A stretch of DNA of 64,000 bases, taken from NCBI RefSeq assembly GCF_016587435.1, contig NZ_BNJJ01000006.1, positions 62,001 to 126,000 on the forward strand, read 5' to 3'. Within the stretch, counting starts at the first letter, position 1, and every line of letters starts with the position of its first letter. The DNA is from Dictyobacter formicarum. GTDB taxonomy: Bacteria > Chloroflexota > Ktedonobacteria > Ktedonobacterales > Ktedonobacteraceae. The position numbers and the translations under genes are program-made. Of the stretch, positions 1 to 64,000 are shown in pieces. The notes under the pieces were generated by a model. That model worked only from the letters and a program-made list of their open reading frames with translations, was not told where the DNA came from and did not search any database.

Positions 1-1
1 C

Positions 2-433
2 ATACTGGAGACTTATATCACGCTCTGCCTGACATCCCTGGCCGGTTTGATGATTGGCCTGACGATCTCGGCGATCGCTCCAAACAATGATCGAGCCATC
101 AGCCTGGTACCAATTATCCTGCTGCCGCAGGTCATCTTTTCAGGAGCAATTATCCCGCTAAAAGACTGGGTCACACAAATCATAGCCACCATCTTTCCTA
201 CGCGCTGGGCCATGGCCGCGCTAGGATCATCAATCGGGTTGCACGCCGACACGACGGGTGGAGACAAACTCTTTGGAGATGACCCGACCTATCACAGTAC
301 CCTCTACTCAATTTATAGCCAGACCGATGCGCTCCATCGCCTGGTACTATCATGGGTTGGCCTGGGATTGATTACGATATTACTCACTATCGCGATCGGC
401 ATTTTCCTCAAACGGAAAGATGCTCGAACCTGA
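2..433 (+). CDS. ABC-2 type transporter permease, C-terminal part (5' end outside window)
   Basis: The reading frame is open from the window edge and ends in a TGA stop. The 143 visible residues contain two or more hydrophobic segments, a motif of the type ISAIAPNNDRA, the stretch PQVIFSGAIIPL and a final membrane segment followed by a short basic tail (FLKRKDART). This matches the end of the membrane domain of ABC-2/ABCG-like exporters, where the segment before the last helix has the FSG..IPL pattern. In Chloroflexota such domains are often fused behind an ATPase domain, but that part lies outside the window. The substrate is not readable from this fragment. Confidence 0.7.
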   Translation: MLETYITLCLTSLAGLMIGLTISAIAPNNDRAISLVPIILLPQVIFSGAIIPLKDWVTQIIATIFPTRWAMAALGSSIGLHADTTGGDKLFGDDPTYHSTLYSIYSQTDALHRLVLSWVGLGLITILLTIAIGIFLKRKDART

Positions 434-573
434 CGCTGATCGGCCCGCCAGCGCGCTTCAGTCCATCGTGCCGCGAGCCACAAAAAGCTTATGGCTCAGC
501 TTCCTAAGCCGGTTAGATAGGAGCAATAGCTAGACATCGATGCCGATCTCTGTTAAGATGCACAATATGGAAT

Positions 574-609
574 TAGATAATGTGGATAATGCGTTATTCA
601 CATTATCTA
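574..609. promoter_or_regulatory. 36-nt palindrome between two genes (operator or terminator)
   Basis: Eleven bases (TAGATAATGTG, 574-584) are exactly repeated in inverse at 599-609, and the inner bases can pair again (ATAA/TTAT around TGCG). It lies 140 bp after the permease stop and 110 bp before the next start. A direct repeat GGTATTTCAC (669-678 and 685-694) lies further downstream. The remaining bases of this 285-bp gap show nothing recognisable. Whether the palindrome is a protein site or an RNA hairpin cannot be decided from sequence. Confidence 0.45.
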
Positions 610-718
610 TTAATTTTTACCTATAAATTGACCAAACGCTATCATTCGCTTTTGCTCACATGGGCGATGGTATTTCACTAAAACGGTATTTCACCGAGAC
701 GAAAGGATCGATCATTTC

Positions 719-1603
719 ATGAATGTACCTCCTCAGCCTCCATTGGGAGAGGAACCAGAAAAAGTGTCAGAACTCCAGTCTGCCAGGAAAACACCTGATC
801 AACCAACGCCCACATCTGAAACAGTTTCACACGGGGATGTGGCAGAGCAACCTGTCTCAGAAGAAGAGACAGCTTCACATGAGAATGTAACAGAACAGCC
901 TGTCACATCTTCCGAGGCTGCTGCGCATGAGGATGTGGCAGAACAGCCAACTATCGATGCCAGCGCCGATGATGAGGTGACTCCACAGCCAGTGGCATTT
1001 TCTGAGTCGCCAGCCGCTGTCGAGGAATCCACTGAAGACACAATTATAGCCAACGAGGCTACAGAAGATGAAGGCGAGGATCTAGAGGAAGACGATGCGG
1101 CCGCTCAACCAGCGCACTCAGGCGTCTTTGTGAAAAAGAGTGTGCTGGTTGGTGCGATCAGCGCGGTAGTGTTGGTAGCCCTGCTGATGGCGCTGCTGTT
1201 TTTTGTCAATCGCCCCAAAGATCCACCCACCGATTGGATCTCAAGTTTGACACCACCAGCCGGCTCGGGCAGCGCCAGCAAAATACTGTACTACCTGCAC
1301 TGGACCAACGAGAATGGTGAATTGAAGGGTCAGCTACAATTGTCGGCCTTCGCCAATGGCGCGCCACAATCCCTGACAGCGCCGGCCAGTGGTCTCTATG
1401 ATCGCGATAACCATATCATCTATGTGGTAATTACGATTAATGGCCAGGCCAGCACACTGATGGGTAAAATCAACGACAACAACGACACCCTGACCTTAAA
1501 CCAGGTTGGGGCTCCGAGCCAGGCCAGCCAGCTGGTATTCCATACTAGTAGCGCAGATGATTATAAACAGGCCACTAAGAAGTTAGTACCAGCCAAAAAG
1601 TAG
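719..1603 (+). CDS. Acidic repeat-bearing single-pass membrane protein of unknown function
   Basis: 294 residues. The first 135 residues are very rich in Glu, Ser, Thr and Pro. They contain three 16-residue repeats beginning at His38, His54 and His70 with the core H-x-[DN]-V-x-E-Q-P. A basic KK pair is followed by one clear membrane segment (about residues 142-164), then a Pro-rich linker and a domain of about 125 residues rich in Thr, Asn and Ser. The topology suggests a disordered cytoplasmic N-terminus and an exported C-terminal domain. No catalytic motif is visible and the family is not recognised. An AAAGGA lies 14 bases before the ATG, which is long for a ribosome site, so the start is probable rather than certain. 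Confidence 0.65.
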   Translation: MNVPPQPPLGEEPEKVSELQSARKTPDQPTPTSETVSHGDVAEQPVSEEETASHENVTEQPVTSSEAAAHEDVAEQPTIDASADDEVTPQPVAFSESPAAVEESTEDTIIANEATEDEGEDLEEDDAAAQPAHSGVFVKKSVLVGAISAVVLVALLMALLFFVNRPKDPPTDWISSLTPPAGSGSASKILYYLHWTNENGELKGQLQLSAFANGAPQSLTAPASGLYDRDNHIIYVVITINGQASTLMGKINDNNDTLTLNQVGAPSQASQLVFHTSSADDYKQATKKLVPAKK

Positions 1604-1653
1604 TGGCGGCGCGCACCATCTTATGCGCGCTCGCCATCGGATTTCTTTTTAAG

Positions 1654-1683
1654 AACCACTATCTTCTAGTTAAGATAGTGGTT
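1654..1683 (+). terminator. Hairpin downstream of the acidic membrane protein gene
   Basis: A perfect 12-bp stem (AACCACTATCTT against AAGATAGTGGTT) closes a 6-nt loop, 50 bases after the stop codon. There is no long T run after it, so termination would be weak or Rho-assisted. Confidence 0.5.
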
Positions 1684-1721
1684 GATTCCCCATATGTCGG
1701 GAAGCAGAGCACCCCTGGCTG

Positions 1722-1771
1722 GGGGACACAAGCGTCCCCAACCTTTTTTCATTGCTGCAGCAGCAATGAAA
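1722..1771 (+). terminator. Terminator-like hairpin with T run, plus adjacent palindrome
   Basis: GGGGAC (1722-1727) pairs with GTCCCC (1734-1739) and is followed by AACC and six T residues, the shape of a factor-independent terminator. The T run overlaps the left arm of a second perfect hairpin: 11-bp arms at 1747-1757 and 1761-1771 with a CAG loop. The 1604-2088 gap otherwise holds only the hairpin at 1654-1683 and the promoter at 1904-1967. Confidence 0.5.
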
Positions 1772-1903
1772 GGGCTTCATCATCTGGACCATAGGGACTA
1801 TTGAGCAGGAAGATATCGTTTCCTGATCATAGGATAGTCTCGCGCCCATGAACCCGCATCTCAAAGAAATCACAGAATACGGCTATACCTGTATAGCTAA
1901 TTT

Positions 1904-1967
1904 TGTGATTGCACTGAGAGATGCAGCTATCTCCTGTGACATGCTTGTGATGAATTGGTATTACAGT
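1904..1967 (+). promoter_or_regulatory. Stress-island promoter/operator, site A (upstream of usp at 2089)
   Basis: Half-sites TGTGA (1904), TGAGA (1915), TGTGA (1935) and TGTGA (1946) are followed 11 bases later by a -10-like TACAGT (1962-1967). Offsets between half-sites are 11, 20 and 11 bp. Six other sites in this window share the arrangement. A start point about 7 bases after the hexamer would give a leader of roughly 115 bases. Confidence 0.8.
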
Positions 1968-2088
1968 GTGAATAATGCAGATAGGGTAAAGAATTCTTCT
2001 GTTTTCTCCTGGCGATGAAGGCAGGACCCGTATCTCGTCTACGAAAAAAACGTTCACAATGTCATAAAGCTTGAGAAGGAGCTTCAAC

Positions 2089-3366
2089 ATGTTTACGCGC
2101 ATACTGGTTCCTCTTGATGGATCTCCAGCTACAGAGCACGCGCTTCCCATCGCGGCCCGGCTCGCCCGTACCGCTCAGGGATCATTAATACTCGTCCATG
2201 CCATCACGCTGGGTACCGATTTCAATGGAAAATCTACTCTGAAAAAGGATGCCTTACACGGCCTGATTGAAGCTGAAAAACAAAAAGCCCTCGACTATCT
2301 TACTAATATCGCCGCCATGCCACTGTTAAACGAGATTGATGTGGAGATTGAGATCTGCTGGGGCCAGGTCGCGCCGTCGCTGATTGAGCAGGTAAAGCAG
2401 CATAACTGCGACCTGATCCTCTTGAGTCGCAAACACCATACAGGACTGAAATATCTGCTGCCAGGAAGCGTGGCCGAGCGCGTAGCTATACATGCACCGG
2501 TGCCAGTTTTTCTGATACACGAACACGGGCCGCTGCCGGTCATTCCATACGTACCAGCAGGACAACCTATCTGCGTGCTGATGGGCATCGACGATCTCGC
2601 TCAGGCCAGTACTGTCGTAAAGAGTTCCTTATCCCTCGTAGCAGGACTGGCAGCCACAACTCAACCAATCATTCGCCTGGCACGAGTCATCTCACCATAC
2701 GCGGCAGAGCAACAGTCAGCTCCGCAGGGCAGCATGCTCGATCTTATGAACATCGTGAAAGAGCAGCAACTGAAACACGTGCACGAGTTTCAGGACATTG
2801 ATGAGGCATCGATGGAAGTCGTTGCCAGCGCCTGTATGAGCGAGTCAACGCTGGTTGAGACCGACTATGCACATGCGCTCCTTAAAGAGGCTGGCAGCTA
2901 CAACAGCAACGAGCACGAGCAGCATTTCCATCTGCTGGCCATCTCGTCGCGCTTTGGAAAGTATCAGCAAAGCTTACATCTGGAGAACCATATCGTGGAA
3001 CGGATCACCCACGAAACGCAGCTGCCCGTATTGGTTGTGCCACCAATAGCGGCGATGGAGATCCCCCTGCAATGGCGCAGGCTTCCCACCTTTAGGAATG
3101 AAACACGACACGTAGGTGCGCCCCTTGTGAGTGGAAGGCAAAAGCGCTCGCAAGGGGCGCACCTACGATTTGCTTTTTATGTGTTTTCTACGTTTAATCG
3201 GCACTCTGGGCAGCATCAGTCTTTGATTGGCCCACACCTGCACCGTAGAGGAAACAATTGGTCCAATGCCCATTGCCCAGGTCAGTACGGCCAGGAAAAC
3301 GTTCTTTACAGACCGGCATCGCATGCGGACAACGAGGATGGAAACGACATCCAGTTGGTGGCGTAA
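2089..3366 (+). CDS. Two-domain universal stress protein with a repeat-derived C-terminal extension
   Basis: The ATG at 2089 has AGAAGGAG eight bases upstream and opens with the family start MFTRILVPLDGS. Domain 1 (about residues 1-150) ends in HTGLKYLLPGSVAERV, which keeps the x9-GS part of the Usp nucleotide-binding motif but lacks the usual SHG. Domain 2 (about 160-325) has lost the motif altogether, so ATP binding there is doubtful. The normal end is expected near VLVVPPIA (residue about 326). The frame instead runs through a palindromic repeat (3111-3167) and on to residue 425, overlapping the convergent ABC ATPase gene by 173 bases. The extra 100 residues look like unselected sequence. 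Site A lies upstream. Confidence 0.85.
   Translation: MFTRILVPLDGSPATEHALPIAARLARTAQGSLILVHAITLGTDFNGKSTLKKDALHGLIEAEKQKALDYLTNIAAMPLLNEIDVEIEICWGQVAPSLIEQVKQHNCDLILLSRKHHTGLKYLLPGSVAERVAIHAPVPVFLIHEHGPLPVIPYVPAGQPICVLMGIDDLAQASTVVKSSLSLVAGLAATTQPIIRLARVISPYAAEQQSAPQGSMLDLMNIVKEQQLKHVHEFQDIDEASMEVVASACMSESTLVETDYAHALLKEAGSYNSNEHEQHFHLLAISSRFGKYQQSLHLENHIVERITHETQLPVLVVPPIAAMEIPLQWRRLPTFRNETRHVGAPLVSGRQKRSQGAHLRFAFYVFSTFNRHSGQHQSLIGPHLHRRGNNWSNAHCPGQYGQENVLYRPASHADNEDGNDIQLVA
3111..3167. repeat. Palindromic GTAGGTGCGCCCC repeat, copy R1
   Basis: Perfect 17-bp inverted arms (3111-3127 and 3151-3167) enclose 23 bases. The arms read CGTAGGTGCGCCCCTTG and its complement. The copy lies inside the 3' part of the usp reading frame and removes its normal end. 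Related copies lie at 16587-16730, 18826-18846, 25161-25309, 39687-39702 and, more distantly, 46545-46600. Confidence 0.85.
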
Positions 3367-4267
3367 TCAGACTCGGAATTTCACCCCGTGCAGTCAACTC
3401 CGTGCTCTGAGCGCCCGCATGGATACGATCGGGATCGGGAGCGGCCGAAAGCAATAGTTGTGTATACGGATGTTTGGGTTCTTGAATAATCTCATCACTG
3501 GGTCCGCCCTCGACTGTCTGCCCGGCATACATCACCAGCGTGTCCTCGGCAAAATAGCGCGCGCTAGCGATATCGTGCGTAATGAAAAGAAAGGCCAGGC
3601 CCTCCTCATCTTTGAGCCGTAACAAAAGATTGAGGATATCAAGGCGAATAGAAACATCCAGCATCGAAACCGGTTCATCCGCAAGCAGGACCTCTGGACG
3701 CACGGCAAGCGCACGAGCGATAGCCACACGCTGACGCTGGCCACCACTGAGTTGGTGAGGATATTTTTCGATAAACTGTTCAGCAGGACTGAGGCTGACG
3801 CGCCGTAGTAAGGCCAGCACCTGTTCGGTAATTTCACGCTCGGTGCGTGCATGATCAAAAATCTTCAACGGTCGAGCCAGGTGATAGCGAATATTATGGA
3901 CAGGATTGAGTGAGCTAAATGGATCCTGGAAGATCAACTGCACATGGCGGCGATATTTACGCAGGGCAGACGCGCTCTTCGACAGCTTGATTGGTTCACC
4001 TCGGAAACTAATGGCACCAGAGGTTGGATTATAAATGCGGGCAAGCATACGCGCAACCGTTGTTTTACCACTCCCACTTTCACCTACCAGAGCCGTCGCG
4101 CGTCCAGGTCGCAGAGCAACCGACGCATCTTCAACGGCATGAACAGCCAGCGAAGGGCCAAAGAACTTGCCCCGCACAGGAAACTCTTTGCGTAGATTGC
4201 TAGCCTCCAGCACAGGAGCGGGCAGTTCCAGGTTGGTCTGATCATCAGCATAGCGAGAAGTGCTCAT
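3194..4267 (-). CDS. Opp/Dpp-type ABC transporter ATPase, second ATPase subunit
   Basis: 357 residues. The P-loop reads GESGSGKT, the signature LSGGQRQR and the Walker B region VLLADEPVSMLD, followed by the switch histidine in FITHD. The C-terminal oligopeptide/dipeptide transporter extension is present with its cysteine-bearing motif GCRFHPRCPHAMPVC, a likely iron-sulfur or metal site. It forms the ATPase pair with the protein encoded at 4267-5403, whose stop overlaps this start as TAATG, so the two are translationally coupled. It is the last gene of a five-gene minus-strand operon. Its 3' end is overlapped by the convergent usp gene. The cargo is oligosaccharide or oligopeptide; see the LacI gene for the reason to prefer sugar. 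Confidence 0.92.
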   Translation of the reverse strand: MSTSRYADDQTNLELPAPVLEASNLRKEFPVRGKFFGPSLAVHAVEDASVALRPGRATALVGESGSGKTTVARMLARIYNPTSGAISFRGEPIKLSKSASALRKYRRHVQLIFQDPFSSLNPVHNIRYHLARPLKIFDHARTEREITEQVLALLRRVSLSPAEQFIEKYPHQLSGGQRQRVAIARALAVRPEVLLADEPVSMLDVSIRLDILNLLLRLKDEEGLAFLFITHDIASARYFAEDTLVMYAGQTVEGGPSDEIIQEPKHPYTQLLLSAAPDPDRIHAGAQSTELTARGEIPSLITPPTGCRFHPRCPHAMPVCKERFPGRTDLGNGHWTNCFLYGAGVGQSKTDAAQSAD

Positions 4268-5403
4268 TACACCAGACTCCTTTCAGCCAGCGCCTCATAG
4301 CCTTTCGCAAAGTCCTGCGCGCTGGGTATTGCACGTGAATATTTCGGATCGTAGAGATGACAGGCAACAAGCTGGTCCGCATTATCATTCGTGGCCGGAC
4401 GTAACTCAGGCACAACCGAATGACACGCATCAAAGACCATCGGACAGCGTTCTGCAAACGGACAGCCACCAGAATCCATGCGCAGATCGGGCGGTGAACC
4501 GGGGATACCAACCATTTTACGGCGTGGACCATGCAAGGTCGGAAAAGAATTGAGCAAACCATAACTGTAGGGATGACGAGGATGCTTGTACACATCCGCG
4601 CTGGTTGCCTTTTCGATCATCGTCCCAGCATACATGATAGCGAGCCGATCTGAGAGCTCAAGCAGCAAAGAGAGATCATGTGTAATGAAGATCAGCGCGG
4701 TATTAAACTCTTTACAGAGATTACTGATAAGTTCAAGAATTTCTCGCTGCACCACAACATCGAGTGCCGTCGTCGGCTCATCCATAATAATGACTTCAGG
4801 ATTGAGTGCCAGCGCAATCGCAATGACCGCTCGCTGACGCATACCACCGCTTAACTCATGAGGATAGCTACGGATACGGTCACGTGCGATACCAACAAGC
4901 TCAAGCAACTCTAACGCGCGCTTCCGGCATGCATCAGATCCCATATCAGGGCGATGGGCTTTAATAGCATCAATAATCTGTGTGCCAACCGTCATCACCG
5001 GATTCAGAGCATTCATCGCACTCTGAAAGACCACCGACAACTCATTCCAACGAAATTCACGAAGCTGCGATGGTGTCAGACTCAAGACGTCAATGACATC
5101 CTCCTGCGGACTATTCCTGCCCCGCCTGCTATCAACCATACTCCCTTTCCGTTCGGCATGCGGGCGTGGATAATAGAGGACTTCGCCCCCGGTAATCTCA
5201 GCAGGTGGACGCAACAGGCGTGCAATCGCAAACGCTAATGTTGATTTGCCACAGCCACTTTCCCCGGCCAATCCAAGGATCTCACCACGCTTCAACGTAA
5301 GGTTGACGTCACGTACAGCGTGCACAGTTCCATTGGCCGCATAGTAATCGACACAGACATTTCTGACATCAAGCAGAAGATCAGAGTTGATACGTTCAGC
5401 CAT
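4267..5403 (-). CDS. Opp/Dpp-type ABC transporter ATPase, first ATPase subunit
   Basis: 378 residues with P-loop GESGCGKST, signature LSGGMRQR, Walker B VIIMDEPTTALD and switch FITHD. The C-terminal family extension has GCPFAERCPMVFDAC. An insertion of about 25 charged residues (near residues 78-105) separates the P-loop half from the Q-loop and is longer than usual. The start overlaps the stop of the upstream permease gene as TAATG, and the downstream ATPase is joined the same way, so stoichiometric synthesis is likely. It energises uptake together with the permeases encoded at 5403-7414. Confidence 0.92.
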   Translation of the reverse strand: MAERINSDLLLDVRNVCVDYYAANGTVHAVRDVNLTLKRGEILGLAGESGCGKSTLAFAIARLLRPPAEITGGEVLYYPRPHAERKGSMVDSRRGRNSPQEDVIDVLSLTPSQLREFRWNELSVVFQSAMNALNPVMTVGTQIIDAIKAHRPDMGSDACRKRALELLELVGIARDRIRSYPHELSGGMRQRAVIAIALALNPEVIIMDEPTTALDVVVQREILELISNLCKEFNTALIFITHDLSLLLELSDRLAIMYAGTMIEKATSADVYKHPRHPYSYGLLNSFPTLHGPRRKMVGIPGSPPDLRMDSGGCPFAERCPMVFDACHSVVPELRPATNDNADQLVACHLYDPKYSRAIPSAQDFAKGYEALAERSLV

Positions 5404-6425
5404 TAAGCCACCACTTTCTTCGCTTTGCTGCCTTTCGGTTTTGCCTCTTTGCGTAAGCGTGGATTCGCAATTTCATCGACACCAAAATTGATCAATGAAA
5501 GCGCGGTACCGACCAGAGCAATACACAACGTTGGTGGAATAAACCACCAGTAAGCACCCTGCAGGATCGCATCATTATTATTGACCCAGTACAACATCGC
5601 CCCCCAACTCAAACTTGTCACGCTGCCCAATCCTAGAAATTGCAAACCTGCAGCAGCAAGAATGACATAGACCACCGTTCCGATAAAACCAGACATCACG
5701 ATAGCGATTTCATTGGGCAAAATCTCAGCAAAAATGATGTGCAAGGTCCCTTCGCCACTCGATTGCGCCGCCTGGACAAAATCGCGGCTGCGCATCGACA
5801 TCGTCTGCGCACGAATCACACGCGCATTCCACGACCAACTGGTTATTGTCAGCACAAACGCAACCGTTAAATCACCCTTTGGGAAAAACGCGGCCAGCAC
5901 AATAGCCAGTGGCAAACCAGGGATAACCAGAAAAACGTTGATAAAGATAGAAAGAATATCATCAACCGTTCCACCACAGTAACCTGCCACCAGGCCAACA
6001 GACGTTGAAAAGGCCGTAATCAATAAAGCGGTCAGAAATCCCCAGAATATGGACGAACGTGTACTGACAATCGTCTGGGTAAAAACATTCTGCCCCGTCT
6101 GTGTCGTACCAAACAAAAATTGCGCAGACGGCGGCGCCAGAGTCGGTCCAGCATTCAAGGTGTTTGGATCTTGATGGATAAAGAGTGGGCCAAAAATAGC
6201 CACCAGGATAAAGAAGACAAGGATCAGAACGCCAATGCCCACTTTCCGATTCAGCGTCACCATCCGCCAGAGATCACGCATGCGTCCACTCACCGCGGGT
6301 GGTGCACTCGTTCCCGGCAAACCCGAAGCAGCGGTCCCAACACTGACAACGCCACTGGTAGAGCCAACGTTCGTTAACCCGGTTTCTAGCTGGGAATTGT
6401 TGGCGTCAGGTCTCGTAGAACTCAT
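5403..6425 (-). CDS. Opp/Dpp-type ABC transporter permease, DppC-like
   Basis: 340 residues. A variable Ser/Gly-rich cytoplasmic N-terminus of about 55 residues precedes the first membrane segment (VGIGVLILVFFILVAIFGPLFI). The DppC-family sequence DPNTLNAGPTLAPPSAQFLFGTTQTGQNVFTQ follows, then about five further helices. The cytoplasmic EAA-type loop, which docks on the ATPase, is seen around RDFVQAAQSSGEGTLHIIFAEILPN. The basic tail is rich in Lys. It lies six bases downstream of the other permease gene and pairs with it in the membrane. Confidence 0.9.
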   Translation of the reverse strand: MSSTRPDANNSQLETGLTNVGSTSGVVSVGTAASGLPGTSAPPAVSGRMRDLWRMVTLNRKVGIGVLILVFFILVAIFGPLFIHQDPNTLNAGPTLAPPSAQFLFGTTQTGQNVFTQTIVSTRSSIFWGFLTALLITAFSTSVGLVAGYCGGTVDDILSIFINVFLVIPGLPLAIVLAAFFPKGDLTVAFVLTITSWSWNARVIRAQTMSMRSRDFVQAAQSSGEGTLHIIFAEILPNEIAIVMSGFIGTVVYVILAAAGLQFLGLGSVTSLSWGAMLYWVNNNDAILQGAYWWFIPPTLCIALVGTALSLINFGVDEIANPRLRKEAKPKGSKAKKVVA

Positions 6426-6430
6426 TGGTC

Positions 6431-7414
6431 TTACCCCCTTTCTTGGCGGACGCGTGGATCAAGCACAACATATGTCAGGTCAACCAGGAAATTGGCCAGC
6501 AACACCGCAACCGTAATCACCAGAAAAATACCTTGCATCAACGCGTAGTCCGAGTTCTGCACAGCCTGGAAGAGCGCGTACCCGATACCCGGATACGAAA
6601 AAATGATCTCCAGAAACAATTGGCCAGCCACAACTCCACCCAGGGCGATCGCAAAGCCTGTAATACTGGGCAAAATCGCATTGCGCGCTGCATAATTCAT
6701 CATGACACGCCGATTAACCAGTCCCTTGGCCTGCGCCATCAACACATAGTCCTCCGCCAGCGTGGTAATCATCGAATTGCGCATCCCAAGCATCCAACCG
6801 GCAATGCTAGCCACCACAAACGTGATCGCTGGTAGCACAGCATGCTGAATGACGCTGGCAATGAATTCAGGTGACCCATCAGGCGAAAGGAAACGATCAT
6901 ACCCACCATTCAAAGGGAACAGGTTGAGCGTAAAGCCAAAGATATACAGCATGATAAGCGCCATACAGAAGTATGGAATCGCGCTGATGAATGTCATCAA
7001 TGGTGGCAGTAAACTATCCAGGAATGAGTTTCGCCGCCAGGCAATAATAATGCCGAGCAACGTGCCCAGGCCAAAACTAATAATCAACGAAATAGTCACA
7101 AGTACCAATGTCCAGGGGAGCTCCTGTCCAATAGCTTCTGCCACAGGAGTGGGATAATACGTAATGGAGAGTCCCAGATTCCCATGAAGCAGACTATTCA
7201 GGTACTGTAAGTATTGCACCCATAACGGATCATTGGTTACGCCAAACTGTAGCTGAAGAGCATGTAACGCTTCAGGTCTGATACGACCTTGAAAACGGGC
7301 AATAAAGATCTGTGCTGGATCGCCCGGTGCCAGGCGCGGAATAAAGAAATTGAGGGTAATCGATCCCCACAACGCAATCAGATAAAAGCCGATGCGGCGT
7401 AACAGGTGACGCAT
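6431..7414 (-). CDS. Opp/Dpp-type ABC transporter permease, DppB-like
   Basis: 327 residues starting MRHLLRRIGFYLIALWGSITLNFFIPRLAPGDP, the typical DppB/OppB opening with an N-terminal helix and the PGDP motif. Five more helices follow. The EAA-type loop reads EDYVLMAQAKGLVNRRVMMNYAARNAILPS. An AAGGAG lies seven bases before the ATG. The gene follows the binding-protein gene after about 117 bases without an obvious terminator, so it probably belongs to the same transcript, with differing expression by processing or attenuation. Confidence 0.92.
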   Translation of the reverse strand: MRHLLRRIGFYLIALWGSITLNFFIPRLAPGDPAQIFIARFQGRIRPEALHALQLQFGVTNDPLWVQYLQYLNSLLHGNLGLSITYYPTPVAEAIGQELPWTLVLVTISLIISFGLGTLLGIIIAWRRNSFLDSLLPPLMTFISAIPYFCMALIMLYIFGFTLNLFPLNGGYDRFLSPDGSPEFIASVIQHAVLPAITFVVASIAGWMLGMRNSMITTLAEDYVLMAQAKGLVNRRVMMNYAARNAILPSITGFAIALGGVVAGQLFLEIIFSYPGIGYALFQAVQNSDYALMQGIFLVITVAVLLANFLVDLTYVVLDPRVRQERG

Positions 7415-7531
7415 CCATGAACTCCTTACTAGTAAACCAGAACAGCAAATTGAAGTTACAGTAGAGAGTCCCTATGAAAACAGTATGCATAGGAACTCTC
7501 ACTGCAAAAACTAGTACGCGATAAGGAGGAT

Positions 7532-9235
7532 TTACTGTACTGGTGTCAGATGCAACACCACCTGCTCAGCATCAGGATACTGCCAGGGGGGTGGCACTGC
7601 GTAAGGATTGTCCACTGAAGGCCAACCAGTAAAGTTCTTTGTGCTATATTCATTCCAGGCGGCACCATTGACCAGGGTAACTACCGGTACCTGCTCGACC
7701 ATGATCTTCTCAAGTCCCTGAATGGCTTGCTTCTGTGCATTCAGATCGGTGGTTGTCGCATACTGATCCAGGAGTTTCTCGGTCGCCGGGTCCATCCAAC
7801 GCTCAAAATTTGAAGCCGCCTGCTGTCCAATAGGAGCTGACTTTGCTTTACTCAGCATACTGTTAAAGCTATAGAATGGTGTCGGGCCAGCGCCGAAGCT
7901 ACCAATACTCATATCGAAGCTACCCATATTTAACGCATTAATATAGGAAGCATATGAGAGGGCGCTCACGTTGGTCTGGATACCAATAGCCTTCAATTGA
8001 CTATTGATCATTTGACACATCGTGACCCAGTCGCTCCAACCAGTAACCACATTGAGATTGAAGGAAAGCTTCTTGCCATCAGGGCCAACATAGATTCCAT
8101 CAGAACCTTTCTTGTAACCCGCGCTTTCCATCAGTTTTGTCGCCTCGGCGACGTTAGGAGCCTGCCAGGTAGTATTCTGGTAATCAGATGCGAGATAATC
8201 CTTCTGCGCCGGAAGCAGCAAACCGGTTGGACTGCCAACAGCTTCAAAGTTACTCTCCGCAACTTTGGACATCTGATCCCGGTCTAGCGCAATACTGATC
8301 GCTTTACGAACATTGACATTATTGAACGGAGCCTTTGTCAGATTCATAATCAGCGAAACAGCATTGTTGGGTGGGAACCAGTATTTGTTATGGGCTGGAT
8401 CGCGGTCGACATATCCCTTTTGCAAATTCGGGGTGTACAGACTGACCCAGTCGAGAACACCTTTGTCCATATCCAGCTCAAGAGACTGGTTGGAGTTGTA
8501 CGAAGGATAGCGCAGCTCATCGACCTTTGGCAATCCAGACTGCCAGTAACTTGTATTCTTTGTGTAGTCGATCAGCTGAGAGGAGAAATTCTTCAATACA
8601 AACGGACCAGTGCCAACAGGATTAGGATTGGTATACTTGGTTGGATCACCAACATTCTGCCATAGGTGCTCGGGCACAATATATGTTGTGCCACCAACAT
8701 TCCACAGAATGGGGGTATATACCTTTTTCATGTTGATAACAACAGTGTGATCATCTGGAGTAGTGACGCTATTAAAGTAATTCCAGAGGCCATTGCTATC
8801 AGCAGCTGGATATTTTTTGAGGAGATTGAGCGTAAAAGCAACGTCAGCAGAGCTGAACGGTTTTCCATCTGACCATTTGACATTCTGACGAAGAGTAAAG
8901 GTCAGAGTCTTATTATCACTGGAAAACTTATAATCTGTTGCCAACCATGGTGTAACTTTATTGCTAAAACCATTGACATACAACAGGGTCTCGTACACCA
9001 TTCCCTGCGTGCCTGGATTAGCATTAGGCGCATATGGTCCAAAGTTCCTGGTAAAATCGCCGTTTGGCCCTGTCTGAATAGTCAAATAATTGTTGTGCGA
9101 AGAGCTCTGAGAAGTGCCATTACCACCACCACCACAGGCAGCCAATGCAGCACCAAGAATGAGTAAGAGCGAGAATAGCCACGCCTTTGTCCCACCCTTC
9201 CTCTTATACGACGTTGTCAGAGATTGCGGTGTCAT
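7532..9235 (-). CDS. Extracellular solute-binding lipoprotein, family 5
   Basis: 567 residues. A basic N-terminus, a hydrophobic segment and the lipobox LAAC (Cys34), followed by a Gly-rich linker, show an exported lipid-anchored protein. The body has the SBP family 5 landmarks: YETLLYVNGF, a region around WSDGKPFSSADVAFTL, VGTGPFVLKNF and VRKAISIALDRDQM. Family 5 binders carry peptides, nickel or, often in Chloroflexota and Thermotogales, oligosaccharides. The divergently expressed neighbour is not involved; the LacI-type gene lies just upstream in the same direction. The start has a perfect AGGAGG seven bases before the ATG. It is the first gene of the transporter operon. Confidence 0.92.
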   Translation of the reverse strand: MTPQSLTTSYKRKGGTKAWLFSLLLILGAALAACGGGGNGTSQSSSHNNYLTIQTGPNGDFTRNFGPYAPNANPGTQGMVYETLLYVNGFSNKVTPWLATDYKFSSDNKTLTFTLRQNVKWSDGKPFSSADVAFTLNLLKKYPAADSNGLWNYFNSVTTPDDHTVVINMKKVYTPILWNVGGTTYIVPEHLWQNVGDPTKYTNPNPVGTGPFVLKNFSSQLIDYTKNTSYWQSGLPKVDELRYPSYNSNQSLELDMDKGVLDWVSLYTPNLQKGYVDRDPAHNKYWFPPNNAVSLIMNLTKAPFNNVNVRKAISIALDRDQMSKVAESNFEAVGSPTGLLLPAQKDYLASDYQNTTWQAPNVAEATKLMESAGYKKGSDGIYVGPDGKKLSFNLNVVTGWSDWVTMCQMINSQLKAIGIQTNVSALSYASYINALNMGSFDMSIGSFGAGPTPFYSFNSMLSKAKSAPIGQQAASNFERWMDPATEKLLDQYATTTDLNAQKQAIQGLEKIMVEQVPVVTLVNGAAWNEYSTKNFTGWPSVDNPYAVPPPWQYPDAEQVVLHLTPVQ

Positions 9236-9323
9236 TCAAACCTCCTGGATATAAAGAAACATTAGGAATCCTTTTCAGCATAGAAAATAGTATCAGAGGA
9301 GCTTTCCTCTCCGGTTCCTCCTT

Positions 9324-9339
9324 TCAATCGATCTTACTC
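9324..9339 (-). promoter_or_regulatory. Possible secondary LacI-type operator before the transporter operon
   Basis: TCAATCGATCTTAC resembles the palindrome GTAATCGATTAC found upstream of the LacI gene, sharing the AATCGAT core and an outer TTAC at a shifted distance. It lies about 90 bases before the binding-protein start. The match is imperfect, so this is a candidate only. Confidence 0.3.
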
Positions 9340-9438
9340 CTGTTAATGGCACAACGAAAACAGCATAGCAATCGAAACTCCTGGATAGAGGGCCGCATAG
9401 AAAAAATACGCAGCGTTCCTACAATGCCAGGGAGCCGA

Positions 9439-10566
9439 TTATACCGATGAGATCGAAGATCTTTGTTGCATACCACAAGAGGCACGTACAACAAGGCTAG
9501 TCGCCAGTTGGATACGTAAAGGGGGAGCACTTGATGGCTCATGAATGTCAGAACTGGATAGGCGCGTAAAGTCCCTGGCAAAGGCAGGTCTCACGTTGAG
9601 GCGTTGCTGATCTGACTGCTCTATTATTGAGAGCAGCAATTCGATTCCACGCTGGCCCATCTCTTGAAAAGGTTGTTTGACGGTTGTCAAGGATGGTCTC
9701 ACCAGAGCCGAAGAGGAGATCGAATCAAAACCAACCAGCGCCAGATCACCAGGCACGTCAATACCATGCTCTTCCGCAAACGCCAGAACACCAAAAGCCA
9801 TCAGGTCGTTACCAGCAAAAATAGCAGTTGGCCGTTGATCTTCGGGCAGAGAGAAGAACGCTTGAGTAGCCTCTCGTCCGGATGGCGTTTCAAATGCGCC
9901 TTCAATGACGAGCGCAGGATCAACCGGAATGCCGTGCTCTTGCAAAGCCCGACAATATCCCTCGTAACGATCACGTGAGCAAACGTACTTCATGGGTCCC
10001 TGAATATGCGCAATACGGCGATGACCGAGTGCCAGCAAATGCTTCACAGCATCATATGCGCCGCACTGGTTATCGGCACCAACCCAGGGCACCAGAGGAG
10101 GATCACCCTGATCATCAATTAAAACGACGGGGAAACCATGTTGATGTAAACGAAGCACAAACTTTGACGATTGCCCTGGCAAAACCGCTAACAGACCTGC
10201 AACAAGATTGGTTGATAAGATATGGTCAATGACATCGCCCTCACCATTTTCGCGTGTTTTGTCATTTAGACTATAAAGCACAAGTTCATAAGCGGAATTG
10301 CCTATCGTTTCAGCAATGCCACAAACGATATCGGGAATCATAGGCCAGGTAAAAGAGGGAACAAGTACACCAAGCAAGTGGCTACGCCCCCCGGCTAAAC
10401 CAGTAGCAGTAGCACTCGGCACAAACCCTTCTTCTTTGACAATACGGAGAATACGTTCACGTGTATTGGGGTCTACGTCAGGCTTGCTGTTGAGAACACG
10501 CGACACGGTGGTTTTAGATACGCCCGCCAGGCGAGCAATATCATCAATAGTACGCTTCCTTGCCAT
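9439..10566 (-). CDS. LacI-family transcriptional regulator of the adjacent sugar-type transporter
   Basis: 375 residues from the preferred ATG at 10566 (an upstream ATG at 10611 would add 15 residues not typical of the family). Residues 1-60 are the LacI DNA-binding head: TIDDIARLAGVSKTTVSRVLNSKPDVDPNTRERIL. The rest is the periplasmic-binding-like effector domain, with the landmarks GADNQCGAYDAVKHLLALGHRRIAHIQGP and PTAIFAGNDLMAFGVLAFAEEHGIDVPGDLALVGFD. LacI regulators mostly sense sugars, which points to oligosaccharide as the cargo of the downstream Opp-type system. The about 30 residues after DFTRL are a poorly conserved tail. The region 10612-10896 holds its promoter and operator. Confidence 0.92.
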   Translation of the reverse strand: MARKRTIDDIARLAGVSKTTVSRVLNSKPDVDPNTRERILRIVKEEGFVPSATATGLAGGRSHLLGVLVPSFTWPMIPDIVCGIAETIGNSAYELVLYSLNDKTRENGEGDVIDHILSTNLVAGLLAVLPGQSSKFVLRLHQHGFPVVLIDDQGDPPLVPWVGADNQCGAYDAVKHLLALGHRRIAHIQGPMKYVCSRDRYEGYCRALQEHGIPVDPALVIEGAFETPSGREATQAFFSLPEDQRPTAIFAGNDLMAFGVLAFAEEHGIDVPGDLALVGFDSISSSALVRPSLTTVKQPFQEMGQRGIELLLSIIEQSDQQRLNVRPAFARDFTRLSSSDIHEPSSAPPLRIQLATSLVVRASCGMQQRSSISSV

Positions 10567-10685
10567 AAATAACGTATCCTTATGGATGGCAACGATGCCA
10601 ATCCTGCTCACGCTGCTTCCTGTGAGAAATTACAGGAAGCAGAGATAGTTATGAATATTAAAACTTTGTCAGACCAAAGCGGTTT

Positions 10686-10743
10686 CGTAATCGATTACGG
10701 TATCGATTACATTTAATTATACTGATGAATAATAAAAAATCAA
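10686..10743 (-). promoter_or_regulatory. Promoter and operator of the LacI-type gene
   Basis: CGTAATCGATTACG (10686-10699) is a perfect 14-bp palindrome with a central CG, as expected of a LacI-family operator. A partial second copy (GTATCGATTAC) follows at 10700-10710. On the minus strand TTGATT (10743-10738) and TATAAT (10721-10716) are 16 bases apart and lie immediately upstream of the palindrome. A repressor bound there would block the gene, suggesting autoregulation. Confidence 0.65.
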
Positions 10744-10896
10744 GGGCTTCTGTCAACAAGATTGGTTTTTGAGAGTATTTCTTTTACTACCTGTAAGAGA
10801 CCGCCTCAGAATTACAAATACTTCTCAAAGCGTTGCCTGGCGACACAACAAGATCACAGACGCGGGCCTCTAGCGGGATGAAGCAGGCTGATGGCG

Positions 10897-11616
10897 CTAC
10901 GAAACTTTGGGGTGGGCCGCAAACTGATAGCCAACGCCAATTTTGGTATGGATGTAGGCTGGATGGGAGGGATCTGGCTCGACCTTTCGGCGCAGCCGAT
11001 TAATGCTAACCTGGAGCATATGGCTTTCCCCCATATATTCTGGCCCCCAGATATGCTCCAGTAAGAGATCCTGGGTTAATATACGGCCTGCATTCTGCAT
11101 CAGGTAGGCCAGGATACGATACTCGGTCGGGGTCAGGATCACCTCTTCGCCTCGCACCGTCACCAGGCGCTGCTCAAAATCGATATCGATATCACCAATA
11201 GTGAGCTTCGACCGGGCTGCCTGCATCTGCTCCAGCGCTACAAATTGCGAGCGCCGCAGCACGGCACGCACACGGGCGACAAGTTCCTCAATACTGAACG
11301 GCTTGGTCAAATAATCATCGGCCCCCAGATTTAAGCCCCTGACTTTATCGCTATCACGGCCACGCGCCGTGATAATGATGATAGGAAGCTGCGAAAACTC
11401 TCGTATTTTCTGGCAGGCCGTAAAACCATCCATATGCGGCATCATCACATCCAGCAACACCAGGTCCGGGGGATTCGCTTCGATCATTGCCAGCGCCTCT
11501 TCCCCATCGTGGGCATTCAGAACATGGAAGCCTTCCAGCTCCAGAGTGCGCGTCACCAGGCGCAAGAGCTGCGGATCGTCATCGGCCACAAGAATAGTAT
11601 ATTTCTTGATCGTCAT
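10897..11616 (-). CDS. OmpR/PhoB-family response regulator
   Basis: 239 residues. The receiver domain (about 6-120) has the acidic pocket DDD (12-14), the phosphorylation Asp56 in LLDVMMP, and the conserved Lys in DDYLTKPF. The C-terminal winged helix (about 140-235) has the OmpR-type pattern LTPTEYRILAYLMQNAGRILTQDLLLEHIWG and the closing INRLRRKVEPDPSHPAYIHTKIGVGYQF. It is divergent from the histidine kinase at 11783, with 166 bases between them. Members of this family bind direct repeats with an 11-bp step and activate by contact with sigma at the -35 region. That is the geometry of the seven repeated sites in this island, so this protein is the leading candidate for their regulator; the link is inferred. 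Confidence 0.95.
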   Translation of the reverse strand: MTIKKYTILVADDDPQLLRLVTRTLELEGFHVLNAHDGEEALAMIEANPPDLVLLDVMMPHMDGFTACQKIREFSQLPIIIITARGRDSDKVRGLNLGADDYLTKPFSIEELVARVRAVLRRSQFVALEQMQAARSKLTIGDIDIDFEQRLVTVRGEEVILTPTEYRILAYLMQNAGRILTQDLLLEHIWGPEYMGESHMLQVSINRLRRKVEPDPSHPAYIHTKIGVGYQFAAHPKVS

Positions 11617-11710
11617 TGTGGTACTCTCCCTCCCATATCCACCTTGAACACAGCAACAGAGCCAGAACAGGCTCTTGCCAGATTGTTATTTTGCTTCTAT
11701 GATAATGGAT

Positions 11711-11750
11711 AGTTCATGATAGTTCAAATAAGTTCACACTGCTTCAAATC
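11711..11750. promoter_or_regulatory. 10-bp tandem array between response regulator and kinase genes
   Basis: Four consecutive 10-base units read AGTTCATGAT, AGTTCAAATA, AGTTCACACT and GCTTCAAATC, each with TTCA at the same place. A repeat step of one helical turn in the divergent regulator/kinase spacer suggests a binding array for a winged-helix regulator, perhaps the response regulator itself. The unit differs from the TGTGA/TGAGA half-sites of the stress promoters. Confidence 0.5.
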
Positions 11751-11782
11751 AAAGAAAACCTATAAGGAAACTGGGGTGACCG

Positions 11783-14026
11783 GTGCATCCATACGAGACG
11801 CATACACCTCTCAGCGAACGCGAACGTTTTGCCGCTTTAAATCGAATCGGCGCAGCCTTGCTCAGTGAGCATAATGAGCAAAAATTGTTGCAGTTGATCG
11901 CGCAAACTGCCGCTGACGTAATTGGTGCTCATTTCTCTGCCTTCTCTTTGCGACCCACTGATGAACAAGGAGAACTACTAGGGCCTTCTGAAGGCCATCT
12001 TTTTCACCTGGCGGCCGTAGTGGGGGTAACCGAGGAGCAACAAGCATTATTCCAACGCTTGCCATTGGGCGGAGAAGGTCTGCTGGCGCCCATATTCCGT
12101 TATGGGGTCCCTGTGCGCGTCGGAGATGTGCTAAAACAATTAGCGGCAGGCTACGAATATACAGAGACACAAAAAAAAGCCGAAGCCCAACAATTAGCGT
12201 TGGCTTATGCTCACGGTTACCTATCATCTGAGGAGCTACGGGCTATCGGTATGCCGGAAGGTCATCCTCTGGTGCGTAGTTTTCTGGGAGTTCCGCTGTT
12301 AGATCATGCAGGAAATGTTCATGGAGGATTGTTACTGGGACACAGAGAACCGGACCGTTTTCAAGCCGAGGATGAAGAGTTACTGGTCGGCCTGGCCAAT
12401 CAGGCGGCCATTGCCATTGAGAATGCGCGCCTCTATCAGGCTATCCATACACGAGCTCAGGAACTGGATGCGATCTTTCAGAGCATTCAGGATGGGGTGA
12501 CACTGCTCGATCCACAACAGCGTATCGTGCGCGAAAATAAGCAGGCCTACCTGTTGCGCACCCGGCTAGAGCAATCTCCACAGGGACAACAATCGCTGGA
12601 GGAATTGCTGTATGCTCCCGCGCGCCACGCCCTGACCGGCTATGAAAAACAGGATATCTCCGTCACCATCATCAATGAGTGCGATGAAAAATTCGAGTAT
12701 ATCGTCAACGCATCCGCTTTATATCAGCAAGCACCCGCGACGCCGAATAATAACGCGGGCGCGACACCATCTATCAGTGGTGCCGTCATCGTCTGGCACG
12801 ATGTCACTGAGGTACGCGCACTTTTGCGAGAAAAGCACGATTACGCCGAAATCGAAGCGCGCCGCTCGTTATTGCAGCGAATTCTGGACGAATTGCCAAC
12901 CGGCGTTTACCTGGTACATGGCCACGATGCCCGCCTGGTCCTCGCCAACCAGACCGCCACCACCCTATGGGGCGCCACCTGGTTACAGGAACAGTCCATG
13001 CTAGATTTCTTGCAGCAGCATCACATCCAGATCTTTCGCAACGATGGGCGTATCCTGCCAGTGGAAGAGCTAGCCACTTTACGGGCGGTCCAACGCGGAG
13101 AAACTATCTATCAACGTCAGGAAATCATTCGCCATGCCGATGGATCTTCACAACCCGTACTCGTGAATGCGATTACATTGAACATCAAAACAGCTCCGCT
13201 CAGCCTGCCAATTGTCCAGCAAAATGAACATGATCCGGTCGCGATCGTGGTACATCAAGATGTCTCAGCCCTGAAAGAGGCTGAGAACCTGAAGGATGAC
13301 TTTATTAGCATTGCGGCCCACGAACTACGCAATCCGCTAGCCGCGCTCCAGGGCTTCATCGAGCTGTTCCAGGCCCAGTTGGCGCGGCAACAAAAACAGC
13401 TCCTGACGCAGGAACAGCAGGAGTCGCTGCAACATATCGATCAAGCCACCCAACGACTGGTAACGCTCACCAACGATCTATTGGATGTCACGCGCCTGCA
13501 AGCGGGACGCCTGGAATTAGTGCAAGAAGTGACAGATCTGGTCTCACTGGTTAAACGCGTCACCCAGCGCTATCAAATCATAGCGCCCCGCCACCAGCTT
13601 ATCGTCACCACACAGGTGCCATTTTTAATTGTCTCTATTGATGTCATGCGCACCGAACAGGTACTCACCAACCTGCTCAGTAACGCGATAAAATATAGTC
13701 CTTGTGGTGGGCAAATCCAGATCACGCTGGAAAAACAAAAAGCAAGCCACCAGGCGCTCTTAAAGATCAAAGATACGGGTATTGGCATCCCGGCTTACCA
13801 GCAAGCACAGATTTTTGGGCGCTTCACCCGCGCCGCGAACGCACAAGCTCATGGCATTTATGGTACGGGGCTGGGATTGTATCTCAGTCGAGAGCTGGTT
13901 GAGCGCCAGGGCGGCAACATCTGGTTTCAATCCCAGGAAGGGCAGGGCACCACCTTCTTCATTACTCTGCCATTGATCGCCTCGTCGATCGAGAACGATA
14001 TCCTTGAGGAAAATACCGGGATATAG
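11783..14026 (+). CDS. Sensor histidine kinase with GAF and PAS domains
   Basis: 747 residues from a GTG start. An N-terminal GAF domain (about 15-215) ends in the typical DEELLVGLANQAAIAIENARLYQ. Two PAS-like segments follow (about 225-355 and 365-500). The HisKA helix carries His513 in the H-box IAAHELRNPLAAL. The ATPase domain has the N-box NLLSNAIKYSP, the G1 box DTGIGIP and the G2 box GTGLGLYLSRELVERQGG. No membrane segment is visible, so it senses a cytoplasmic or diffusible signal; GAF domains can bind haem, nucleotides or flavin, but no ligand is deducible. It is divergent from the OmpR-type regulator, its probable partner. DosS/DosT kinases of mycobacteria also use GAF sensing but have a different output family. 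Confidence 0.93.
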   Translation: MHPYETHTPLSERERFAALNRIGAALLSEHNEQKLLQLIAQTAADVIGAHFSAFSLRPTDEQGELLGPSEGHLFHLAAVVGVTEEQQALFQRLPLGGEGLLAPIFRYGVPVRVGDVLKQLAAGYEYTETQKKAEAQQLALAYAHGYLSSEELRAIGMPEGHPLVRSFLGVPLLDHAGNVHGGLLLGHREPDRFQAEDEELLVGLANQAAIAIENARLYQAIHTRAQELDAIFQSIQDGVTLLDPQQRIVRENKQAYLLRTRLEQSPQGQQSLEELLYAPARHALTGYEKQDISVTIINECDEKFEYIVNASALYQQAPATPNNNAGATPSISGAVIVWHDVTEVRALLREKHDYAEIEARRSLLQRILDELPTGVYLVHGHDARLVLANQTATTLWGATWLQEQSMLDFLQQHHIQIFRNDGRILPVEELATLRAVQRGETIYQRQEIIRHADGSSQPVLVNAITLNIKTAPLSLPIVQQNEHDPVAIVVHQDVSALKEAENLKDDFISIAAHELRNPLAALQGFIELFQAQLARQQKQLLTQEQQESLQHIDQATQRLVTLTNDLLDVTRLQAGRLELVQEVTDLVSLVKRVTQRYQIIAPRHQLIVTTQVPFLIVSIDVMRTEQVLTNLLSNAIKYSPCGGQIQITLEKQKASHQALLKIKDTGIGIPAYQQAQIFGRFTRAANAQAHGIYGTGLGLYLSRELVERQGGNIWFQSQEGQGTTFFITLPLIASSIENDILEENTGI

Positions 14027-14050
14027 CTACTCTCTCAGTGACTATATCCC
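14018..14050 (+). terminator. Weak hairpin at the end of the kinase gene
   Basis: GGGATATAG, which includes the stop codon, is repeated in inverse at 14042-14050 with a 15-nt loop. A T-rich stretch follows only about 20 bases later. The rest of the 14051-14342 gap shows nothing recognisable. Confidence 0.3.
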
Positions 14051-14342
14051 ATCATTCTCGGCGTCGGTTTTTTCCTTTTTTAAAAAAACTGCTTCATATG
14101 CCCTGAAGCCTCTTTGGAAACAATAAAAGCAAAAAAAGAATTACTGTGCTGCCGATGCCCGCTGATTTAGTGCTTAGAATACGTCTGTCGCATCACCGGA
14201 CGATCTCACCCGAGTAGTAGCTCATCACAATCCAATCACAAATCAGAGCAGAACCTGCTTGTTCTCGAACCGCTGACAAATTTATAGATGTGCAGCAGGA
14301 AGCAATTCCCGGCTATAACACTCGCTCTGATACTTCATGAAT

Positions 14343-14406
14343 TGTGATCTCAATGAGAGACAAGACCTGAGCATGAGAGCATTTTGAGAGGTCATTGCAC
14401 TATGGT
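14343..14406 (+). promoter_or_regulatory. Stress-island promoter/operator, site B (upstream of usp at 14543)
   Basis: Half-sites TGTGA (14343), TGAGA (14354), TGAGA (14374) and TGAGA (14385) are followed after exactly 11 bases by TATGGT (14401-14406). This is the cleanest copy of the seven. It can drive usp 14543, usp 15584 and, by read-through, the P-type ATPase. The predicted leader is about 130 bases. Confidence 0.85.
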
Positions 14407-14542
14407 AAACATAGAAATTCCGAGACATTCTTGATAGGAACGACGATGCCGAGTGTGGTAGTTTCGTGCCACAACGAATAGCATACATGTGAATCCGGGG
14501 AGAACTTCAATGCACCTGCATGACAGCAGAGGAGCAAGTATT

Positions 14543-15526
14543 ATGTTTAAACGCATCCTTCTTCCGCTCGACGGCTCGCATAATGCCGAACGCGCAATTC
14601 CGATCGCCCTGCGACTGGCACGTGCCTACTCAGGTACCATTACTTTGCTGCGTGTGGTTAATCCAAACTGGCCTTCCCCAACGCAAACCAGCTTTGCGCA
14701 GGAACTGCCGGCCCATGCCAGATTTGAGGCGGAACACTATCTGGTCAATTTGGCGAAAAAAGACGAATTCCAGGGCATACAGACAGAAATCCAGGTGCCC
14801 ATGGGCAATGAAACAGCGACGATCCTGGTAAATGCGAGACCGCAGAAAACAGATATTATCCTGCTCAATTCCCATGGGTACACCGGCATTTCACGCTGGA
14901 TGATGGGAAGCGTAGCCGAAAAAGTAACCAGGTATGCTGAAGTGCCGGTCCTGCTATTGCGTACTCAGAGCGCCCTGCCACTCGGCCCTCATCCAGATCC
15001 AACGCAGCCGCTGCGCATACTTGTGCCGCTCGATGGCTCAAACTATGCCGCCGCCGCGCTTGAGCCTGCGGCCGAACTCGTTTATGCGCTGGCAGCGTCC
15101 ACGAAGAACGCTATACACCTGGTGCAGACTATCGACAATACCAACGCACTACCTACCGCCAGGAACTACCTCCAGGCCATAGCGACTAGAATCAAGCAAG
15201 GCGAGGTAGCTCCTTTTATCGCGCGCCAGCAGATTCCTGTTACCTGGTCGGTCGCTGTCAGCAAAGACGCCGCCGACGCGATTATTCGCGTGGCGGAGAA
15301 TGGCGAGGACGCGGAAAACAGTGGCGTCTTCGGAGCCTGCGACATGGTCGCCATGTCAACCCATGGCATGAGCGGATATCCCCTCTGGTCACTGGGCAGC
15401 ACCACCGAGCGCGTACGCATTGGGACACGCTTGCCAATGTTGATTGTTCGCCCCGCGGCCATAGTTGAACAGGAAATGCATTATCGCTATGCAGAACCAG
15501 AGGCAGCCGTCAGCGAAACCCCATAA
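14543..15526 (+). CDS. Two-domain universal stress protein
   Basis: 327 residues from the ATG at 14543, which has GAGGAG nine bases upstream and begins MFKRILLPLDGS. Both domains keep the nucleotide-binding motif: SHGYTGISRWMMGSVAEKV near residue 115 and STHGMSGYPLWSLGSTTERV near residue 275. The first Gly of the classical G-x2-G-x9-GS motif is replaced, as in all copies in this window. Domain 2 opens with a second core strand (RILVPLDGSNYA). It is the first gene after the kinase, and the next usp gene follows after 57 bases. Confidence 0.93.
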   Translation: MFKRILLPLDGSHNAERAIPIALRLARAYSGTITLLRVVNPNWPSPTQTSFAQELPAHARFEAEHYLVNLAKKDEFQGIQTEIQVPMGNETATILVNARPQKTDIILLNSHGYTGISRWMMGSVAEKVTRYAEVPVLLLRTQSALPLGPHPDPTQPLRILVPLDGSNYAAAALEPAAELVYALAASTKNAIHLVQTIDNTNALPTARNYLQAIATRIKQGEVAPFIARQQIPVTWSVAVSKDAADAIIRVAENGEDAENSGVFGACDMVAMSTHGMSGYPLWSLGSTTERVRIGTRLPMLIVRPAAIVEQEMHYRYAEPEAAVSETP

Positions 15527-15583
15527 CTGCCTGCAGCGAGGTCGTTAAAGCGGACAAGATGGTTATGCAAAGGAGAATACGCC

Positions 15584-16570
15584 TTGTTTAAACACATTCT
15601 GGTGCCACTGGATGGTTCACAGCGGTCGGAGCAAGCTCTTGCACTGGCGGCGCACATCGCGCGTGCCAACCACAGCAGCATTCACCTGCTACGCAGCATA
15701 GAACTCATGAGCATTTATAGTATGCAAACCATCGGCATGATGGAGCGCGTTCAGCGACTTGAGGAGCAAGGAGCAAAAAATTACCTGGATCGTATAAAAC
15801 GTTCAGTATTATTGGAGCAAATTCCTACCATGACAAGTGTTTATGTTGGCGATGCATCATCGGCCATCCTCGAAGCCGTGGCCCGGCACAATATTGACCT
15901 TGTGGTTCTATGTAGCCATGGGTATACAGGTCTTAAACATTGGGTACTGGGCAGCGTGGCACAGAAAATTGCTCGCGCCTGCCCCGTACCCGTCCTGATC
16001 CAAAGAACAGAGCAACCACTGCCCTTCGCAATGGACGCTGAAGGACAACCAATCTTTCGCGTCTGTATTGCCCTCGACGGTTCAGAACAGGCTGAAGCCG
16101 TCATTGATCCGGCGATGGCGATCGCAACCGCCTGTGCATCAGGACATCGCGCGGAGATCCACCTGCTCCGTATCATCGAACCAGTAAATCAATCTGATGA
16201 AGATGCCTTCGAAGAAATCTATCATCTCAATCTCCAGGAACTCATTCGCCAGCAGGCACAGGAATATCTGCAGGGTGTAGTGAAGCGCCTGGAGCCAACG
16301 GCAAAGGCCTATGAGAATATCGAAATCATCGGCAACCTGAAAAGTGGCGCCGATATTGCGCAGGAGATCATCCAGTACGCAGAAAACGGAGGCACCAGCC
16401 AGTATCCTACCTGCCAGCTATTAGCGATGACCACTCATGGTCGCAATAACATCGATCGCTGGATATTCGGGAGTATCGCCGAACGAGTGCTCAATCGGAC
16501 CAAACTTCCGTTGCTCATCATGCGACCTCCGCAGCAAGCCGCGCCCGGCAGAGCACAACAAGTCATGTAG
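15584..16570 (+). CDS. Two-domain universal stress protein (TTG start)
   Basis: 328 residues. A TTG at 15584 with AAAGGAG nine bases upstream gives the family opening MFKHILVPLDGSQRSEQ; no ATG fits. The binding motifs are CSHGYTGLKHWVLGSVAQKI and TTHGRNNIDRWIFGSIAERV. The rare start codon may lower its translation relative to the preceding usp gene, with which it shares site B. The two proteins are paralogues of similar size and probably form homo- or heterodimers; pairing is not deducible. Confidence 0.92.
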   Translation: MFKHILVPLDGSQRSEQALALAAHIARANHSSIHLLRSIELMSIYSMQTIGMMERVQRLEEQGAKNYLDRIKRSVLLEQIPTMTSVYVGDASSAILEAVARHNIDLVVLCSHGYTGLKHWVLGSVAQKIARACPVPVLIQRTEQPLPFAMDAEGQPIFRVCIALDGSEQAEAVIDPAMAIATACASGHRAEIHLLRIIEPVNQSDEDAFEEIYHLNLQELIRQQAQEYLQGVVKRLEPTAKAYENIEIIGNLKSGADIAQEIIQYAENGGTSQYPTCQLLAMTTHGRNNIDRWIFGSIAERVLNRTKLPLLIMRPPQQAAPGRAQQVM

Positions 16571-16586
16571 AAATTCATTCACCAAC

Positions 16587-16730
16587 TCGTAGGTGCGCCC
16601 CCCATGGGCGCTTTTACCTTACCTACCCGAAAAAGAAAGGTATGCACCGGGTGAAATCGCTCCCTCTCACCTCTTTTGGTACGTTTTTGAGCGAGAAGTG
16701 AGGAAGCTCCCGCAAGGGGCGCACCTACGA
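16587..16730. repeat. Palindromic GTAGGTGCGCCCC repeat, copy R2 (long form)
   Basis: The ends TCGTAGGTGCGCCCC (16587-16601) and its complement (16716-16730) enclose about 114 bases without an open frame. Flanking CCAAC/GGTTGG may extend the inverted ends. With terminal inverted repeats and no gene it resembles a miniature mobile element, although no target duplication is evident. It separates usp 15584 from the P-type ATPase gene. Confidence 0.75.
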
Positions 16731-16756
16731 TTTGGTTGGCACATAGAGGTGAAGTT

Positions 16757-18796
16757 GTGACCAACCACAAAGGAGAACGCACACAGGTAACAGCATCCGA
16801 CATAGCACAAAGCTCCATCTCATCATTAGAGCCACCACCGTCTGTAAAGAGCGAACAGGCATCCTGGTATGCACGGTGCTGGTCTCATGTAAAGCGCTAT
16901 CCAATTCCGGCAGTCGCCCTCTTCCTGTTGTTCGTTAGCCTGCTCTTCTGGTTAGCACGACGTAGCGATCTGGCCAACTGGACCCTGCTGGGCATTATTA
17001 TCTGGGGCGGCATCCCTTTGCTGTGGGAAACGATCAGTCGGCTCTGGCACAGAGAGTTCAGCATAGATGTGATCGCGGCCATCGCTATCATTGGTTCACT
17101 TTTACTACATGAATACCTGGCGGGCGCCATTATAGTTCTGATGCTATCGGGAGGTGAGGCGCTGGAGGCCTTTGCGCTACGGCGCGCCCGCAGCTCGCTT
17201 TCGGCACTGGCCGAACGGGCGCCACGTACCACCCATATCTGGCAGGATAACCAGTTGAAAGATGTCACAGTAGAGACGATCGAACCAGGCATGACAGTGG
17301 TTATTAAGCCGGGAGAACTGGTGCCGGTCGATGGCATCATCGTGCAGGGCACATCAAACGTCAGCCAGGCCGATATAACCGGCGAGCCCATGCCGGTCCG
17401 TAAACAACCAGGCATGGGTCTGCTGTCTGGCAGCATCAACCTGGACGGCATCCTGGAAGTACGGGCCAGCAAACCCAGTACGGAAAGTAAATATGCTCAG
17501 ATTGTCAGGCTGGTGTCTGAGGCACAGGAGCAAAAGGCGCCGATTCATCGCCTGGCCGACCGCTACAGCATTGTCTTTACACTGCTCACGCTCATACTCG
17601 CCAGTGCAGCCTGGATCACGTCTGGCAATCAGGTATACGCGCTGGCTGTCCTGGTGGTTGCCACACCCTGCCCCCTGATCCTGGCCACGCCGATCGCCAT
17701 TATGTCAGGTATCAACATCGCGGCGCGCAATGGCATTATCGTCAAGAGCGGCTCAGCCATTGAGCAACTGGGGGAAGTCAAGATGGCGGTATTCGATAAA
17801 ACCGGTACGCTAACACTGGGCATGCCAAAGGTCTCCACAATCCTTCTGGACCCCGACGATCAGCAGGGAAACCCGTATACGGAAGCAGAGATTCTGGCCT
17901 ATACGGCCTCGGTTGAACAACTCTCGACCCATATCCTGGCTACTGCCGTCGTTACCGCGAGCCAGGAACGGCATATTCCCCTGTACACAACCAGCAACTT
18001 TGAGGAAACTTTTGGCAAGGGAGTTTGCGCCACCGTCATCAGCAACGCGCCTGCGGGAGAAATACCACAAACAGATAGCAAACAGCAGATCTCGGTCGCC
18101 GTGGGCAATCGTACATTTATGCGCATGATGAATATTCCACTACCAACATATTTTCTAGAGGAGAGAGAGCGCAGACGGGCACTGGGCCAGATTTGCAGCT
18201 TCGTCGCGATCAATGGGCAGATCAAGGCGCTCATCGTGATGGAAGATGTGCCTCGTCCGGAGATCCACCAGCTCTGTCCCGCGCTCAAACACGAAGGCAT
18301 TGAACAGACCATCCTGCTGACTGGCGATAGCGAAACGGTGGCCCAACAGATCGGACAGCTGGCCAGCATAGATCGCGTCATCTCACAGTGCCTACCCGAA
18401 GACAAAGTACGTGTGGTGCAGGATTTAGAGAACAAAGGGCACAAAGCCTTGATGGTCGGTGATGGCATCAATGATGCTCCAGCCCTGGCAACGGCAACCG
18501 TAGGGATGGCACTGGGAACGCAGGGACTCACCGCGGCCGCCAGTGCCGCCGATACTGTCTTGCTCTCAACCAACATCCTGCGCGTAGATACCGCAGTTTT
18601 CCTGGGCCGTCGTGTCATGCGCATCGCCAGGCAAGGTATCTGGATCGGCATGGGCTTGAGTGGCCTGGCCATGATCTTCGCCGCATTGGGCTATATTCCA
18701 CCCGCCGCCGGAGCAATCCTGCAGGAAGGGATTGATGTACTCGTAATCTTCAACGCGCTGCGTGTCAACGCCATTCGTATGCGAAAAAACAATTAA
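16757..18796 (+). CDS. P1B-type metal-transporting ATPase with TPCP motif (P1B-5-like)
   Basis: 679 residues from the GTG at 16757 (AGAGGTGA upstream; an in-frame TTG at 16736 touches the repeat). About eight membrane helices are visible. The ion-site helix reads ATPCPLILATP (Cys305), so the CPC of Cu or Zn/Cd pumps is replaced by TPC(P), the signature of the P1B-5 group that includes the Ni/Fe exporter Nia. The phosphorylation site is DKTGTLT (Asp347), the actuator motif DITGEPMP and the hinge GDGINDAPAL. There is no N-terminal metal-binding domain and no C-terminal haemerythrin domain as in Nia. It probably exports a transition metal such as nickel or iron; specificity is inferred. Confidence 0.9.
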   Translation: MTNHKGERTQVTASDIAQSSISSLEPPPSVKSEQASWYARCWSHVKRYPIPAVALFLLFVSLLFWLARRSDLANWTLLGIIIWGGIPLLWETISRLWHREFSIDVIAAIAIIGSLLLHEYLAGAIIVLMLSGGEALEAFALRRARSSLSALAERAPRTTHIWQDNQLKDVTVETIEPGMTVVIKPGELVPVDGIIVQGTSNVSQADITGEPMPVRKQPGMGLLSGSINLDGILEVRASKPSTESKYAQIVRLVSEAQEQKAPIHRLADRYSIVFTLLTLILASAAWITSGNQVYALAVLVVATPCPLILATPIAIMSGINIAARNGIIVKSGSAIEQLGEVKMAVFDKTGTLTLGMPKVSTILLDPDDQQGNPYTEAEILAYTASVEQLSTHILATAVVTASQERHIPLYTTSNFEETFGKGVCATVISNAPAGEIPQTDSKQQISVAVGNRTFMRMMNIPLPTYFLEERERRRALGQICSFVAINGQIKALIVMEDVPRPEIHQLCPALKHEGIEQTILLTGDSETVAQQIGQLASIDRVISQCLPEDKVRVVQDLENKGHKALMVGDGINDAPALATATVGMALGTQGLTAAASAADTVLLSTNILRVDTAVFLGRRVMRIARQGIWIGMGLSGLAMIFAALGYIPPAAGAILQEGIDVLVIFNALRVNAIRMRKNN

Positions 18797-18825
18797 GTAT
18801 TGCCGTGCGGGGAGGTTGGAAACTA

Positions 18826-18846
18826 CCGCAAGGGACGCACCTACGA
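18826..18846. repeat. Solo right arm of the GTAGGTGCGCCCC repeat, copy R3
   Basis: CCGCAAGGGACGCACCTACGA matches the right arm of R1 and R2 with one change. No left arm is seen between it and the ATPase stop, so the copy is partial. Confidence 0.65.
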
Positions 18847-18869
18847 AGCTTTACACAGGAAGCAGGCAT

Positions 18870-18933
18870 TGTGATGGTTTTGAGAGGTCAGCCAATCTAC
18901 AGTGACATGTTCGAGATATCAAAGTTTTACTGT
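18870..18933 (+). promoter_or_regulatory. Stress-island promoter/operator, site C (upstream of usp at 19004)
   Basis: TGTGA (18870), TGAGA (18881), AGTGA (18901) and CGAGA (18912) keep the 11/20/11 spacing and are followed after 11 bases by TACTGT (18928-18933). The downstream half-sites are weaker than in site B. It should drive usp 19004, the fusion protein gene at 20056 and usp 21909 as one transcript; the predicted leader is about 64 bases. Confidence 0.8.
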
Positions 18934-19003
18934 TTCTGTAGAAGCAAATAGCCATAAATATCCGGGAACAGCTCTTCCCTGATCTGACAGAAGGAGAAGC
19001 GCG

Positions 19004-20011
19004 ATGTTTCAAAAAATCTTAGTGCCGTTGGACGGATCAGAACGTGCAAAGATGGCACTGCCCGTTGCGGCACGCATAGCCAGATCCACGGGAGCATCCC
19101 TGCTCCTGGTACACGTTGTCTATCCGCCCATTGAATATACTCGCTATCCACATGTACTGGCGACTCCCATGGAGCTCGATACCCAGTTTGCCGAAGCGGA
19201 GACTGAGCTGGCCCGTAGCAATTTACGCCAGATTGCTATGTCTGATCTCCTGGCTGGCATCGAGATCGAAATACAGACCATCATCTCAACTAATGTTGCT
19301 CAAACGATTCTTGAGCTGGGCACAAAGGCCCAGGTGGATCTGATCATCCTCTGTAGCCATGGCTATACAGGCCTGAAGCGCTGGGCCCTGGGTAGCGTGG
19401 CATATAAGCTGACACGTAGCAGTCCCATTCCGCTCCTGGTGCTGCATGAAAACCAGGAAAGTCGCACTCGCATCTATACAACACGGCCACAGCCATTGCA
19501 TGTGATGGTCGCGCTGGATGGCTCCTTGCTTTCTGAAGCTGCCCTGGAGCCAGCCATACAGCTGGGCGTTGCCCTGTCTGTACCCGAGTCAACCACACTC
19601 CACCTGGTTGAGGTACTCCCATTTCCAGCCAGACGTGGTCATATTACGCCAACCCATCACGCCATCGAAGAGGCGCAAAAACGCATCATAGCCGATACAC
19701 AGCTTTACCTGGAAGAGGTAAAAAAGAAGCTCATGAGCAGCAGCCTGGCCTACCATAATCTGCAGATCACAACCTCCGTGCTGATCCATGAGGATGTCGC
19801 AGGGACCCTGATGGAGGTAGCAAAAAACCCGGCCACGCAGGCCGCAAGCATACCCGATACGGATCACATCGACATGATTGCTATGACAACTCATGGGCGC
19901 AGTGGACTGGAACATTGGGCACTTGGCAGTATCACCGAGCGGGTCCTTGATACAACCAGCCAGCCACTACTGATCGTGCATGCCAATGTCGAACAGCCCG
20001 CACCAGGCTAA
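19004..20011 (+). CDS. Two-domain universal stress protein
   Basis: 335 residues; AGAAGGAGAAG lies just upstream of the ATG. Domain 1 has CSHGYTGLKRWALGSVAYKL and domain 2 TTHGRSGLEHWALGSITERV. Domain 2 contains a longer charged loop (about residues 215-245) than the copy at 14543. It heads a three-gene unit with the fusion protein at 20056 (44-base gap) and usp 21909 (38-base gap). In M. tuberculosis the homologous type of fusion protein, Rv2004c, is likewise next to a usp gene (Rv2005c). Confidence 0.93.
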   Translation: MFQKILVPLDGSERAKMALPVAARIARSTGASLLLVHVVYPPIEYTRYPHVLATPMELDTQFAEAETELARSNLRQIAMSDLLAGIEIEIQTIISTNVAQTILELGTKAQVDLIILCSHGYTGLKRWALGSVAYKLTRSSPIPLLVLHENQESRTRIYTTRPQPLHVMVALDGSLLSEAALEPAIQLGVALSVPESTTLHLVEVLPFPARRGHITPTHHAIEEAQKRIIADTQLYLEEVKKKLMSSSLAYHNLQITTSVLIHEDVAGTLMEVAKNPATQAASIPDTDHIDMIAMTTHGRSGLEHWALGSITERVLDTTSQPLLIVHANVEQPAPG

Positions 20012-20055
20012 ACGGAGATAGGTAGGTATACGTACAAAAATGGAAGGAAAATGTT

Positions 20056-21870
20056 ATGCCGATCCATCGTTCCACTAACAAGATTGCTGAGCAAGAGTCG
20101 GAGCATGCGTTTGCACATATGCTCCATGCGCTCCTCAAGCGGCAGGCCTTTCCTTTTGTTTATGAGACGGGAGAAGATCCATACCTGATTCAGACGCACG
20201 CTTCGGCGGTCATTATCACACCTGACTATGTGTATAAGCTGAAAAAACCACGTGATTTTGGCTTCTTTGACTACTCAACCATTGACCAGCGCCGCCACTT
20301 TTGCCAGCTAGAAGTACAACTGAATAGCGCGCTGGCACCCGGCGTCTACCTGGGTGTAGCCCCGGCCATTGAGAAGCCAAATGGGACGCTCTGCTTTGGA
20401 GACACGTATCCTCCCGCCAGCGAGCCCACCCCTGGCCATCTCCCCAATGCATCAGGAACGATTATTGACTACGCGGTTGTCATGCGTCGTCTGCCCGAAA
20501 GCGCCACGCTGCATGCGTTATTGGAGGCGGGCAAGGTCACACCCGAGCTGATGGGGGAGATAGCCCATGTGGTAGCACAATTTCATAGCCACACGCCAAC
20601 CAATGACTACATTTCGAAAGCTGGCAGTATCCAGGTAATTCGTGAGAACTGGGGCGAGAATTTCCGGCAGATGCGTCCATATTGCGGGCGCACCATTTCA
20701 CGCAAGACCTATACGGCCCTGCAGCATTATATCTATCAATGCTTAAAACATGACAAAGAACTGTTTCGACAGCGCTTCATGCATGATTATATCCGGGATT
20801 GTCACGGCGATCTGCGACTCCAACACATCTATGTGCTACCCGAGGAATACCAGGCCACGCTACCACGCATCATATTGCTGGACCGTATCGAGTTCAACGA
20901 GCGCATCCGCTATGGCGATGTAGCCAGTGAGGTCGCATTCCTGTACATGGAACTAGATTTTGCCTGGCGTCCCGACCTGGCACATATCTTCCTGACACGC
21001 TATATAGCGGAGACCGGAGATGCATCACTGATCAAGCTGCTCCCATTCTATGCCTGCTATCGGGCCTGCGTACGCGGCAAGGTCATCTCGTTCCTGCTGG
21101 ACGATTCAGAGGTTGGTCCAGAGCAGCGTACAAAAGCGCAACTGGAAGCCAGCGAGCTATTCAAGCAGGCGCTACGCTATACCAGGTGTTCATCCCAGCC
21201 ACACCTGATCATCGTTGGTGGCGTCATGGGAAGTGGTAAAAGCACTATCGCCCGGCAACTTCAGGATGAATACGCCTATGCGCTACTCTCAACCGATAGC
21301 ATCCGTAAACAGCTGACCCATCTGCCGCCAGACCAACCACAGGCGGAACAGTTTGGCGCCGGCATTTATGATCCTTCCTGGACCAGGCAGACATACGCGG
21401 CACTGAACGAGCGGGCGCAGGCCTATCTTCAGCAGGGCTACTCGGTGATTGTGGATGGTACCTACTCGCGTCGCGCCGATCGCCAGGAGATCGCGCAAGC
21501 AGCGGTTCAGCACGGAGCCAGCGTTATTTTCATTGAATGTATCTGTCCACGCGAGGTCACGTTACAACGCCTTGACCAGCGCTGGCGCAGCCGCATCGCT
21601 GGCGAGCCAGCCTTAGCAGGCGCGACCAACGCCTCCGATGGGCGCCCCGAGCTCTACGATACGCAGGTGGCACACTGGGAAGCGTTCGATTCCGGGCAGG
21701 AGCCCATGATCAGACATATTGCCTTATCTACCACCGGCTCCCAGCAAACCAACATGGAAGCACTACAGCACAGACTTCATCCCCTGCTGACAAATATGCC
21801 CGAGGGGAAAAACAGCACCTTAAAGGCGGAATATCTTAACAACGTATCACAGTCATCCTTGCATATATAA
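20056..21870 (+). CDS. APH-like kinase / P-loop ATPase fusion protein (Rv2004c-like)
   Basis: 604 residues in two parts. Residues 1 to about 370 resemble aminoglycoside-phosphotransferase-fold proteins: the catalytic loop is HGDLRLQHIY (from residue 250) and the metal-binding region is LLDRIEFNERIRYGDVASEVAFLYMELDF. Residues about 380-560 form a zeta/AAA-type P-loop kinase domain with GGVMGSGKST (388-397) and a later DGTYSRRADRQE segment. This architecture is that of Rv2004c, a DosR-regulon protein of unknown substrate. Small-molecule kinase activity is likely, but antibiotic resistance should not be assumed from the fold. It sits between two usp genes in one operon. Confidence 0.85.
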   Translation: MPIHRSTNKIAEQESEHAFAHMLHALLKRQAFPFVYETGEDPYLIQTHASAVIITPDYVYKLKKPRDFGFFDYSTIDQRRHFCQLEVQLNSALAPGVYLGVAPAIEKPNGTLCFGDTYPPASEPTPGHLPNASGTIIDYAVVMRRLPESATLHALLEAGKVTPELMGEIAHVVAQFHSHTPTNDYISKAGSIQVIRENWGENFRQMRPYCGRTISRKTYTALQHYIYQCLKHDKELFRQRFMHDYIRDCHGDLRLQHIYVLPEEYQATLPRIILLDRIEFNERIRYGDVASEVAFLYMELDFAWRPDLAHIFLTRYIAETGDASLIKLLPFYACYRACVRGKVISFLLDDSEVGPEQRTKAQLEASELFKQALRYTRCSSQPHLIIVGGVMGSGKSTIARQLQDEYAYALLSTDSIRKQLTHLPPDQPQAEQFGAGIYDPSWTRQTYAALNERAQAYLQQGYSVIVDGTYSRRADRQEIAQAAVQHGASVIFIECICPREVTLQRLDQRWRSRIAGEPALAGATNASDGRPELYDTQVAHWEAFDSGQEPMIRHIALSTTGSQQTNMEALQHRLHPLLTNMPEGKNSTLKAEYLNNVSQSSLHI

Positions 21871-21908
21871 GTCCTAAACATTCTTTGTTGGTAGGAGAGG
21901 AGAGAAAA

Positions 21909-22952
21909 ATGAATGCTCAAACCAGTATGCTCCACTTCAACAAAATTCTCGTCCCGCTGGATGGCTCACCGCTAGCGGAGGAAGCAATCGCACTGGCGGC
22001 ACAGATCGCACACGGCAGCAAAGCTGAGTTGCTGCTGCTGCGCGTTGTTCCTCCATCCAGTTGCGTTCCACTCTATCCAGTCACACCGATGGATCTCACA
22101 GAGCCCATGGAGGAAACCGCCTTTACAAACGCGCGTACCTACATGGAGGAGGTGATCCCGCGCGCGCATATCGATACGCTCAAAGTGCAAACAGATGTTT
22201 TGCTGGGAGGGGCGGCCAATACAATCGTCGATTATGCCCTGCAGCAAGGCGTGGGCCTGATCGTGATGCGCAGCCATGGAGAAACCGGCCTTACCCGCTG
22301 GATCATGGGCAGTACAGCGCAACAACTAGTGCGCAACAGTCCGGTTCCGGTACTCGTGATGAACAGACCACAGAATCAGCCGCTGCGCTTCCAGCACACG
22401 CCACGGGTCCTGATCGCCCTTGACGGCTCTCCCCTGGCAGAAGAAGCGATTGCCCCAGCCGCACTACTGAGCTCGGCCCTGGCACATCCTGGCAATGGTG
22501 CCATCCATCTGACACGGGTCGTTCAGCACCTGAAGCCGCATGGACGTCAAACGAAGGAACAGATAGTGCACATCAACAAAGAATATCGAGCGGAGGCCGA
22601 AGATTACCTTAAACGCATCAAACAACGCATAGATGCAGGATTCCTGATGCCGCTCAAGCTGGCGATTACGACTTCGGTGGTGACCTATACGGATATCGAG
22701 GATATTACCAGGCGTATCATCGAAGAAAGCTTATGTATTGGAGACGCGCCGGGATTTACAGGTTGCGACATCATCGCCATGAGCACGCATGGACGTCACG
22801 GTTTCCAGCATCTGCTGCTGGGTAGTTTTACGGAAGAAGTGTTTGATGCCGCCCAGAGGCCTCTCCTGGTCGTCCATGCCTCAAGAACAAAAGAGATTCG
22901 ACAAGCCGAGGACACAGCACAACGGCAAACAAGCGATGTGCCAATCATATAA
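21909..22952 (+). CDS. Two-domain universal stress protein
   Basis: 347 residues from the ATG at 21909, behind GGAGAGGAGAG. A short leader sequence of about ten residues precedes the usual FNKILVPLDGS. Motifs are RSHGETGLTRWIMGSTAQQL and STHGRHGFQHLLLGSFTEEV; the second is the least typical of the intact ones. It closes the three-gene unit that begins at 19004. A pair of mutually exclusive hairpins lies 50-110 bases after its stop. Confidence 0.92.
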   Translation: MNAQTSMLHFNKILVPLDGSPLAEEAIALAAQIAHGSKAELLLLRVVPPSSCVPLYPVTPMDLTEPMEETAFTNARTYMEEVIPRAHIDTLKVQTDVLLGGAANTIVDYALQQGVGLIVMRSHGETGLTRWIMGSTAQQLVRNSPVPVLVMNRPQNQPLRFQHTPRVLIALDGSPLAEEAIAPAALLSSALAHPGNGAIHLTRVVQHLKPHGRQTKEQIVHINKEYRAEAEDYLKRIKQRIDAGFLMPLKLAITTSVVTYTDIEDITRRIIEESLCIGDAPGFTGCDIIAMSTHGRHGFQHLLLGSFTEEVFDAAQRPLLVVHASRTKEIRQAEDTAQRQTSDVPII

Positions 22953-23001
22953 CAAACACAATGACTACCAACCAGCCTCAACGTATGGCGTCTCAACCGC
23001 C

Positions 23002-23061
23002 ATGCCAATCATTTCTTGTTTAGCGCACAGGAAATGATTGGCATAGCATACAAGAAATGAT
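23002..23061 (+). promoter_or_regulatory. Two mutually exclusive hairpins between usp 21909 and usp 23141
   Basis: The left arm at 23002-23015 pairs perfectly with 23031-23044 (14 bp). Bases 23008-23018 of the same arm can instead pair with 23051-23061 (11 bp, ATCATTTCTTG against its complement). One segment with two partners is the layout of an attenuator, though neither hairpin has a T run. No stress-site motif lies in this spacer, so usp 23141 may depend on read-through or on this element. Confidence 0.45.
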
Positions 23062-23140
23062 AGAACAAGGCATATACTGCTGCTCTATCGTGGTGGATAA
23101 ACCAGGGAACCCACTGCAAAAATGTGAAAAGAGAAAGGCG

Positions 23141-24097
23141 ATGTTCAAGCACATTCTTGTTCCTCTGGATGGGTCAGCGCGGGCAGAGCAAGCCTTGCCA
23201 GTGGCCGCTCGTATTGCACGTGCAAATCACAGCACGCTGGTATTGATTGAATCTATCGATCCTATCGATGAGATGGGATTGTCAACCCTTCCTCGCGAAC
23301 ATTTGCTCCTGGATATAGAGAAATTGTATCTGCATAACATTGCACGCAGTCCAGAATTAGCAGGCATAGAGATTATCACGCTGGCCCGTATCGGTATACC
23401 TGCTGAACAAATTCTGCTGGCAATTAATACCCACCCAATAGATCTGATTGTAATATGTAGTCATGGCCGGACCGGCTTGAAACGCTGGGCGATGGGTAGC
23501 GTCGCCCAGAAAATCTCGCGCTACAGTCGGGCGCCGGTACTCGTGCTGCAAGAAGATGACCAGCTGCGACAACAGCTGCGTGCGCCTCATCCTTCAACTG
23601 TACGCATCATGGTCGCCCTGGACGGCTCTGAGCTGGCCGAAACGGCCATCGTGCCGGCAGCACATCTCAGCATGGCGCTCTCCGCGCCAGTTACGGGAGC
23701 GATCCAATTAACCTATGTCATACACCTGCCATCATCATTTGAATATGGACAAGAAGATAGTGTCTCCAGAGCACTCAGGAAAGAAACACCTCCAGCGCAG
23801 GCCTATTTACAAACAGTCGAGCGACAGGTGAGGGAGGGCGTGTTCGGCCCGCTCCACCTGGACATCAGCACCGTCCTGGCGCACGATCTAGATGTGGCCG
23901 GTAAGTTACTCAAAATAGCTGAATGCAGTGAAGAGCCAGCCAGCCACGATCGCTGTCAGCTGATCGCCTTAACAACGCATGGGCACAGAGGTCTACAACG
24001 CTGGATCACAGGTAGTGTCACCGAACGCATCCTATCCAGGACGGAAATATCTTTACTGGTTGTCAGGCCACCACAACATAAGCAGCCGAGCATATAA
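23141..24097 (+). CDS. Two-domain universal stress protein
   Basis: 318 residues from the ATG at 23141 (AGAAAGG upstream), beginning MFKHILVPLDGSARAEQALPVAARIARANHS. Motifs are CSHGRTGLKRWAMGSVAQKI and TTHGHRGLQRWITGSVTERI. The opening is nearly identical to those at 15584 and 28160, which suggests recent duplication within the island. Unlike most units here it has no TGTGA/TGAGA promoter; the upstream spacer contains the alternative hairpins. Confidence 0.93.
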   Translation: MFKHILVPLDGSARAEQALPVAARIARANHSTLVLIESIDPIDEMGLSTLPREHLLLDIEKLYLHNIARSPELAGIEIITLARIGIPAEQILLAINTHPIDLIVICSHGRTGLKRWAMGSVAQKISRYSRAPVLVLQEDDQLRQQLRAPHPSTVRIMVALDGSELAETAIVPAAHLSMALSAPVTGAIQLTYVIHLPSSFEYGQEDSVSRALRKETPPAQAYLQTVERQVREGVFGPLHLDISTVLAHDLDVAGKLLKIAECSEEPASHDRCQLIALTTHGHRGLQRWITGSVTERILSRTEISLLVVRPPQHKQPSI

Positions 24098-24183
24098 AAC
24101 TATGCGCTGGCTCAACCATCCTCAACGATGCGCCCGCCTGGTAGCTGTGCACAGCCAGGAGAATGGCATCCCATCCATTCTTT

Positions 24184-24247
24184 TGTGATGGTTTTGAGAC
24201 ATGCTCGCACATCACGAGATATCAGTGAGAGATATGCGGGCTATGTT
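24184..24247 (+). promoter_or_regulatory. Stress-island promoter/operator, site D (upstream of the 77-residue gene)
   Basis: TGTGA (24184), TGAGA (24195), CGAGA (24215) and TGAGA (24226), then 11 bases and TATGTT (24242-24247). The first 16 bases are identical to site C except for no change in TGTGATGGTTTTGAGA. It should drive the 77-residue protein and the YbaK-like gene; the predicted leader is about 76 bases. Confidence 0.82.
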
Positions 24248-24329
24248 TCTAACCAGGAAAGTTGATAGCAGACGAAAAGAGAACCTGGACAACAGGAAGC
24301 TTTTGAACATCCAGAAGGAGAAAGTTATC

Positions 24330-24563
24330 ATGAAGCCGGAAGAGATCACATCCACATGTAACGAATACTATGATCTGATTAGCGTCCTCTACCATATGCT
24401 TGAAGGAGCCTGGAAATATGATAATTTCCGTAAGGATGCGGAGAGAGCCGGTGATCAGCAGCTGGCACAATTCTTCCACGAAGCACAGCTAGAGGAATGC
24501 AAAAGAGCGGCACGGGCCAAGGAACTATTGCGAGAACGCATTGGCATAGCGGTTCCCCATTAG
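24330..24563 (+). CDS. Small helical protein of unknown function
   Basis: 77 residues from the ATG at 24330, which has AGAAGGAGAAAG upstream; a longer frame from 24201 would run through the promoter and is rejected. The sequence is predicted all-helical, acidic at the start, with YYDLISVLYHMLEGAWKYDNF, then FFHEAQLEECKRAARAKELLRERI. The spacing of Glu, His and Gln residues is reminiscent of a half-ferritin-like hairpin, but no complete metal site is visible. Its own copy of the stress promoter and strong ribosome site argue that it is a real member of the stress response. The family is not recognised. Confidence 0.75.
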   Translation: MKPEEITSTCNEYYDLISVLYHMLEGAWKYDNFRKDAERAGDQQLAQFFHEAQLEECKRAARAKELLRERIGIAVPH

Positions 24564-24580
24564 TGTACCCTCATCAAAAA

Positions 24581-24620
24581 CCAGGAAAACGCTGTATACC
24601 GAGCCGCAGCGCTTTTCTGG
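24581..24620 (+). terminator. Imperfect hairpin after the 77-residue gene
   Basis: CCAGGAAAACGCTG (24581-24594) pairs with CAGCGCTTTTCTGG (24607-24620), with one bulge on each strand. No T run follows. It may reduce rather than stop transcription into the YbaK-like gene. Confidence 0.4.
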
Positions 24621-24684
24621 TCAATAACGCCGCACAGGCGTGAGTAGTTGTGCCATCAAAAACAGCTCCCGAGGAGGTTTAGCA

Positions 24685-25164
24685 ATGCAGTGCAAAGAAA
24701 AAATGGAAACGTATCTCCACGAAAATCAGGTTCCATTTCAGGAGCAGCGGCACGCGCGTACGTTTAGCGCCCTGACAATAGCGGAGTGCGAACACATATC
24801 TAGCAAGAAAACAGCCAAAACAGTCATCATACAGATTGATGGAAAGATGATGTGCTTTGTCTTACCAGCTGCATACTACGTTGATCTGGATAAAGTACGC
24901 GCCATCATGGGCACTAAAGATGTACGGCTGGCCCACGAAGATGAGTTTGAGCTATCCTTTCCCGACTGTGAGTTAGGCACCATGCCTCCCTTTGGCAATC
25001 TCTATGGCATACCGGTCTATGTAGACACAAGCCTGACGGCCGAAGATTCCATGACGTTCCCAGTTGGCACCTATACAGATACCATGAGCATCCAGTATGC
25101 CGATTTTGATCGTCTGGTACATCCACACGTCGCCATATTCGCCCGGTCTCACGTAGATATGTAG
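24685..25164 (+). CDS. YbaK/ProX-type aminoacyl-tRNA deacylase-like protein
   Basis: 159 residues; GAGGAGG lies nine bases before the ATG at 24685. The YbaK fold is recognised from HARTFSALTIAECEHISSKKTAKTVIIQIDGKMMCFVLPAAYYVDLDKV and GTMPPFGNLYGIPVYVDTSL, the latter matching the family's G-x-x-P-P-F-G substrate-pocket motif. Such domains hydrolyse mischarged tRNA, mainly Cys-tRNA(Pro) or Ala-tRNA(Pro). The TAG stop codon is part of the GTAGGT end of a palindromic repeat, so the natural C-terminus may have been altered slightly. It shares site D with the preceding gene. Confidence 0.8.
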   Translation: MQCKEKMETYLHENQVPFQEQRHARTFSALTIAECEHISSKKTAKTVIIQIDGKMMCFVLPAAYYVDLDKVRAIMGTKDVRLAHEDEFELSFPDCELGTMPPFGNLYGIPVYVDTSLTAEDSMTFPVGTYTDTMSIQYADFDRLVHPHVAIFARSHVDM

Positions 25165-25309
25165 GTGCGCCTTTGCGGGCGCTTGCTCGCTTCTCACTCG
25201 AAACCGCTCCCCAATTGTTTTTCGGGAGCGGTTTGATTCGATGCATAACGTTATTATCGTTTGTTTTTCGTGCGGGAAGAGCAAAATTGCCCGCAAGGGG
25301 CGAACCTAC
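25161..25309. repeat. Palindromic GTAGGTGCGCC repeat, copy R4 (long form)
   Basis: GTAGGTGCGCCTTTGCGGGCG at the left end and CGCAAGGGGCGAACCTAC at the right end enclose about 110 bases. An internal 11-bp hairpin (AAACCGCTCCC at 25201 against 25224-25234) could act as a two-way terminator. Both convergent neighbours end in TAG codons formed by the repeat ends (25162-25164 and the complement of 25306-25308). Confidence 0.75.
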
Positions 25310-26442
25310 GGGGCACTTGCCTGGTCCAGGCCCAGACTGCGCCTGATCTCCACAAATCGCATAATGTTCTCTCGGCTGATGGATCCTAACAGATGGCCTT
25401 CCGACACTACCGGTAGCTGGTTCAGGTTCCGACCCACCATCAGTGTCAGCACATCGTTGAGATTTTGTGTCGCGTTAACCGTGTGCAGACGAGTCAATGG
25501 CACCATCACAAAGCCGACCGGCGTTTGCGCCCATTGTTCACGTGGAACATGGCGGATATCGCTGAGCGCAATCAAACCAGCTAGCAGGTCTCCTTGCAGC
25601 ACAAAAGCGCTGCGCCAACCATAAGGCAACAAAAAGTCATCCACCAGTTTTTGCAAGGAAATGTTGGCAGGCACAGTAGCAGGATTATGATTCATGACAT
25701 CATTCACGTGAACACCTTTGAACATACCTTCCAGCATGCTCCGCGCATTGGCCGCGGTCGCCCCGCTCAGCAAGAACCAGCCAATAAAACCAATCCATAA
25801 ACCGTCCAGAACGAAACCACGGAAGAAAATCCAGAGACCCATAAAGATAAAGAAGTACGCAATAAATTGCCCTACGCCGGTAGCAACACGCGTGGCGGAT
25901 CGTACATTGCCACGTATCTTCCAGATAATCGAGTGCAACACCCGACCGCCATCCAGCGGAAAACCCGGAATAAGATTAAAGACGCCCAGTAAAAAATTGG
26001 CAATTGCCAGATACTCAAAGGTAGCGCTCAGGGGAGAACCGTTGTGACCAATAGCCAGCACCAGCAACCAGGCCAGGCCACTCAACCCCAGGCTCGTCAG
26101 AGGCCCTACCAGCGCCATCTGAAACTCGATACCTGGTGCCGGCGGCTCCTGTTCAATGTTAGAAACACCACCGAAGATAAACAGAGTAATGCTTTTCACC
26201 TGCAAGCCACGTGCACGCGCCACCAGGGCATGTGCCAGTTCGTGCAAGAAAACCGAGAGAAAAAGCAACAACGTTGCCAGTACACTGACACTCCAATAGG
26301 CCGTAACAGACCAGCCAGGATAGCGCACAGCAAACCATCCTGTCGCCAGAGACCAGCTCAGAAGTACCGCGATAATCAGCCAGCTTACATGAAAAGCAAT
26401 GTCGATGCCAGCAATTTTTCCAATACGCAAAGAACCTGGCAT
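25306..26442 (-). CDS. Site-2-type intramembrane metalloprotease (M50) with C-terminal CBS pair (Rip3-like)
   Basis: 378 residues. About six membrane helices carry the zinc motif HELAH (His67, Glu68, His71) and the distal ligand region NLIPGFPLDGGRV. Two CBS domains (about 247-368) form the C-terminus, a regulatory module for adenosine nucleotides. Its role is probably regulated cleavage of membrane-bound substrates such as anti-sigma factors. The architecture is that of Rv2625c (Rip3) in the DosR regulon. It is transcribed from the minus-strand site E; the leader places the ribosome-binding site inside a hairpin (26447-26480). Its TAG stop lies in repeat R4. Confidence 0.92.
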   Translation of the reverse strand: MPGSLRIGKIAGIDIAFHVSWLIIAVLLSWSLATGWFAVRYPGWSVTAYWSVSVLATLLLFLSVFLHELAHALVARARGLQVKSITLFIFGGVSNIEQEPPAPGIEFQMALVGPLTSLGLSGLAWLLVLAIGHNGSPLSATFEYLAIANFLLGVFNLIPGFPLDGGRVLHSIIWKIRGNVRSATRVATGVGQFIAYFFIFMGLWIFFRGFVLDGLWIGFIGWFLLSGATAANARSMLEGMFKGVHVNDVMNHNPATVPANISLQKLVDDFLLPYGWRSAFVLQGDLLAGLIALSDIRHVPREQWAQTPVGFVMVPLTRLHTVNATQNLNDVLTLMVGRNLNQLPVVSEGHLLGSISRENIMRFVEIRRSLGLDQASAP

Positions 26443-26446
26443 AATA

Positions 26447-26480
26447 GAGCGCTCCCTTCTCTTTACAGGAGGGAGCGCTC
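26447..26480 (-). promoter_or_regulatory. Hairpin sequestering the ribosome-binding site of the M50 protease gene
   Basis: On the minus strand GAGCGCTCCCTCCT, a six-base loop and AGAAGGGAGCGCTC form a 14-bp stem with one mismatch, ending four bases before the ATG. The only Shine-Dalgarno candidate (AGAAGGGAG) lies inside the 3' arm. Translation would require opening by heat, a ligand, a protein or a ribosome. Confidence 0.65.
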
Positions 26481-26552
26481 AAGCACTCCCTCGCCGAAGA
26501 ATCTTTCTACCTCTAGCTCATCCCTGCGCATTCCATCTATATACTCATAAAA

Positions 26553-26616
26553 AAAATACCTCTTGTCTCTCTCATTTTTTTCTCAAATAGCCAATCACCC
26601 TCTCAGAGAGATCACA
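26553..26616 (-). promoter_or_regulatory. Stress-island promoter/operator, site E (minus strand, for the M50 protease)
   Basis: Read on the minus strand: TGTGA (26616-26612), TGAGA (26605-26601), TGAGA (26585-26581), TGAGA (26574-26570), then 11 bases and TATTTT (26558-26553). The spacing is exactly that of site B, on the opposite strand. The predicted leader is about 104 bases and contains the hairpin over the ribosome site. Confidence 0.85.
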
Positions 26617-26703
26617 GAAGTTACGGAGCACGCGCAGCTAGTTAGAAATGAAAGATATACAAAGAGGATTTATTATCCCTATGACCGCCATGCCGCCAGA
26701 CTT

Positions 26704-26768
26704 TGTGATGTATTTGAGATAAACACAGGCCGCCTGGTGATACATTTGTGCCGACATAAGACTATATG
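26704..26768 (+). promoter_or_regulatory. Stress-island promoter/operator, site F (upstream of TraR/DksA-like gene)
   Basis: TGTGA (26704) and TGAGA (26715) are followed by a second pair shifted by one base, GGTGA (26736) and TGTGC (26747), then 11 bases and TATATG (26763-26768). It is the weakest of the seven. Sites E and F are divergent, 88 bases apart, within a 449-base gap that holds nothing else recognisable. Confidence 0.7.
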
Positions 26769-26891
26769 TAAGGAATAGCAACGCATCCCACTGTTTCAAT
26801 GCATATCTTTGTGTTGCGCTGAAACAGTCATTCACGTCTCAATATCAGCCCGAGACAACGTCCATATCGAAGTGGATGAGGAGGATAAAAT

Positions 26892-27257
26892 ATGCTGTCA
26901 AGCGATATAAAAGCCAGACATGCATTCCTGGAAAATAAGCTGCAGGATTTGCAAAAACGGATCGAAGAATTGCGCGCCAAAGCACATATCGAATTTGCAG
27001 AAGAAGATATTGAAGAAGCAGCAGCCCGTGTTGCGGATACAGAGCTTGACGAAGCTATGCTCGATGAAGATTTGAAATTGTTGCAAAATATTAAAAGCGC
27101 GCTCAAGCGCATCGACGAAGGCACATATGGGCTCTGCCGAGTCTGTGGACAACCTATTCCGGCCAGGCGTCTGGAAGTGCTACCCTGGGCAGAACTGTGC
27201 ATAAAAGACCAACAAGAAAGCGAAAAGTTACAGTATAATCAGGTTGCTCTTAATTGA
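26892..27257 (+). CDS. TraR/DksA-type zinc-finger protein with an altered fourth ligand
   Basis: 121 residues; GAGGAGGAT precedes the ATG. An N-terminal coiled coil (about 8-85) has acidic patches (FAEEDIEEAAARVADTELDEAMLDED) where DksA has its catalytic tip. The C-terminal finger is CRVC-x17-CIKD, so the usual fourth Cys is Asp. A C4 finger with one Asp can still bind zinc or may be metal-independent. Proteins of this family enter the RNA polymerase secondary channel and reshape transcription during stress. Its own stress promoter (site F) suggests a second layer of control over the same response. Confidence 0.85.
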   Translation: MLSSDIKARHAFLENKLQDLQKRIEELRAKAHIEFAEEDIEEAAARVADTELDEAMLDEDLKLLQNIKSALKRIDEGTYGLCRVCGQPIPARRLEVLPWAELCIKDQQESEKLQYNQVALN

Positions 27258-27303
27258 TACGCGCTCAGATCGAGAAAACAGGACAAGCGGATGTGCTTAC
27301 TTT

Positions 27304-27367
27304 TGTGATCTATCTGTGACCCCGATGCACTCCTTGTGACGCGAATGAAATATTCCGGTACTACATT
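27304..27367 (+). promoter_or_regulatory. Stress-island promoter/operator, site G (upstream of hsp20)
   Basis: TGTGA (27304), TGTGA (27315), TGTGA (27335) and TGAAA (27346), then 11 bases and TACATT (27362-27367). The predicted leader is about 170 bases. No CIRCE-type inverted repeat is present, so Hsp20 here seems tied to this regulon rather than to HrcA. Confidence 0.8.
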
Positions 27368-27543
27368 GGAAACAAGTAAAGGAATACAGACGGCCTAAAC
27401 AGCTCAGCTGTGTACTACTTTACCGCTACAACCGAGTTACTAATCCGCAACAGAACATAACGTTTCGTATCACAGTCCAACGGATAAAGACGTTCACTAG
27501 CTGCTTCATTGATAACTGTTGAAGGTAGAAAAGGAGCTATACG

Positions 27544-28005
27544 ATGTTAGCACCCCGTGATCCATTAGAAGCCCTGATGCCACTTCGTGAGGCGATGAGC
27601 CGTTTGTTTGAGGAAAGCTTTGTCACGCCACGCTTTGAGATGCTTACCATGAGGACGATTCCGCTAGATGTTTATGAAACAGATGACAAAAAGCAATACG
27701 TGATCGAGGCTTCTATTGCCGGTTTCAAACCTGAAGAGATTGAGGTCACGGCCGAAGATAATGTTATTAGCATTCACGCGAGCAAGAAAGAACAAAAAGA
27801 GCCAAAAGAAAAAGAGAGCTATATCAGGCGAGAACGCCATGTCAGCGAAGTAGAGCGCACAGTCGCATTGCCAACCCACATCAATCCAGACAAGATTCAG
27901 GCCTCTTATGAACATGGGGTACTGACGCTAAAGGTTCCTAAGATGGAGGAAGCCAAACCCAAACATGTACCAATCAAGGTAAAAGAGACCACAGTAGCGC
28001 AGTAA
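27544..28005 (+). CDS. Small heat shock protein, Hsp20/alpha-crystallin family
   Basis: 153 residues; AAAGGAGCT lies just before the ATG. The N-terminal arm is short (PRDPLEALMPLREAMSRLFEESF). The alpha-crystallin domain covers about residues 38-140, with the landmark YEHGVLTLKVPK. The C-terminal I-x-V anchor is present as VPIKV and should allow oligomers. It holds unfolding proteins in a refoldable state. HspX, the Hsp20 of M. tuberculosis, is the best-known DosR product, which adds to the parallel of this island. A strong hairpin terminator follows. Confidence 0.95.
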   Translation: MLAPRDPLEALMPLREAMSRLFEESFVTPRFEMLTMRTIPLDVYETDDKKQYVIEASIAGFKPEEIEVTAEDNVISIHASKKEQKEPKEKESYIRRERHVSEVERTVALPTHINPDKIQASYEHGVLTLKVPKMEEAKPKHVPIKVKETTVAQ

Positions 28006-28039
28006 AATATACACAATCGCGCACGCTAGTCTGATGCAG

Positions 28040-28071
28040 CGACTGGAAAAAGCGCTAGCTTTTTCCAGTCG
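28040..28071 (+). terminator. Perfect hairpin after hsp20
   Basis: Fourteen bases (CGACTGGAAAAAGC) are exactly inverted across a GCTA loop, 35 bases after the hsp20 stop. No U run follows outside the stem, so it may stabilise the 3' end as much as terminate. Confidence 0.6.
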
Positions 28072-28159
28072 TGAGTAGCATAGCAATCATAGGGCTACCC
28101 AACCACTAATTTCTGGCAGGGAGGTAAGGAACATACACGTTCCGAAAGCGAGGCTCCCC

Positions 28160-29125
28160 ATGTTTAAGCGTATTCTTGTTCCGCTGGATGGATCAGTTCG
28201 TGCTGAACAAGCATTGCCACTCGCTACCCATATTGCCCGCACATATAATAGCATCATTGTGTTGACCAGGATTGTCGATATCTTCGAAACGGTTGGCGCC
28301 TCTTCAATACAGGCAGCGGCATTGGCCAATGAGATCCGAGAGATTCAAGAAAAAGAAGCACAAGAGTACCTACAGCGCATACGTGGTGCCAGAGAACTGG
28401 AGCAGCCAGGCACGGTCATTGAAATCCATACAGGCGATGTCGCGACCACGCTATTGGAAATGATTGCCCGAGGGTCTATTGACCTGGTAGTTATGTCAAG
28501 TCACGGTTACACAGGCTATAAACAATGGGTGCTGGGTAGTGTGGCGCAAAAGATGGTGCACGATAGTCCCGCCCCGATACTGATACAGCGCGAAAGCTAT
28601 GCATTCCCCTGCGGAACAGGCAGCGACAACATCAGGCTCTGTGTTGCACTCGATGGTTCAGAATTGGCGGAAACCATTATTCGACCCACGCTCTATCTTG
28701 CGGCTGCCTGCGCAGACGTGGGGAAGCGGGAAGTACACCTGCTACGCGTCGTTAAAGCCATTGATGCAGACCGGGTGGAGATATTCCGCAAGATCCATAA
28801 GCTCGATATTCAGCAGTTCCTCTACAACGAGGCCACCAGTTACCTGAAAGAGATCAGTGAGCGCTTGAACGAAGGGGCTGCGGCACAATTGGGTGTGCAT
28901 GTCACCTGGTCGGTTAGTATGGGAAGCGATATTGCCCAGACCATCATACGCGAGGTTGAAGGGGAAATACCTGTACAACACATGCCATTCCCATATGCCT
29001 TGCTCGCTCTGGCAACCCATGGCAGAAGCGGCATAGCTCGCTGGGCAGCAGGTAACGTGGCGGAACGCATCTTCAACAACACCAAGTTGCCCCTGCTGGT
29101 CGTCCATCCACCCAAAAAACAATAA
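28160..29125 (+). CDS. Two-domain universal stress protein
   Basis: 321 residues starting MFKRILVPLDGSVRAEQALPLATHIARTYNS. Domain 1 keeps SSHGYTGYKQWVLGSVAQKM; in domain 2 the closing GS is GN (ATHGRSGIARWAAGNVAERI), which may weaken nucleotide binding. The ribosome site (GCGAGGCTCC) is poor compared with the other usp genes; a better GGAGG lies about 40 bases further up, so an upstream start or a structured leader is possible. No stress-site motif is present; expression may come from site G past the hairpin at 28040. Confidence 0.92.
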   Translation: MFKRILVPLDGSVRAEQALPLATHIARTYNSIIVLTRIVDIFETVGASSIQAAALANEIREIQEKEAQEYLQRIRGARELEQPGTVIEIHTGDVATTLLEMIARGSIDLVVMSSHGYTGYKQWVLGSVAQKMVHDSPAPILIQRESYAFPCGTGSDNIRLCVALDGSELAETIIRPTLYLAAACADVGKREVHLLRVVKAIDADRVEIFRKIHKLDIQQFLYNEATSYLKEISERLNEGAAAQLGVHVTWSVSMGSDIAQTIIREVEGEIPVQHMPFPYALLALATHGRSGIARWAAGNVAERIFNNTKLPLLVVHPPKKQ

Positions 29126-29152
29126 AGTAGCATAGCAAAGCTTTCGAGCGAT

Positions 29153-29192
29153 AAAACACCGAACCTCTCTTAATCAGGAGGTTCGGTGTTTT
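29153..29192 (+). terminator. Terminator after the last usp gene
   Basis: AAAACACCGAACCTC pairs perfectly with GAGGTTCGGTGTTTT (15 bp, 10-nt loop). The A and T ends make it functional in both directions. The remaining bases to 29412 show no further gene. Confidence 0.75.
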
Positions 29193-29412
29193 GTCGTTTG
29201 GCAGGAATATAACGATATACCGCTAACGTTATTATAAACGGATTCCAATGCTGTAAGCAGCGGACCATATTTCTTAACGCATGAAACGCGTTCAGATCCG
29301 CTTAAAGCTGGTGGTTGATTACTACCAGAAAAAACCAACAACATGGGTAATCCCGATAAAATACAACTACCTGACTGTAGCACATTCAGTGCTACAGCAT
29401 ATAAGGAGAGTT

Positions 29413-29826
29413 ATGGCAAATACGAATAACTGGAATAGTCAAGTTATCAACGAGTTCCGCACCAATAGTGGTAAAGTAGGTGGTCCATTCGAGAATGCAA
29501 CCTTGCTGCTGCTGACCTCCACAGGCGCAAAAAGCGGCCAGCCACGCACAACACCCCTGGTCTACCTGCCTGACGGCGAGCGCATGATTATCTTCGCTTC
29601 CAAAGCTGGCGCCCCGACCAATCCCGATTGGTATCACAACCTGAAGGCTAATCCAGAGGCAACCGTCGAGGTTGGCACAGAGACATTCAAAGTAAAAGCC
29701 ATCGAGGTCGCTGGCGAGGAGCGCGATCGCCTGTACAATACTCAGGCCCGTCTGGCACCTAACTTCGCCGAATACCAGCAAAAAACTACCCGTCTGATCC
29801 CCGTAGTCGCCTTAGAGCGTATTTAG
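29413..29826 (+). CDS. Deazaflavin (F420)-dependent oxidoreductase, Ddn-like
   Basis: 137 residues from the ATG at 29413, with AAGGAGAG immediately upstream; the longer frame from 29281 lacks a ribosome site. The sequence WNSQVINEFRTNSGKVGGPFENATLLLLTSTGAKSGQPRTTPLVY and PDWYHNLKANPEATVEVG is the signature of the Ddn/Rv3547 family, split-barrel enzymes that use F420H2 to reduce quinones or nitro compounds. It may protect the respiratory quinone pool under low oxygen. It has no stress-site motif of its own and is followed by a long two-way terminator. Confidence 0.9.
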   Translation: MANTNNWNSQVINEFRTNSGKVGGPFENATLLLLTSTGAKSGQPRTTPLVYLPDGERMIIFASKAGAPTNPDWYHNLKANPEATVEVGTETFKVKAIEVAGEERDRLYNTQARLAPNFAEYQQKTTRLIPVVALERI

Positions 29827-29839
29827 CGGTAAATCTCAA

Positions 29840-29903
29840 AAAAAAGAAGGTGCGATGCAGAAGATGTGCCATGGCACATCTTCTGCATCGCACCTTCTTT
29901 TTT
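29840..29903. terminator. 64-nt perfect palindrome acting as a bidirectional terminator
   Basis: Thirty-two bases are exactly inverted around CCATGG. The outer ends are six A and six T residues, so either strand gives a GC-rich stem followed by a U run. It follows the Ddn-like gene by 14 bases and insulates the MarR unit. Confidence 0.85.
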
Positions 29904-29943
29904 AATACAATCTTCAAAGTTAGAAAAATCAAAAAAAAGATGA

Positions 29944-30013
29944 TTGACAGAACATAATGGGCCGGATATAATTAGGTTACCAAATTAATTAGCAGCAAAA
30001 TTATTTGTAAACC
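29944..30013 (+). promoter_or_regulatory. Consensus promoter and probable MarR operator
   Basis: TTGACA (29944-29949) and TATAAT (29967-29972) are separated by exactly 17 bases, a perfect housekeeping consensus. Directly downstream, GGTTACCAAATTAATT (29975-29990) is an imperfect inverted match to 29998-30013 (about 11 of 16). A dimeric MarR protein bound there would cover the start point. A promoter this strong is expected to be repressed. Confidence 0.75.
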
Positions 30014-30032
30014 CACCTAAAGGAGGGCGCAA

Positions 30033-30521
30033 ATGCCCATACAGGATGAGGCGAAGGCACAGAGGCTTTTGCGCGCCTTTATGCAATTTGATAAAGCAGA
30101 ATGGCATCAAAGCTATATCGAAGGATGCAAGCCCAGTGAAATAAAGTTGCTGTTATGTATTAAAAGACACGTGAAACTGACGTCTCATAAGATGAAGGTA
30201 TCAGAGATCAGTAAGATACTCCATGTTACATCTCCGACTGTAACCCAGCTGCTCAAAGGCCTGGAGGCCTATGGGTTAATTGAGAGAGAAATTGATCCGT
30301 TAGATAGGCGTGCTGTAGGCATTACGCTGACAGACAAGGGTGAGTTGGTGGCAACCAGGGCCGCAGAGGCTTTTTTTGCGTCCATTAATGGCTTGATTGA
30401 CTACCTGGGCGAAGAGCAAAGCGACCAGCTCGCAGAACTTTTAACGAAAGTATATATATACTTCAACGAACGAGAAGCTGATAGGCGGGCTGCCTGTCGG
30501 CACGGAGACAAGGAAGCATGA
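30033..30521 (+). CDS. MarR-family transcriptional regulator
   Basis: 162 residues; AAAGGAGGGC precedes the ATG. The winged helix is evident from KMKVSEISKILHVTSPTVTQLLKGLEAYGLIEREIDPLDRRAVGITLTDKGELV, with the wing residues DRRAV typical of the family. The N- and C-terminal helices form the dimer interface. The stop overlaps the start of the first ABC exporter gene (ATGA), so it is co-translated with the pump it most likely represses. The inducing ligand is unknown; family members respond to phenolic or drug-like molecules. Confidence 0.93.
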   Translation: MPIQDEAKAQRLLRAFMQFDKAEWHQSYIEGCKPSEIKLLLCIKRHVKLTSHKMKVSEISKILHVTSPTVTQLLKGLEAYGLIEREIDPLDRRAVGITLTDKGELVATRAAEAFFASINGLIDYLGEEQSDQLAELLTKVYIYFNEREADRRAACRHGDKEA

Positions 30522-32245
30522 TCAAATTATTCAGGTTTTTAAAGCCGTATCGATGGTATGTGGCGATAATTCTGGTCCTGGTCTTTTTACAATCCCTTTC
30601 CGACCTCTATCTGCCCACATTGATGGCGGATATCGTGGATACAGGAATTGTCAAGGGAGATACCAATTATATCTTGCGTGTTGGTAGTTTTATGCTGTTG
30701 ATCGCGATCGGTGGAGCACTGTGTACAGTCGTATCCAGCTACTTCTCAGCTAAGACCGCGATCGGCTTTGGTCAGATCGTACGCGCAAAAATCTTCAATC
30801 GCGTGGAGCAATTCTCGCTACACGAGTTTGATAAGGTTGGCACCGCATCCTTAATTACGCGCACCACCAATGACACCACTCAGGTCCAACAGGTGTTGAT
30901 TATCATGCTGCGTATGATGATCAGCGCGCCAATGATGTGTATCGGTGGCATCATCATGGCATTGGCCCAGGATGTGCAGCTATCGTGGGTGTTTGTGGCT
31001 TCTATACCTATTATCATTATCGCGATCCTGATCATCACCGGTCGAGCCATTCCGCTCTTCAAAATCATGCAGATCAAGATCGACAAGCTCAACCTGGTGC
31101 TGGATGAGGGTCTAACCGGCGTGCGCGTGATCCGTTCGTTCGATCGCACTGAACATGAGATACGGCGCTTTGACATCGCCAACCTGGATCTCACCGATAC
31201 CGCGATTAAAGTTAACCGCACCATCGCGGCCCTGATGCCAATTATGATGCTGCTCTTGAACTTCACCACGATCGCCATTTTCTGGTTCGGCAGTATTCGC
31301 ATCAACAATGGAGACATGCAGGTAGGCTCGCTAATCGCCTTCCTCCAATATGCGATGCAGATTATGTTCTCACTGATCATGGTTTCGATGATGTTCGTGA
31401 TGTTGCCGCGCGCTTCGGCTTCAGCGGAACGCATCAATGAAGTGCTGGAAATCGAGCCCGAGATCGTGGACGCTCCCAACACCAAACTGGCGCAGGGCAA
31501 GCGTGGCTACGTCGAATTCCGTCATGTCACCTTCAGCTATCCTGGTGCCGAACAACCGGCGGTATGTGATCTCTCCTTCCAGGCCAATCCGGGTGAGGTG
31601 ACTGCGATCATCGGTGGCACTGGCGCCGGCAAATCCACGCTGGTCGGCCTGATGCCCCGCTTCTACGATATCGACGAAGGTAGCATCCTGATTGATGGCA
31701 TGGATATACGCGAGATGTCACAGGAGCACCTGCGCTCTAAAATTGGTTTTGTGCCGCAAAAGGCCGTACTCTTCTCTGGCACCATCAAAGACAATATTCG
31801 CTATGGCAAAGAGAATGCGACAGATGATGAAATCGAGCATGCCGCGCGCATCGCGCAGGCGACCGAATTCATCTCCGGCATGAAAGATGGCTTTGATTCG
31901 GTCATCGCCCAGGGTGGCACCAATGTTTCTGGTGGTCAGAAGCAGCGCCTCTCGATTGCGCGCGCCCTGGTCAGAAAGCCCGAGATCTATATCTTTGACG
32001 ATAGCTTCTCGGCCCTCGACTTTAAAACTGATGCCAGGTTGCGTGCGGCACTCAAGGATGAGACCCGTACCTCAACTGTGTTCATTGTGGCTCAGCGTGT
32101 GAGCACCGTGATGGACGCCGATCGCATTATCGTATTGGATGAGGGGAAAATTGTCGGCATTGGCAATCATCGCGAACTCATGAATACCAGCACGGTATAT
32201 CGTGAAATCGTATCCTCGCAGCTCTCGATGGAGGAAATCGCATGA
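30518..32245 (+). CDS. Heterodimeric ABC exporter subunit with degenerate catalytic site
   Basis: 575 residues: six membrane helices (about 1-310), then an ATPase domain with P-loop GGTGAGKST, signature NVSGGQKQR and Walker B IYIFDDSFSALD. The catalytic Glu after Walker B is Asp, which marks the degenerate nucleotide site. The canonical signature of this subunit serves the active site built with the partner. It overlaps the partner gene by four bases (ATGA). This is the BmrCD/TmrAB/TM287-288 layout for multidrug or lipid-like export; substrates are unknown. Confidence 0.93.
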   Translation: MIKLFRFLKPYRWYVAIILVLVFLQSLSDLYLPTLMADIVDTGIVKGDTNYILRVGSFMLLIAIGGALCTVVSSYFSAKTAIGFGQIVRAKIFNRVEQFSLHEFDKVGTASLITRTTNDTTQVQQVLIIMLRMMISAPMMCIGGIIMALAQDVQLSWVFVASIPIIIIAILIITGRAIPLFKIMQIKIDKLNLVLDEGLTGVRVIRSFDRTEHEIRRFDIANLDLTDTAIKVNRTIAALMPIMMLLLNFTTIAIFWFGSIRINNGDMQVGSLIAFLQYAMQIMFSLIMVSMMFVMLPRASASAERINEVLEIEPEIVDAPNTKLAQGKRGYVEFRHVTFSYPGAEQPAVCDLSFQANPGEVTAIIGGTGAGKSTLVGLMPRFYDIDEGSILIDGMDIREMSQEHLRSKIGFVPQKAVLFSGTIKDNIRYGKENATDDEIEHAARIAQATEFISGMKDGFDSVIAQGGTNVSGGQKQRLSIARALVRKPEIYIFDDSFSALDFKTDARLRAALKDETRTSTVFIVAQRVSTVMDADRIIVLDEGKIVGIGNHRELMNTSTVYREIVSSQLSMEEIA

Positions 32246-34161
32246 GCGAAACACGCAGACGGCCTCAACCACAGGGGGGTATGGGCATGGGACCTGGTGG
32301 TCGACCCGGCATGGGCATAGGTATGCCCGTCGAGAAGGCCAAAGATTTTAAGGGGACCCTCAAACGACTGACCGGCTATTTGATGCCGCATAAATTTCTG
32401 CTGGCAGCAGTCTTTGTAGCTGCCATTATCAGTACGGTATTTAATATCGTCAGTCCAAAAATTCTGGGACAGGCAACCACCAAGTTGTTCGAAGGTCTGA
32501 TCGCCAAGTACCGGGGAGTACCGGGTGCTGGGGTCGATTTCGGCGCCATCGAGCAGATTCTGATAACGCTGGCGATTCTCTATATCATCAGCTCAGTCTT
32601 CAACTATATCCAGCAATATATCATGGCCAGCGTGGCGCAGAAGACAGTGTACGATCTGCGTAAACAGGTTGACGAAAAACTGTCTCGCCTGCCCCTGAAA
32701 TTCTTTGACTCCCGCACGCATGGCGAAATCCTGAGCCGGGCCGTCAATGATATGGATAATATCAGTAGCACCTTGCAGCAAAGCCTGACGCAGTTGATCA
32801 CCTCGCTGGTAACCATTATCGGTGTCATCGTGATGATGCTGACGATCAGCCCGTTGCTCACCCTGGTAACCCTGATCACGATTCCTCTCAGCCTGGTCGT
32901 AACCATCGGTGTGGCCAAGCGCTCTCAGAAACACTTTGTGGGGCAGCAGCGCGCATTGGGCGAGTTGAATGGTCACGTAGAAGAAATGTATACCGGCCAC
33001 AAGATCGTGAAGGCCTTCGGTTTCGAGCGGCGCTCGATCGGCGAATTTGACACCTTAAATAAGAAGCTCTATGAATCCGGATGGCGAGCACAATTCATTT
33101 CCGGTACTATCATGCCTTTGATGATGTTTATCGGCAACCTGGGATATGTGTTTGTCAGCGTCATCGGTGGCCTGCTGGTCACTCAGAAGGCCATCCAGCT
33201 CGGCGATATTCAGGCTTTTATTCAGTATTCGCGCCAGTTCTCGATGCCGATCACGCAGCTGGCCAATATCGCCAACATCATTCAATCGACCATCGCTTCG
33301 GCCGAGCGCGTCTTTGAATTGCTGGATGAGCAAGAAGAGGTACCCGAGGCAGTCGAGGCCAAAGTTATCGCCGAGCCTGAGGGTGCGGTGGCCTTCGATC
33401 ATGTCCAGTTCGGCTACAAAGCTGATGTGCCTTTGATTGAAGACATGAACATTGATGTCAAACCCGGTCAAACGATCGCCATTGTCGGCCCGACCGGCGC
33501 GGGCAAAACGACACTGGTCAATCTGCTGATGCGCTTCTATGAGCTCAACGGTGGCCGTATCCTGGTTGATGGTATTGACATCACCGAAATACGACGCGGC
33601 AACCTGCGCAGCATGTTTGGTATGGTGCTACAGGATACCTGGCTCTTCAACGGCACGATCCGCGATAATATCGCCTATGGTCGTGAGGGCGCAACGGAAC
33701 AGGAAATCATTCAGGCCGCCAAGGCGGCGCACGCGGACCACTTTATCCGCACGCTCCCTGACAGCTACAATACCATCTTGAATGAAGAGGCAACCAATAT
33801 CTCGCAGGGTCAGAAACAATTGCTGACCATCGCCCGTGCGATCCTGGCCAATCCTTCCATCTTGATCCTGGACGAGGCTACCAGTAGCGTCGATACCAGA
33901 ACCGAGATCTATATCCAGAAAGCCATGAGCGAACTGATGCAAGGCCGCACCAGCTTTGTGATCGCCCACCGGCTCTCAACCATTCGGGATGCCGACCTGA
34001 TCCTGGTGATGAACCACGGCAGCATCATCGAACAGGGCACGCACGAAGAACTGCTGGCCAGTAAGGGCTTCTATGCCGACCTGTATAACAGTCAGTTCAC
34101 CGGTGGCACACCAGATACCGTCGCCCAACAACATGAGGAGGCTTCTCAAGCCGCCAGATAA
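32242..34161 (+). CDS. Heterodimeric ABC exporter subunit with canonical catalytic Glu
   Basis: 639 residues. A Gly/Met/Pro-rich N-terminal extension of about 30 residues (GGMGMGPGGRPGMGIGMP) precedes six helices. The ATPase domain has P-loop GPTGAGKTT, Walker B LILDEATSSVD with the catalytic Glu, and an altered signature NISQGQKQL. The altered signature faces the degenerate site of the partner, so asymmetry is consistent in both proteins. The last codons and stop are part of the left arm of a 32-bp terminator stem. Confidence 0.93.
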   Translation: MSETRRRPQPQGGMGMGPGGRPGMGIGMPVEKAKDFKGTLKRLTGYLMPHKFLLAAVFVAAIISTVFNIVSPKILGQATTKLFEGLIAKYRGVPGAGVDFGAIEQILITLAILYIISSVFNYIQQYIMASVAQKTVYDLRKQVDEKLSRLPLKFFDSRTHGEILSRAVNDMDNISSTLQQSLTQLITSLVTIIGVIVMMLTISPLLTLVTLITIPLSLVVTIGVAKRSQKHFVGQQRALGELNGHVEEMYTGHKIVKAFGFERRSIGEFDTLNKKLYESGWRAQFISGTIMPLMMFIGNLGYVFVSVIGGLLVTQKAIQLGDIQAFIQYSRQFSMPITQLANIANIIQSTIASAERVFELLDEQEEVPEAVEAKVIAEPEGAVAFDHVQFGYKADVPLIEDMNIDVKPGQTIAIVGPTGAGKTTLVNLLMRFYELNGGRILVDGIDITEIRRGNLRSMFGMVLQDTWLFNGTIRDNIAYGREGATEQEIIQAAKAAHADHFIRTLPDSYNTILNEEATNISQGQKQLLTIARAILANPSILILDEATSSVDTRTEIYIQKAMSELMQGRTSFVIAHRLSTIRDADLILVMNHGSIIEQGTHEELLASKGFYADLYNSQFTGGTPDTVAQQHEEASQAAR

Positions 34162-34220
34162 AAAAAAGAACCGGGCATGCATCCTTTGTGCATGCCCGGT
34201 TCTTTTTTTTATCTGGCGGC
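34150..34220. terminator. 32-bp perfect terminator stem including the stop codon
   Basis: Bases 34150-34181 are exactly inverted at 34189-34220 with a 7-nt loop. The inner stem is GC-rich (GAACCGGGCATGCA) followed by eight T, the classical form. The outer ten bases repeat the end of the coding sequence (GCCGCCAGAT) in inverse. Confidence 0.85.
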
Positions 34221-34259
34221 ATATCTGAACGCCGTCGGTTCGCGCCTGCAGCCCCTGAC

Positions 34260-34344
34260 GAGAGCGCCCTGGCGCTCTCAGATATTTTATGTGTTGTTGC
34301 AACTTTTTGCGCTTTGCGCAAAAAGTTGCAACAACACATAAAAT
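34260..34344. terminator. Two further hairpins between convergent units
   Basis: A 9-bp stem (GAGAGCGCC, 34260-34279) is followed by a perfect 29-bp stem with a TTT loop (34284-34312 and 34316-34344). A 14-base partial copy of the right arm (ACAACACATAAAAT) follows at 34349-34362. They separate the exporter from the paa operon and can serve both strands. Confidence 0.7.
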
Positions 34345-34426
34345 GCGACAACACATAAAATCAATAATTCGGGTGCGCATGCACGCGCCCGTGCGGGGGC
34401 GCTCAACTTCCGCGTTAAATGCAATC

Positions 34427-35191
34427 TTACATTCCGGAAAAGCGGGATGGCCGCTTTTCCAGAAAAGCCTGCATCCCTTCATGGTGATCCTGGCTCTGGC
34501 CTGCACGATCCTGCATTTCGGCTTCGTAGTCCAGCATCTCTTCCAACGTGGCGCTGCCGCTGCGGCACAGGAGCTGCTTGGTTAAGCCAAGGGCCAGCGT
34601 TGGACCCTGCGCGAGCTCTAAAGCAAAGGCACGCGCCTGCTCCTGGAAAGTGTCGACCGGGAAAATGCGGTCGACGATGCCCAGTTCAAACGCCTCTTCA
34701 GCCGTAACACGGGGGGAAAAGGTCAGTAGATCGAAGGCTTTGTTCCAGCCAACGATGCGCGGCAAAAAGTAACTCATGCCGCTATCGGGCACCAGTCCAA
34801 TGCGGCTGAAGGCGGGAGTAAAAAAGGCGCTTTCGGAGGCCAGGCGTAGATCGCAGGCCAGGGTCAGCGAGAAGCCAGCGCCAGCGGCCGCTCCATTGAT
34901 GGCGGCCAGCACAGGTTTTTCCAGATGCTGTAACAGCTTGATGACACGATTATAGTGGCGCAAATGATCCTTAAAGGATTCCTGGCGCACCTGGACCTCT
35001 TTGAGATCCTGTCCAACCGAAAAGGCTCGGCCAGCGCCGGTCAATAAGATGGCACGAACAGCTGGGTCTTGCGCCTTCTCAAGGGCGTGCCCTAATTCTA
35101 CCAATAGCTCAGTCGTGATGGCGTTGAGTGCATCAGGCCGATTTAAAGTCAGTGTCAGTAAGCCTGCTTCCTGGTGTTGTGTGATAACCAT
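34427..35191 (-). CDS. paaG: PaaG-type 1,2-epoxyphenylacetyl-CoA isomerase
   Basis: 254 residues of the crotonase family. The oxyanion-hole segments are GAGRAFSVGQDL and NGAAAGAGFSLTLACDL. At the position of the second catalytic Glu of hydratases it has Asp (GLVPDSGMSYFLPR), as in PaaG (GLIPDCGGTWLLPR). The closing AFLEKRPSRFSGM also matches PaaG. It converts the ring epoxide to the oxepin-CoA. It is the last gene of the paa operon; GGAGGGG precedes the ATG. A generic enoyl-CoA hydratase role is the alternative. Confidence 0.85.
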   Translation of the reverse strand: MVITQHQEAGLLTLTLNRPDALNAITTELLVELGHALEKAQDPAVRAILLTGAGRAFSVGQDLKEVQVRQESFKDHLRHYNRVIKLLQHLEKPVLAAINGAAAGAGFSLTLACDLRLASESAFFTPAFSRIGLVPDSGMSYFLPRIVGWNKAFDLLTFSPRVTAEEAFELGIVDRIFPVDTFQEQARAFALELAQGPTLALGLTKQLLCRSGSATLEEMLDYEAEMQDRAGQSQDHHEGMQAFLEKRPSRFSGM

Positions 35192-35233
35192 AATAAACCC
35201 CTCCAGAGGAACATGTTGGCAGCGCGCCAGGCG

Positions 35234-36442
35234 CTATGACAAACGTTCAATGATCGTGGCGATACCCTGACCGACACCAATACACATACAGGCCAGTCCA
35301 TAACGACCTTCGCGGCGGCGTAGCTCGTGCAGCAAGGTGGTGAGGATGCGCGCCCCCGATGCGCCCAGTGGATGTCCCAGGGCGATCGCGCCACCATTCA
35401 CATTGAGTTTGTCTACTGGAATCTCTAGCTCACGCATACATTGTAAAGATTGCGCGGCAAACGCTTCGTTCAGCTCAACGAGATCCATGTCGGTCATGCG
35501 CAGGCCAGCACGCTGCAGGGCTTTGCGCGCGGCTGGAATAGGTCCCAGGCCCATGTAGGCGGGGTCTACGCCAGCGACGGCCGTGGTGACAATGCGCGCC
35601 AGTGGCTGGAGTCCATGTGACCGAGCATAAGTCTGGGAAGACAGCACCAGGGCGGCGGCACCGTCATTAATGCCAGCGGAGTTCCCCGCGGTCACCGTTC
35701 CGCCGTCTTTCTTAAAGGCCGGCTTGAGCTTGTTGAGCGCTGCCATCGAGGTATCAGCCCGTGGATGCTCATCGCGCTCTACCGTGAGAGGCTCGCCTTT
35801 TTTTTGAGGCACTACAACATTTACGAGCTCGGCGGCAAAGCGGCCCTCGGTCATCGCGGCGACGGCGCGCTGCTGGCTGCGCAGCGCAAACTCATCCTGT
35901 TCGGAGCGAGCAATATGATGCTTGCTGGCCACGTTTTCAGCCGTCTCGCCCATGCTATAAGGATAATACATTTCGGCCAGGCGCGGATTAATGAAGCGCC
36001 AGCCGATGGTGGTGTCATACATGGTCAGGTTGCCACGGGGGAAAGCGGTCTCTGCCTTGCCCATCACAAAAGGGGCCCGGCTCATGCTTTCAACGCCACC
36101 GGCCACAAATAGTTCACCCTGTTCGCTCCAGATAGCCTGGGACGCATCATTGACCGCCTGCAGACCAGAGCCACACAGCCGATTGACGGTCTGGCCAGCG
36201 ACCGTAACCGGCAGGCCAGCCAGCAATAGCGACATACGAGCAACGTTACGATTATCCTCACCAGCCTGGTTGGCGCAACCAAGCACCACATCCTCAATTT
36301 CCTCGGCAGAAATATTGGCCCGCGCGATGGCTTCACGGATGACAAGGGCTCCGAGATCATCGGGGCGCACATCTTTGAGGACCCCATTGTAGCGTCCAAT
36401 CGGGGTGCGTACAGCCGAAAGAATGACGGCCTCCTGCAACAT
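35234..36442 (-). CDS. paaJ: 3-oxoadipyl-CoA/3-oxo-dehydrosuberyl-CoA thiolase, PaaJ-type
   Basis: 402 residues. The active-site Cys is in [11 protein letters not shown] (near residue 90), and the catalytic pair is in [17 protein letters not shown] and [11 protein letters not shown]. The signature [16 protein letters not shown] and [14 protein letters not shown] is shared with PaaJ/PcaF rather than acetoacetyl-CoA thiolases. It performs the two thiolytic steps releasing acetyl-CoA and succinyl-CoA from the ring-derived chain. It lies between paaD and paaG in the same direction. Confidence 0.92.
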
Positions 36443-36506
36443 ATACTGCTCCTTCCCGCATCATTGTGGGTGTTCTTCAGCTATTATATCATGGCTTTTT
36501 CAGCGC

Positions 36507-37028
36507 TTAGATCGGTTTAAATTGTTCAAATGGCTGGTGGCATTGCTGACAATAGGCAATGGCACGACAGGGTGTGGGGCCAAAGGGATTTTCCAGCACG
36601 GTTTGCCGGGAGCCGCAATGGGGACAGGTCAGGGCCTGCTGCGTCAACATCGGCAACAGGGGACCACGCCCGACGTGCGGCGGCGGGGCAATCCCAACCT
36701 TGTTGAGCTTCTGCCTGGCCGACTCGCTCAACATATCACTGGTCCAGGGCTGCTGCATAGTAACCGCGACCTCGACATGCGACGCCAGGGAGAGCAACCG
36801 TTCTGTGATTGATGCTTGAATCTGGCTCAAGGCAGGACAGCCAGAAAAGGTCGGTGTAATCACGATGCGAATCGACGAGCTGACGACATCAATGTCGATG
36901 CGCCGGATAATACCCATGTCTACCACTGAGATCGCGGGCAACTCAGGATCTGGCACCGTCTGTAAGGCATCCCATATCTGCTGCTCGCTAAGCGAGCCAT
37001 CGCTTGTGTGTGCAATTATCTCGGACAT
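36507..37028 (-). CDS. paaD: PaaD, phenylacetyl-CoA epoxidase maturation protein
   Basis: 173 residues: an N-terminal MIP18/DUF59 domain (VPDPELPAISVVDMGIIRRIDI and PTFSGCPALSQIQ) and a C-terminal zinc ribbon CPHC-x-CQQC. The MIP18 Cys in FSGCP is present. The protein is thought to assist iron or Fe-S assembly of the PaaABCE complex and is not part of the mature enzyme. The gene lies 21 bases after paaC. Confidence 0.92.
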   Translation of the reverse strand: MSEIIAHTSDGSLSEQQIWDALQTVPDPELPAISVVDMGIIRRIDIDVVSSSIRIVITPTFSGCPALSQIQASITERLLSLASHVEVAVTMQQPWTSDMLSESARQKLNKVGIAPPPHVGRGPLLPMLTQQALTCPHCGSRQTVLENPFGPTPCRAIAYCQQCHQPFEQFKPI

Positions 37029-37049
37029 GCAGATCTCTTCCTTCCGGGG

Positions 37050-37883
37050 CTACCAACTCGCCTGTGGGTCCATGCGCGAAACCATCGTCATCTGATCCCA
37101 GAGGTCGGCAAAATCGGCACTATGCTGTCCCTGGCGACCACCCAGTTGCGCGGCGATGGTAGGATGATACACGGCCGCCGAACTTTCCTCGGACGATGCT
37201 CCTTTTGTGATCGGGAGCGGAAGCTGCAGGCGCTCAAATACTGGTACGATGCTGCTCAGCCAGCGCTGCTCCAGAGTAGCGGAGGGGACAGGCAAAATGC
37301 CAGCCGCCAGCAAAATATCTTCGTTCTGAAATGGTTCAAATAAACCCAGGGCATCCGGCCAGAGTTGCTGCAGAGCCTCGGTGAGCATTTGATAGGCAGT
37401 GGGGGTACCGGTTGCCAGGCGATTCAACCAGACGCTACTATGCATCTGGTGATACACCTCTTCGCGCTGTATCTTGCCAATGGCTTCTACCAGCGGCAGA
37501 TAGGTTGATGTGGTCAGGCTGGCCAGGCGCACCTGATCGGCGGTTTCGTAGAAGAAACGTCGGGCACAGGTAAAGGCCCAGTTACCACGGCGGCGCTCAA
37601 CCAGCTGCACCTGCCGATACTCGGTGAGCGTGCGATTATAAGCAACTTGATCGGGGACCGATCCGGTCAGGGCCGCCACTTCCTGGTAGAAAAGCCGGGC
37701 ATGGCCAATCTCATCCTGGGCGATCGAACTACATGCCACATCCTCCTCCAGCATTGGGGCCACGCCTGTCCACTCGGAGTCCCAATAGCCCAGGATAAAC
37801 TCATCATCAGCCAGGGATAACAAGAAATTGCTCAAAGGCTGCTGCAGGTCGGGTGGTACCATAGATGCATCAGTAAATTCCAT
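37050..37883 (-). CDS. paaC: PaaC, structural subunit of phenylacetyl-CoA epoxidase
   Basis: 277 residues of the ferritin-like fold. Matches to PaaC include LADDEFILGYWDSEWTGVAPMLEEDVACSSIAQDEIGHARLFYQEV and the segment IQREEVYHQMHSSVWLNRLA. PaaC forms the non-catalytic partner of PaaA although part of its diiron ligand set is retained. Its start overlaps the paaB stop as TAATG. Confidence 0.93.
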   Translation of the reverse strand: MEFTDASMVPPDLQQPLSNFLLSLADDEFILGYWDSEWTGVAPMLEEDVACSSIAQDEIGHARLFYQEVAALTGSVPDQVAYNRTLTEYRQVQLVERRRGNWAFTCARRFFYETADQVRLASLTTSTYLPLVEAIGKIQREEVYHQMHSSVWLNRLATGTPTAYQMLTEALQQLWPDALGLFEPFQNEDILLAAGILPVPSATLEQRWLSSIVPVFERLQLPLPITKGASSEESSAAVYHPTIAAQLGGRQGQHSADFADLWDQMTMVSRMDPQASW

Positions 37884-38470
37884 TAACGCGGCCTCTCTTC
37901 TTGCGCCCTGACACGCTGGCGGGCAATCTGTAATTTTTCGCGAATATCATAGCCATCCAGCCGCCGATACGAGCGATCGATCGGAGGCTGCAACAAATCG
38001 GGATTATCCAGCACTGTGATAGCAGTGAGCGGACAGAGCCAGAGGCGCAGATAGGCCCCGGCGCTGTCCTGAAGCAGGGCTAACGCCTGCGCCTGTGCCT
38101 CCTGTTGATTGCTAGCAGTCAGGTTTTGGAGCCAGATCAGCGGTCGCCCTGCTTGCTTCTGAGCGAAAACCACAAACGACGCCACCTGCTCAGCGGTCGA
38201 AGCTGGCTGAGCGTCCATCGGCGTAGCCGGATCATAACATATCTCAAGCAAGCTGGAGCGAGGAATAATCCACAGCTTCTGGCTTTCCTGTCTGCGCCCA
38301 TAAAACTCTCTGGCGTAATGGATGGCCAGCTCGTTGTCAGAGGCCCGCAGATTGCCGCCGTGACGAGGGATGGTCTCGCGGGGCGCCTGTTGGAAAATCT
38401 CAAAGACCTCGCCCTCATCAACAGTATTTGTAAGTGTAGCTAGCGAAACATTTCCTGTGTTATCCGTCAT
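37883..38470 (-). CDS. paaB: PaaB, phenylacetyl-CoA epoxidase subunit with C-terminal extension
   Basis: 195 residues from the ATG at 38470; an ATG at 38551 would reach into paaA. Residues about 15-75 are the PaaB core (GEVFEIFQQAPRETIPRHGGNLRASDNELAIHYAREFYGRRQESQKLWIIPRSSLLEI). The protein is about twice the length of E. coli PaaB. The added half has a helical Gln/Ala-rich part and ends RRLDGYDIREKLQIARQRVRAQEERPR. PaaB bridges the PaaAC dimers. The function of the extension is unknown. Confidence 0.88.
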   Translation of the reverse strand: MTDNTGNVSLATLTNTVDEGEVFEIFQQAPRETIPRHGGNLRASDNELAIHYAREFYGRRQESQKLWIIPRSSLLEICYDPATPMDAQPASTAEQVASFVVFAQKQAGRPLIWLQNLTASNQQEAQAQALALLQDSAGAYLRLWLCPLTAITVLDNPDLLQPPIDRSYRRLDGYDIREKLQIARQRVRAQEERPR

Positions 38471-38490
38471 TGGAGTCCACCCTGTCCTTG

Positions 38491-39432
38491 CTATGCAATA
38501 CTGGTTGCCCTGGCCATGGCCTGCTGACGGTGCATCACGTCGCGCACCCACTGACCATCCTCGTAGGAGAGGCGGCGAAAACCGATGCGCTCAGATGAAG
38601 CCGGACCCTGGTTACGAGCGATCGCGCGCAATTCATCCCAGCGGGGCTCACTATAGAGCCAGCGCCCCTGCTCCGCATCATAGCGCAATTCAGGATCTGG
38701 GATCACCAGGCCCACCTCGCGCAGGCGCGGTACCTGGATATTTAAGAATTCCTGCCGCAGGTCCTCGTTAGTCTTCGCTTTGATCCGCCATTGCAGGTCT
38801 TTATCTTTCTCGGCGGGGGTGTCGGGTCCGTGGAAGACCATCAGCGCCGGCCACCAGCGATCCAGAGCCTCCTGGACCATCGCACGCTGAGCATCAGTGC
38901 CGTTCATCATGGTAATAACCATGTCGCGGCCATGCATCATGTGGAAGGATTCTTCCCAGCAAATCTTTTGCATGGTGCGCGCATAGGGAGCATAGCTACT
39001 ATCGCGCAGCGCGTGCTGCGAGACGATAGCTGCGGCATCTACCAGCCAGGCGATGATGCCTACATCAGCCCAGGATTTAGTGGCATAGTGGAAGGTGTTA
39101 TGGAACTTGCCTTTGCCTGCAATCAGATCATCCAGGCAGGCGCTACGCGGCTTCCCTAAATCTTCGACCAGGCGATATAGTAGTTCGGCATGCCCTACCT
39201 CATCCTGGATCTTCGCGGTCAGGGCCAGTTTACGATGAATAGTGGGGGCGCGCATAATCCAATCGCGCTCAGGAAGGGCTCCCATAAGCTCAGAATTTGC
39301 GTGCATCTCAATAAAGCGGATCAACGACTGTCGATAGCCGTCTGGCATCCAGTCGGTCGCTTCAACTTTGCCACCTGCCGCAAGATAGGTGCGAAATTCT
39401 GCTACCCGTGCATCTTCATGTTCCTGAGTCAT
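38491..39432 (-). CDS. paaA: PaaA, catalytic subunit of phenylacetyl-CoA epoxidase
   Basis: 313 residues from the ATG at 39432 (GAGAGGT upstream; the ATG at 39474 overlaps the promoter region). Diiron ligands lie in RFIEMHANSELMGALPER, KIQDEVGHAELLYR and KICWEESFHMMHGRD, giving the Glu and ExxH pattern of the family. It inserts one oxygen atom in the aromatic ring of phenylacetyl-CoA. It is first in the operon paaA-B-C-D-J-G, transcribed from the promoter at 39506-39553. The reductase PaaE is not found in the window. Confidence 0.94.
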   Translation of the reverse strand: MTQEHEDARVAEFRTYLAAGGKVEATDWMPDGYRQSLIRFIEMHANSELMGALPERDWIMRAPTIHRKLALTAKIQDEVGHAELLYRLVEDLGKPRSACLDDLIAGKGKFHNTFHYATKSWADVGIIAWLVDAAAIVSQHALRDSSYAPYARTMQKICWEESFHMMHGRDMVITMMNGTDAQRAMVQEALDRWWPALMVFHGPDTPAEKDKDLQWRIKAKTNEDLRQEFLNIQVPRLREVGLVIPDPELRYDAEQGRWLYSEPRWDELRAIARNQGPASSERIGFRRLSYEDGQWVRDVMHRQQAMARATSIA

Positions 39433-39505
39433 GGTCGCTACCTCTCTTCCCCAGCTCTCTGTCAACAGAGTCATACTGGTATATTTTCTATAATATTTGA
39501 TATTA

Positions 39506-39553
39506 TTTTTTACCGCCTGGTAAAAATATAAAAGAGAATGAGGTAAAAGTCAA
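39506..39553 (-). promoter_or_regulatory. paaA promoter with TetR operator O1
   Basis: On the minus strand TTGACT (39553-39548) and TATATT (39529-39524) are 18 bases apart. The palindrome TTTTTACC-GCCT-GGTAAAAA (39506-39525) begins at the -10 element. Binding there would block initiation. The same palindrome appears at the aldehyde dehydrogenase promoter. Confidence 0.8.
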
Positions 39554-39613
39554 TGCACGAGGCGACCTTATTTTACCGGTCGGTAAAATAAGGTCGCCTC
39601 GTGCATTGACTTG
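39546..39613. promoter_or_regulatory. 66-nt palindrome with a TetR-type operator at its apex (O2)
   Basis: Thirty-two bases are inverted exactly (39547-39578 and 39581-39612) around a two-base centre. The middle reads TTTTACC-GGTC-GGTAAAA, a further operator copy. Its outer end contains the -35 of paaA. As RNA it could also serve as a terminator for the TetR gene, which is transcribed toward it. Confidence 0.75.
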
Positions 39614-39686
39614 AAAATGGGGGCATTGCCCATGCAAGACGGGCGGGGAAGGTGAGGGGAGGTTGTATGCAAAAAGAAAAGCGATT

Positions 39687-39702
39687 CGTAGGTGCGCCTA
39701 CG
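39687..39702. repeat. Minimal GTAGGTGCGCC repeat, copy R5, at the end of the TetR gene
   Basis: CGTAGGTGCGCCTACG is a 6-bp stem with a TGCG loop, a reduced form of the family. The TAG stop of the TetR gene (complement of 39698-39700) is part of it. Confidence 0.7.
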
Positions 39703-40348
39703 GGGAGAGGAGGCCGTTTTCGATGAGGGTGATGAACATGGTGGCGATTTGTTGGGGAGTGTAGCGGCCGGCGGGTTGGTACCAGTGGGAGAGCCAGTGA
39801 CACATGCCCAGTAGACCGAAGGTGACGATTTTGGAGTCGAAACCAGGTTTGAAGGTTTGTTGAGCAATGCCTTCCTGGATGATTTGCTCGAAGTAGCGTT
39901 CATAGTCTTTTTCGCGCAGGGCTATCTCTCTGGCGAAGGGGCCAGTGAGGTGGGCTTGCTCGCGATAAAAGACTGTGACGGCCGGCGAGGTGTTGGCGGT
40001 GATGGCGATGTGATGCTCGATCGCTTGATGGAGTTTCTCGCGCGGCGTCAGATCGGATTCGACGATGCGGCGTAGCGGCTCTTCGGCTATATTGAGGACG
40101 GTCAAATAGACGAGGCGCAGGATTTCTTCTTTGTTTTTGACATGATAGTAGAGGGCAACTTTGGTTACGCCCAGCGCGTCGGCGATATCATTTAAGCTGG
40201 TCGCGCCAAATCCTCGTTGCGCAAAGAGTTCGGCTGCCGTCTCTACGATTACCTTCTGCGTCAAACGTGTTCTTTTGTTAGCTTCGTTCTCACTATCTTT
40301 TTTACGCGCTTTTGGATGCGGGATTGGTCCAGATTGATTCTGTTTCAT
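39698..40348 (-). CDS. TetR-family regulator of the phenylacetate cluster
   Basis: 216 residues. A basic N-terminal tail of about 25 residues precedes the helix-turn-helix AAELFAQRGFGATSLNDIADALGVTKVALYYHVKNKEEIL, a typical TetR head. The C-terminal domain (LREKDYERYFEQIIQEGIAQQTFKPGF and FGLLGMCHWLSHWYQPAGRYTPQQIATMFITLIENGL) resembles the acyl-CoA-responsive KstR2/PaaR-type regulators. It lies between the two halves of the pathway, and three copies of one palindrome flank it. It is therefore the likely repressor, released by phenylacetyl-CoA or a related CoA ester; the ligand is inferred. Confidence 0.9.
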   Translation of the reverse strand: MKQNQSGPIPHPKARKKDSENEANKRTRLTQKVIVETAAELFAQRGFGATSLNDIADALGVTKVALYYHVKNKEEILRLVYLTVLNIAEEPLRRIVESDLTPREKLHQAIEHHIAITANTSPAVTVFYREQAHLTGPFAREIALREKDYERYFEQIIQEGIAQQTFKPGFDSKIVTFGLLGMCHWLSHWYQPAGRYTPQQIATMFITLIENGLLSP

Positions 40349-40427
40349 ATGTAGTGTTTCCCATCATTTGTTGTCGAGAGCAGGATACCTATATCTTACC
40401 ATAGAGTAAGTTGCGTATGGATAAGCA

Positions 40428-40474
40428 TTGACTTTTAGCAGGACGTTAGATATATTTTTACCATGTGGTAAAAA
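40428..40474 (+). promoter_or_regulatory. Aldehyde dehydrogenase promoter with TetR operator O3
   Basis: TTGACT (40428-40433), 17 bases, TATATT (40451-40456), then TTTTTACC-ATGT-GGTAAAAA (40455-40474) overlapping the -10. The element order and even the bases TTGACTTTTA match the paaA promoter on the other strand. Confidence 0.82.
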
Positions 40475-40494
40475 TGTTAGGAGGAGTTGGCGAC

Positions 40495-41988
40495 ATGGTC
40501 GAACATGCAACAGAGAAAGAGCAAACCGCATTTTTACAGCAGCAGTCAATGAAGATGCTAATCGGAGGCCAATGGGTTGAGGCGGCCAGTGGAAAGACAT
40601 TCGATACGATCAATCCTTCCACAGGGCAGGTCTTAGCCAGGGTAGCCGAGGGCGAGGCTGAAGATATAGACAGGGCGGTCGCAGCGGCGCGACGGGCTTT
40701 TGAACAGGGAGCCTGGCCTAAACTATCGCCCGCCAAACGTGCCCATCTTCTTTTGAAGCTGGCTGATTTAATTGAGCGCAATGCCGAAGAACTGGCAGAG
40801 CTGGAAACTCTGGATAACGGGAAGCCTATCAAGTATTCGCGGGCAGCCGATGTGCCGCTGACGGTCGAGCACTTCCGCTATTTCGCGGGTTGGGCCACCA
40901 AAATCGAGGGCGAAACGATCCCTGTCTCGGTTCCCAATATGCTTACCTATACCTTGCGCGAGCCGCTGGGCGTAGTGGGGCAAATCATTCCCTGGAATTT
41001 CCCTCTGCAAATGGCAGCCTGGAAACTGGCTCCAGCCCTGGCCTGCGGCAATACCTTGGTCTTGAAACCGGCCGAACAAACACCACTGACAGCCCTGCGC
41101 CTCGGCGAGCTGATCTGTGAGGCTGGCTTCCCGGAGGGCGTGGTCAATATCGTGCCCGGCTTTGGTGAGACGGCAGGTGCAGCCCTGGCGGCTCATCCGG
41201 ACGTGGACAAGATCGCTTTTACCGGCTCGACCGAAGTCGGCAAAAAGATTGTCCAGGCCAGCGCGGGCAACCTGAAAAAAGTAACGTTGGAATTAGGTGG
41301 CAAATCACCTAATATTATTTTCCCCGACGCTGATCTTAAATACGCAGTGCGTGGGGCGCTGAACGCCATTTTCTTCAATCAAGGCGAGGTCTGTACGGCT
41401 GGTAGCCGACTGTTTGTGCATAAATCGGTCTATGATGAGGTGCTCGGCAACCTGACCAGCATGAGCAGTAAAATGAAGCTGGGCCCTGGCATCGATCCCG
41501 GCACCGATATGGGACCTGTCGTCTCGCAGCAACAACTGGAGCGCGTCACGAACTATATCGCTACGGGCAAACAAGAAGGGGCACGCGTCACTACCGGTGG
41601 CAACCGGGTAGGCAACGACCTGGCGGCAGGTTACTTTGTGCAGCCAACCGTCTTCGACCAGGTGTCAGACCAGATGACCATTGCGCGCGAAGAGATCTTT
41701 GGTCCGGTCGTGGTAGCCATGCCTTTTGAAGAGGTGGAAGAAATAGCTGCCCGCGCCAATCAGTCGGCCTATGGCCTGGCCGCCGGCGTATGGACCAACG
41801 ATATCAAAAAGGCGCATAAGATGGTCGCCGCTCTCAAAGCAGGCGTCGTCTGGGTCAATACCTATAATCAGTTTGATGCCGCGGCTCCCTTTGGGGGCTA
41901 TAAACAGAGTGGCTATGGTCGCGAAATGGGTCATGCAGTGCTGGATGCCTACACACAGGTAAAAACAGCCTGGATCAATTTACGCTAA
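40495..41988 (+). CDS. NAD(P)-dependent aldehyde dehydrogenase, probably for phenylacetaldehyde
   Basis: 497 residues from the ATG at 40495 (TTAGGAGGAG upstream). The catalytic Cys is in FFNQGEVCTAGSRLFV, the general-base Glu in VTLELGGKSPNIIF, and the cofactor loop in FTGSTEVGKKI. The fold and length (497) fit the class-1/2 ALDH group that includes phenylacetaldehyde dehydrogenase. Control by the same operator as paaA suggests it supplies phenylacetate from phenylacetaldehyde; another aromatic or aliphatic aldehyde is possible. Confidence 0.9.
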   Translation: MVEHATEKEQTAFLQQQSMKMLIGGQWVEAASGKTFDTINPSTGQVLARVAEGEAEDIDRAVAAARRAFEQGAWPKLSPAKRAHLLLKLADLIERNAEELAELETLDNGKPIKYSRAADVPLTVEHFRYFAGWATKIEGETIPVSVPNMLTYTLREPLGVVGQIIPWNFPLQMAAWKLAPALACGNTLVLKPAEQTPLTALRLGELICEAGFPEGVVNIVPGFGETAGAALAAHPDVDKIAFTGSTEVGKKIVQASAGNLKKVTLELGGKSPNIIFPDADLKYAVRGALNAIFFNQGEVCTAGSRLFVHKSVYDEVLGNLTSMSSKMKLGPGIDPGTDMGPVVSQQQLERVTNYIATGKQEGARVTTGGNRVGNDLAAGYFVQPTVFDQVSDQMTIAREEIFGPVVVAMPFEEVEEIAARANQSAYGLAAGVWTNDIKKAHKMVAALKAGVVWVNTYNQFDAAAPFGGYKQSGYGREMGHAVLDAYTQVKTAWINLR

Positions 41989-42053
41989 CACTATATGGTA
42001 AGGTAAGGGCCACTGCTTCGGCGGTGGCAAGCGCAATAAGGAGAAAGTTGACA

Positions 42054-42350
42054 ATGGCAGTCACGATGATCGCGCTCTATAAGGAACCAGCAGACCGTGA
42101 GAAGTTCGAGAAACATTACTTTGATACCCATATTCCCCTGGTCAAAAAGATACCCGGCCTGCAAAAGGTCGAGGTCAGCCGCTTCACTGGCAAGGATGCT
42201 CCCTACTATCTGATGGCGACCCTATACTTTAATAATAAAGAAGAACGTAAGGCTGGTCTGAGCTCACCCGAAGGCCAGGCAACGAACGCCGATCTCGTTA
42301 ATTTCGCGACACCAGACAGCGTCACAATCGCGTTTACAGAGATCATTTAG
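42054..42350 (+). CDS. EthD-family small protein
   Basis: 98 residues; AAGGAGAAAG precedes the ATG at 42054. The EthD pattern is clear: MIALYKEPADREKFEKHYFDTHIPLVKKIPGLQKVEVSRF. These are ferredoxin-like-fold dimers whose exact role is mostly unknown; several occur in ring-degradation operons. It follows the aldehyde dehydrogenase by 65 bases. The 190-base gap after it holds nothing recognisable. Confidence 0.85.
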   Translation: MAVTMIALYKEPADREKFEKHYFDTHIPLVKKIPGLQKVEVSRFTGKDAPYYLMATLYFNNKEERKAGLSSPEGQATNADLVNFATPDSVTIAFTEII

Positions 42351-42540
42351 CTATCCTGAGTCTCATCTATCATAGTTACATAGCAGTCTATGCAGTCAGA
42401 CAGGCGCGGACATGTTCAGCAGCAACAAGGTAACCCCTCCTCAGGTAAAGCCCAACGCTCAGAGCGAATATGCCTGCACCTGCCGCAACGGAGCGGCGCC
42501 CTGACGACAACTACAATGATTAGTAAGTACGAGAAGAGAC

Positions 42541-43647
42541 ATGACAAGTACACTTCATGAGCATGATATTCGGCCACCGGAGCCAACTAGCGTGCTGGCT
42601 CCAGATGGCTCGCTGCAACCGGGTATGCAAATCGAAGAGCCGGCGGAACTGTTACTCGATATGTATCGCTGGATGAGCTTTGGACGCCTCTTTGATACAC
42701 GGTTGATTAACCTGCAGAGGCAAGGACGACTCTGCACCTATGCACCTGTCGCGGGTCAGGAAGCGGCCCAGGTTGGGAGCGCGCTGGCGCTCAAGCAGGA
42801 TGATTGGTTGTTTGGTTCTTATCGAGACGGCCTGGCCTGTATTGTGCATGGCCTGCCAGCCGAACATATTCCCCTCTTCTTCCGTGGTCATCCTAAGGCC
42901 GGTATGGTTCCCCCTGGCGTCAATGTGTTTGGACAGCAGATTGGTATCGCCGAGCAGATTCCACACGCCGTTGGCGTCGCCTGGGGAATGAAGCTACGCC
43001 GGACCAAAACGGCCACTCTGACATTATTTGGAGACGGTGCCACCTCGGAGGGTGCCTTCCACGAAGGTATGAACTTCGCCGCTGTTTTTAAGGCGCCCGT
43101 TGTATTGATCAGTCAGAATAATGGCTGGGCTATTTCAGTTCCTCGCTCAAGACAAACAGCCAGCGAAACCATCGCTCAGAAAGCTGTCGCCTACGGCATG
43201 CCAGGCAAGCTGGTAGATGGCAATGATGTACTGGTCATGTATCGCGAGACACGAGCGGCACTCGAGAGGGCACGCAACGGGGAAGGTCCAACATTCATAG
43301 AAGCCGTCACTTACCGCTTTGGTCCCCACTCCACCGCGGATGATCCGCAACGCTATCAGCCAGCCGGTGAACTGACCGAATGGAAAGACCAGCGCGATCC
43401 CATTACACGCCTGCGTATCTGCCTCGAACATCAACAGTTGTGGAACGAAAGTAAGCAGAGCGCCCTGGAAGAAGAGCTGCGCGAATATATTGCACGCAGC
43501 GTCACCGCCGCCCTGACCGAACCCATTCCTGCACCAGAAAGCATGTTTGAGCAGGTCTACGCGGAACCAACGCCCATTCTGGAACAACAGCGCCAGGAAA
43601 TGCTGGAGTCGCTCAGGCAATCCCAGAAAGGAGTCACCTTCCCATGA
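42541..43647 (+). CDS. 2-oxoacid dehydrogenase E1 component, alpha subunit
   Basis: 368 residues. The thiamine diphosphate motif is GDGATSEGAFHEGMNFAAVFKAPVVLISQNNGWAI. SRQTASETIAQKAVAYGMPGKLVDGNDVLVMY and the loop FGPHSTADDPQRY fit branched-chain or pyruvate dehydrogenase E1-alpha. Together with the next two genes it forms an oxidative decarboxylase complex lacking a local E3. In this context phenylpyruvate to phenylacetyl-CoA is an attractive reaction, but branched-chain 2-oxoacids or pyruvate are equally allowed by sequence. Its stop overlaps the next start. Confidence 0.92.
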   Translation: MTSTLHEHDIRPPEPTSVLAPDGSLQPGMQIEEPAELLLDMYRWMSFGRLFDTRLINLQRQGRLCTYAPVAGQEAAQVGSALALKQDDWLFGSYRDGLACIVHGLPAEHIPLFFRGHPKAGMVPPGVNVFGQQIGIAEQIPHAVGVAWGMKLRRTKTATLTLFGDGATSEGAFHEGMNFAAVFKAPVVLISQNNGWAISVPRSRQTASETIAQKAVAYGMPGKLVDGNDVLVMYRETRAALERARNGEGPTFIEAVTYRFGPHSTADDPQRYQPAGELTEWKDQRDPITRLRICLEHQQLWNESKQSALEEELREYIARSVTAALTEPIPAPESMFEQVYAEPTPILEQQRQEMLESLRQSQKGVTFP

Positions 43648-44618
43648 CTCAGCGTAACCTGATTGAGGCCATTAATGATGCTCTGAATGTAGCCATGGGT
43701 GAGGATGAGCGGGTCATGGTCATGGGTGAAGATGTCGGGCGCAATGGCGGCGTTTTTCGAGCCACGGATGGCTTGATCGAGCGCTTCGGCGAGGAGCGCG
43801 TGGTAGACACACCACTGGCAGAAGCCGGTATTATCGGTACCGCCATTGGCCTGGCAACCTATGGACTACTGCCAGTGGCCGAGATTCAATTTCTGGGCTT
43901 CTCCATGCAATCCTTTGCTCAGCTCCTGTTACAGGCAGCCCGTATTCGCGCCCGCTCACGCGGACGCTTCAACTGTCCATTAGTCGTGCGCGCCCCCTTT
44001 GGTGGTGGTGTGCGGGCTTTTGAGCTGCACGGCGACGCCCTGGAGGCCCACTTCGTCCATGCTCCGGGCCTGAAAGTCGTGGCTCCGGCCACTCCCTACG
44101 ACGCCAAAGGCATGTTGCTGGCAGCTGTCAATGATCCAGATCCAATCGTTTTTCTAGAACCCCTGCGCGGCTACCGGGCCGGACGCCAGGAAGTTCCCGA
44201 TGGTCACTATACCGTCCCGCTGGGAAAGGCCGCCATCGCACGCGAAGGGACAGATATCACAATTGTAGCCTGGAGCGCCATGGTCGCTACCTCACTGGAG
44301 GCAGCGGAATTGCTAGCAGACGAAGGAATCTCGGCCGAGGTCATCGATCTACGCACCCTTTCGCCATTCGATAGCGAGACGATTATCCGCTCGGTCGAAA
44401 AAACAGGACGGGCCATCGTCGTCCACGAGGCGCCAAAGTCGGCCGGCGTAGGTGCAGAGATCGTCGCTACCATTAACGAGAAGGCGCTCTTCTGGTTGGA
44501 GGCGCCGGTCATGCGCGTCACCGGCTATGATGTAGTCTCGCCAGTTATTTTAGAGGATTATCACGTGCCCAGCGCCACCCGCATTATCCAGGCAGCGAGA
44601 GCCTCGATGACGATATAA
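43644..44618 (+). CDS. 2-oxoacid dehydrogenase E1 component, beta subunit
   Basis: 324 residues with GEDVGRNGGVFRATDGL, DTPLAEAGIIGTAIGLA and the C-terminal transketolase domain ending VMRVTGYDVVSPVILEDYHVPSATRIIQA. The E1-alpha gene overlaps it by four bases (ATGA), typical of the obligate alpha2-beta2 tetramer. GAGGTGGHVGxH-like residues of the pyruvate-specific enzymes are not obvious, which leaves branched-chain or aryl substrates open. Confidence 0.93.
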   Translation: MTQRNLIEAINDALNVAMGEDERVMVMGEDVGRNGGVFRATDGLIERFGEERVVDTPLAEAGIIGTAIGLATYGLLPVAEIQFLGFSMQSFAQLLLQAARIRARSRGRFNCPLVVRAPFGGGVRAFELHGDALEAHFVHAPGLKVVAPATPYDAKGMLLAAVNDPDPIVFLEPLRGYRAGRQEVPDGHYTVPLGKAAIAREGTDITIVAWSAMVATSLEAAELLADEGISAEVIDLRTLSPFDSETIIRSVEKTGRAIVVHEAPKSAGVGAEIVATINEKALFWLEAPVMRVTGYDVVSPVILEDYHVPSATRIIQAARASMTI

Positions 44619-44680
44619 CACCGCCTGTTTGACCAATGCACTCGCGCGCTGGTCAACAACGGGCTCTTGAGGAGACATGT

Positions 44681-46000
44681 ATGACAGTGCAATTTCACCT
44701 TCCAGACCTGGGAGAAGGAATCACTGAAGCAGAAATAGTTCAATGGTTCGTCAAACCTGGGGATCGCGTGGCGCAGGATCAAGCCATTGTAGCCGTGCAG
44801 ACAGACAAGGCGGTCGTTGAGCTACCATCGCCGGTAGCAGGCACGGTAGTCGAACTGGCAGCCAAAGAAGGTGAGGTCGTAGCGGTAAAAACCGTCCTGC
44901 TGACAATAGAGGAGACAGCGGAGAAGCGGCCTGCCATCCAGGCTATATCCGCCGCCCCGGCCAGCGCAGTGACGCACCAGACCATCCTGCCCGCCATCAA
45001 AACCAATCTGAGCAATGGCATCCATAAAGACACGGCTCCAGCGAAATATCCCCAGCGCGTCCTGGCAACGCCAGTGGCGCGGCGGATGGCCAAAGAGTTT
45101 GGCATTGACATCGCCACTATCAGCGGCTCGGGCCATGCGGGTCGGGTGCGCACGGAAGATGTGCAGCAGGTAATCGCACGCATGAAGGCCCCGGCAGAGC
45201 CGAAGATGCAGCCAGCGGCCCCAAAACAGGTGTCCACAGCGCCTGCCAGCCTGCCTGCTACGCCAGCACCACAAACAACCGGCGGTCCTGAACAACAGCC
45301 GGAGGAGCGCATTCCCCTGCGTGGATTACGCCGACGCATCGCCGAGAACATGGTGCGCTCGGTCAGCACGATTCCCCAGGTTTCTTCGCTGATTGAGGTG
45401 GATGCGACGGGCCTGGTCGCGCTACGGCAAAGCCTGCTGCCACTGGCCGAATCAGAGGGCATCAAACTTTCCTATTTACCTCTGATTATCAAGGCCCTGG
45501 TGCATACGTTGCAGCAATATCCGGCGATCAATGCCACCATCGATGATAGCACGCAGGAGATTGTGCTCAAACGCTACTATCATATTGGTATTGCCACCGC
45601 GACCAGCGATGGACTGCTAGTACCTGTGCTGCGCCACGCGGACAAGTTGACGCTGCTGGAGATCGCACGCGAGATAGGACGACTGGCCGAGGCCGGTCGT
45701 GATCAAAAACTGAAACTGGAGGAACTACGCGGCAGCACGTTTACCATCAGCAACTATGGCACCGTAGGGGGCTTCTTCACTACGCCCATCATCAATCCAG
45801 GCGAAGCTGGCATTCTGGGTCTGGGCCGCATTACCAAGCGTCCCTGGGTGGTGGATGAGCGCATCGAGGTACGCCCGGTACTACCACTTTCCTTTACCGC
45901 CGACCATCGCTTGATCGATGGTGAACTGGCCATGCGCTTTCTGAATACCCTGATCGAGTTACTCGAACAGCCACAGCGCCTGCTGCTACATATGCGTTAG
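44681..46000 (+). CDS. 2-oxoacid dehydrogenase E2 component, dihydrolipoyl acyltransferase
   Basis: 439 residues from the ATG at 44681 (GAGGAGACA upstream). One lipoyl domain (1-75) carries the lipoylated Lys43 in VQTDKAVVELP. A Pro/Ala linker leads to the E1/E3-binding domain (about 122-158, ATPVARRMAKEFGIDIATISGSGHAGRVRTEDV), a second linker, and the catalytic domain with TADHRLIDGELAMRF. The single lipoyl domain and architecture are those of branched-chain/pyruvate E2 in Gram-positive-like bacteria. E3 must come from elsewhere. Confidence 0.93.
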   Translation: MTVQFHLPDLGEGITEAEIVQWFVKPGDRVAQDQAIVAVQTDKAVVELPSPVAGTVVELAAKEGEVVAVKTVLLTIEETAEKRPAIQAISAAPASAVTHQTILPAIKTNLSNGIHKDTAPAKYPQRVLATPVARRMAKEFGIDIATISGSGHAGRVRTEDVQQVIARMKAPAEPKMQPAAPKQVSTAPASLPATPAPQTTGGPEQQPEERIPLRGLRRRIAENMVRSVSTIPQVSSLIEVDATGLVALRQSLLPLAESEGIKLSYLPLIIKALVHTLQQYPAINATIDDSTQEIVLKRYYHIGIATATSDGLLVPVLRHADKLTLLEIAREIGRLAEAGRDQKLKLEELRGSTFTISNYGTVGGFFTTPIINPGEAGILGLGRITKRPWVVDERIEVRPVLPLSFTADHRLIDGELAMRFLNTLIELLEQPQRLLLHMR

Positions 46001-46036
46001 CACCAGCCAGCTTAACAAGTAAAGGAAAAGGAAACG

Positions 46037-46501
46037 ATGCAGCCTATTCCGCTCGACCAGCAAGCGGTGTTTGAGATCACCGTGACAGACCAGATGACGG
46101 TACAGTTCGAAGAACTGGGCGCCGTCCATCCCGTCTACGCGACCTATTGGATGACGAAACATATGGAGCTGGTGAGCCGTAAGTTGCTGCTACCATTTTT
46201 AGAGCAGAACGAAGAAGCGATTGGTCACGAGGTAGTCGTGCGCCATATCGCTTCGGCCCTACCAGGCATGCGTGTCCGGCTCACAGCCCATCATCTCAGG
46301 ACCGAAAAAAATCGCATCTATATCCATTGCCAGGTCTACAACGAACTGTCTGACCTGATCGGCGAGGGTCAGACCACGCAGGTAGTATTGGCGCGCGAAA
46401 AGCTTGACAGCAACTTTCACCTCCTGCAAACACGCTGGCAGCAATTTCAGCAGGCGCCATCCGGACCGGCCATCCCAGGACAACACGCAAACAACGCCTG
46501 A
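46037..46501 (+). CDS. Hot-dog-fold acyl-CoA thioesterase, FlK-like
   Basis: 154 residues; AAAGGAAAAGG precedes the ATG. The hot-dog helix is preceded by VYATYWMTKHMELVSRKLLLPFLEQNEEAIGHEVVVRHIASALPGMRVRLTAHH, which resembles thioesterases of the FlK group. It is the last gene behind the E1/E2 genes and could release CoA from stalled pathway esters, as PaaI and PaaY do in other bacteria. Substrate is inferred. Confidence 0.75.
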   Translation: MQPIPLDQQAVFEITVTDQMTVQFEELGAVHPVYATYWMTKHMELVSRKLLLPFLEQNEEAIGHEVVVRHIASALPGMRVRLTAHHLRTEKNRIYIHCQVYNELSDLIGEGQTTQVVLAREKLDSNFHLLQTRWQQFQQAPSGPAIPGQHANNA

Positions 46502-46544
46502 CGTGTCCCATTTAGAAGGCCCAATACGTTTAAGATAAGGAGAT

Positions 46545-46600
46545 TGTGTAGGTTCGGGCCTTGCGCCCGATTTGTGTAGGTTCGGGCCTTGCGCCCGATT
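46545..46600. repeat. Two tandem 28-nt units of the GTAGGTTCGGGCC repeat, copy R6
   Basis: TGTGTAGGTTCGGGCCTTGC is the first part of a unit repeated exactly at 46545 and 46573. Each unit forms a TCGGGC/GCCCGA hairpin with a CTTGC loop. The GTAGGT start and CCTTGC core relate it to R1-R5 with C/G exchanges in the stem. It lies just before the NDH-2 gene. Confidence 0.8.
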
Positions 46601-46636
46601 TTTCGAAAACATTCCCGATCAGAGGTGATTTCCAGG

Positions 46637-47974
46637 ATGAAAAGCCATCATAACACAACAACGCCTGACACGCATCCCCATGTCGTCATTATCGGCGCTG
46701 GCTTTGGTGGCTTGCAGGCAGCTCTCGCCCTGGGCAAGAAACAGCCAGCATTACAGATGACAGTGATCGACCGCACCAACCACCATCTCTTCCAGCCCTT
46801 GCTCTACCAGGTGGCGACGGCGGCCCTCTCGCCCGCAGACATCAGCACACCGATCCGCCATGTCCTGCGCAAGCAAAAAAATACAGTCGTCATCATGTCT
46901 GAAGTAACGGGCATCGACGTAGAGCAGAAGCGCGTCATTATGCACCACGGCAGCATCACTTACGACTATTTAATTGTCGCCACCGGCGCCCACGAAAATT
47001 ACTTCGGCCACATAGAAAGCTGGAAACCATTAGCGCCCGGCTTAAAAAATCTGGAAGATGCGCAGGAGGTTCGCCGCAAGCTACTGGTGGCGTTTGAACA
47101 AGCAGAAATCGAAACCGATCCAGAGCGCATCCAGCAATTACTGACCTTTGCCGTCGTTGGAGGAGGTCCGACCGGCGTCGAACTGGCAGGCGCCATCGCC
47201 GAACTGGCCTTCAAAACTCTCATCCCTGAGTTTCGCCACATTGATCCCACAATGATTCATATCCTTTTGATCGAGGCCTTGCCGCAGATCCTCGGCGCCT
47301 TTCCGGCAGAGCTTTCTAACAAAGCCAAACGTGAACTACAAAAACTGGGAGTAGATCTGCGCCTCAACACGCCTGTGGAGGAGATTACCACGGATGGAGT
47401 GATTGCCAGAGACGAATGGATCCCTGCTAGCACGGTTATCTGGACAGCGGGGGTACAGGCTTCGGAGGCGGGCAAGTGGCTAAACACAGAGACCGACCGG
47501 GCTGGACGTGTAAAGGTATTGCCAGATCTGACGTTGCCCGCACATCCAGAAATATTTGTGCTGGGAGATACAGCCACCCTTATGCAGGATGGGAAACCGC
47601 TACCGGGTGTTGCGCCGGTAGCCATGCAGCAAGGAAGGTATGTGGCCTCCGTTATCGAGCAGAGGCTTGCTAACCAGCAGCCCGGCGCACCATTTCGCTA
47701 TCATGACAAAGGCTACATGGCAACGGTGGGACGTGCCTTTGCGATCGTACGTATAGGCAAAATCCGCTCCGCAGGCTTCCTGGCCTGGTTGCTCTGGCTG
47801 ACGGTCCATATTATCTATCTGATTGGCTATGAAAATCGTCTGATCGTTCTGTTGCAGTGGAGCTGGTCATATCTGAGCTTCCAGCGCCGGGTCAGGATCA
47901 TTACACGCTCAGCCTGGCTAGCGCTGTCTCGCAAAAAGAAGGCTGAGTCGGGCAAACACGGTGGCCCCAGATAG
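46637..47974 (+). CDS. ndh: Type II NADH:quinone oxidoreductase (NDH-2)
   Basis: 445 residues from the ATG at 46637, preceded by AGAGGTGATTTCC, close to the ideal anti-16S match; the ATG at 46589 lies in the repeat. Two dinucleotide-binding folds are visible: VVIIGAGFGGLQAALAL (FAD) and AVVGGGPTGVELAGAIAEL (NADH). VFVLGDTA-like FVLGDTATL binds FAD at the end. A C-terminal hydrophobic region (FLAWLLWLTVHIIYLIGYENR) anchors it to the inner face of the membrane. It moves electrons from NADH to quinone without proton pumping. Confidence 0.94.
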   Translation: MKSHHNTTTPDTHPHVVIIGAGFGGLQAALALGKKQPALQMTVIDRTNHHLFQPLLYQVATAALSPADISTPIRHVLRKQKNTVVIMSEVTGIDVEQKRVIMHHGSITYDYLIVATGAHENYFGHIESWKPLAPGLKNLEDAQEVRRKLLVAFEQAEIETDPERIQQLLTFAVVGGGPTGVELAGAIAELAFKTLIPEFRHIDPTMIHILLIEALPQILGAFPAELSNKAKRELQKLGVDLRLNTPVEEITTDGVIARDEWIPASTVIWTAGVQASEAGKWLNTETDRAGRVKVLPDLTLPAHPEIFVLGDTATLMQDGKPLPGVAPVAMQQGRYVASVIEQRLANQQPGAPFRYHDKGYMATVGRAFAIVRIGKIRSAGFLAWLLWLTVHIIYLIGYENRLIVLLQWSWSYLSFQRRVRIITRSAWLALSRKKKAESGKHGGPR

Positions 47975-47982
47975 CACAGGGG

Positions 47983-50900
47983 CTAGCGTAAACGTTGAGA
48001 CTGGCTGCTGGTTGGTCCTTTGGGCAACTGACGCTGGATGGCCTGGTGGCGTTGCGCCAGGTCGTTCTTTTCCTCCTCAACCAGCTCTAACTCATTGCGC
48101 AAACGATTGCGCTCTTTGGTCAATTGCTCAACCATAGCTTTGAGACTTTCCTTCTCACGCTGTATCTTCTTGAGCTCGTCTTCATGCTCGCCCTGCTTAT
48201 CATTGAACTTCACCAGGTCCTCCTCCAGGTTGCTGATGCGCTTCTGCTGCTCGGCCAATTTCATGGTAGAGGCCAGCAACTCCTTCTTAAAGGTTTCGCG
48301 CTGGTGATCAATATCTTGCTGCAGCTTGAGTAGCTGTGGCTCATAGCGCCAGCCAAGCAGTACGTTGGCAACTTCCCGTAGGGCACCTTCATCCGACTTA
48401 TCCTCACGCAATTCCTGCAACTTACGCGCGTCCCACTGTCCAGTGACCAGTAGACCACCCAGGGCACGCAAGGCGACCGCCAGCTCTTCGGGATATGGCG
48501 ACCCGGGACGACGATTAGCAATACCATAACGATCGATATTATAGACATAATCCTTGACATCTTCGGGCGCAATGGTCATGCTCAACACCGAGGCAATCTC
48601 GGCGCGCAGGGCGGCAGGAGAGTCTGGATCATCGAATACCTCTAGCAGCAAATGCTGTGTCTTTGAACCGAGCAATAAGAACAGGTAGACCAGCTGACGA
48701 GGCTGCAGGGGATTATCAATCAGAGCCTGCACCATATGATCGATAATGGCTTGCTCTCCTAGCAGCAGCAGCAACGCCATCACGCGCAGATTAGTTTCCT
48801 GGATAGTGCTGGTCTGGACAAATTCAATCAGCTCAGGTACCATCACATGCTCTTGATACTGCAGTTTGGCTTCTTCATGGATACGTGCCAGTAGCAGGGA
48901 GACAGCCATCGCGATATCGTCGCGATCATCACTTACCAGCAGGGAGACCAGCTCATCCTTAATCACTTCTGGCGGCATACCACGGAACACAGCCATAGCA
49001 GCTTCACGCCGAACCGGATTGTTGCGATCGCTCTGTGCAGTCCAGATAAAGGAGAGGGCAGGCACACCGATCTCACTGAGAATAAACTGGGCCGAGCGGG
49101 CCACGGCCGGATCGGGATTGACGATCAGTTCTCCCACACGCGAGACGACCGGGCCGCCATTTCTGATCAAGGCAATTTCCGCCCCCTGGCGACGCTCATC
49201 ATTGAAGAGCGCCCGCACCAGCTGATTCAGGACGTTCTCCTGGCGCGCAGGTTTGCGGGCCAGGCGCACAAAGGCCTCAGCCACATCTTCGATCAGGCGC
49301 GCGTCCTCCAGGCCATCTAACAGGGCGGGCATACTCACATCCACCAGCGTCTCGGTGAGCAGCTCTAGCAGCGCCTCACGGGCATATGGTGGCAGGGCTG
49401 GATGGAAAAGCCGAACCACTTCAAGTAAGGCGCGCTGCTGCTCCTGGCCCTGTCGCTGGCGCACAAGGGAGACGATCACGCGCTGCGCAGCCTCACGGGC
49501 AGTGACACGCTGATCGTTTAAGCCAGTCACCAGTGGTCTGAGCACGGCCAGGCCATAGCGCGGCAGCAGATCGGCCACCAGCGGGCCACGCTCATGCTCG
49601 CCAAGCAGGCTGACCAGTGGTGGTACCGCCTCCTGGGTATACTTCAACAACAAAGCGCTGGCCACACTACGCCTGGGCGGCTGATATAGCGCATCCAGCA
49701 GAGCAGGCACAACGGCCTGGCCAGGCATCTGCTCCAAAGTCAGATGCACATATTCACGCACCGACTCATCGCGATGAAGCAGGTGATTTACCAGAATAGG
49801 GGCCGCATCCTTACCCTTATCGCGCAAAACGAGCGCCACCTGCTCAGCTTGAGCAATACTACGCCGCTGCTCTAACACGCTGATCAACTGTTCGCCCGGG
49901 AACGGCTCCATCATTATCAACGCCCGGCGCACACGCTGAGCAACGACCGTTTCATTGGGAGTATCCATGGCTTCCACCAGACCTGGAAACGCCACCATAC
50001 CCAGCTGACTCAAGGCTTGAATGGCCGCCTCATAGACCATAGTGTTGCTCATGGAGAGCAGATTCAGCAAAGGAGTAACCACGCGCACATCTGAAAACTG
50101 ACAGAGGGCCCGGATAATGGCAATGATCACCAGTTGCTCAAGCCGGGGTTGATCGAGCAGATGAATCAAGGCAGGAATAGCCCGTGCATCGCGCAGGTGC
50201 TCTAAGATCTGCACCAGGAAGCGAGTGCGCCCCGAAACAGCTGTCGAGAGGGCCTCAACAACAGGATCGACCACACTCTCGCCAATCGCCTCCAGAATAG
50301 TAGAGGCGCGTTCAGCGATAACATCATCGGCATCGGTCAGGATGCGCTCAATCAGGCCAGGAATACTCTCAGGAGCATAGACCTGCAAAGCGTGGGATAC
50401 CTGCTGCCGCACCGACTGCTGGGGGTCCGCTAGTAAGCGCAGCAGGGAATCAAGCGCACGGAAATCGCGCGCCTCACTTAAGATCTGCACCACGCGTACG
50501 CGCACCACGTCGGACGGATTGTTCAAACGCTCAATCAAGCGCGGGACAGCGGCCGAACCGATTTCCTGTAATGCCTGTATCATGTTCTGGACTGCGTGGG
50601 CATCCTGCGACGACAGGTAGCCGAGCAGCGCATCAATCGCTTTCTCCCAGCGTCGCTCGCGGCTACCACCAGGCAGCGCACCACTTTTACCCTGTTTGAC
50701 AATAAACTCACGCGCCACCTGCTGGGTCTCTGGCTCAGCCTGATAATTTGACGACAACATGGGCACCGCATGCTCAAGAATACTCTGATACTGCATCAGC
50801 GTCACCTGATAGCGCGTCCCATCCTGATCATCCAGGAAACGATCAAGAATAGTCAGTAATGCCTGGTGAACACGGGCCTGGAAAGGTCCAGGATTGCGAT

Positions 50901-53220
50901 TCTCTAATTCCAGCAAGGCACGGTTTAAAATGAGCTGGGGACCCAGGCGAATCAAAGCATTGGTAGCGCGCTGAGCAATAAACAGGTCGCTATCGCGAAG
51001 CCGCTCGATCAGTGGCTCAACGGCGCTGCTCTCATTAGTCCAGCCTAGCGTATTAACGGCCGCCGCCCGCAGGCGCAACGAGCGTTCAGGAGCAGGCAGG
51101 CTCAAATCAGCAGCCTGTAGCACCACCTGTTCGCCAAAGCGTCCCAGCACACGCACAATACGCTTCACCTGCTGCTCATATGCCATATCATCCACAGCAT
51201 CCTGCAACTGGGTAAAGAGCAGATCTGGCACCACAGTACGATCCAGCAGCGTCAACAGGTCATCGACGCCATCAGCCGTAATCAACGGCAGCAGGGAACG
51301 GTAGACCTCCTGTCCTCCCTCTTCCGCGCACTGGGTAAAGATCAGGGCCAGCTCCTCACGAGCAGCTTTATTGCGCACAGCCACTGAGAGGGACTCTTCA
51401 ATCCCCGGAGGCAGCACCACCCGATGTTGTATCTCAGCCTGCGGTGGGGTCCACAGCACACCAACACAGACCAGTCCCAGCGTCAGAGCCTGCAGCACAT
51501 ACGCTTTATTGCTCAAGCCCAGCATGCCAAAACACTCAGCCAGTTCCAGGGGATTATCCAGCAAGCCAGCCCAGATAGCGACCGGTTCGCTCCAACGTCC
51601 AACGTCCTCCAGCAACTCCTCGCGAATCTGTAAAGAAGGTAACGGACGTGGAGCACAGGCGGCAAAATATTCAGCCACCAGGTACTCAGCAATCAACTCG
51701 TGGCGAAAGCTCAAAACGCCATCCGAACTAATCTCGATCAAGCCAGCGCTTTGCGCAAACTGGATCAGGAGGGAGAGATCATCGTACGGCTCGGCCTGAG
51801 GCTGCTCATCAAGCACAAAGGGTCCCCGTGCGGGATGTTCATCCAGCCAGAATTTGAGATCATCGCGCACCTCATCAAAATTATGCGCGGTACGGGTCGA
51901 GTTAGAGCTTCCCAGCGGGATGACGGATAGCTGAATCGCATTGCGATCATGGGCCCAGCGGGCCGCGCAGGCGACCTCGCTCAAGAAACGCATCACATCA
52001 TGCGCCGTCGGCGCGCCACTGCCCCACTTTTCAATTTCTTGCTCCAGCAGTTGCTGCACAGACTCGCGTAGCAGTCGTCCACGCGTATCCACCTGCTTGC
52101 CGCGTTCCACCCCGATCTTATCGATGATGCCCATCAGGGTGAATAACATCATTGGATTGGTGCAGTGGTAGCGCAAACGGCTACGGTCGATCACCGTCAT
52201 GATCTGGTCGGCGCTATGTTGCCACTGTACATTCGACTTATCGATGTAACGGGAAACAAATTCCTCCACCTGCTCAGGTAGTAGAGGATAGACCAGCACA
52301 CGGGCCGCGTGCCCCTCCTCAACGAGGCGAGAAAACTCAGCTTGCTCGCGATAATCCACCTCGCGGCAGGTCATTACCAGGCGGTTCTGGTCCTGGCTCA
52401 TCACCTCGGCCAGTTCGCGACTTACATGCGCGAGATAGCTGCTATCAACCTCATTGAGGCCATCGCACAATAAGAGCAGCCGCCCCTGCGCAAACAACGC
52501 AGGCAGATAGGAGCGTAAAAAACGCATCCCAGGCAAATCATTTTGCGTAATGTAAGAAAGCAGCGAAACAGAGGGATGATCGGCGTGCTCGTCCTCCACC
52601 ACATCAACGGGTTGAGAAACATCGGGTTGCTGCTGCTTCAAAAACAAACTATAGTTTTTCATCGGCACATAGACGGGAATCCATCCCTTGCTAAACGCCA
52701 GGCCCAGCGTCTTCTGCGTCGAAATATACTGATAGACGCGCAGGGCCATAGTTTTACCAGCGCCTGGCACGCCCAGAATCAATAAATGCGAGTGTTGATT
52801 CTCGACCAATTGCAGAATAGACATCTGCTCATTACGCTGCACCGCTCCGCTTTGATCCTGGACCTGGTTAAGCTCACTCGTCTGGCGTATATTCGTCAAG
52901 GTCGTCAATGGTGTATATAAATCATAGTACTTTTTCTGGGCCTCATGTACCGCGCGCAGGTAACGCACAATAGCCAGGGGTCTGGCCAACAATAAGGCCA
53001 GGCCGGTAAAAATACAGAGTTCCGGTAGGGCAATAATAAGAATAAAAGGTAATTTAGTAAGCAAATGGAAAGGAAAAAGTATCCCAAAAACAAGAAGTAA
53101 AGTCAGCAGACAGGTTACACCTAACCCGACAAGAAAACAGAGAAGCACACGACGAGGTGCGGTAGAAGTTTGTCGCCCTCCACTTGTGCCCAGGGAAATA
53201 GTATTTTGTATTTGTTTCAT
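47983..53220 (-). CDS. Giant TM-NACHT-HEAT-coiled-coil NTPase
   Basis: 1745 residues. Two N-terminal membrane helices (about 24-54 and 57-83). A NACHT/STAND-type NTPase with P-loop GVPGAGKT (150-157), Walker B LLLLCDGLNEVD (248-259) and the arginine-bearing RLVMTCREVDY (280-290), followed by a winged-helix-like region with HELIAEYLVAEYF. A long solenoid of HEAT/PBS-type repeats (about 690-1600; for example VEPLIERLRDSDLFIAQRATNALIRLG and VVDPVVEAL) ends in a heptad coiled coil (about 1640-1735). It resembles a membrane-anchored NLR-like switch protein; the repeats probably sense a partner. No nuclease, TIR or other effector domain is visible, so a defence role is only inferred. Confidence 0.9.
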   Translation of the reverse strand: MKQIQNTISLGTSGGRQTSTAPRRVLLCFLVGLGVTCLLTLLLVFGILFPFHLLTKLPFILIIALPELCIFTGLALLLARPLAIVRYLRAVHEAQKKYYDLYTPLTTLTNIRQTSELNQVQDQSGAVQRNEQMSILQLVENQHSHLLILGVPGAGKTMALRVYQYISTQKTLGLAFSKGWIPVYVPMKNYSLFLKQQQPDVSQPVDVVEDEHADHPSVSLLSYITQNDLPGMRFLRSYLPALFAQGRLLLLCDGLNEVDSSYLAHVSRELAEVMSQDQNRLVMTCREVDYREQAEFSRLVEEGHAARVLVYPLLPEQVEEFVSRYIDKSNVQWQHSADQIMTVIDRSRLRYHCTNPMMLFTLMGIIDKIGVERGKQVDTRGRLLRESVQQLLEQEIEKWGSGAPTAHDVMRFLSEVACAARWAHDRNAIQLSVIPLGSSNSTRTAHNFDEVRDDLKFWLDEHPARGPFVLDEQPQAEPYDDLSLLIQFAQSAGLIEISSDGVLSFRHELIAEYLVAEYFAACAPRPLPSLQIREELLEDVGRWSEPVAIWAGLLDNPLELAECFGMLGLSNKAYVLQALTLGLVCVGVLWTPPQAEIQHRVVLPPGIEESLSVAVRNKAAREELALIFTQCAEEGGQEVYRSLLPLITADGVDDLLTLLDRTVVPDLLFTQLQDAVDDMAYEQQVKRIVRVLGRFGEQVVLQAADLSLPAPERSLRLRAAAVNTLGWTNESSAVEPLIERLRDSDLFIAQRATNALIRLGPQLILNRALLELENRNPGPFQARVHQALLTILDRFLDDQDGTRYQVTLMQYQSILEHAVPMLSSNYQAEPETQQVAREFIVKQGKSGALPGGSRERRWEKAIDALLGYLSSQDAHAVQNMIQALQEIGSAAVPRLIERLNNPSDVVRVRVVQILSEARDFRALDSLLRLLADPQQSVRQQVSHALQVYAPESIPGLIERILTDADDVIAERASTILEAIGESVVDPVVEALSTAVSGRTRFLVQILEHLRDARAIPALIHLLDQPRLEQLVIIAIIRALCQFSDVRVVTPLLNLLSMSNTMVYEAAIQALSQLGMVAFPGLVEAMDTPNETVVAQRVRRALIMMEPFPGEQLISVLEQRRSIAQAEQVALVLRDKGKDAAPILVNHLLHRDESVREYVHLTLEQMPGQAVVPALLDALYQPPRRSVASALLLKYTQEAVPPLVSLLGEHERGPLVADLLPRYGLAVLRPLVTGLNDQRVTAREAAQRVIVSLVRQRQGQEQQRALLEVVRLFHPALPPYAREALLELLTETLVDVSMPALLDGLEDARLIEDVAEAFVRLARKPARQENVLNQLVRALFNDERRQGAEIALIRNGGPVVSRVGELIVNPDPAVARSAQFILSEIGVPALSFIWTAQSDRNNPVRREAAMAVFRGMPPEVIKDELVSLLVSDDRDDIAMAVSLLLARIHEEAKLQYQEHVMVPELIEFVQTSTIQETNLRVMALLLLLGEQAIIDHMVQALIDNPLQPRQLVYLFLLLGSKTQHLLLEVFDDPDSPAALRAEIASVLSMTIAPEDVKDYVYNIDRYGIANRRPGSPYPEELAVALRALGGLLVTGQWDARKLQELREDKSDEGALREVANVLLGWRYEPQLLKLQQDIDHQRETFKKELLASTMKLAEQQKRISNLEEDLVKFNDKQGEHEDELKKIQREKESLKAMVEQLTKERNRLRNELELVEEEKNDLAQRHQAIQRQLPKGPTSSQSQRLR

Positions 53221-53507
53221 TTAAGATACCCCGGATCTCTTTTTATATGCATAATAAAAACAGTATATCGCAGTCGATCCATCTCAACAAGCAATAGGGT
53301 GATATGTCTTTTTTAAAGAGTCGAATGGTTGGCCTGACTGGCCTTTTTGTGTGATATGTGTTTTACTTTTAAAGGTTGCAGCAACCTTATTGATGATTAT
53401 AAATTTAAATATCATCGATGTAGTATGCACAATACTATAGGCTCTCGCGATTTTTTCTGTCCTTTATACGCAACTAAGACAGTGATTTTCTTTAAGGGGG
53501 GTCTTGT

Positions 53508-54872
53508 ATGGCGACCAATACCGATGAGCGTAACGAAGCGTCCGCGCCAATGCCGCAGCATAGTCAGAGCACATCAAGCACATGGAAACGCCATGGTAGA
53601 ATAAAATCATTCTGTATCATCTGCGTACTGGTGCTGCTGGTCTGGCAGGCCATTGACCTTGGGCAATCACAATTCATCGGGTCCCAGGGCTGGGCCAGCG
53701 TACTGTATTCCCCTAACTCAACAACCAGCACAGCGAAAGATGCACAGGGCATCCTCTCCGGCCTAAACCACCATGCGCTCAATCAAGCCCATTCCGTGAA
53801 GCAAGCAGAGCTAACGCCACAGGCATATATTAATCTCATTACAAGCAAATTATCGTTGGATCAGAAGCTAGGCCAGATGATGATGGTGCAATTTGTAGGG
53901 GCCAGCTATACACAACCGCTCTCAACCATGCTCAATCAATACCAGGTAGGCTCGGTCCTACTCTTCTCCGCCAACGGCAATATCATCGACAAAACACAGT
54001 TCAAGGCTCTGATCCAGGAGATTCACCGTAGCGCGACCAATCTACCCATCAGCCTGGCCATTGATCAAGAAGGAGGGACGGTGGATCGCTTACAACAACT
54101 GGATGGGTCGCGTCCCTCAGCCGCTGCGCTGGGAGCCAGCAATAATCTGCAAAAAGTCAAGGCAGCCGGACGGCAGGATGCACAGGATCTCTCTTCCTAT
54201 GGCATTACGCTCAATCTGGCCCCGGTAGTAGACGTTGATAACTCGGTCTATTCAGAGATGCATCGAGATATGCGCACCTTTGGAACCACGCCAGCCACTG
54301 TCTCGCGTATGGCGGAAGCCTATCTAGAAGGGCTACAGCAGAGCCATAAAGTCGTGGGCACGCTCAAACATTTCCCTGGACTGGGAGACGCGACGGCCGA
54401 TCCCCATGTCGGGCTACCGAGCATTCAACGCTCAAGAAACGAACTGGAAACAATCGATTGGGCACCCTATCGCAACCTGATTCAGCAGAGTCAGGCGCAC
54501 GCCATTATGGTCACCCACGAAATCGTGCCCGCCATCGATAGCAGCCAACCCTCCTCCCTCTCACCTAAACTGGTGACGGGAATCTTGCGCAATGAAATGG
54601 GCTTTCAGGGGGTCATTATGACAGATAGTTTAACCATGGCAGGGGTCACAGCCTACTACACACCCGATCAGGCAGCAGCCCTGGCAATTGAGGCGGGCTC
54701 AGATATCATCATGGGCGCTTCAAGTCCTGGAGAGGTAGTGCAAATGCTCAATGGCATCAAACAGGCACTAAACAGTGGAGCGATCCAATTATCACGCATC
54801 GACGCATCGGTACGTCGCATATTATTGATGAAATATCAAATGGGACTATTGTCCATTCCTGGCAGCAAATAG
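53508..54872 (+). CDS. Glycoside hydrolase family 3, beta-N-acetylhexosaminidase-like, membrane-anchored
   Basis: 454 residues. A signal-anchor helix (about 38-54) puts the enzyme outside. The barrel has LDQKLGQMMMVQFVG, LAIDQEGGTVDRLQ, the loop KHFPGLGDATADPHVGLP and the nucleophile Asp in VIMTDSLTMAGV. NagZ-type enzymes have KHFPGHG with a catalytic His; here that residue is Leu, while a later PH pair follows. Activity may therefore be altered. The first of a short run of cell-envelope genes; AAGGGGGGT precedes the ATG. The 287-base gap before it shows no recognisable element. Confidence 0.9.
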   Translation: MATNTDERNEASAPMPQHSQSTSSTWKRHGRIKSFCIICVLVLLVWQAIDLGQSQFIGSQGWASVLYSPNSTTSTAKDAQGILSGLNHHALNQAHSVKQAELTPQAYINLITSKLSLDQKLGQMMMVQFVGASYTQPLSTMLNQYQVGSVLLFSANGNIIDKTQFKALIQEIHRSATNLPISLAIDQEGGTVDRLQQLDGSRPSAAALGASNNLQKVKAAGRQDAQDLSSYGITLNLAPVVDVDNSVYSEMHRDMRTFGTTPATVSRMAEAYLEGLQQSHKVVGTLKHFPGLGDATADPHVGLPSIQRSRNELETIDWAPYRNLIQQSQAHAIMVTHEIVPAIDSSQPSSLSPKLVTGILRNEMGFQGVIMTDSLTMAGVTAYYTPDQAAALAIEAGSDIIMGASSPGEVVQMLNGIKQALNSGAIQLSRIDASVRRILLMKYQMGLLSIPGSK

Positions 54873-54883
54873 AAAGGACGCCA

Positions 54884-55339
54884 ATGCTTCATCTTCATCT
54901 AATACAACAGAAGGCCCAGAACTACCGCAACCTGAATTATCGCAAACTGGCTCTCTACGCCACGGTGGTACTGGAAACGTTGCTGGTCGCCAGCGCCCTG
55001 GTGCCGGCACAGCTCTGGACACGCCTGATCCCACATTCGGCCAACGCGGCCCTTAACGGTCCTTATCCTGCCAGCATCGCACCCATCATTACGTTATTGC
55101 TGTACTTACTGCCAGGCGTAATTGGCTTTAGCTGTCAACACTGGCAAAAGGCGCTCCTGCTCGCCACCATACCAGCCTGGCTGGGTCTGGGAATTTTTCT
55201 GGTGGCTGCTACATTTAAAGTAGGCGCCTTTTACATGATGGCAACCGACCATATTACGGCCAACGTCAGCTTACTAGAGCTCTTCGCGGGACTAGGAGCT
55301 ATTGGCTGGTTAGCGAGGTTTTTGTTTAAAATAAGTTAA
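54884..55339 (+). CDS. Small membrane protein of unknown function
   Basis: 151 residues with four hydrophobic segments (about 22-46, 60-83, 89-115, 123-150). GAAAGGA lies before the ATG, 11 bases after the GH3 stop, so it is co-transcribed with it. No conserved polar motif is visible inside the helices. The family is not recognised. Confidence 0.75.
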   Translation: MLHLHLIQQKAQNYRNLNYRKLALYATVVLETLLVASALVPAQLWTRLIPHSANAALNGPYPASIAPIITLLLYLLPGVIGFSCQHWQKALLLATIPAWLGLGIFLVAATFKVGAFYMMATDHITANVSLLELFAGLGAIGWLARFLFKIS

Positions 55340-55541
55340 AATACAAACTATGCAGAAATTGCCTTTACGGCCATTGCGCTTGGTGGGCCTTGCCCAGCGA
55401 TCCAAAGAAGATGCAGTTGAGGTGAAGGGAATAGATGGAAGGGGCCGGCACACTGTAGAGTTGGTCGAGAACTCTGCAGAAGATATGCAAAGGCAACGTG
55501 TGACCTCTAAAAAGCGTCTTGACCTGGAAAATTCAACTACT

Positions 55542-57158
55542 ATGACACAACATACATCCGATGACAAACCGTCGCCAGGAGATAGTGAAGCCCGGCGATT
55601 ATTGAAACGCGCCCCTAATAGTTATTTAATTAATCAGATTTATAATCTCTGGTTCTTTTTCTCTTCCTTTCTCTTTACGGTGCTGATTACGCATGCGGTC
55701 ACCACAGGTGACTACGGCGTTTATGCCATTATACAAACTTTTATCAATACGATTATCTACCTGGTAGCTCTAGGCATTGAAGACGCGACTGTCACCTTTG
55801 TGCCACGACTCCTATCAGAGTTTGGGATGGGAGTAGCCAGCCAGCTAGCCAGATATCTACTGGCATTGCGCCTGATCATCCTCTTTGTTACGATCGCACT
55901 GATCATCTTTGGCCTTCCACTGCTAGCCACAGGACTTGCGCTCATCCCCATCACTGGCAGCGCAGCTATCGCCCACAATTTGCAGAATCCACTACTAAGC
56001 AGATCTAGTATTCCAATCGCGCTCTACGTCTTTGGCTCCGGCATTGGCAATCTCTTCAGTGCTTTCTCTGCGGCCCAGATGCGCATGCATATCGTACTCA
56101 TCATTGGAAGTATTGCGCAGGGCGCCTTATTGCTGGCGGGATTTGTCCTGCTCACAATAGGTTGGGGAATAGAGGGCATTCTATGGCTACAGGCGCTGGT
56201 GGCGTTGCTGAATGCGCTGGCCTTCGTCTGCTGGCTGGCGCCATTCTTATTGAAGGGCGCTCCACATCACAGGCTGCCACTTAAAAATATCTGGCAGGTC
56301 AGCATTTCAGCCTGGTTAACCAACCTGGCCACAGGTGCGCTCTTCAAACAGGTCTCTATTATTCTACTGGGCGTCTTCCTGATCTCGGTAGAAAACATCG
56401 GCTACTTCAACCTCTCATTCCAGCTAGCGGATGCCGCCAACCTGCTGCTGGTCTCTGGATTAACGGGAGTGGGTGGATCAGCCCTGGCAGCGGCTTTTAC
56501 CGGTCAGAATCACCAGCGGTTGGGGCAGACCTGGCAGGCATTGATTAAAGTCGAAACGCTGCTCGCCGCGCCAGTGCTGGTCTTCTGCCTCTTTAACGCA
56601 GCCAACATCCCCACCATCCTGTACGGCAGCAAGTTTGATCCGGTTGGGCCACTGCTGACAATTTTCCTCTTCTTCAACCTGCTGGTGCGCATCCTTGGCA
56701 CCACCATTCATCAGTCCGGTCTCTATGTGCTTGGCAAGCCCAGGCAGGTCGTTACCAGTCACTGGCTGAGCATCTTGATTGTCATTGGTGTCGGCATCAT
56801 CTGTATTCCCATATTTGGGGCAGCTGGTGCCTTGATAGCAGATGGATTAGCAAAAACCACAACAGGCATCCTGTTACTGATATTTATCGCCCCGCATATT
56901 CCAACCACCCAGCGACGCGAGGTCCTGGTCTTCACCGGCCGCTTTATGCTGGCTCTGACGCTGGCAGCCCTCCCCTGCCTACTCTGGCATCCCAAAGATC
57001 GTATATTACTTGGGATTTCAGGTTGTCTCTTTATTATTTTGTGCCTGGGGCTGCTATGGTGGATCAAACCCCTGACGCAGCCAGATATAGAGCTGCTTAG
57101 AGGAATGAATCCGCGCATGGCCAGCTATCTAAAGTATTTCAGCCGCTCCAGGCCATAA
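55542..57158 (+). CDS. Polysaccharide/lipid-linked oligosaccharide flippase (MATE/Wzx superfamily)
   Basis: 538 residues from the preferred ATG at 55542; in-frame GTG 55500 and ATG 55485 are alternatives and none has a strong ribosome site. A charged N-terminus is followed by about 12-14 helices. The opening SYLINQIYNLWFFFSSFLFTVLITHAVTTGDYGVYAIIQTF is typical of Polysacc_synt-type flippases. It would move lipid-linked glycans across the membrane. The neighbouring GH3 enzyme suggests an envelope-glycan context. Confidence 0.85.
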   Translation: MTQHTSDDKPSPGDSEARRLLKRAPNSYLINQIYNLWFFFSSFLFTVLITHAVTTGDYGVYAIIQTFINTIIYLVALGIEDATVTFVPRLLSEFGMGVASQLARYLLALRLIILFVTIALIIFGLPLLATGLALIPITGSAAIAHNLQNPLLSRSSIPIALYVFGSGIGNLFSAFSAAQMRMHIVLIIGSIAQGALLLAGFVLLTIGWGIEGILWLQALVALLNALAFVCWLAPFLLKGAPHHRLPLKNIWQVSISAWLTNLATGALFKQVSIILLGVFLISVENIGYFNLSFQLADAANLLLVSGLTGVGGSALAAAFTGQNHQRLGQTWQALIKVETLLAAPVLVFCLFNAANIPTILYGSKFDPVGPLLTIFLFFNLLVRILGTTIHQSGLYVLGKPRQVVTSHWLSILIVIGVGIICIPIFGAAGALIADGLAKTTTGILLLIFIAPHIPTTQRREVLVFTGRFMLALTLAALPCLLWHPKDRILLGISGCLFIILCLGLLWWIKPLTQPDIELLRGMNPRMASYLKYFSRSRP

Positions 57159-57223
57159 TGAAACGAGACAAGCGGAACCAGGCATGCAAGCAAGAATGAT
57201 ATGAGAAAGGAAAACGCGAAGCA

Positions 57224-57811
57224 ATGAGCTACTTCATCCCGGAAGCACTCGATCCAACGCTGGTCGTCCAGGCCTACGCTCAGGGTATTTTTCCTATGGC
57301 AGATGATGAGGGAAAGATCAACTGGTACGCGCCAGATCCGCGCGCGATTCTGGAACATCGGAATCTGCATATTTCACATTCATTGCGGGCCACCATCCGT
57401 AAGCAGATCTACACTATTCGCACGGATACCGCCTTTGAGGGGGTAATGCGTTGCTGTGGGCAGCGTGAGGACACCTGGATCAATGAAGAATTCATCAAAA
57501 CGTATACCTATCTGCACCAGCATGGGCTAGCTCATAGTATCGAGGCCTGGCAAAACGGCAAGCTGGTAGGAGGTCTGTATGGAATTGCCCTGGGAGGCGC
57601 CTTCATGGGAGAAAGCATGTTTTCCCGCGCCAGGGATGCCTCTAAAGTTTGCCTGGTAGCCCTGACAGAGCACTTACAGGAGCATGGCTACGTCCTGCAC
57701 GATACCCAGTTTACCACGCCACACCTGATCACGCTGGGCGTCACCGAAATACCGCGCAGGGATTATGAACGACGATTGCGGCAGGCGCTGCAACTACACT
57801 GCAACTGGTAA
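57224..57811 (+). CDS. aat: Leucyl/phenylalanyl-tRNA-protein transferase
   Basis: 195 residues beginning MSYFIPEALDPTLVVQAYAQGIFPMADDEGKINWYAPDPRAILEH, the family signature. GGLYGIALGGAFMGESMFSRARDASKVCLVAL and QFTTPHLITLGVTEIPRRDYERRL follow. It adds Leu or Phe to N-terminal Lys/Arg, marking proteins for the N-degron protease pathway. GAAAGGAAAACGCGAAGC lies upstream of the ATG. Confidence 0.95.
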   Translation: MSYFIPEALDPTLVVQAYAQGIFPMADDEGKINWYAPDPRAILEHRNLHISHSLRATIRKQIYTIRTDTAFEGVMRCCGQREDTWINEEFIKTYTYLHQHGLAHSIEAWQNGKLVGGLYGIALGGAFMGESMFSRARDASKVCLVALTEHLQEHGYVLHDTQFTTPHLITLGVTEIPRRDYERRLRQALQLHCNW

Positions 57812-57852
57812 ATACAGCCACCACCTGGACGGAAAAGATGCAACCGGGCGGA

Positions 57853-58719
57853 TTAAATGGTCTCTATCTCGACATTATCTTCGTCTTCATCGTACTCCAT
57901 AGCCTCCTCTAAGCGGCGCTGGTCAGCGGCCCGGGTCTTCTGCTCTATCTGACCCATCCAACTAATAAATAGCGGCGACAGCACCACCAGGTCAACCAGG
58001 CCAGGCAGCAACAGCAGGGCCCCGGCCGCAGCCTGATCACCAAAAGCATTGATCCCGGTCTGCGCAGGAATGTGATAGTGGTAGAGCGCTACCCCGCTGT
58101 AGACAAGGATAAACGCAAAGATGTCCAGTGGCTGCCCATCTAAAATCACGTATAGCATCTGCAAGGGATAGCCGTGCTTCTTGAGCTCAGACAAAGAACC
58201 AATGATCGGCCACCAGTTGAGCAATGAGGCCAGAAAAATAGACAGCATCATAGTATTGTAGAGCGCGACGTTGGGTGTGGCGGCATTGTAGATTTTAGGG
58301 GCATGCCAGAGCAAAAAGATAGCGTTGAAAACCACCGAAGCTACAATCGGGTTGGTCAAAAAGCGTATAACCGTACTGACCACAGGAATCTCTAACACTG
58401 GCCGCAAAATAACTGCCGAGCAACCACCCAGCAGCAGCGGAGCACAGAAGGTGGTCAATACCACAACCTCGGCCATATGGACCAGAAATAACTGCGTGCG
58501 ACCAATAGTGTGGACCGGCGAGAAGAAGAGAACCGCGAACAGGAGCAGGCCAATGACAAATGAAGCGATACGGATCTTACTGACGGTAGGTGCCTGTGGA
58601 TCTTCCTGATGCATACGAAAAACCTGGCGCAAGCGCAACAGATAGAGTAGCGCCAGCACAACAAAACAGAGCAAACCACCTGGACTCCAGGACCAGGCAA
58701 GCGATAGGCCAGTCAACAT
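57853..58719 (-). CDS. ctaG: CtaG-type cytochrome c oxidase assembly protein
   Basis: 288 residues from the ATG at 58719 (GTGGAG upstream). Seven or so membrane helices with the caa3_CtaG features: HMAEVVVLTTFCAPLLLGG, LLWHAPKIYNAA, and a region with YHYHIPAQTG. Conserved His residues at membrane ends could bind copper. The C-terminal tail is acidic (EDEDNVEIE). It helps assemble the caa3-type oxidase; no oxidase genes are in the window. Confidence 0.88.
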   Translation of the reverse strand: MLTGLSLAWSWSPGGLLCFVVLALLYLLRLRQVFRMHQEDPQAPTVSKIRIASFVIGLLLFAVLFFSPVHTIGRTQLFLVHMAEVVVLTTFCAPLLLGGCSAVILRPVLEIPVVSTVIRFLTNPIVASVVFNAIFLLWHAPKIYNAATPNVALYNTMMLSIFLASLLNWWPIIGSLSELKKHGYPLQMLYVILDGQPLDIFAFILVYSGVALYHYHIPAQTGINAFGDQAAAGALLLLPGLVDLVVLSPLFISWMGQIEQKTRAADQRRLEEAMEYDEDEDNVEIETI

Positions 58720-58891
58720 AGAAAGACTCCACGAATATTCTTGGATACCAACAAAAATAACTCTGTTATGTAGTATAGAGCAGGAACGTCGAACGTGCAA
58801 ATATCTCAGAGCTACCTGGAATGAAGATCCACAGCTATTTGATATAATGCAAGTAAATTAATCAATATACAAGAAGAAAGGGATTGCTACC

Positions 58892-60037
58892 ATGCACATT
58901 CTAATTGCACCCCAGTCCCTGAAGGGTAGCCTGACTGCTGCTGAAACAGGAGCGGCCATCGCCCAGGGAGTTCAGGCAGTCTTCCCGGAAGCTAAACTGA
59001 CTATTATTCCTATCGCTGACGGCGGCGAAGGAACAGTGCAGGCCCTGATCGATGCCACCCATGGACAGATCCATACACAGACGGTCACCGGTCCTCTGGA
59101 AGAGCCCGTAGAGGCATTTTATGGCGTGACGGGAGATGGCCAGACGGCCGTCATTGAGATGGCAGCCAGTTCAGGTTTGCCACTGGTAGCGCCCGAACAG
59201 CGCAATCCATTGATCGCGACCACACATGGCGTTGGAGAACTGATCAGGGCCGCCCTGGATCAAGGGAGCCGCCATTTTATCCTTGGCATTGGCGGTAGCG
59301 CCACCAATGATGGAGGCGCAGGCATGGCTCAGGCGCTCGGCGTCGCGTTCCTGGACGCCGAAGGTAAGTCTCTACCACCCGGAGGGTCCGCCCTGGCCAG
59401 ACTAGCGCAAATCGACACCAGCAAACTAGACCCGCGCATCAAAGAATGCAGCTTCGACGTCGCCTGTGACGTTACCAATCCGTTGTGTGGTCCCACTGGA
59501 GCCTCCGCCATCTATGGTCCCCAGAAAGGGGCAACGCCAGACATGGTGGCAGACCTGGATGCCGCCCTCGCCCACTACGCACACATTATTCAACACGATC
59601 TCAAAAAAGATGTAGCCAATACGCCTGGCGCAGGAGCCGCCGGCGGACTGGGCGCCGGCATGCTGGCCTTTCTGAATGCCACCCTGCGACCAGGTGCCCA
59701 GATTATGTTAGAAGCATTGCGCGTCGATGAATATATGAAGGATGCCGACCTGGTCATTACGGCCGAGGGTCAGCTTGATGAGCAAACAGCCTATGGGAAA
59801 AGTGTGGGCGCCATTGCCAGGCTAGCCAAAGCTCATCAGCTACCCGTGCTGGCCCTGGCAGGAGGCTTAGAAACGAACTATACAAGTATTTACGACCTCG
59901 GGATTGATGCGATTATAGTATTACCCTCTGGACCGATGTCGTTAGTCTATGCAATGAAACATGCCTCACTATTGACGAGTCAGGCAACTGAGCGAGCGAT
60001 GAAGCTCTTTCTCATGGGAAGGCAATTCAAAGGCTAA
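58892..60037 (+). CDS. garK: Glycerate 2-kinase
   Basis: 381 residues. PQSLKGSLTAAETGAAIAQGV, PIADGGEGTVQALIDAT, GVGELIRAALDQGSRHFILGIGGSATNDGGAGMAQALG and ITAEGQLDEQTAYGKSVGAIA match the type-1 glycerate kinase family. It makes 2-phosphoglycerate from glycerate. AAGAAAGGG precedes the ATG. It stands alone; the 261 bases after its stop show nothing recognisable. Confidence 0.95.
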   Translation: MHILIAPQSLKGSLTAAETGAAIAQGVQAVFPEAKLTIIPIADGGEGTVQALIDATHGQIHTQTVTGPLEEPVEAFYGVTGDGQTAVIEMAASSGLPLVAPEQRNPLIATTHGVGELIRAALDQGSRHFILGIGGSATNDGGAGMAQALGVAFLDAEGKSLPPGGSALARLAQIDTSKLDPRIKECSFDVACDVTNPLCGPTGASAIYGPQKGATPDMVADLDAALAHYAHIIQHDLKKDVANTPGAGAAGGLGAGMLAFLNATLRPGAQIMLEALRVDEYMKDADLVITAEGQLDEQTAYGKSVGAIARLAKAHQLPVLALAGGLETNYTSIYDLGIDAIIVLPSGPMSLVYAMKHASLLTSQATERAMKLFLMGRQFKG

Positions 60038-60298
60038 AGTTTAAAAAAAACTGTTATTCCTTACTCCCATGGAACGTTGATTCTATTAACCACGGGTATT
60101 CGTTTTGTAAAAACTTCTTTTATGAAAACTTTGTTCGTCCAAATGTTCGTAGCCTAAGAAATAATCCCAGTCAGGAATACGTTGTATATGGAGAGAGGCA
60201 TTCATGTACCTACGTACCATGCAGCTTGCTATAAGTCTCCAGTTATAGCCCAATATATTGTCGTTTGCTCAGTTCTATGTTAAAAGGAGCCTGCCATT

Positions 60299-60496
60299 AT
60301 GCAAGAACATTCTATAGTTAAAGGTGCTGATTTTCAAAATTTATTGGGCCTAGGATTTTCAGAAATCGAAGCTGCACAGCTAGTTTATATGAAAGAACAT
60401 GTCACCGAGCAAGTCGAATATCGCGAGATAATGCAGGAAAGCCGTCGTTTGGATTTTATCCGCTGGTTGATTGAGCATGATCGCATCAAGAAGTAG
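60299..60496 (+). CDS. Small protein of unknown function
   Basis: 65 residues with AAAGGAGCC eight bases before the ATG. Helical and charged (FQNLLGLGFSEIEAAQLVYMKEHVTEQVEYREIMQESRRLDFIRWLIEHDRIKK). No motif is recognised. The strong ribosome site and position in a free stretch before rnpB support expression. Confidence 0.65.
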   Translation: MQEHSIVKGADFQNLLGLGFSEIEAAQLVYMKEHVTEQVEYREIMQESRRLDFIRWLIEHDRIKK

Positions 60497-60526
60497 TTTT
60501 TCAGTATGAGAAGAAGGTCTGGGAGG

Positions 60527-60909
60527 GTTTGAGGAAGCCATAAGCCGAATTTTGTGCCCTCCCAGGCTTACGCCTGAGCGGGCGGTAATCATCTATCTAG
60601 GACGATGGTTGCCCACCGCCTCAAGCGACCAACCCGAAGGTTAACAGGCGAGCAACCTGCCTGATCAAAGATCAGTCCCTTCTGCTTAGTCTTGCTCCAG
60701 ATGGGGTTTGCCCAGCCAGCCAGTCACCTGGCTGCTGGTGAGCTCTTACCTCACCATTTCACCCTTACCCGAGCATAAACCCGGGCGGTATGTTTCTGTT
60801 GCACTTTCCTTGAGGTCACCCTCACTGGCCGTTAGCCAGCATCCTGCTCTGTGGAGTTCGGACTTTCCTCGGATCAAACAATCCGCGATTACCTGTCTTC
60901 CTCAAACCC
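60527..60909 (-). ncRNA. rnpB: RNase P RNA, bacterial type A-like
   Basis: On the minus strand the conserved segments follow in order: GAGGAAAGTCCGAACTCC, ACAGAAACATACCGCC, GGTAAGGGTGAAA, AGGTAAGAGCTCACC, GGCAAACCCCATCTGGAGC, AGATAGATGATTACCGCC and ACAAAATTCGGCTTAT. The ends form helix P1: GGGTTTGAGGAAG and CTTCCTCAAACCC are exact complements at 60527-60539 and 60897-60909. The length of 383 is normal. It cleaves the 5' leader of pre-tRNAs. Plus-strand reading frames over this stretch are shadows. Confidence 0.96.
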
Positions 60910-61326
60910 ATAGCATAGAGTATCATATCTAAAGAGAACAGTCTAGTTGCCAGATTGTCATCTTCTCTTTCCTGGCTGAACAGGAATCGAATACGTTCTA
61001 TTCACGCTTATACAGCCGAATATTCCTACATAGTAGCGTTGCGGTTCCACCCAAAACGCGTTACAATGACGGCGACAAACGAAACAGACATAGACCTTAT
61101 GGAAAGTTGTTTATCTTTAAATAAAAGTTCCGCTTGAATTTCTCTATTCAGCCAGACGTTAGAATTTAAAAAACACTGAAACACTATGTTCATATAAATA
61201 AACGACTGAGAATATCTCAAGCACTGGTACTCCGGCACCTCTGGTCAATACTTGCGGCGCTGGACGGACCCCCAAATAAGGTGCTGGACACACCAGAGTG
61301 GCCAGTCTAACAGTAGAGGTATATTA
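60910..61326. other. Intergenic stretch without recognised gene
   Basis: This 417-base stretch lies upstream of both rnpB (minus) and rnc (plus). It must contain their promoters, but no strong -35/-10 pair, repeat or RNA motif is apparent to me. Confidence 0.5.
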
Positions 61327-62007
61327 ATGCACGAACAACTAGAAGAGATTTTAGGGGTAAAATTTCAGGATGCCAATCTCTTGAGATTAGCTCTGACCCA
61401 CCGCTCATACATTTATGAAACACCAGGGGTAGGGCAAAGCTCAAATGAGCGCCTGGAGTTTTTGGGCGATTCGATTCTTGCTTTGATCAGTGCGGACTTC
61501 CTCTATCGCACCTTCCCCAATTTAAGCGAGGGTGAATTAACTGATGTCCGCGCAGTACTGGTGAGGACAGAAACGCTGGCCAACTTTGCTCGCGAGATTA
61601 ATCTAGGCAATTTTTTGTTGATGGGTAAAGGGGAGCAACATAGCGGTGGCGGACAGCGCGTGCAGGCCTCTGCCTTTGAAGCGGTGCTGGGCGCAATCTA
61701 CCTGGATCAAGGCCTGGAGGTGGTACGACAATTTCTGTTGCCACGCCTGGACCCACTGGCACATACCATTGTAACCAAACGTCTATTTAAGGATAATAAA
61801 TCGCTATTCCAGGAATTGGCGCAGGCCCACGAAGGGATTACGCCTTCTTATCGCCTGGTGAGCCAGGAAGGGCCATCGCACAATCGGGAATTCACAGTAG
61901 AAGTCATGTTAGGAGATCGTGTAGCTGGCCGCGGCCAGGGTCGCAACAAACAAACGGCAGAGCAAGAAGCGGCTCGTGGCGCGCTTGTGAGCCGTGGCTG
62001 GATTTAA
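61327..62007 (+). CDS. rnc: Ribonuclease III
   Basis: 226 residues from the ATG at 61327 (AGAGGT upstream). The catalytic signature is ERLEFLGDSILAL, with the second acidic site in FEAVLGAIYLDQG. A C-terminal double-stranded-RNA-binding domain (about 152-222) ends VAGRGQGRNKQTAEQEAARGAL. It processes rRNA precursors and structured RNAs. Confidence 0.96.
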   Translation: MHEQLEEILGVKFQDANLLRLALTHRSYIYETPGVGQSSNERLEFLGDSILALISADFLYRTFPNLSEGELTDVRAVLVRTETLANFAREINLGNFLLMGKGEQHSGGGQRVQASAFEAVLGAIYLDQGLEVVRQFLLPRLDPLAHTIVTKRLFKDNKSLFQELAQAHEGITPSYRLVSQEGPSHNREFTVEVMLGDRVAGRGQGRNKQTAEQEAARGALVSRGWI

Positions 62008-62148
62008 TAACATATATAAAAAGCATTTGGACGTGCTCCTGCTTAAGGGCATCAGTTGGCTTCTCAAGCGGCTGCGCTCATCCAGATGAGATGAACGGCG
62101 TAACATTATAATTCTGAGGCGCGAACAGGGGATAGGTAGGGTACGTGT

Positions 62149-63603
62149 ATGCGATTGGAACAAACGCCAAGAACCGACCAGAACGTCAGAATAAGTGCTC
62201 GGCTCGTCACATCGAGTACGATACTCCATCTTTCATCAGATGAGCTTGAGCGCACTATAAATCAGGAACAAACGGAAAATCCTGCACTTCAGGTAACGGA
62301 ACAGCGCATCTGCCAGTTCTGCTCAACACCTTTATATGGGCCAACCTGTACAGTCTGTAGCCGCATCACTCAGCAGACACCACAGCTGACATTTACGCCC
62401 GAAACACCCCGTCAAACCATAACTTCCGACGGCCCATGGGGACAACAACTCTTCTTCTACGATAGCGATAATTACGGTTTTACTGAGGCCGATAATGATG
62501 ATGCCTATGATCCGATGGCCCGTATTCCAACCAGTGAGACGCTGGTAGAAAATCTGCTGCACCAGTTAGAGGCGCTGATCTCGCCCGAAGACGCCTCGAT
62601 CGCCGAACAACTGGTGGGAAATCTGGACAGCCGGGGCTATCTAGAAATAAGCCCACAAGAGATTGCTCAACATCTACAGGTGCCATTAGAACGCGTAACA
62701 TATGTGCTTAGTCAGCTACAGACCCTGGAGCCGGTGGGCATCGGAGCCCGCGATCTACGTGAGTGCCTGCTGCTGCAACTGGCGGCCCTGGGCGAGCAGC
62801 AGCCTCCCTATCCACTGGCCTATACGCTCATCGATCGCTACCTCGAACAACTGGGGCACAACCAATTCGCGGACGTTGCCCGCAAGCTAAAGGTTCCCGA
62901 AGCAGAGGTGCGGCGCGCAAGTGATTACATTGGCACCATGCTACATCCTTTCCCTGGCTATATCTATAACTCAGTCAACAATGATACCCCGCTGGGCAGC
63001 AGCACCTCATATATCCATCCCGACGTCATCATCCGCAAAGGAGAAAATGGCTTTGAGATCGAGCTAATGGAAGAGAAGCGTTACAATTTCCGCATCGAGA
63101 CACACTATCCAGGTCACAGCGACCAGGCGGCCAGTGAAAACAATACCGATGTACAAAAATATATGTACCAGAATCGCGACCGGGCCAAATTTTTTGTGGA
63201 GTGCATTTATCGTCGCTGGCGAACCTTAAGGCGCGTAGCAGAGATCGTCGTCAGTCGTCAACAAGAATTTCTCGAAAAAGGCATTCGCTATCTCTATCCA
63301 TTAACCCGAGCCGAAGTTGCCTCCATCCTGCATCTCGATGAAGGCACTGTGAGCAGGGCAACAGCCAACAAATATGCCCTGCTGCCCAATGGCAGATTGA
63401 TCCCAATTGCCTACTTCTTCGATGGCTCATTACGCATCAAAGACATGTTACGCGAGCTCATGCAGTCTGAAGATCCACGCCAGAGGCTAAGCGATGAAGA
63501 ACTGGCGCATATCCTGACCGCGCGCGGTATCCCGCTGGCCCGCAGAACCATTGCGAAATACCGCGAAGAAATGGGCATCGGCTCATCGCGTGAGCGCGGC
63601 TGA
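62149..63603 (+). CDS. rpoN: RNA polymerase sigma-54 factor with divergent, cysteine-bearing region I
   Basis: 484 residues. The core-binding domain (about 110-330) shows LGNLDSRGYLEI and LEPVGIGARDLRECLLLQL. The helix-turn-helix region is followed by the RpoN box ARRTIAKYRE near residue 466. Region I is unusual: the Gln/Leu-rich activator-contact part is short (RLVTSSTILHLSSDELERTINQEQTENPALQV) and is followed by four cysteines (C55, C58, C67, C70) spaced C-x2-C-x8-C-x2-C, a likely zinc knuckle. No enhancer-binding protein is in the window. Confidence 0.9.
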   Translation: MRLEQTPRTDQNVRISARLVTSSTILHLSSDELERTINQEQTENPALQVTEQRICQFCSTPLYGPTCTVCSRITQQTPQLTFTPETPRQTITSDGPWGQQLFFYDSDNYGFTEADNDDAYDPMARIPTSETLVENLLHQLEALISPEDASIAEQLVGNLDSRGYLEISPQEIAQHLQVPLERVTYVLSQLQTLEPVGIGARDLRECLLLQLAALGEQQPPYPLAYTLIDRYLEQLGHNQFADVARKLKVPEAEVRRASDYIGTMLHPFPGYIYNSVNNDTPLGSSTSYIHPDVIIRKGENGFEIELMEEKRYNFRIETHYPGHSDQAASENNTDVQKYMYQNRDRAKFFVECIYRRWRTLRRVAEIVVSRQQEFLEKGIRYLYPLTRAEVASILHLDEGTVSRATANKYALLPNGRLIPIAYFFDGSLRIKDMLRELMQSEDPRQRLSDEELAHILTARGIPLARRTIAKYREEMGIGSSRERG

Positions 63604-63619
63604 CGTGTCAGCGCTTACT

Positions 63620-64000
63620 CTATGCTTTGAGCAGGGCCAGCGCCTTATCTGGCTCAATATAGATCGTGTGCTCACGCTCATAGATCACCATGCCGGGTCC
63701 ACCACCCTTCATATGGCGAACATGCCGTTGCAAGGTATAATCAACGGGCGCGCTGGTCGTTCCCCGCGCTTCACTATAATAGGCCGCCAGGCTGGCAGCC
63801 TGATCAATCGTGCTGCGTGGAATCTCTCGTCCGGCCGCTTTGATAATCACATGGGCACCGGCAACGCCGCGAGCATGTAGCCACATATCGTTGGAGGTAG
63901 CCTGGCGGAACGTCACTTCCTCATTCTGCCGACTATTTTTGCCAACCAGCAAGGTAAAACCTTCACGGCTCTGAAAATGCAGGGGCACGCCACCGCCAGA
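63620..64000 (-). CDS. rqcH: RqcH/NFACT protein, C-terminal NFACT-R domain (5' part outside window)
   Basis: The minus-strand frame is open to the window edge; 126 residues are visible. SREGFTLLVGKNSRQNEEVTFRQATSNDMWLHARGVAGAHVIIKA is the NFACT-R (DUF814) signature, and AAYYSEARGTTSAPVDYTLQRHVRHMKGGGPGMVIYEREHTI completes it. RqcH binds split 50S subunits with stalled chains and directs alanine tailing. Convergent with rpoN, with only 16 bases between the stops. Confidence 0.9.
   Translation of the reverse strand, partial: SGGGVPLHFQSREGFTLLVGKNSRQNEEVTFRQATSNDMWLHARGVAGAHVIIKAAGREIPRSTIDQAASLAAYYSEARGTTSAPVDYTLQRHVRHMKGGGPGMVIYEREHTIYIEPDKALALLKA

Follow-up and report, generated by a model that had tools for sequence, protein, structure and literature searches.

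The window analyzed here, a 64,000-nucleotide stretch of the Dictyobacter formicarum genome, contains ten copies of a 64–65 bp module with the pattern TGTGAT-N5-TG[TA]GA-N15/16-TG[TA]GA-N6-TG[TA]GA, which is followed at a constant distance by a −10-like hexamer, TANNNT. The same window encodes an OmpR/PhoB-family response regulator, P0001, and a sensor kinase, P0002 (Table 1). A sequence-only reading had described seven sites, A–G, all of which we found at the positions and on the strands reported. Its spacing of 11, 20 and 11 bp was also borne out: six of these sites have half-sites at offsets 0, 11, 31 and 42, while in F the second pair comes one base later, at 32 and 43. The count of seven, however, overlooked three modules on the minus strand at −1874, −14240 and −10858 (A-, B- and L-). 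The first two have an exact first pair and a second pair at offset 32; in L-, the first pair carries one mismatch and the second lies at offset 31. Likewise, TGTGAT-N5-TGAGA, proposed as common to all seven, holds for A–F, but in G the second half-site reads TGTGA. The proposed length of 64 bp is right except for F, with 65 bp, but the description left out the −10-like hexamer, which stands at a constant offset as TANNNT in eight of the ten modules, the exceptions being F and L- (TCTCTT). Downstream of module D, a small uncharacterized protein (stop at 24563) precedes the YbaK-like gene.

Table 1. Modules, regulatory genes and predicted target units in the window.
Feature	Position	Strand	Remarks
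Orphan module A-	1810–1874	−	
Module A	1904–1967	+	Upstream of Usp gene 2071–3366; predicted −10 TACAGT 1962–1967
Usp gene	2071–3366	+	Predicted target of module A
Module L-	10795–10858	−	Directly 3′ of response regulator gene; now faces LacI-type gene 9439–10611
P0001, OmpR/PhoB-family response regulator	10897–11616	−	Predicted binder of the modules
P0002, GAF-PAS-HisKA-HATPase sensor kinase	11783–14026	+	Predicted partner of P0001
Orphan module B-	14176–14240	−	
Module B	14343–14406	+	Upstream of Usp gene 14489–15526; predicted −10 TATGGT 14401–14406
Two Usp genes and heavy-metal P-type ATPase gene	14489–18796	+	Predicted unit of module B
Module C	18870–18933	+	Upstream of Usp gene 19004–20011; predicted −10 TACTGT 18928–18933
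Usp gene, AAA_33 P-loop kinase-like gene, two more Usp genes	19004–24097	+	Predicted unit of module C
Module D	24184–24247	+	Predicted −10 TATGTT 24242–24247
YbaK-like aminoacyl-tRNA editing domain gene	24640–25164	+	Predicted target of module D
M50-CBS protease gene	25306–26442	−	Predicted target of module E
Module E	26553–26616	−	Upstream of M50-CBS protease gene; predicted −10 TATTTT 26553–26558
Module F	26704–26768	+	Spacer longer by one base; upstream of DksA/TraR-like gene; −10-like TATATG 26763–26768
DksA/TraR zinc-finger protein gene	26892–27257	+	Predicted target of module F
Module G	27304–27367	+	Upstream of Hsp20 gene 27544–28005; predicted −10 TACATT 27362–27367
Hsp20, Usp and F420-dependent quinone reductase-like genes	27544–29826	+	Predicted unit of module G

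The first pair alone occurs nine times as an exact match in the window, against 0.13 expected, and none of 100 dinucleotide shuffles reached this number. A matrix built from sites A–G gave, at a threshold of 14, no match in the reversed window and a total of five in 40 Markov-simulated windows. Weak matches of this matrix at +26671 (15.7) and two bases off true sites were not counted as modules, nor was a weak matrix match at +11938 (13.5) inside the kinase gene. Among the first-pair matches with one mismatch, that at 1935 is the second pair of module A rather than a separate site, and inspection by eye revealed no module at 38015 or 39998. A matrix-free test in Dictyobacter kobayashii started from the 27 matches to the first pair; ten of them have both halves of the second pair at +31/32, and at no other offset between 18 and 59 were both halves found. 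All ten display TANNNT at one and the same offset, while the other 17 have no full second pair.

Genome-scale tests were run on relatives of D. formicarum. A profile search located the module in 41 of 47 Ktedonobacteria genomes, and in a sample of the phylum this class contributed 22 of the 27 genomes with a match. The remaining five (G060, G133, G170, G175 and G210) hold one match each, with E between 0.0036 and 0.097, and were set aside since at E 0.1 across the rest of the sample they are no more than chance would give. All 29 genomes of the family have a match at E 1, which by itself says little because about one match per genome is expected by chance at this threshold. As called ORFs of 60–136 residues overlapped many modules (45 of 130 lay within called ORFs, all but one of these in that size range), we counted positions relative to ORFs of 150 residues or more; at module F, the greedy gene caller had even chosen an antisense ORF instead of the DksA gene. 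With this threshold, only one of the 120 modules outside the window lies inside an ORF (74% for random positions), and 104 are found at the start side of an ORF on the same strand (13% for random positions). The genome-wide scan that the sequence-only reading had proposed is positive in these relatives, and its view of a promoter- or operator-like element oriented toward stress genes is supported.

A logo of 130 matrix hits in the relatives displays four direct half-sites and TATnnT, with conservation confined to these elements and most spacer positions low in information; no separate −35-like motif is seen beside the −10 in this logo. The predicted targets in these genomes include not only stress genes, as had been claimed for the window, but a wider set comprising pyruvate:ferredoxin oxidoreductase, phosphoketolase and cytochrome bd oxidase genes; phosphate genes are absent from the 25 most frequent target families listed. 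Comparison with two relatives also bears on the three additional modules of the window, which lack the genes that follow them there. The equivalent of A- stands before a large gene, which in G007 encodes pyruvate:ferredoxin oxidoreductase, and that of B- before a P-type ATPase gene, which in G007 is of the Mg type; neither gene was found in the window. The equivalent of L- precedes a Usp coding sequence that was not found at L- in the window.

The sequence-only reading named no regulator, but the window encodes a strong candidate. P0001 contains a Response_reg and a Trans_reg_C domain, and its best match among the NCBIfam models listed is YycF/WalR, with 232.1 bits against a cut-off of 340, which is not reached. 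Thirty-six orthologous sequences, including P0001 itself and two from D. kobayashii, share a near-identical segment, GESHMLQV[SN]xNRLRRK, which we take to be the recognition helix. A strong module lies no more than 5 kb from at least 23 of 52 orthologs (60% identity or more), compared with none of 61 paralogs retrieved at E 1e-65 (Fisher 6e-10); at up to 20 kb the orthologs number at least 26, again compared with none of the paralogs. These counts are not fully independent because the genomes share descent. Genomes with an ortholog are richer in modules than those without (37 versus 10 genomes, p 1e-4), and 147 of 149 strong modules, taken from the matches listed to about E 0.01, lie in genomes having one. 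The stretch separating P0001 from P0002 in the window holds no module.

An unlikely alternative is that another DNA-binding protein, for example a different OmpR-family paralog, reads the modules and that P0001 is a bystander. A first look yielded between 43 and 201 candidate regulator stretches in each genome, and for 29 of the 52 orthologs the matches listed include no strong module up to 5 kb away, though some of these may reflect missed modules, as many assemblies are fragmented and strong modules extend only to about E 0.01. Moreover, two genomes without an ortholog (G032 and G034) hold three module hits each (best E about 0.006), and one with an ortholog (G044) has no module match at E 0.1. 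Against this reading stand the co-localization with orthologs but not with paralogs and the near-confinement of strong modules to ortholog-bearing genomes. P0001 and its orthologs likely use the modules across Ktedonobacteria to switch on genes of stress response, fermentation and low-oxygen respiration.

Direct half-sites about 11 bp apart, linked to a regulator with receiver and Trans_reg_C domains, are what is expected of an OmpR/PhoB-family operator. In PhoB/PhoP-type class II promoters, a dimer of an OmpR-family protein on direct repeats replaces the −35 element. We propose a similar arrangement for the module, which has other half-site letters and, in addition, a second upstream pair at a fixed phase. 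One P0001 dimer would bind each direct-repeat pair, and the bound protein would recruit RNA polymerase onto the predicted −10 box and so activate transcription. The promoter-proximal pair appears to cover the place of the −35 hexamer, so that P0001 may stand in for −35 recognition; the lack of a −35-like motif in the logo fits such an activator-dependent promoter. We thus regard the module as a likely complete promoter of this kind, with a probability of roughly 80%. It would give this bacterial class a promoter code that is precise and open to testing, with its probable regulator named and with unannotated genes in the predicted regulon. That the same regulator acts mainly as a repressor, holding polymerase back until a signal lifts the block, seems improbable to us: a protein bound at the proximal pair could indeed block the −35 region that this pair overlaps, but the logo shows the −10 without a −35-like motif of its own.

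The claim that the module is new stands in part. WalR/VicR (YycF), an OmpR-family regulator of Bacillota, binds two direct half-sites, TGTWAH-N5-TGTWAH, in an 11-bp repeat (PMC4168254), which is the geometry of each pair in the module. The half-sites differ, however, in having G rather than W at the fourth position (in 130 modules, 96% for the first half-site and 98% for the second), so that the WalR pattern is not matched. The module further differs in its two pairs 31–32 bp apart, its constant −10-like box and its predicted stress, fermentation and respiration targets. While the half-site geometry is thus known, the consensus, the double-pair layout and the regulon appear to be new within our literature searches, whose listings included no described regulon like this one for Ktedonobacteria.

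The letters TGTGA are also those of a CRP half-site. CRP/FNR sites are inverted repeats, however, and around 118 modules inverted TCWCA occurs at most four times at any offset and is concentrated nowhere, whereas direct TGWGA peaks at 0, 11, 31/32 and 42/43 (the modules having been chosen with a direct-repeat matrix). Binding of the modules by a CRP/FNR-family regulator is accordingly very unlikely.

The adjacent kinase P0002 would phosphorylate P0001. At E 0.01, its N-terminus matches no PDB sequences other than the DosS and DosT GAF domains, and all 11 kinases aligned, including P0002, have a His opposite DosS His149, the proximal His of a haem-binding GAF domain. Together with the targets in relatives (pyruvate:ferredoxin oxidoreductase, phosphoketolase, cytochrome bd, Usp and Hsp20), this GAF domain suggests oxygen limitation or redox state as the signal. 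The suggestion is a weak one, since the residue opposite the distal DosS Tyr171 is Leu in P0002, in an alignment read by eye, and the predicted GAF model is of moderate quality (pLDDT 73.8).

In the DosS/DosT–DosR dormancy regulon of mycobacteria, the targets Rv2625c and Rv2623/Rv2005c are an M50-CBS protease and Usp proteins, respectively; DosS has a HisKA_3 domain, and DosR boxes are palindromes. DosR is a NarL-family regulator, with hspX and ctpF, a cation-transport ATPase gene, among its listed targets (PMC4082495). The island's predicted targets, assigned by gene position only, are partly alike (Usp, small heat-shock protein, M50-CBS and P-type ATPase genes). Nevertheless, an orthodox DosR system, with a NarL-family regulator on DosR's own operator, is extremely unlikely despite these targets and the DosS-like GAF domain: the regulator next to the kinase has Trans_reg_C and no NarL-type domain, P0002 carries Pfam HisKA, and the operator is a direct repeat. 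A tentative explanation is that Ktedonobacteria independently evolved a DosR-like low-oxygen dormancy regulon from a kinase with DosS-like GAF and HisKA domains, an OmpR-family activator and a double direct-repeat promoter found across the class, controlling Usp, Hsp20, M50-CBS, P-type ATPase, pyruvate:ferredoxin oxidoreductase, phosphoketolase and cytochrome bd genes. We give this explanation slightly less than even odds, as both of the nearest relatives have an interrupted island kinase: in D. kobayashii it is divided between two ORFs, and in G007 only a C-terminal ORF of 407 residues is left, so that it may not be the active partner there. If the low-oxygen reading is true, two distant phyla have placed a similar set of dormancy-type genes under a similar sensor domain, but by way of operators and regulator families that differ.

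Finally, the many alike copies per genome, often arranged divergently (28 pairs of modules), might suggest copies of a non-regulatory mobile repeat, an idea that is scarcely credible given that only the half-sites and the −10 are conserved and that the modules keep their positions between species, avoid genes and point at gene starts.

All seven copies of the promoter module claimed in the sequence-only reading are present, with coordinates and strands as it gave them, and when aligned their half-sites are direct repeats of TGTGAT / TG[TA]GA. The claimed spacing also stands, with half-sites at offsets 0, 11, 31 and 42 and one extra spacer base in module F, but three further modules (A−, B− and L−) had been overlooked. 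Alignment of all ten window modules revealed a TANNNT-like hexamer after the fourth half-site, which makes a predicted −10 box the end of the 64 bp originally delimited. Without gaps, TANNNT is exact at a fixed place in eight of the ten modules, the exceptions being TATATG in F and TCTCTT in L−. No separate −35-like motif was seen in the modules. In activator-dependent class II promoters, the activator site is located at the −35 position; the proximal pair of the predicted promoter would sit in this place and thus have their layout. Divergent module pairs are frequent: counting those whose starts are separated by under 300 bp, there are 28 in the window and its relatives, three of which belong to the window itself.

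Features in the window and in loci from relatives
Feature	Coordinates	Strand	Remark
Modules A, B, C, D, F, G	1904, 14343, 18870, 24184, 26704, 27304	plus	
Module E	26616	minus	
Modules A−, B−, L−	-1874, -14240, -10858	minus	overlooked earlier
OmpR/PhoB response regulator gene	10897-11616	minus	inside island
GAF-PAS-HisKA kinase gene	11783-14026	divergent from regulator gene	inside island
604-aa protein	20056-21870		among Usp genes
Small uncharacterised protein	24330-24563		behind module D
Phenylacetate degradation-type genes	34427-41988		beside TetR-type regulator
Interrupted island kinase	L068:1844-4097 and L088:372-1595		split in D. kobayashii; reduced in G007
Short HisKA-HATPase kinase, genome G008	L089:15174-16046		290 aa

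The window contains nine exact first-pair matches against 0.13 expected, and none of 100 shuffles reaches nine. A matrix built from the seven original sites (threshold 14) gives the three overlooked modules scores of 15.4 to 23.6; its further matches in the window are +26671 (15.7) and several two bases off true sites. With the same matrix, the reversed window yielded no matches and 40 Markov-simulated windows five in total.

That modules precede genes in matching orientation, as had been claimed for the seven sites, holds for most of 120 modules outside the window (score at least 18), whose loci were chosen via module hits and not gene positions. Only one lies inside an ORF of at least 150 aa, compared with 74% of random positions, and 104 lie at the start side of a same-strand ORF, compared with 13%; here the end of the −10-like box falls between 70 bases inside and 400 before the called start. 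When the strand was flipped in place, 61 of the 120 were still at a start side, many of them in divergent regions.

The nearest named relative found, Dictyobacter kobayashii (class Ktedonobacteria), has a syntenic island in which the modules are kept. A genome-scale scan, the check proposed with the seven sites, gave 27 exact first pairs in D. kobayashii versus four for a reversed-pattern control. Among these 27 sites, picked via the first pair alone, both second-pair halves occur at +31 or +32 in 10 and at no other offset in the range 18-59; 17 lack the full second pair. All 10 complete sites (six island sites and four from other parts of the genome) have TANNNT at one identical offset. Summed over 29 family genomes, which share descent and are not independent samples, some assemblies being fragmented, 381 exact matches face 78 for the control, with matches exceeding control in 28.

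When the ten window modules were turned into a sequence-only profile, searching the 29 family genomes at E 1 gave as many as 28 matches in a single genome; at E 0.1, 41 of 47 class genomes match, with 232 hits in total. In a phylum sample of 201 genomes, the profile matches 27, of which 22 are class members already found and five have a single hit each (E 0.0036 to 0.097). The module is therefore treated as confined to class Ktedonobacteria. A logo made from the 130 matrix hits found in the fetched loci reads TGTGAT-N5-TG[TA]GA-N15/16-TG[TA]GA-N6-TG[TA]GA-N10-cTATnnT, most spacer positions carrying low information.

Orthologues of the island's response regulator form a group of 52 loci in 37 of 47 class genomes at 60-93% identity, followed by a gap to at most 53%. 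For the 149 strongest modules among the matches listed (E <0.01), a module lies within 5 kb of 23/52 orthologues versus 0/61 paralogues. Modules are also more numerous in genomes that carry the orthologue than in the ten that lack it. Evidence on the other side comes from genome G044, which has the orthologue and no modules in the profile search at E 0.1, and from G032 and G034, which are without it, yet have three weak hits each. The putative recognition helix shows almost no variation across 36 orthologue rows taken from the fetched loci, including the window's own and two from D. kobayashii. In G008 the short kinase gene lies directly before the regulator gene, and in locus L092 a kinase-like 288-aa gene adjoins it.

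Of the 29 family genomes, 25 encode relatives of the island kinase at E 1e-80, several of these lying within module clusters as read off the match lists. The kinase gene is uninterrupted in the window but broken into two ORFs (565 and 193 aa) in D. kobayashii, and a 407-aa ORF remains in the relative G007, which may reflect decay or sequencing error. Against the PDB at E 0.01, the N-terminal 222 residues match only five DosS/DosT-type GAF domains. The haem ligand of DosS is His149, according to the excerpted text of PMC4082495, and the aligned residue is His in 11/11 aligned kinases, the window's own included. DosS is also the best match of the predicted fold; the model is moderate, other GAF domains score nearly equal, and DosS Tyr171 aligns with Leu in the window kinase, which leaves putative haem binding and oxygen sensing as a lead, not a result.

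The predicted targets, taken from relatives, are the 102 genes that come first after a module (score at least 20; called start no more than 450 bases away; repeats excluded). Usp accounts for 25 and DoxX for seven; cytochrome bd subunit I, the phosphoketolase N-terminal domain, P-type ATPase, M50 protease and DksA/TraR account for three each, and pyruvate:ferredoxin oxidoreductase for two, counts that are not independent, since several genomes contribute orthologous islands to the set. A number of these families function in low-oxygen or fermentative metabolism. The small protein behind module D has relatives of 78 and 86 aa (92% and 87% identity), and its 72-aa piece has no Pfam matches. The 604-aa protein carries at its C-terminal end an AAA_33 P-loop domain, whose relatives include zeta-toxin-like and small-molecule kinases. 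The phenylacetate-type genes (PaaA/C-, PaaB- and PaaD-like, thiolase, enoyl-CoA hydratase, aldehyde dehydrogenase) contain no module, only one-mismatch first-pair matches at 38015 and 39998.

The geometry of the half-site pairs is the same as in WalR/VicR sites, as far as these are described in the excerpt of PMC4168254, and YycF/WalR is the best-scoring NCBIfam model shown for the regulator, below cut-off. The system resembles the DosR regulon in function: targets are partly shared and the sensor domain is alike, whereas regulator family and operator differ. The system is thus a known kind of regulon with a new code, a predicted class-wide OmpR-family regulon of DosR-like content.

The three overlooked modules have equivalents in D. 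kobayashii and G007 that precede coding sequences: for A−, a gene encoding 1228 or 1220 aa, in G007 a pyruvate:ferredoxin oxidoreductase; for B−, a P-type ATPase, which NCBIfam assigns to the Mg type in G007; and for L−, a Usp. A translated search of the window did not find the oxidoreductase, and for ATPase and Usp returned only the other copies already described. Beside A− (window 1780-1900), 34 bases align at 88% identity with sequence from within the G007 oxidoreductase gene, likely a deletion scar. The flanks of L− (10612-10896) bring together two stretches that in G007 lie on either side of the Usp gene, a pattern resembling loss of that gene. The absent genes and the flank matches suggest that deletions removed the genes and left their promoters behind.
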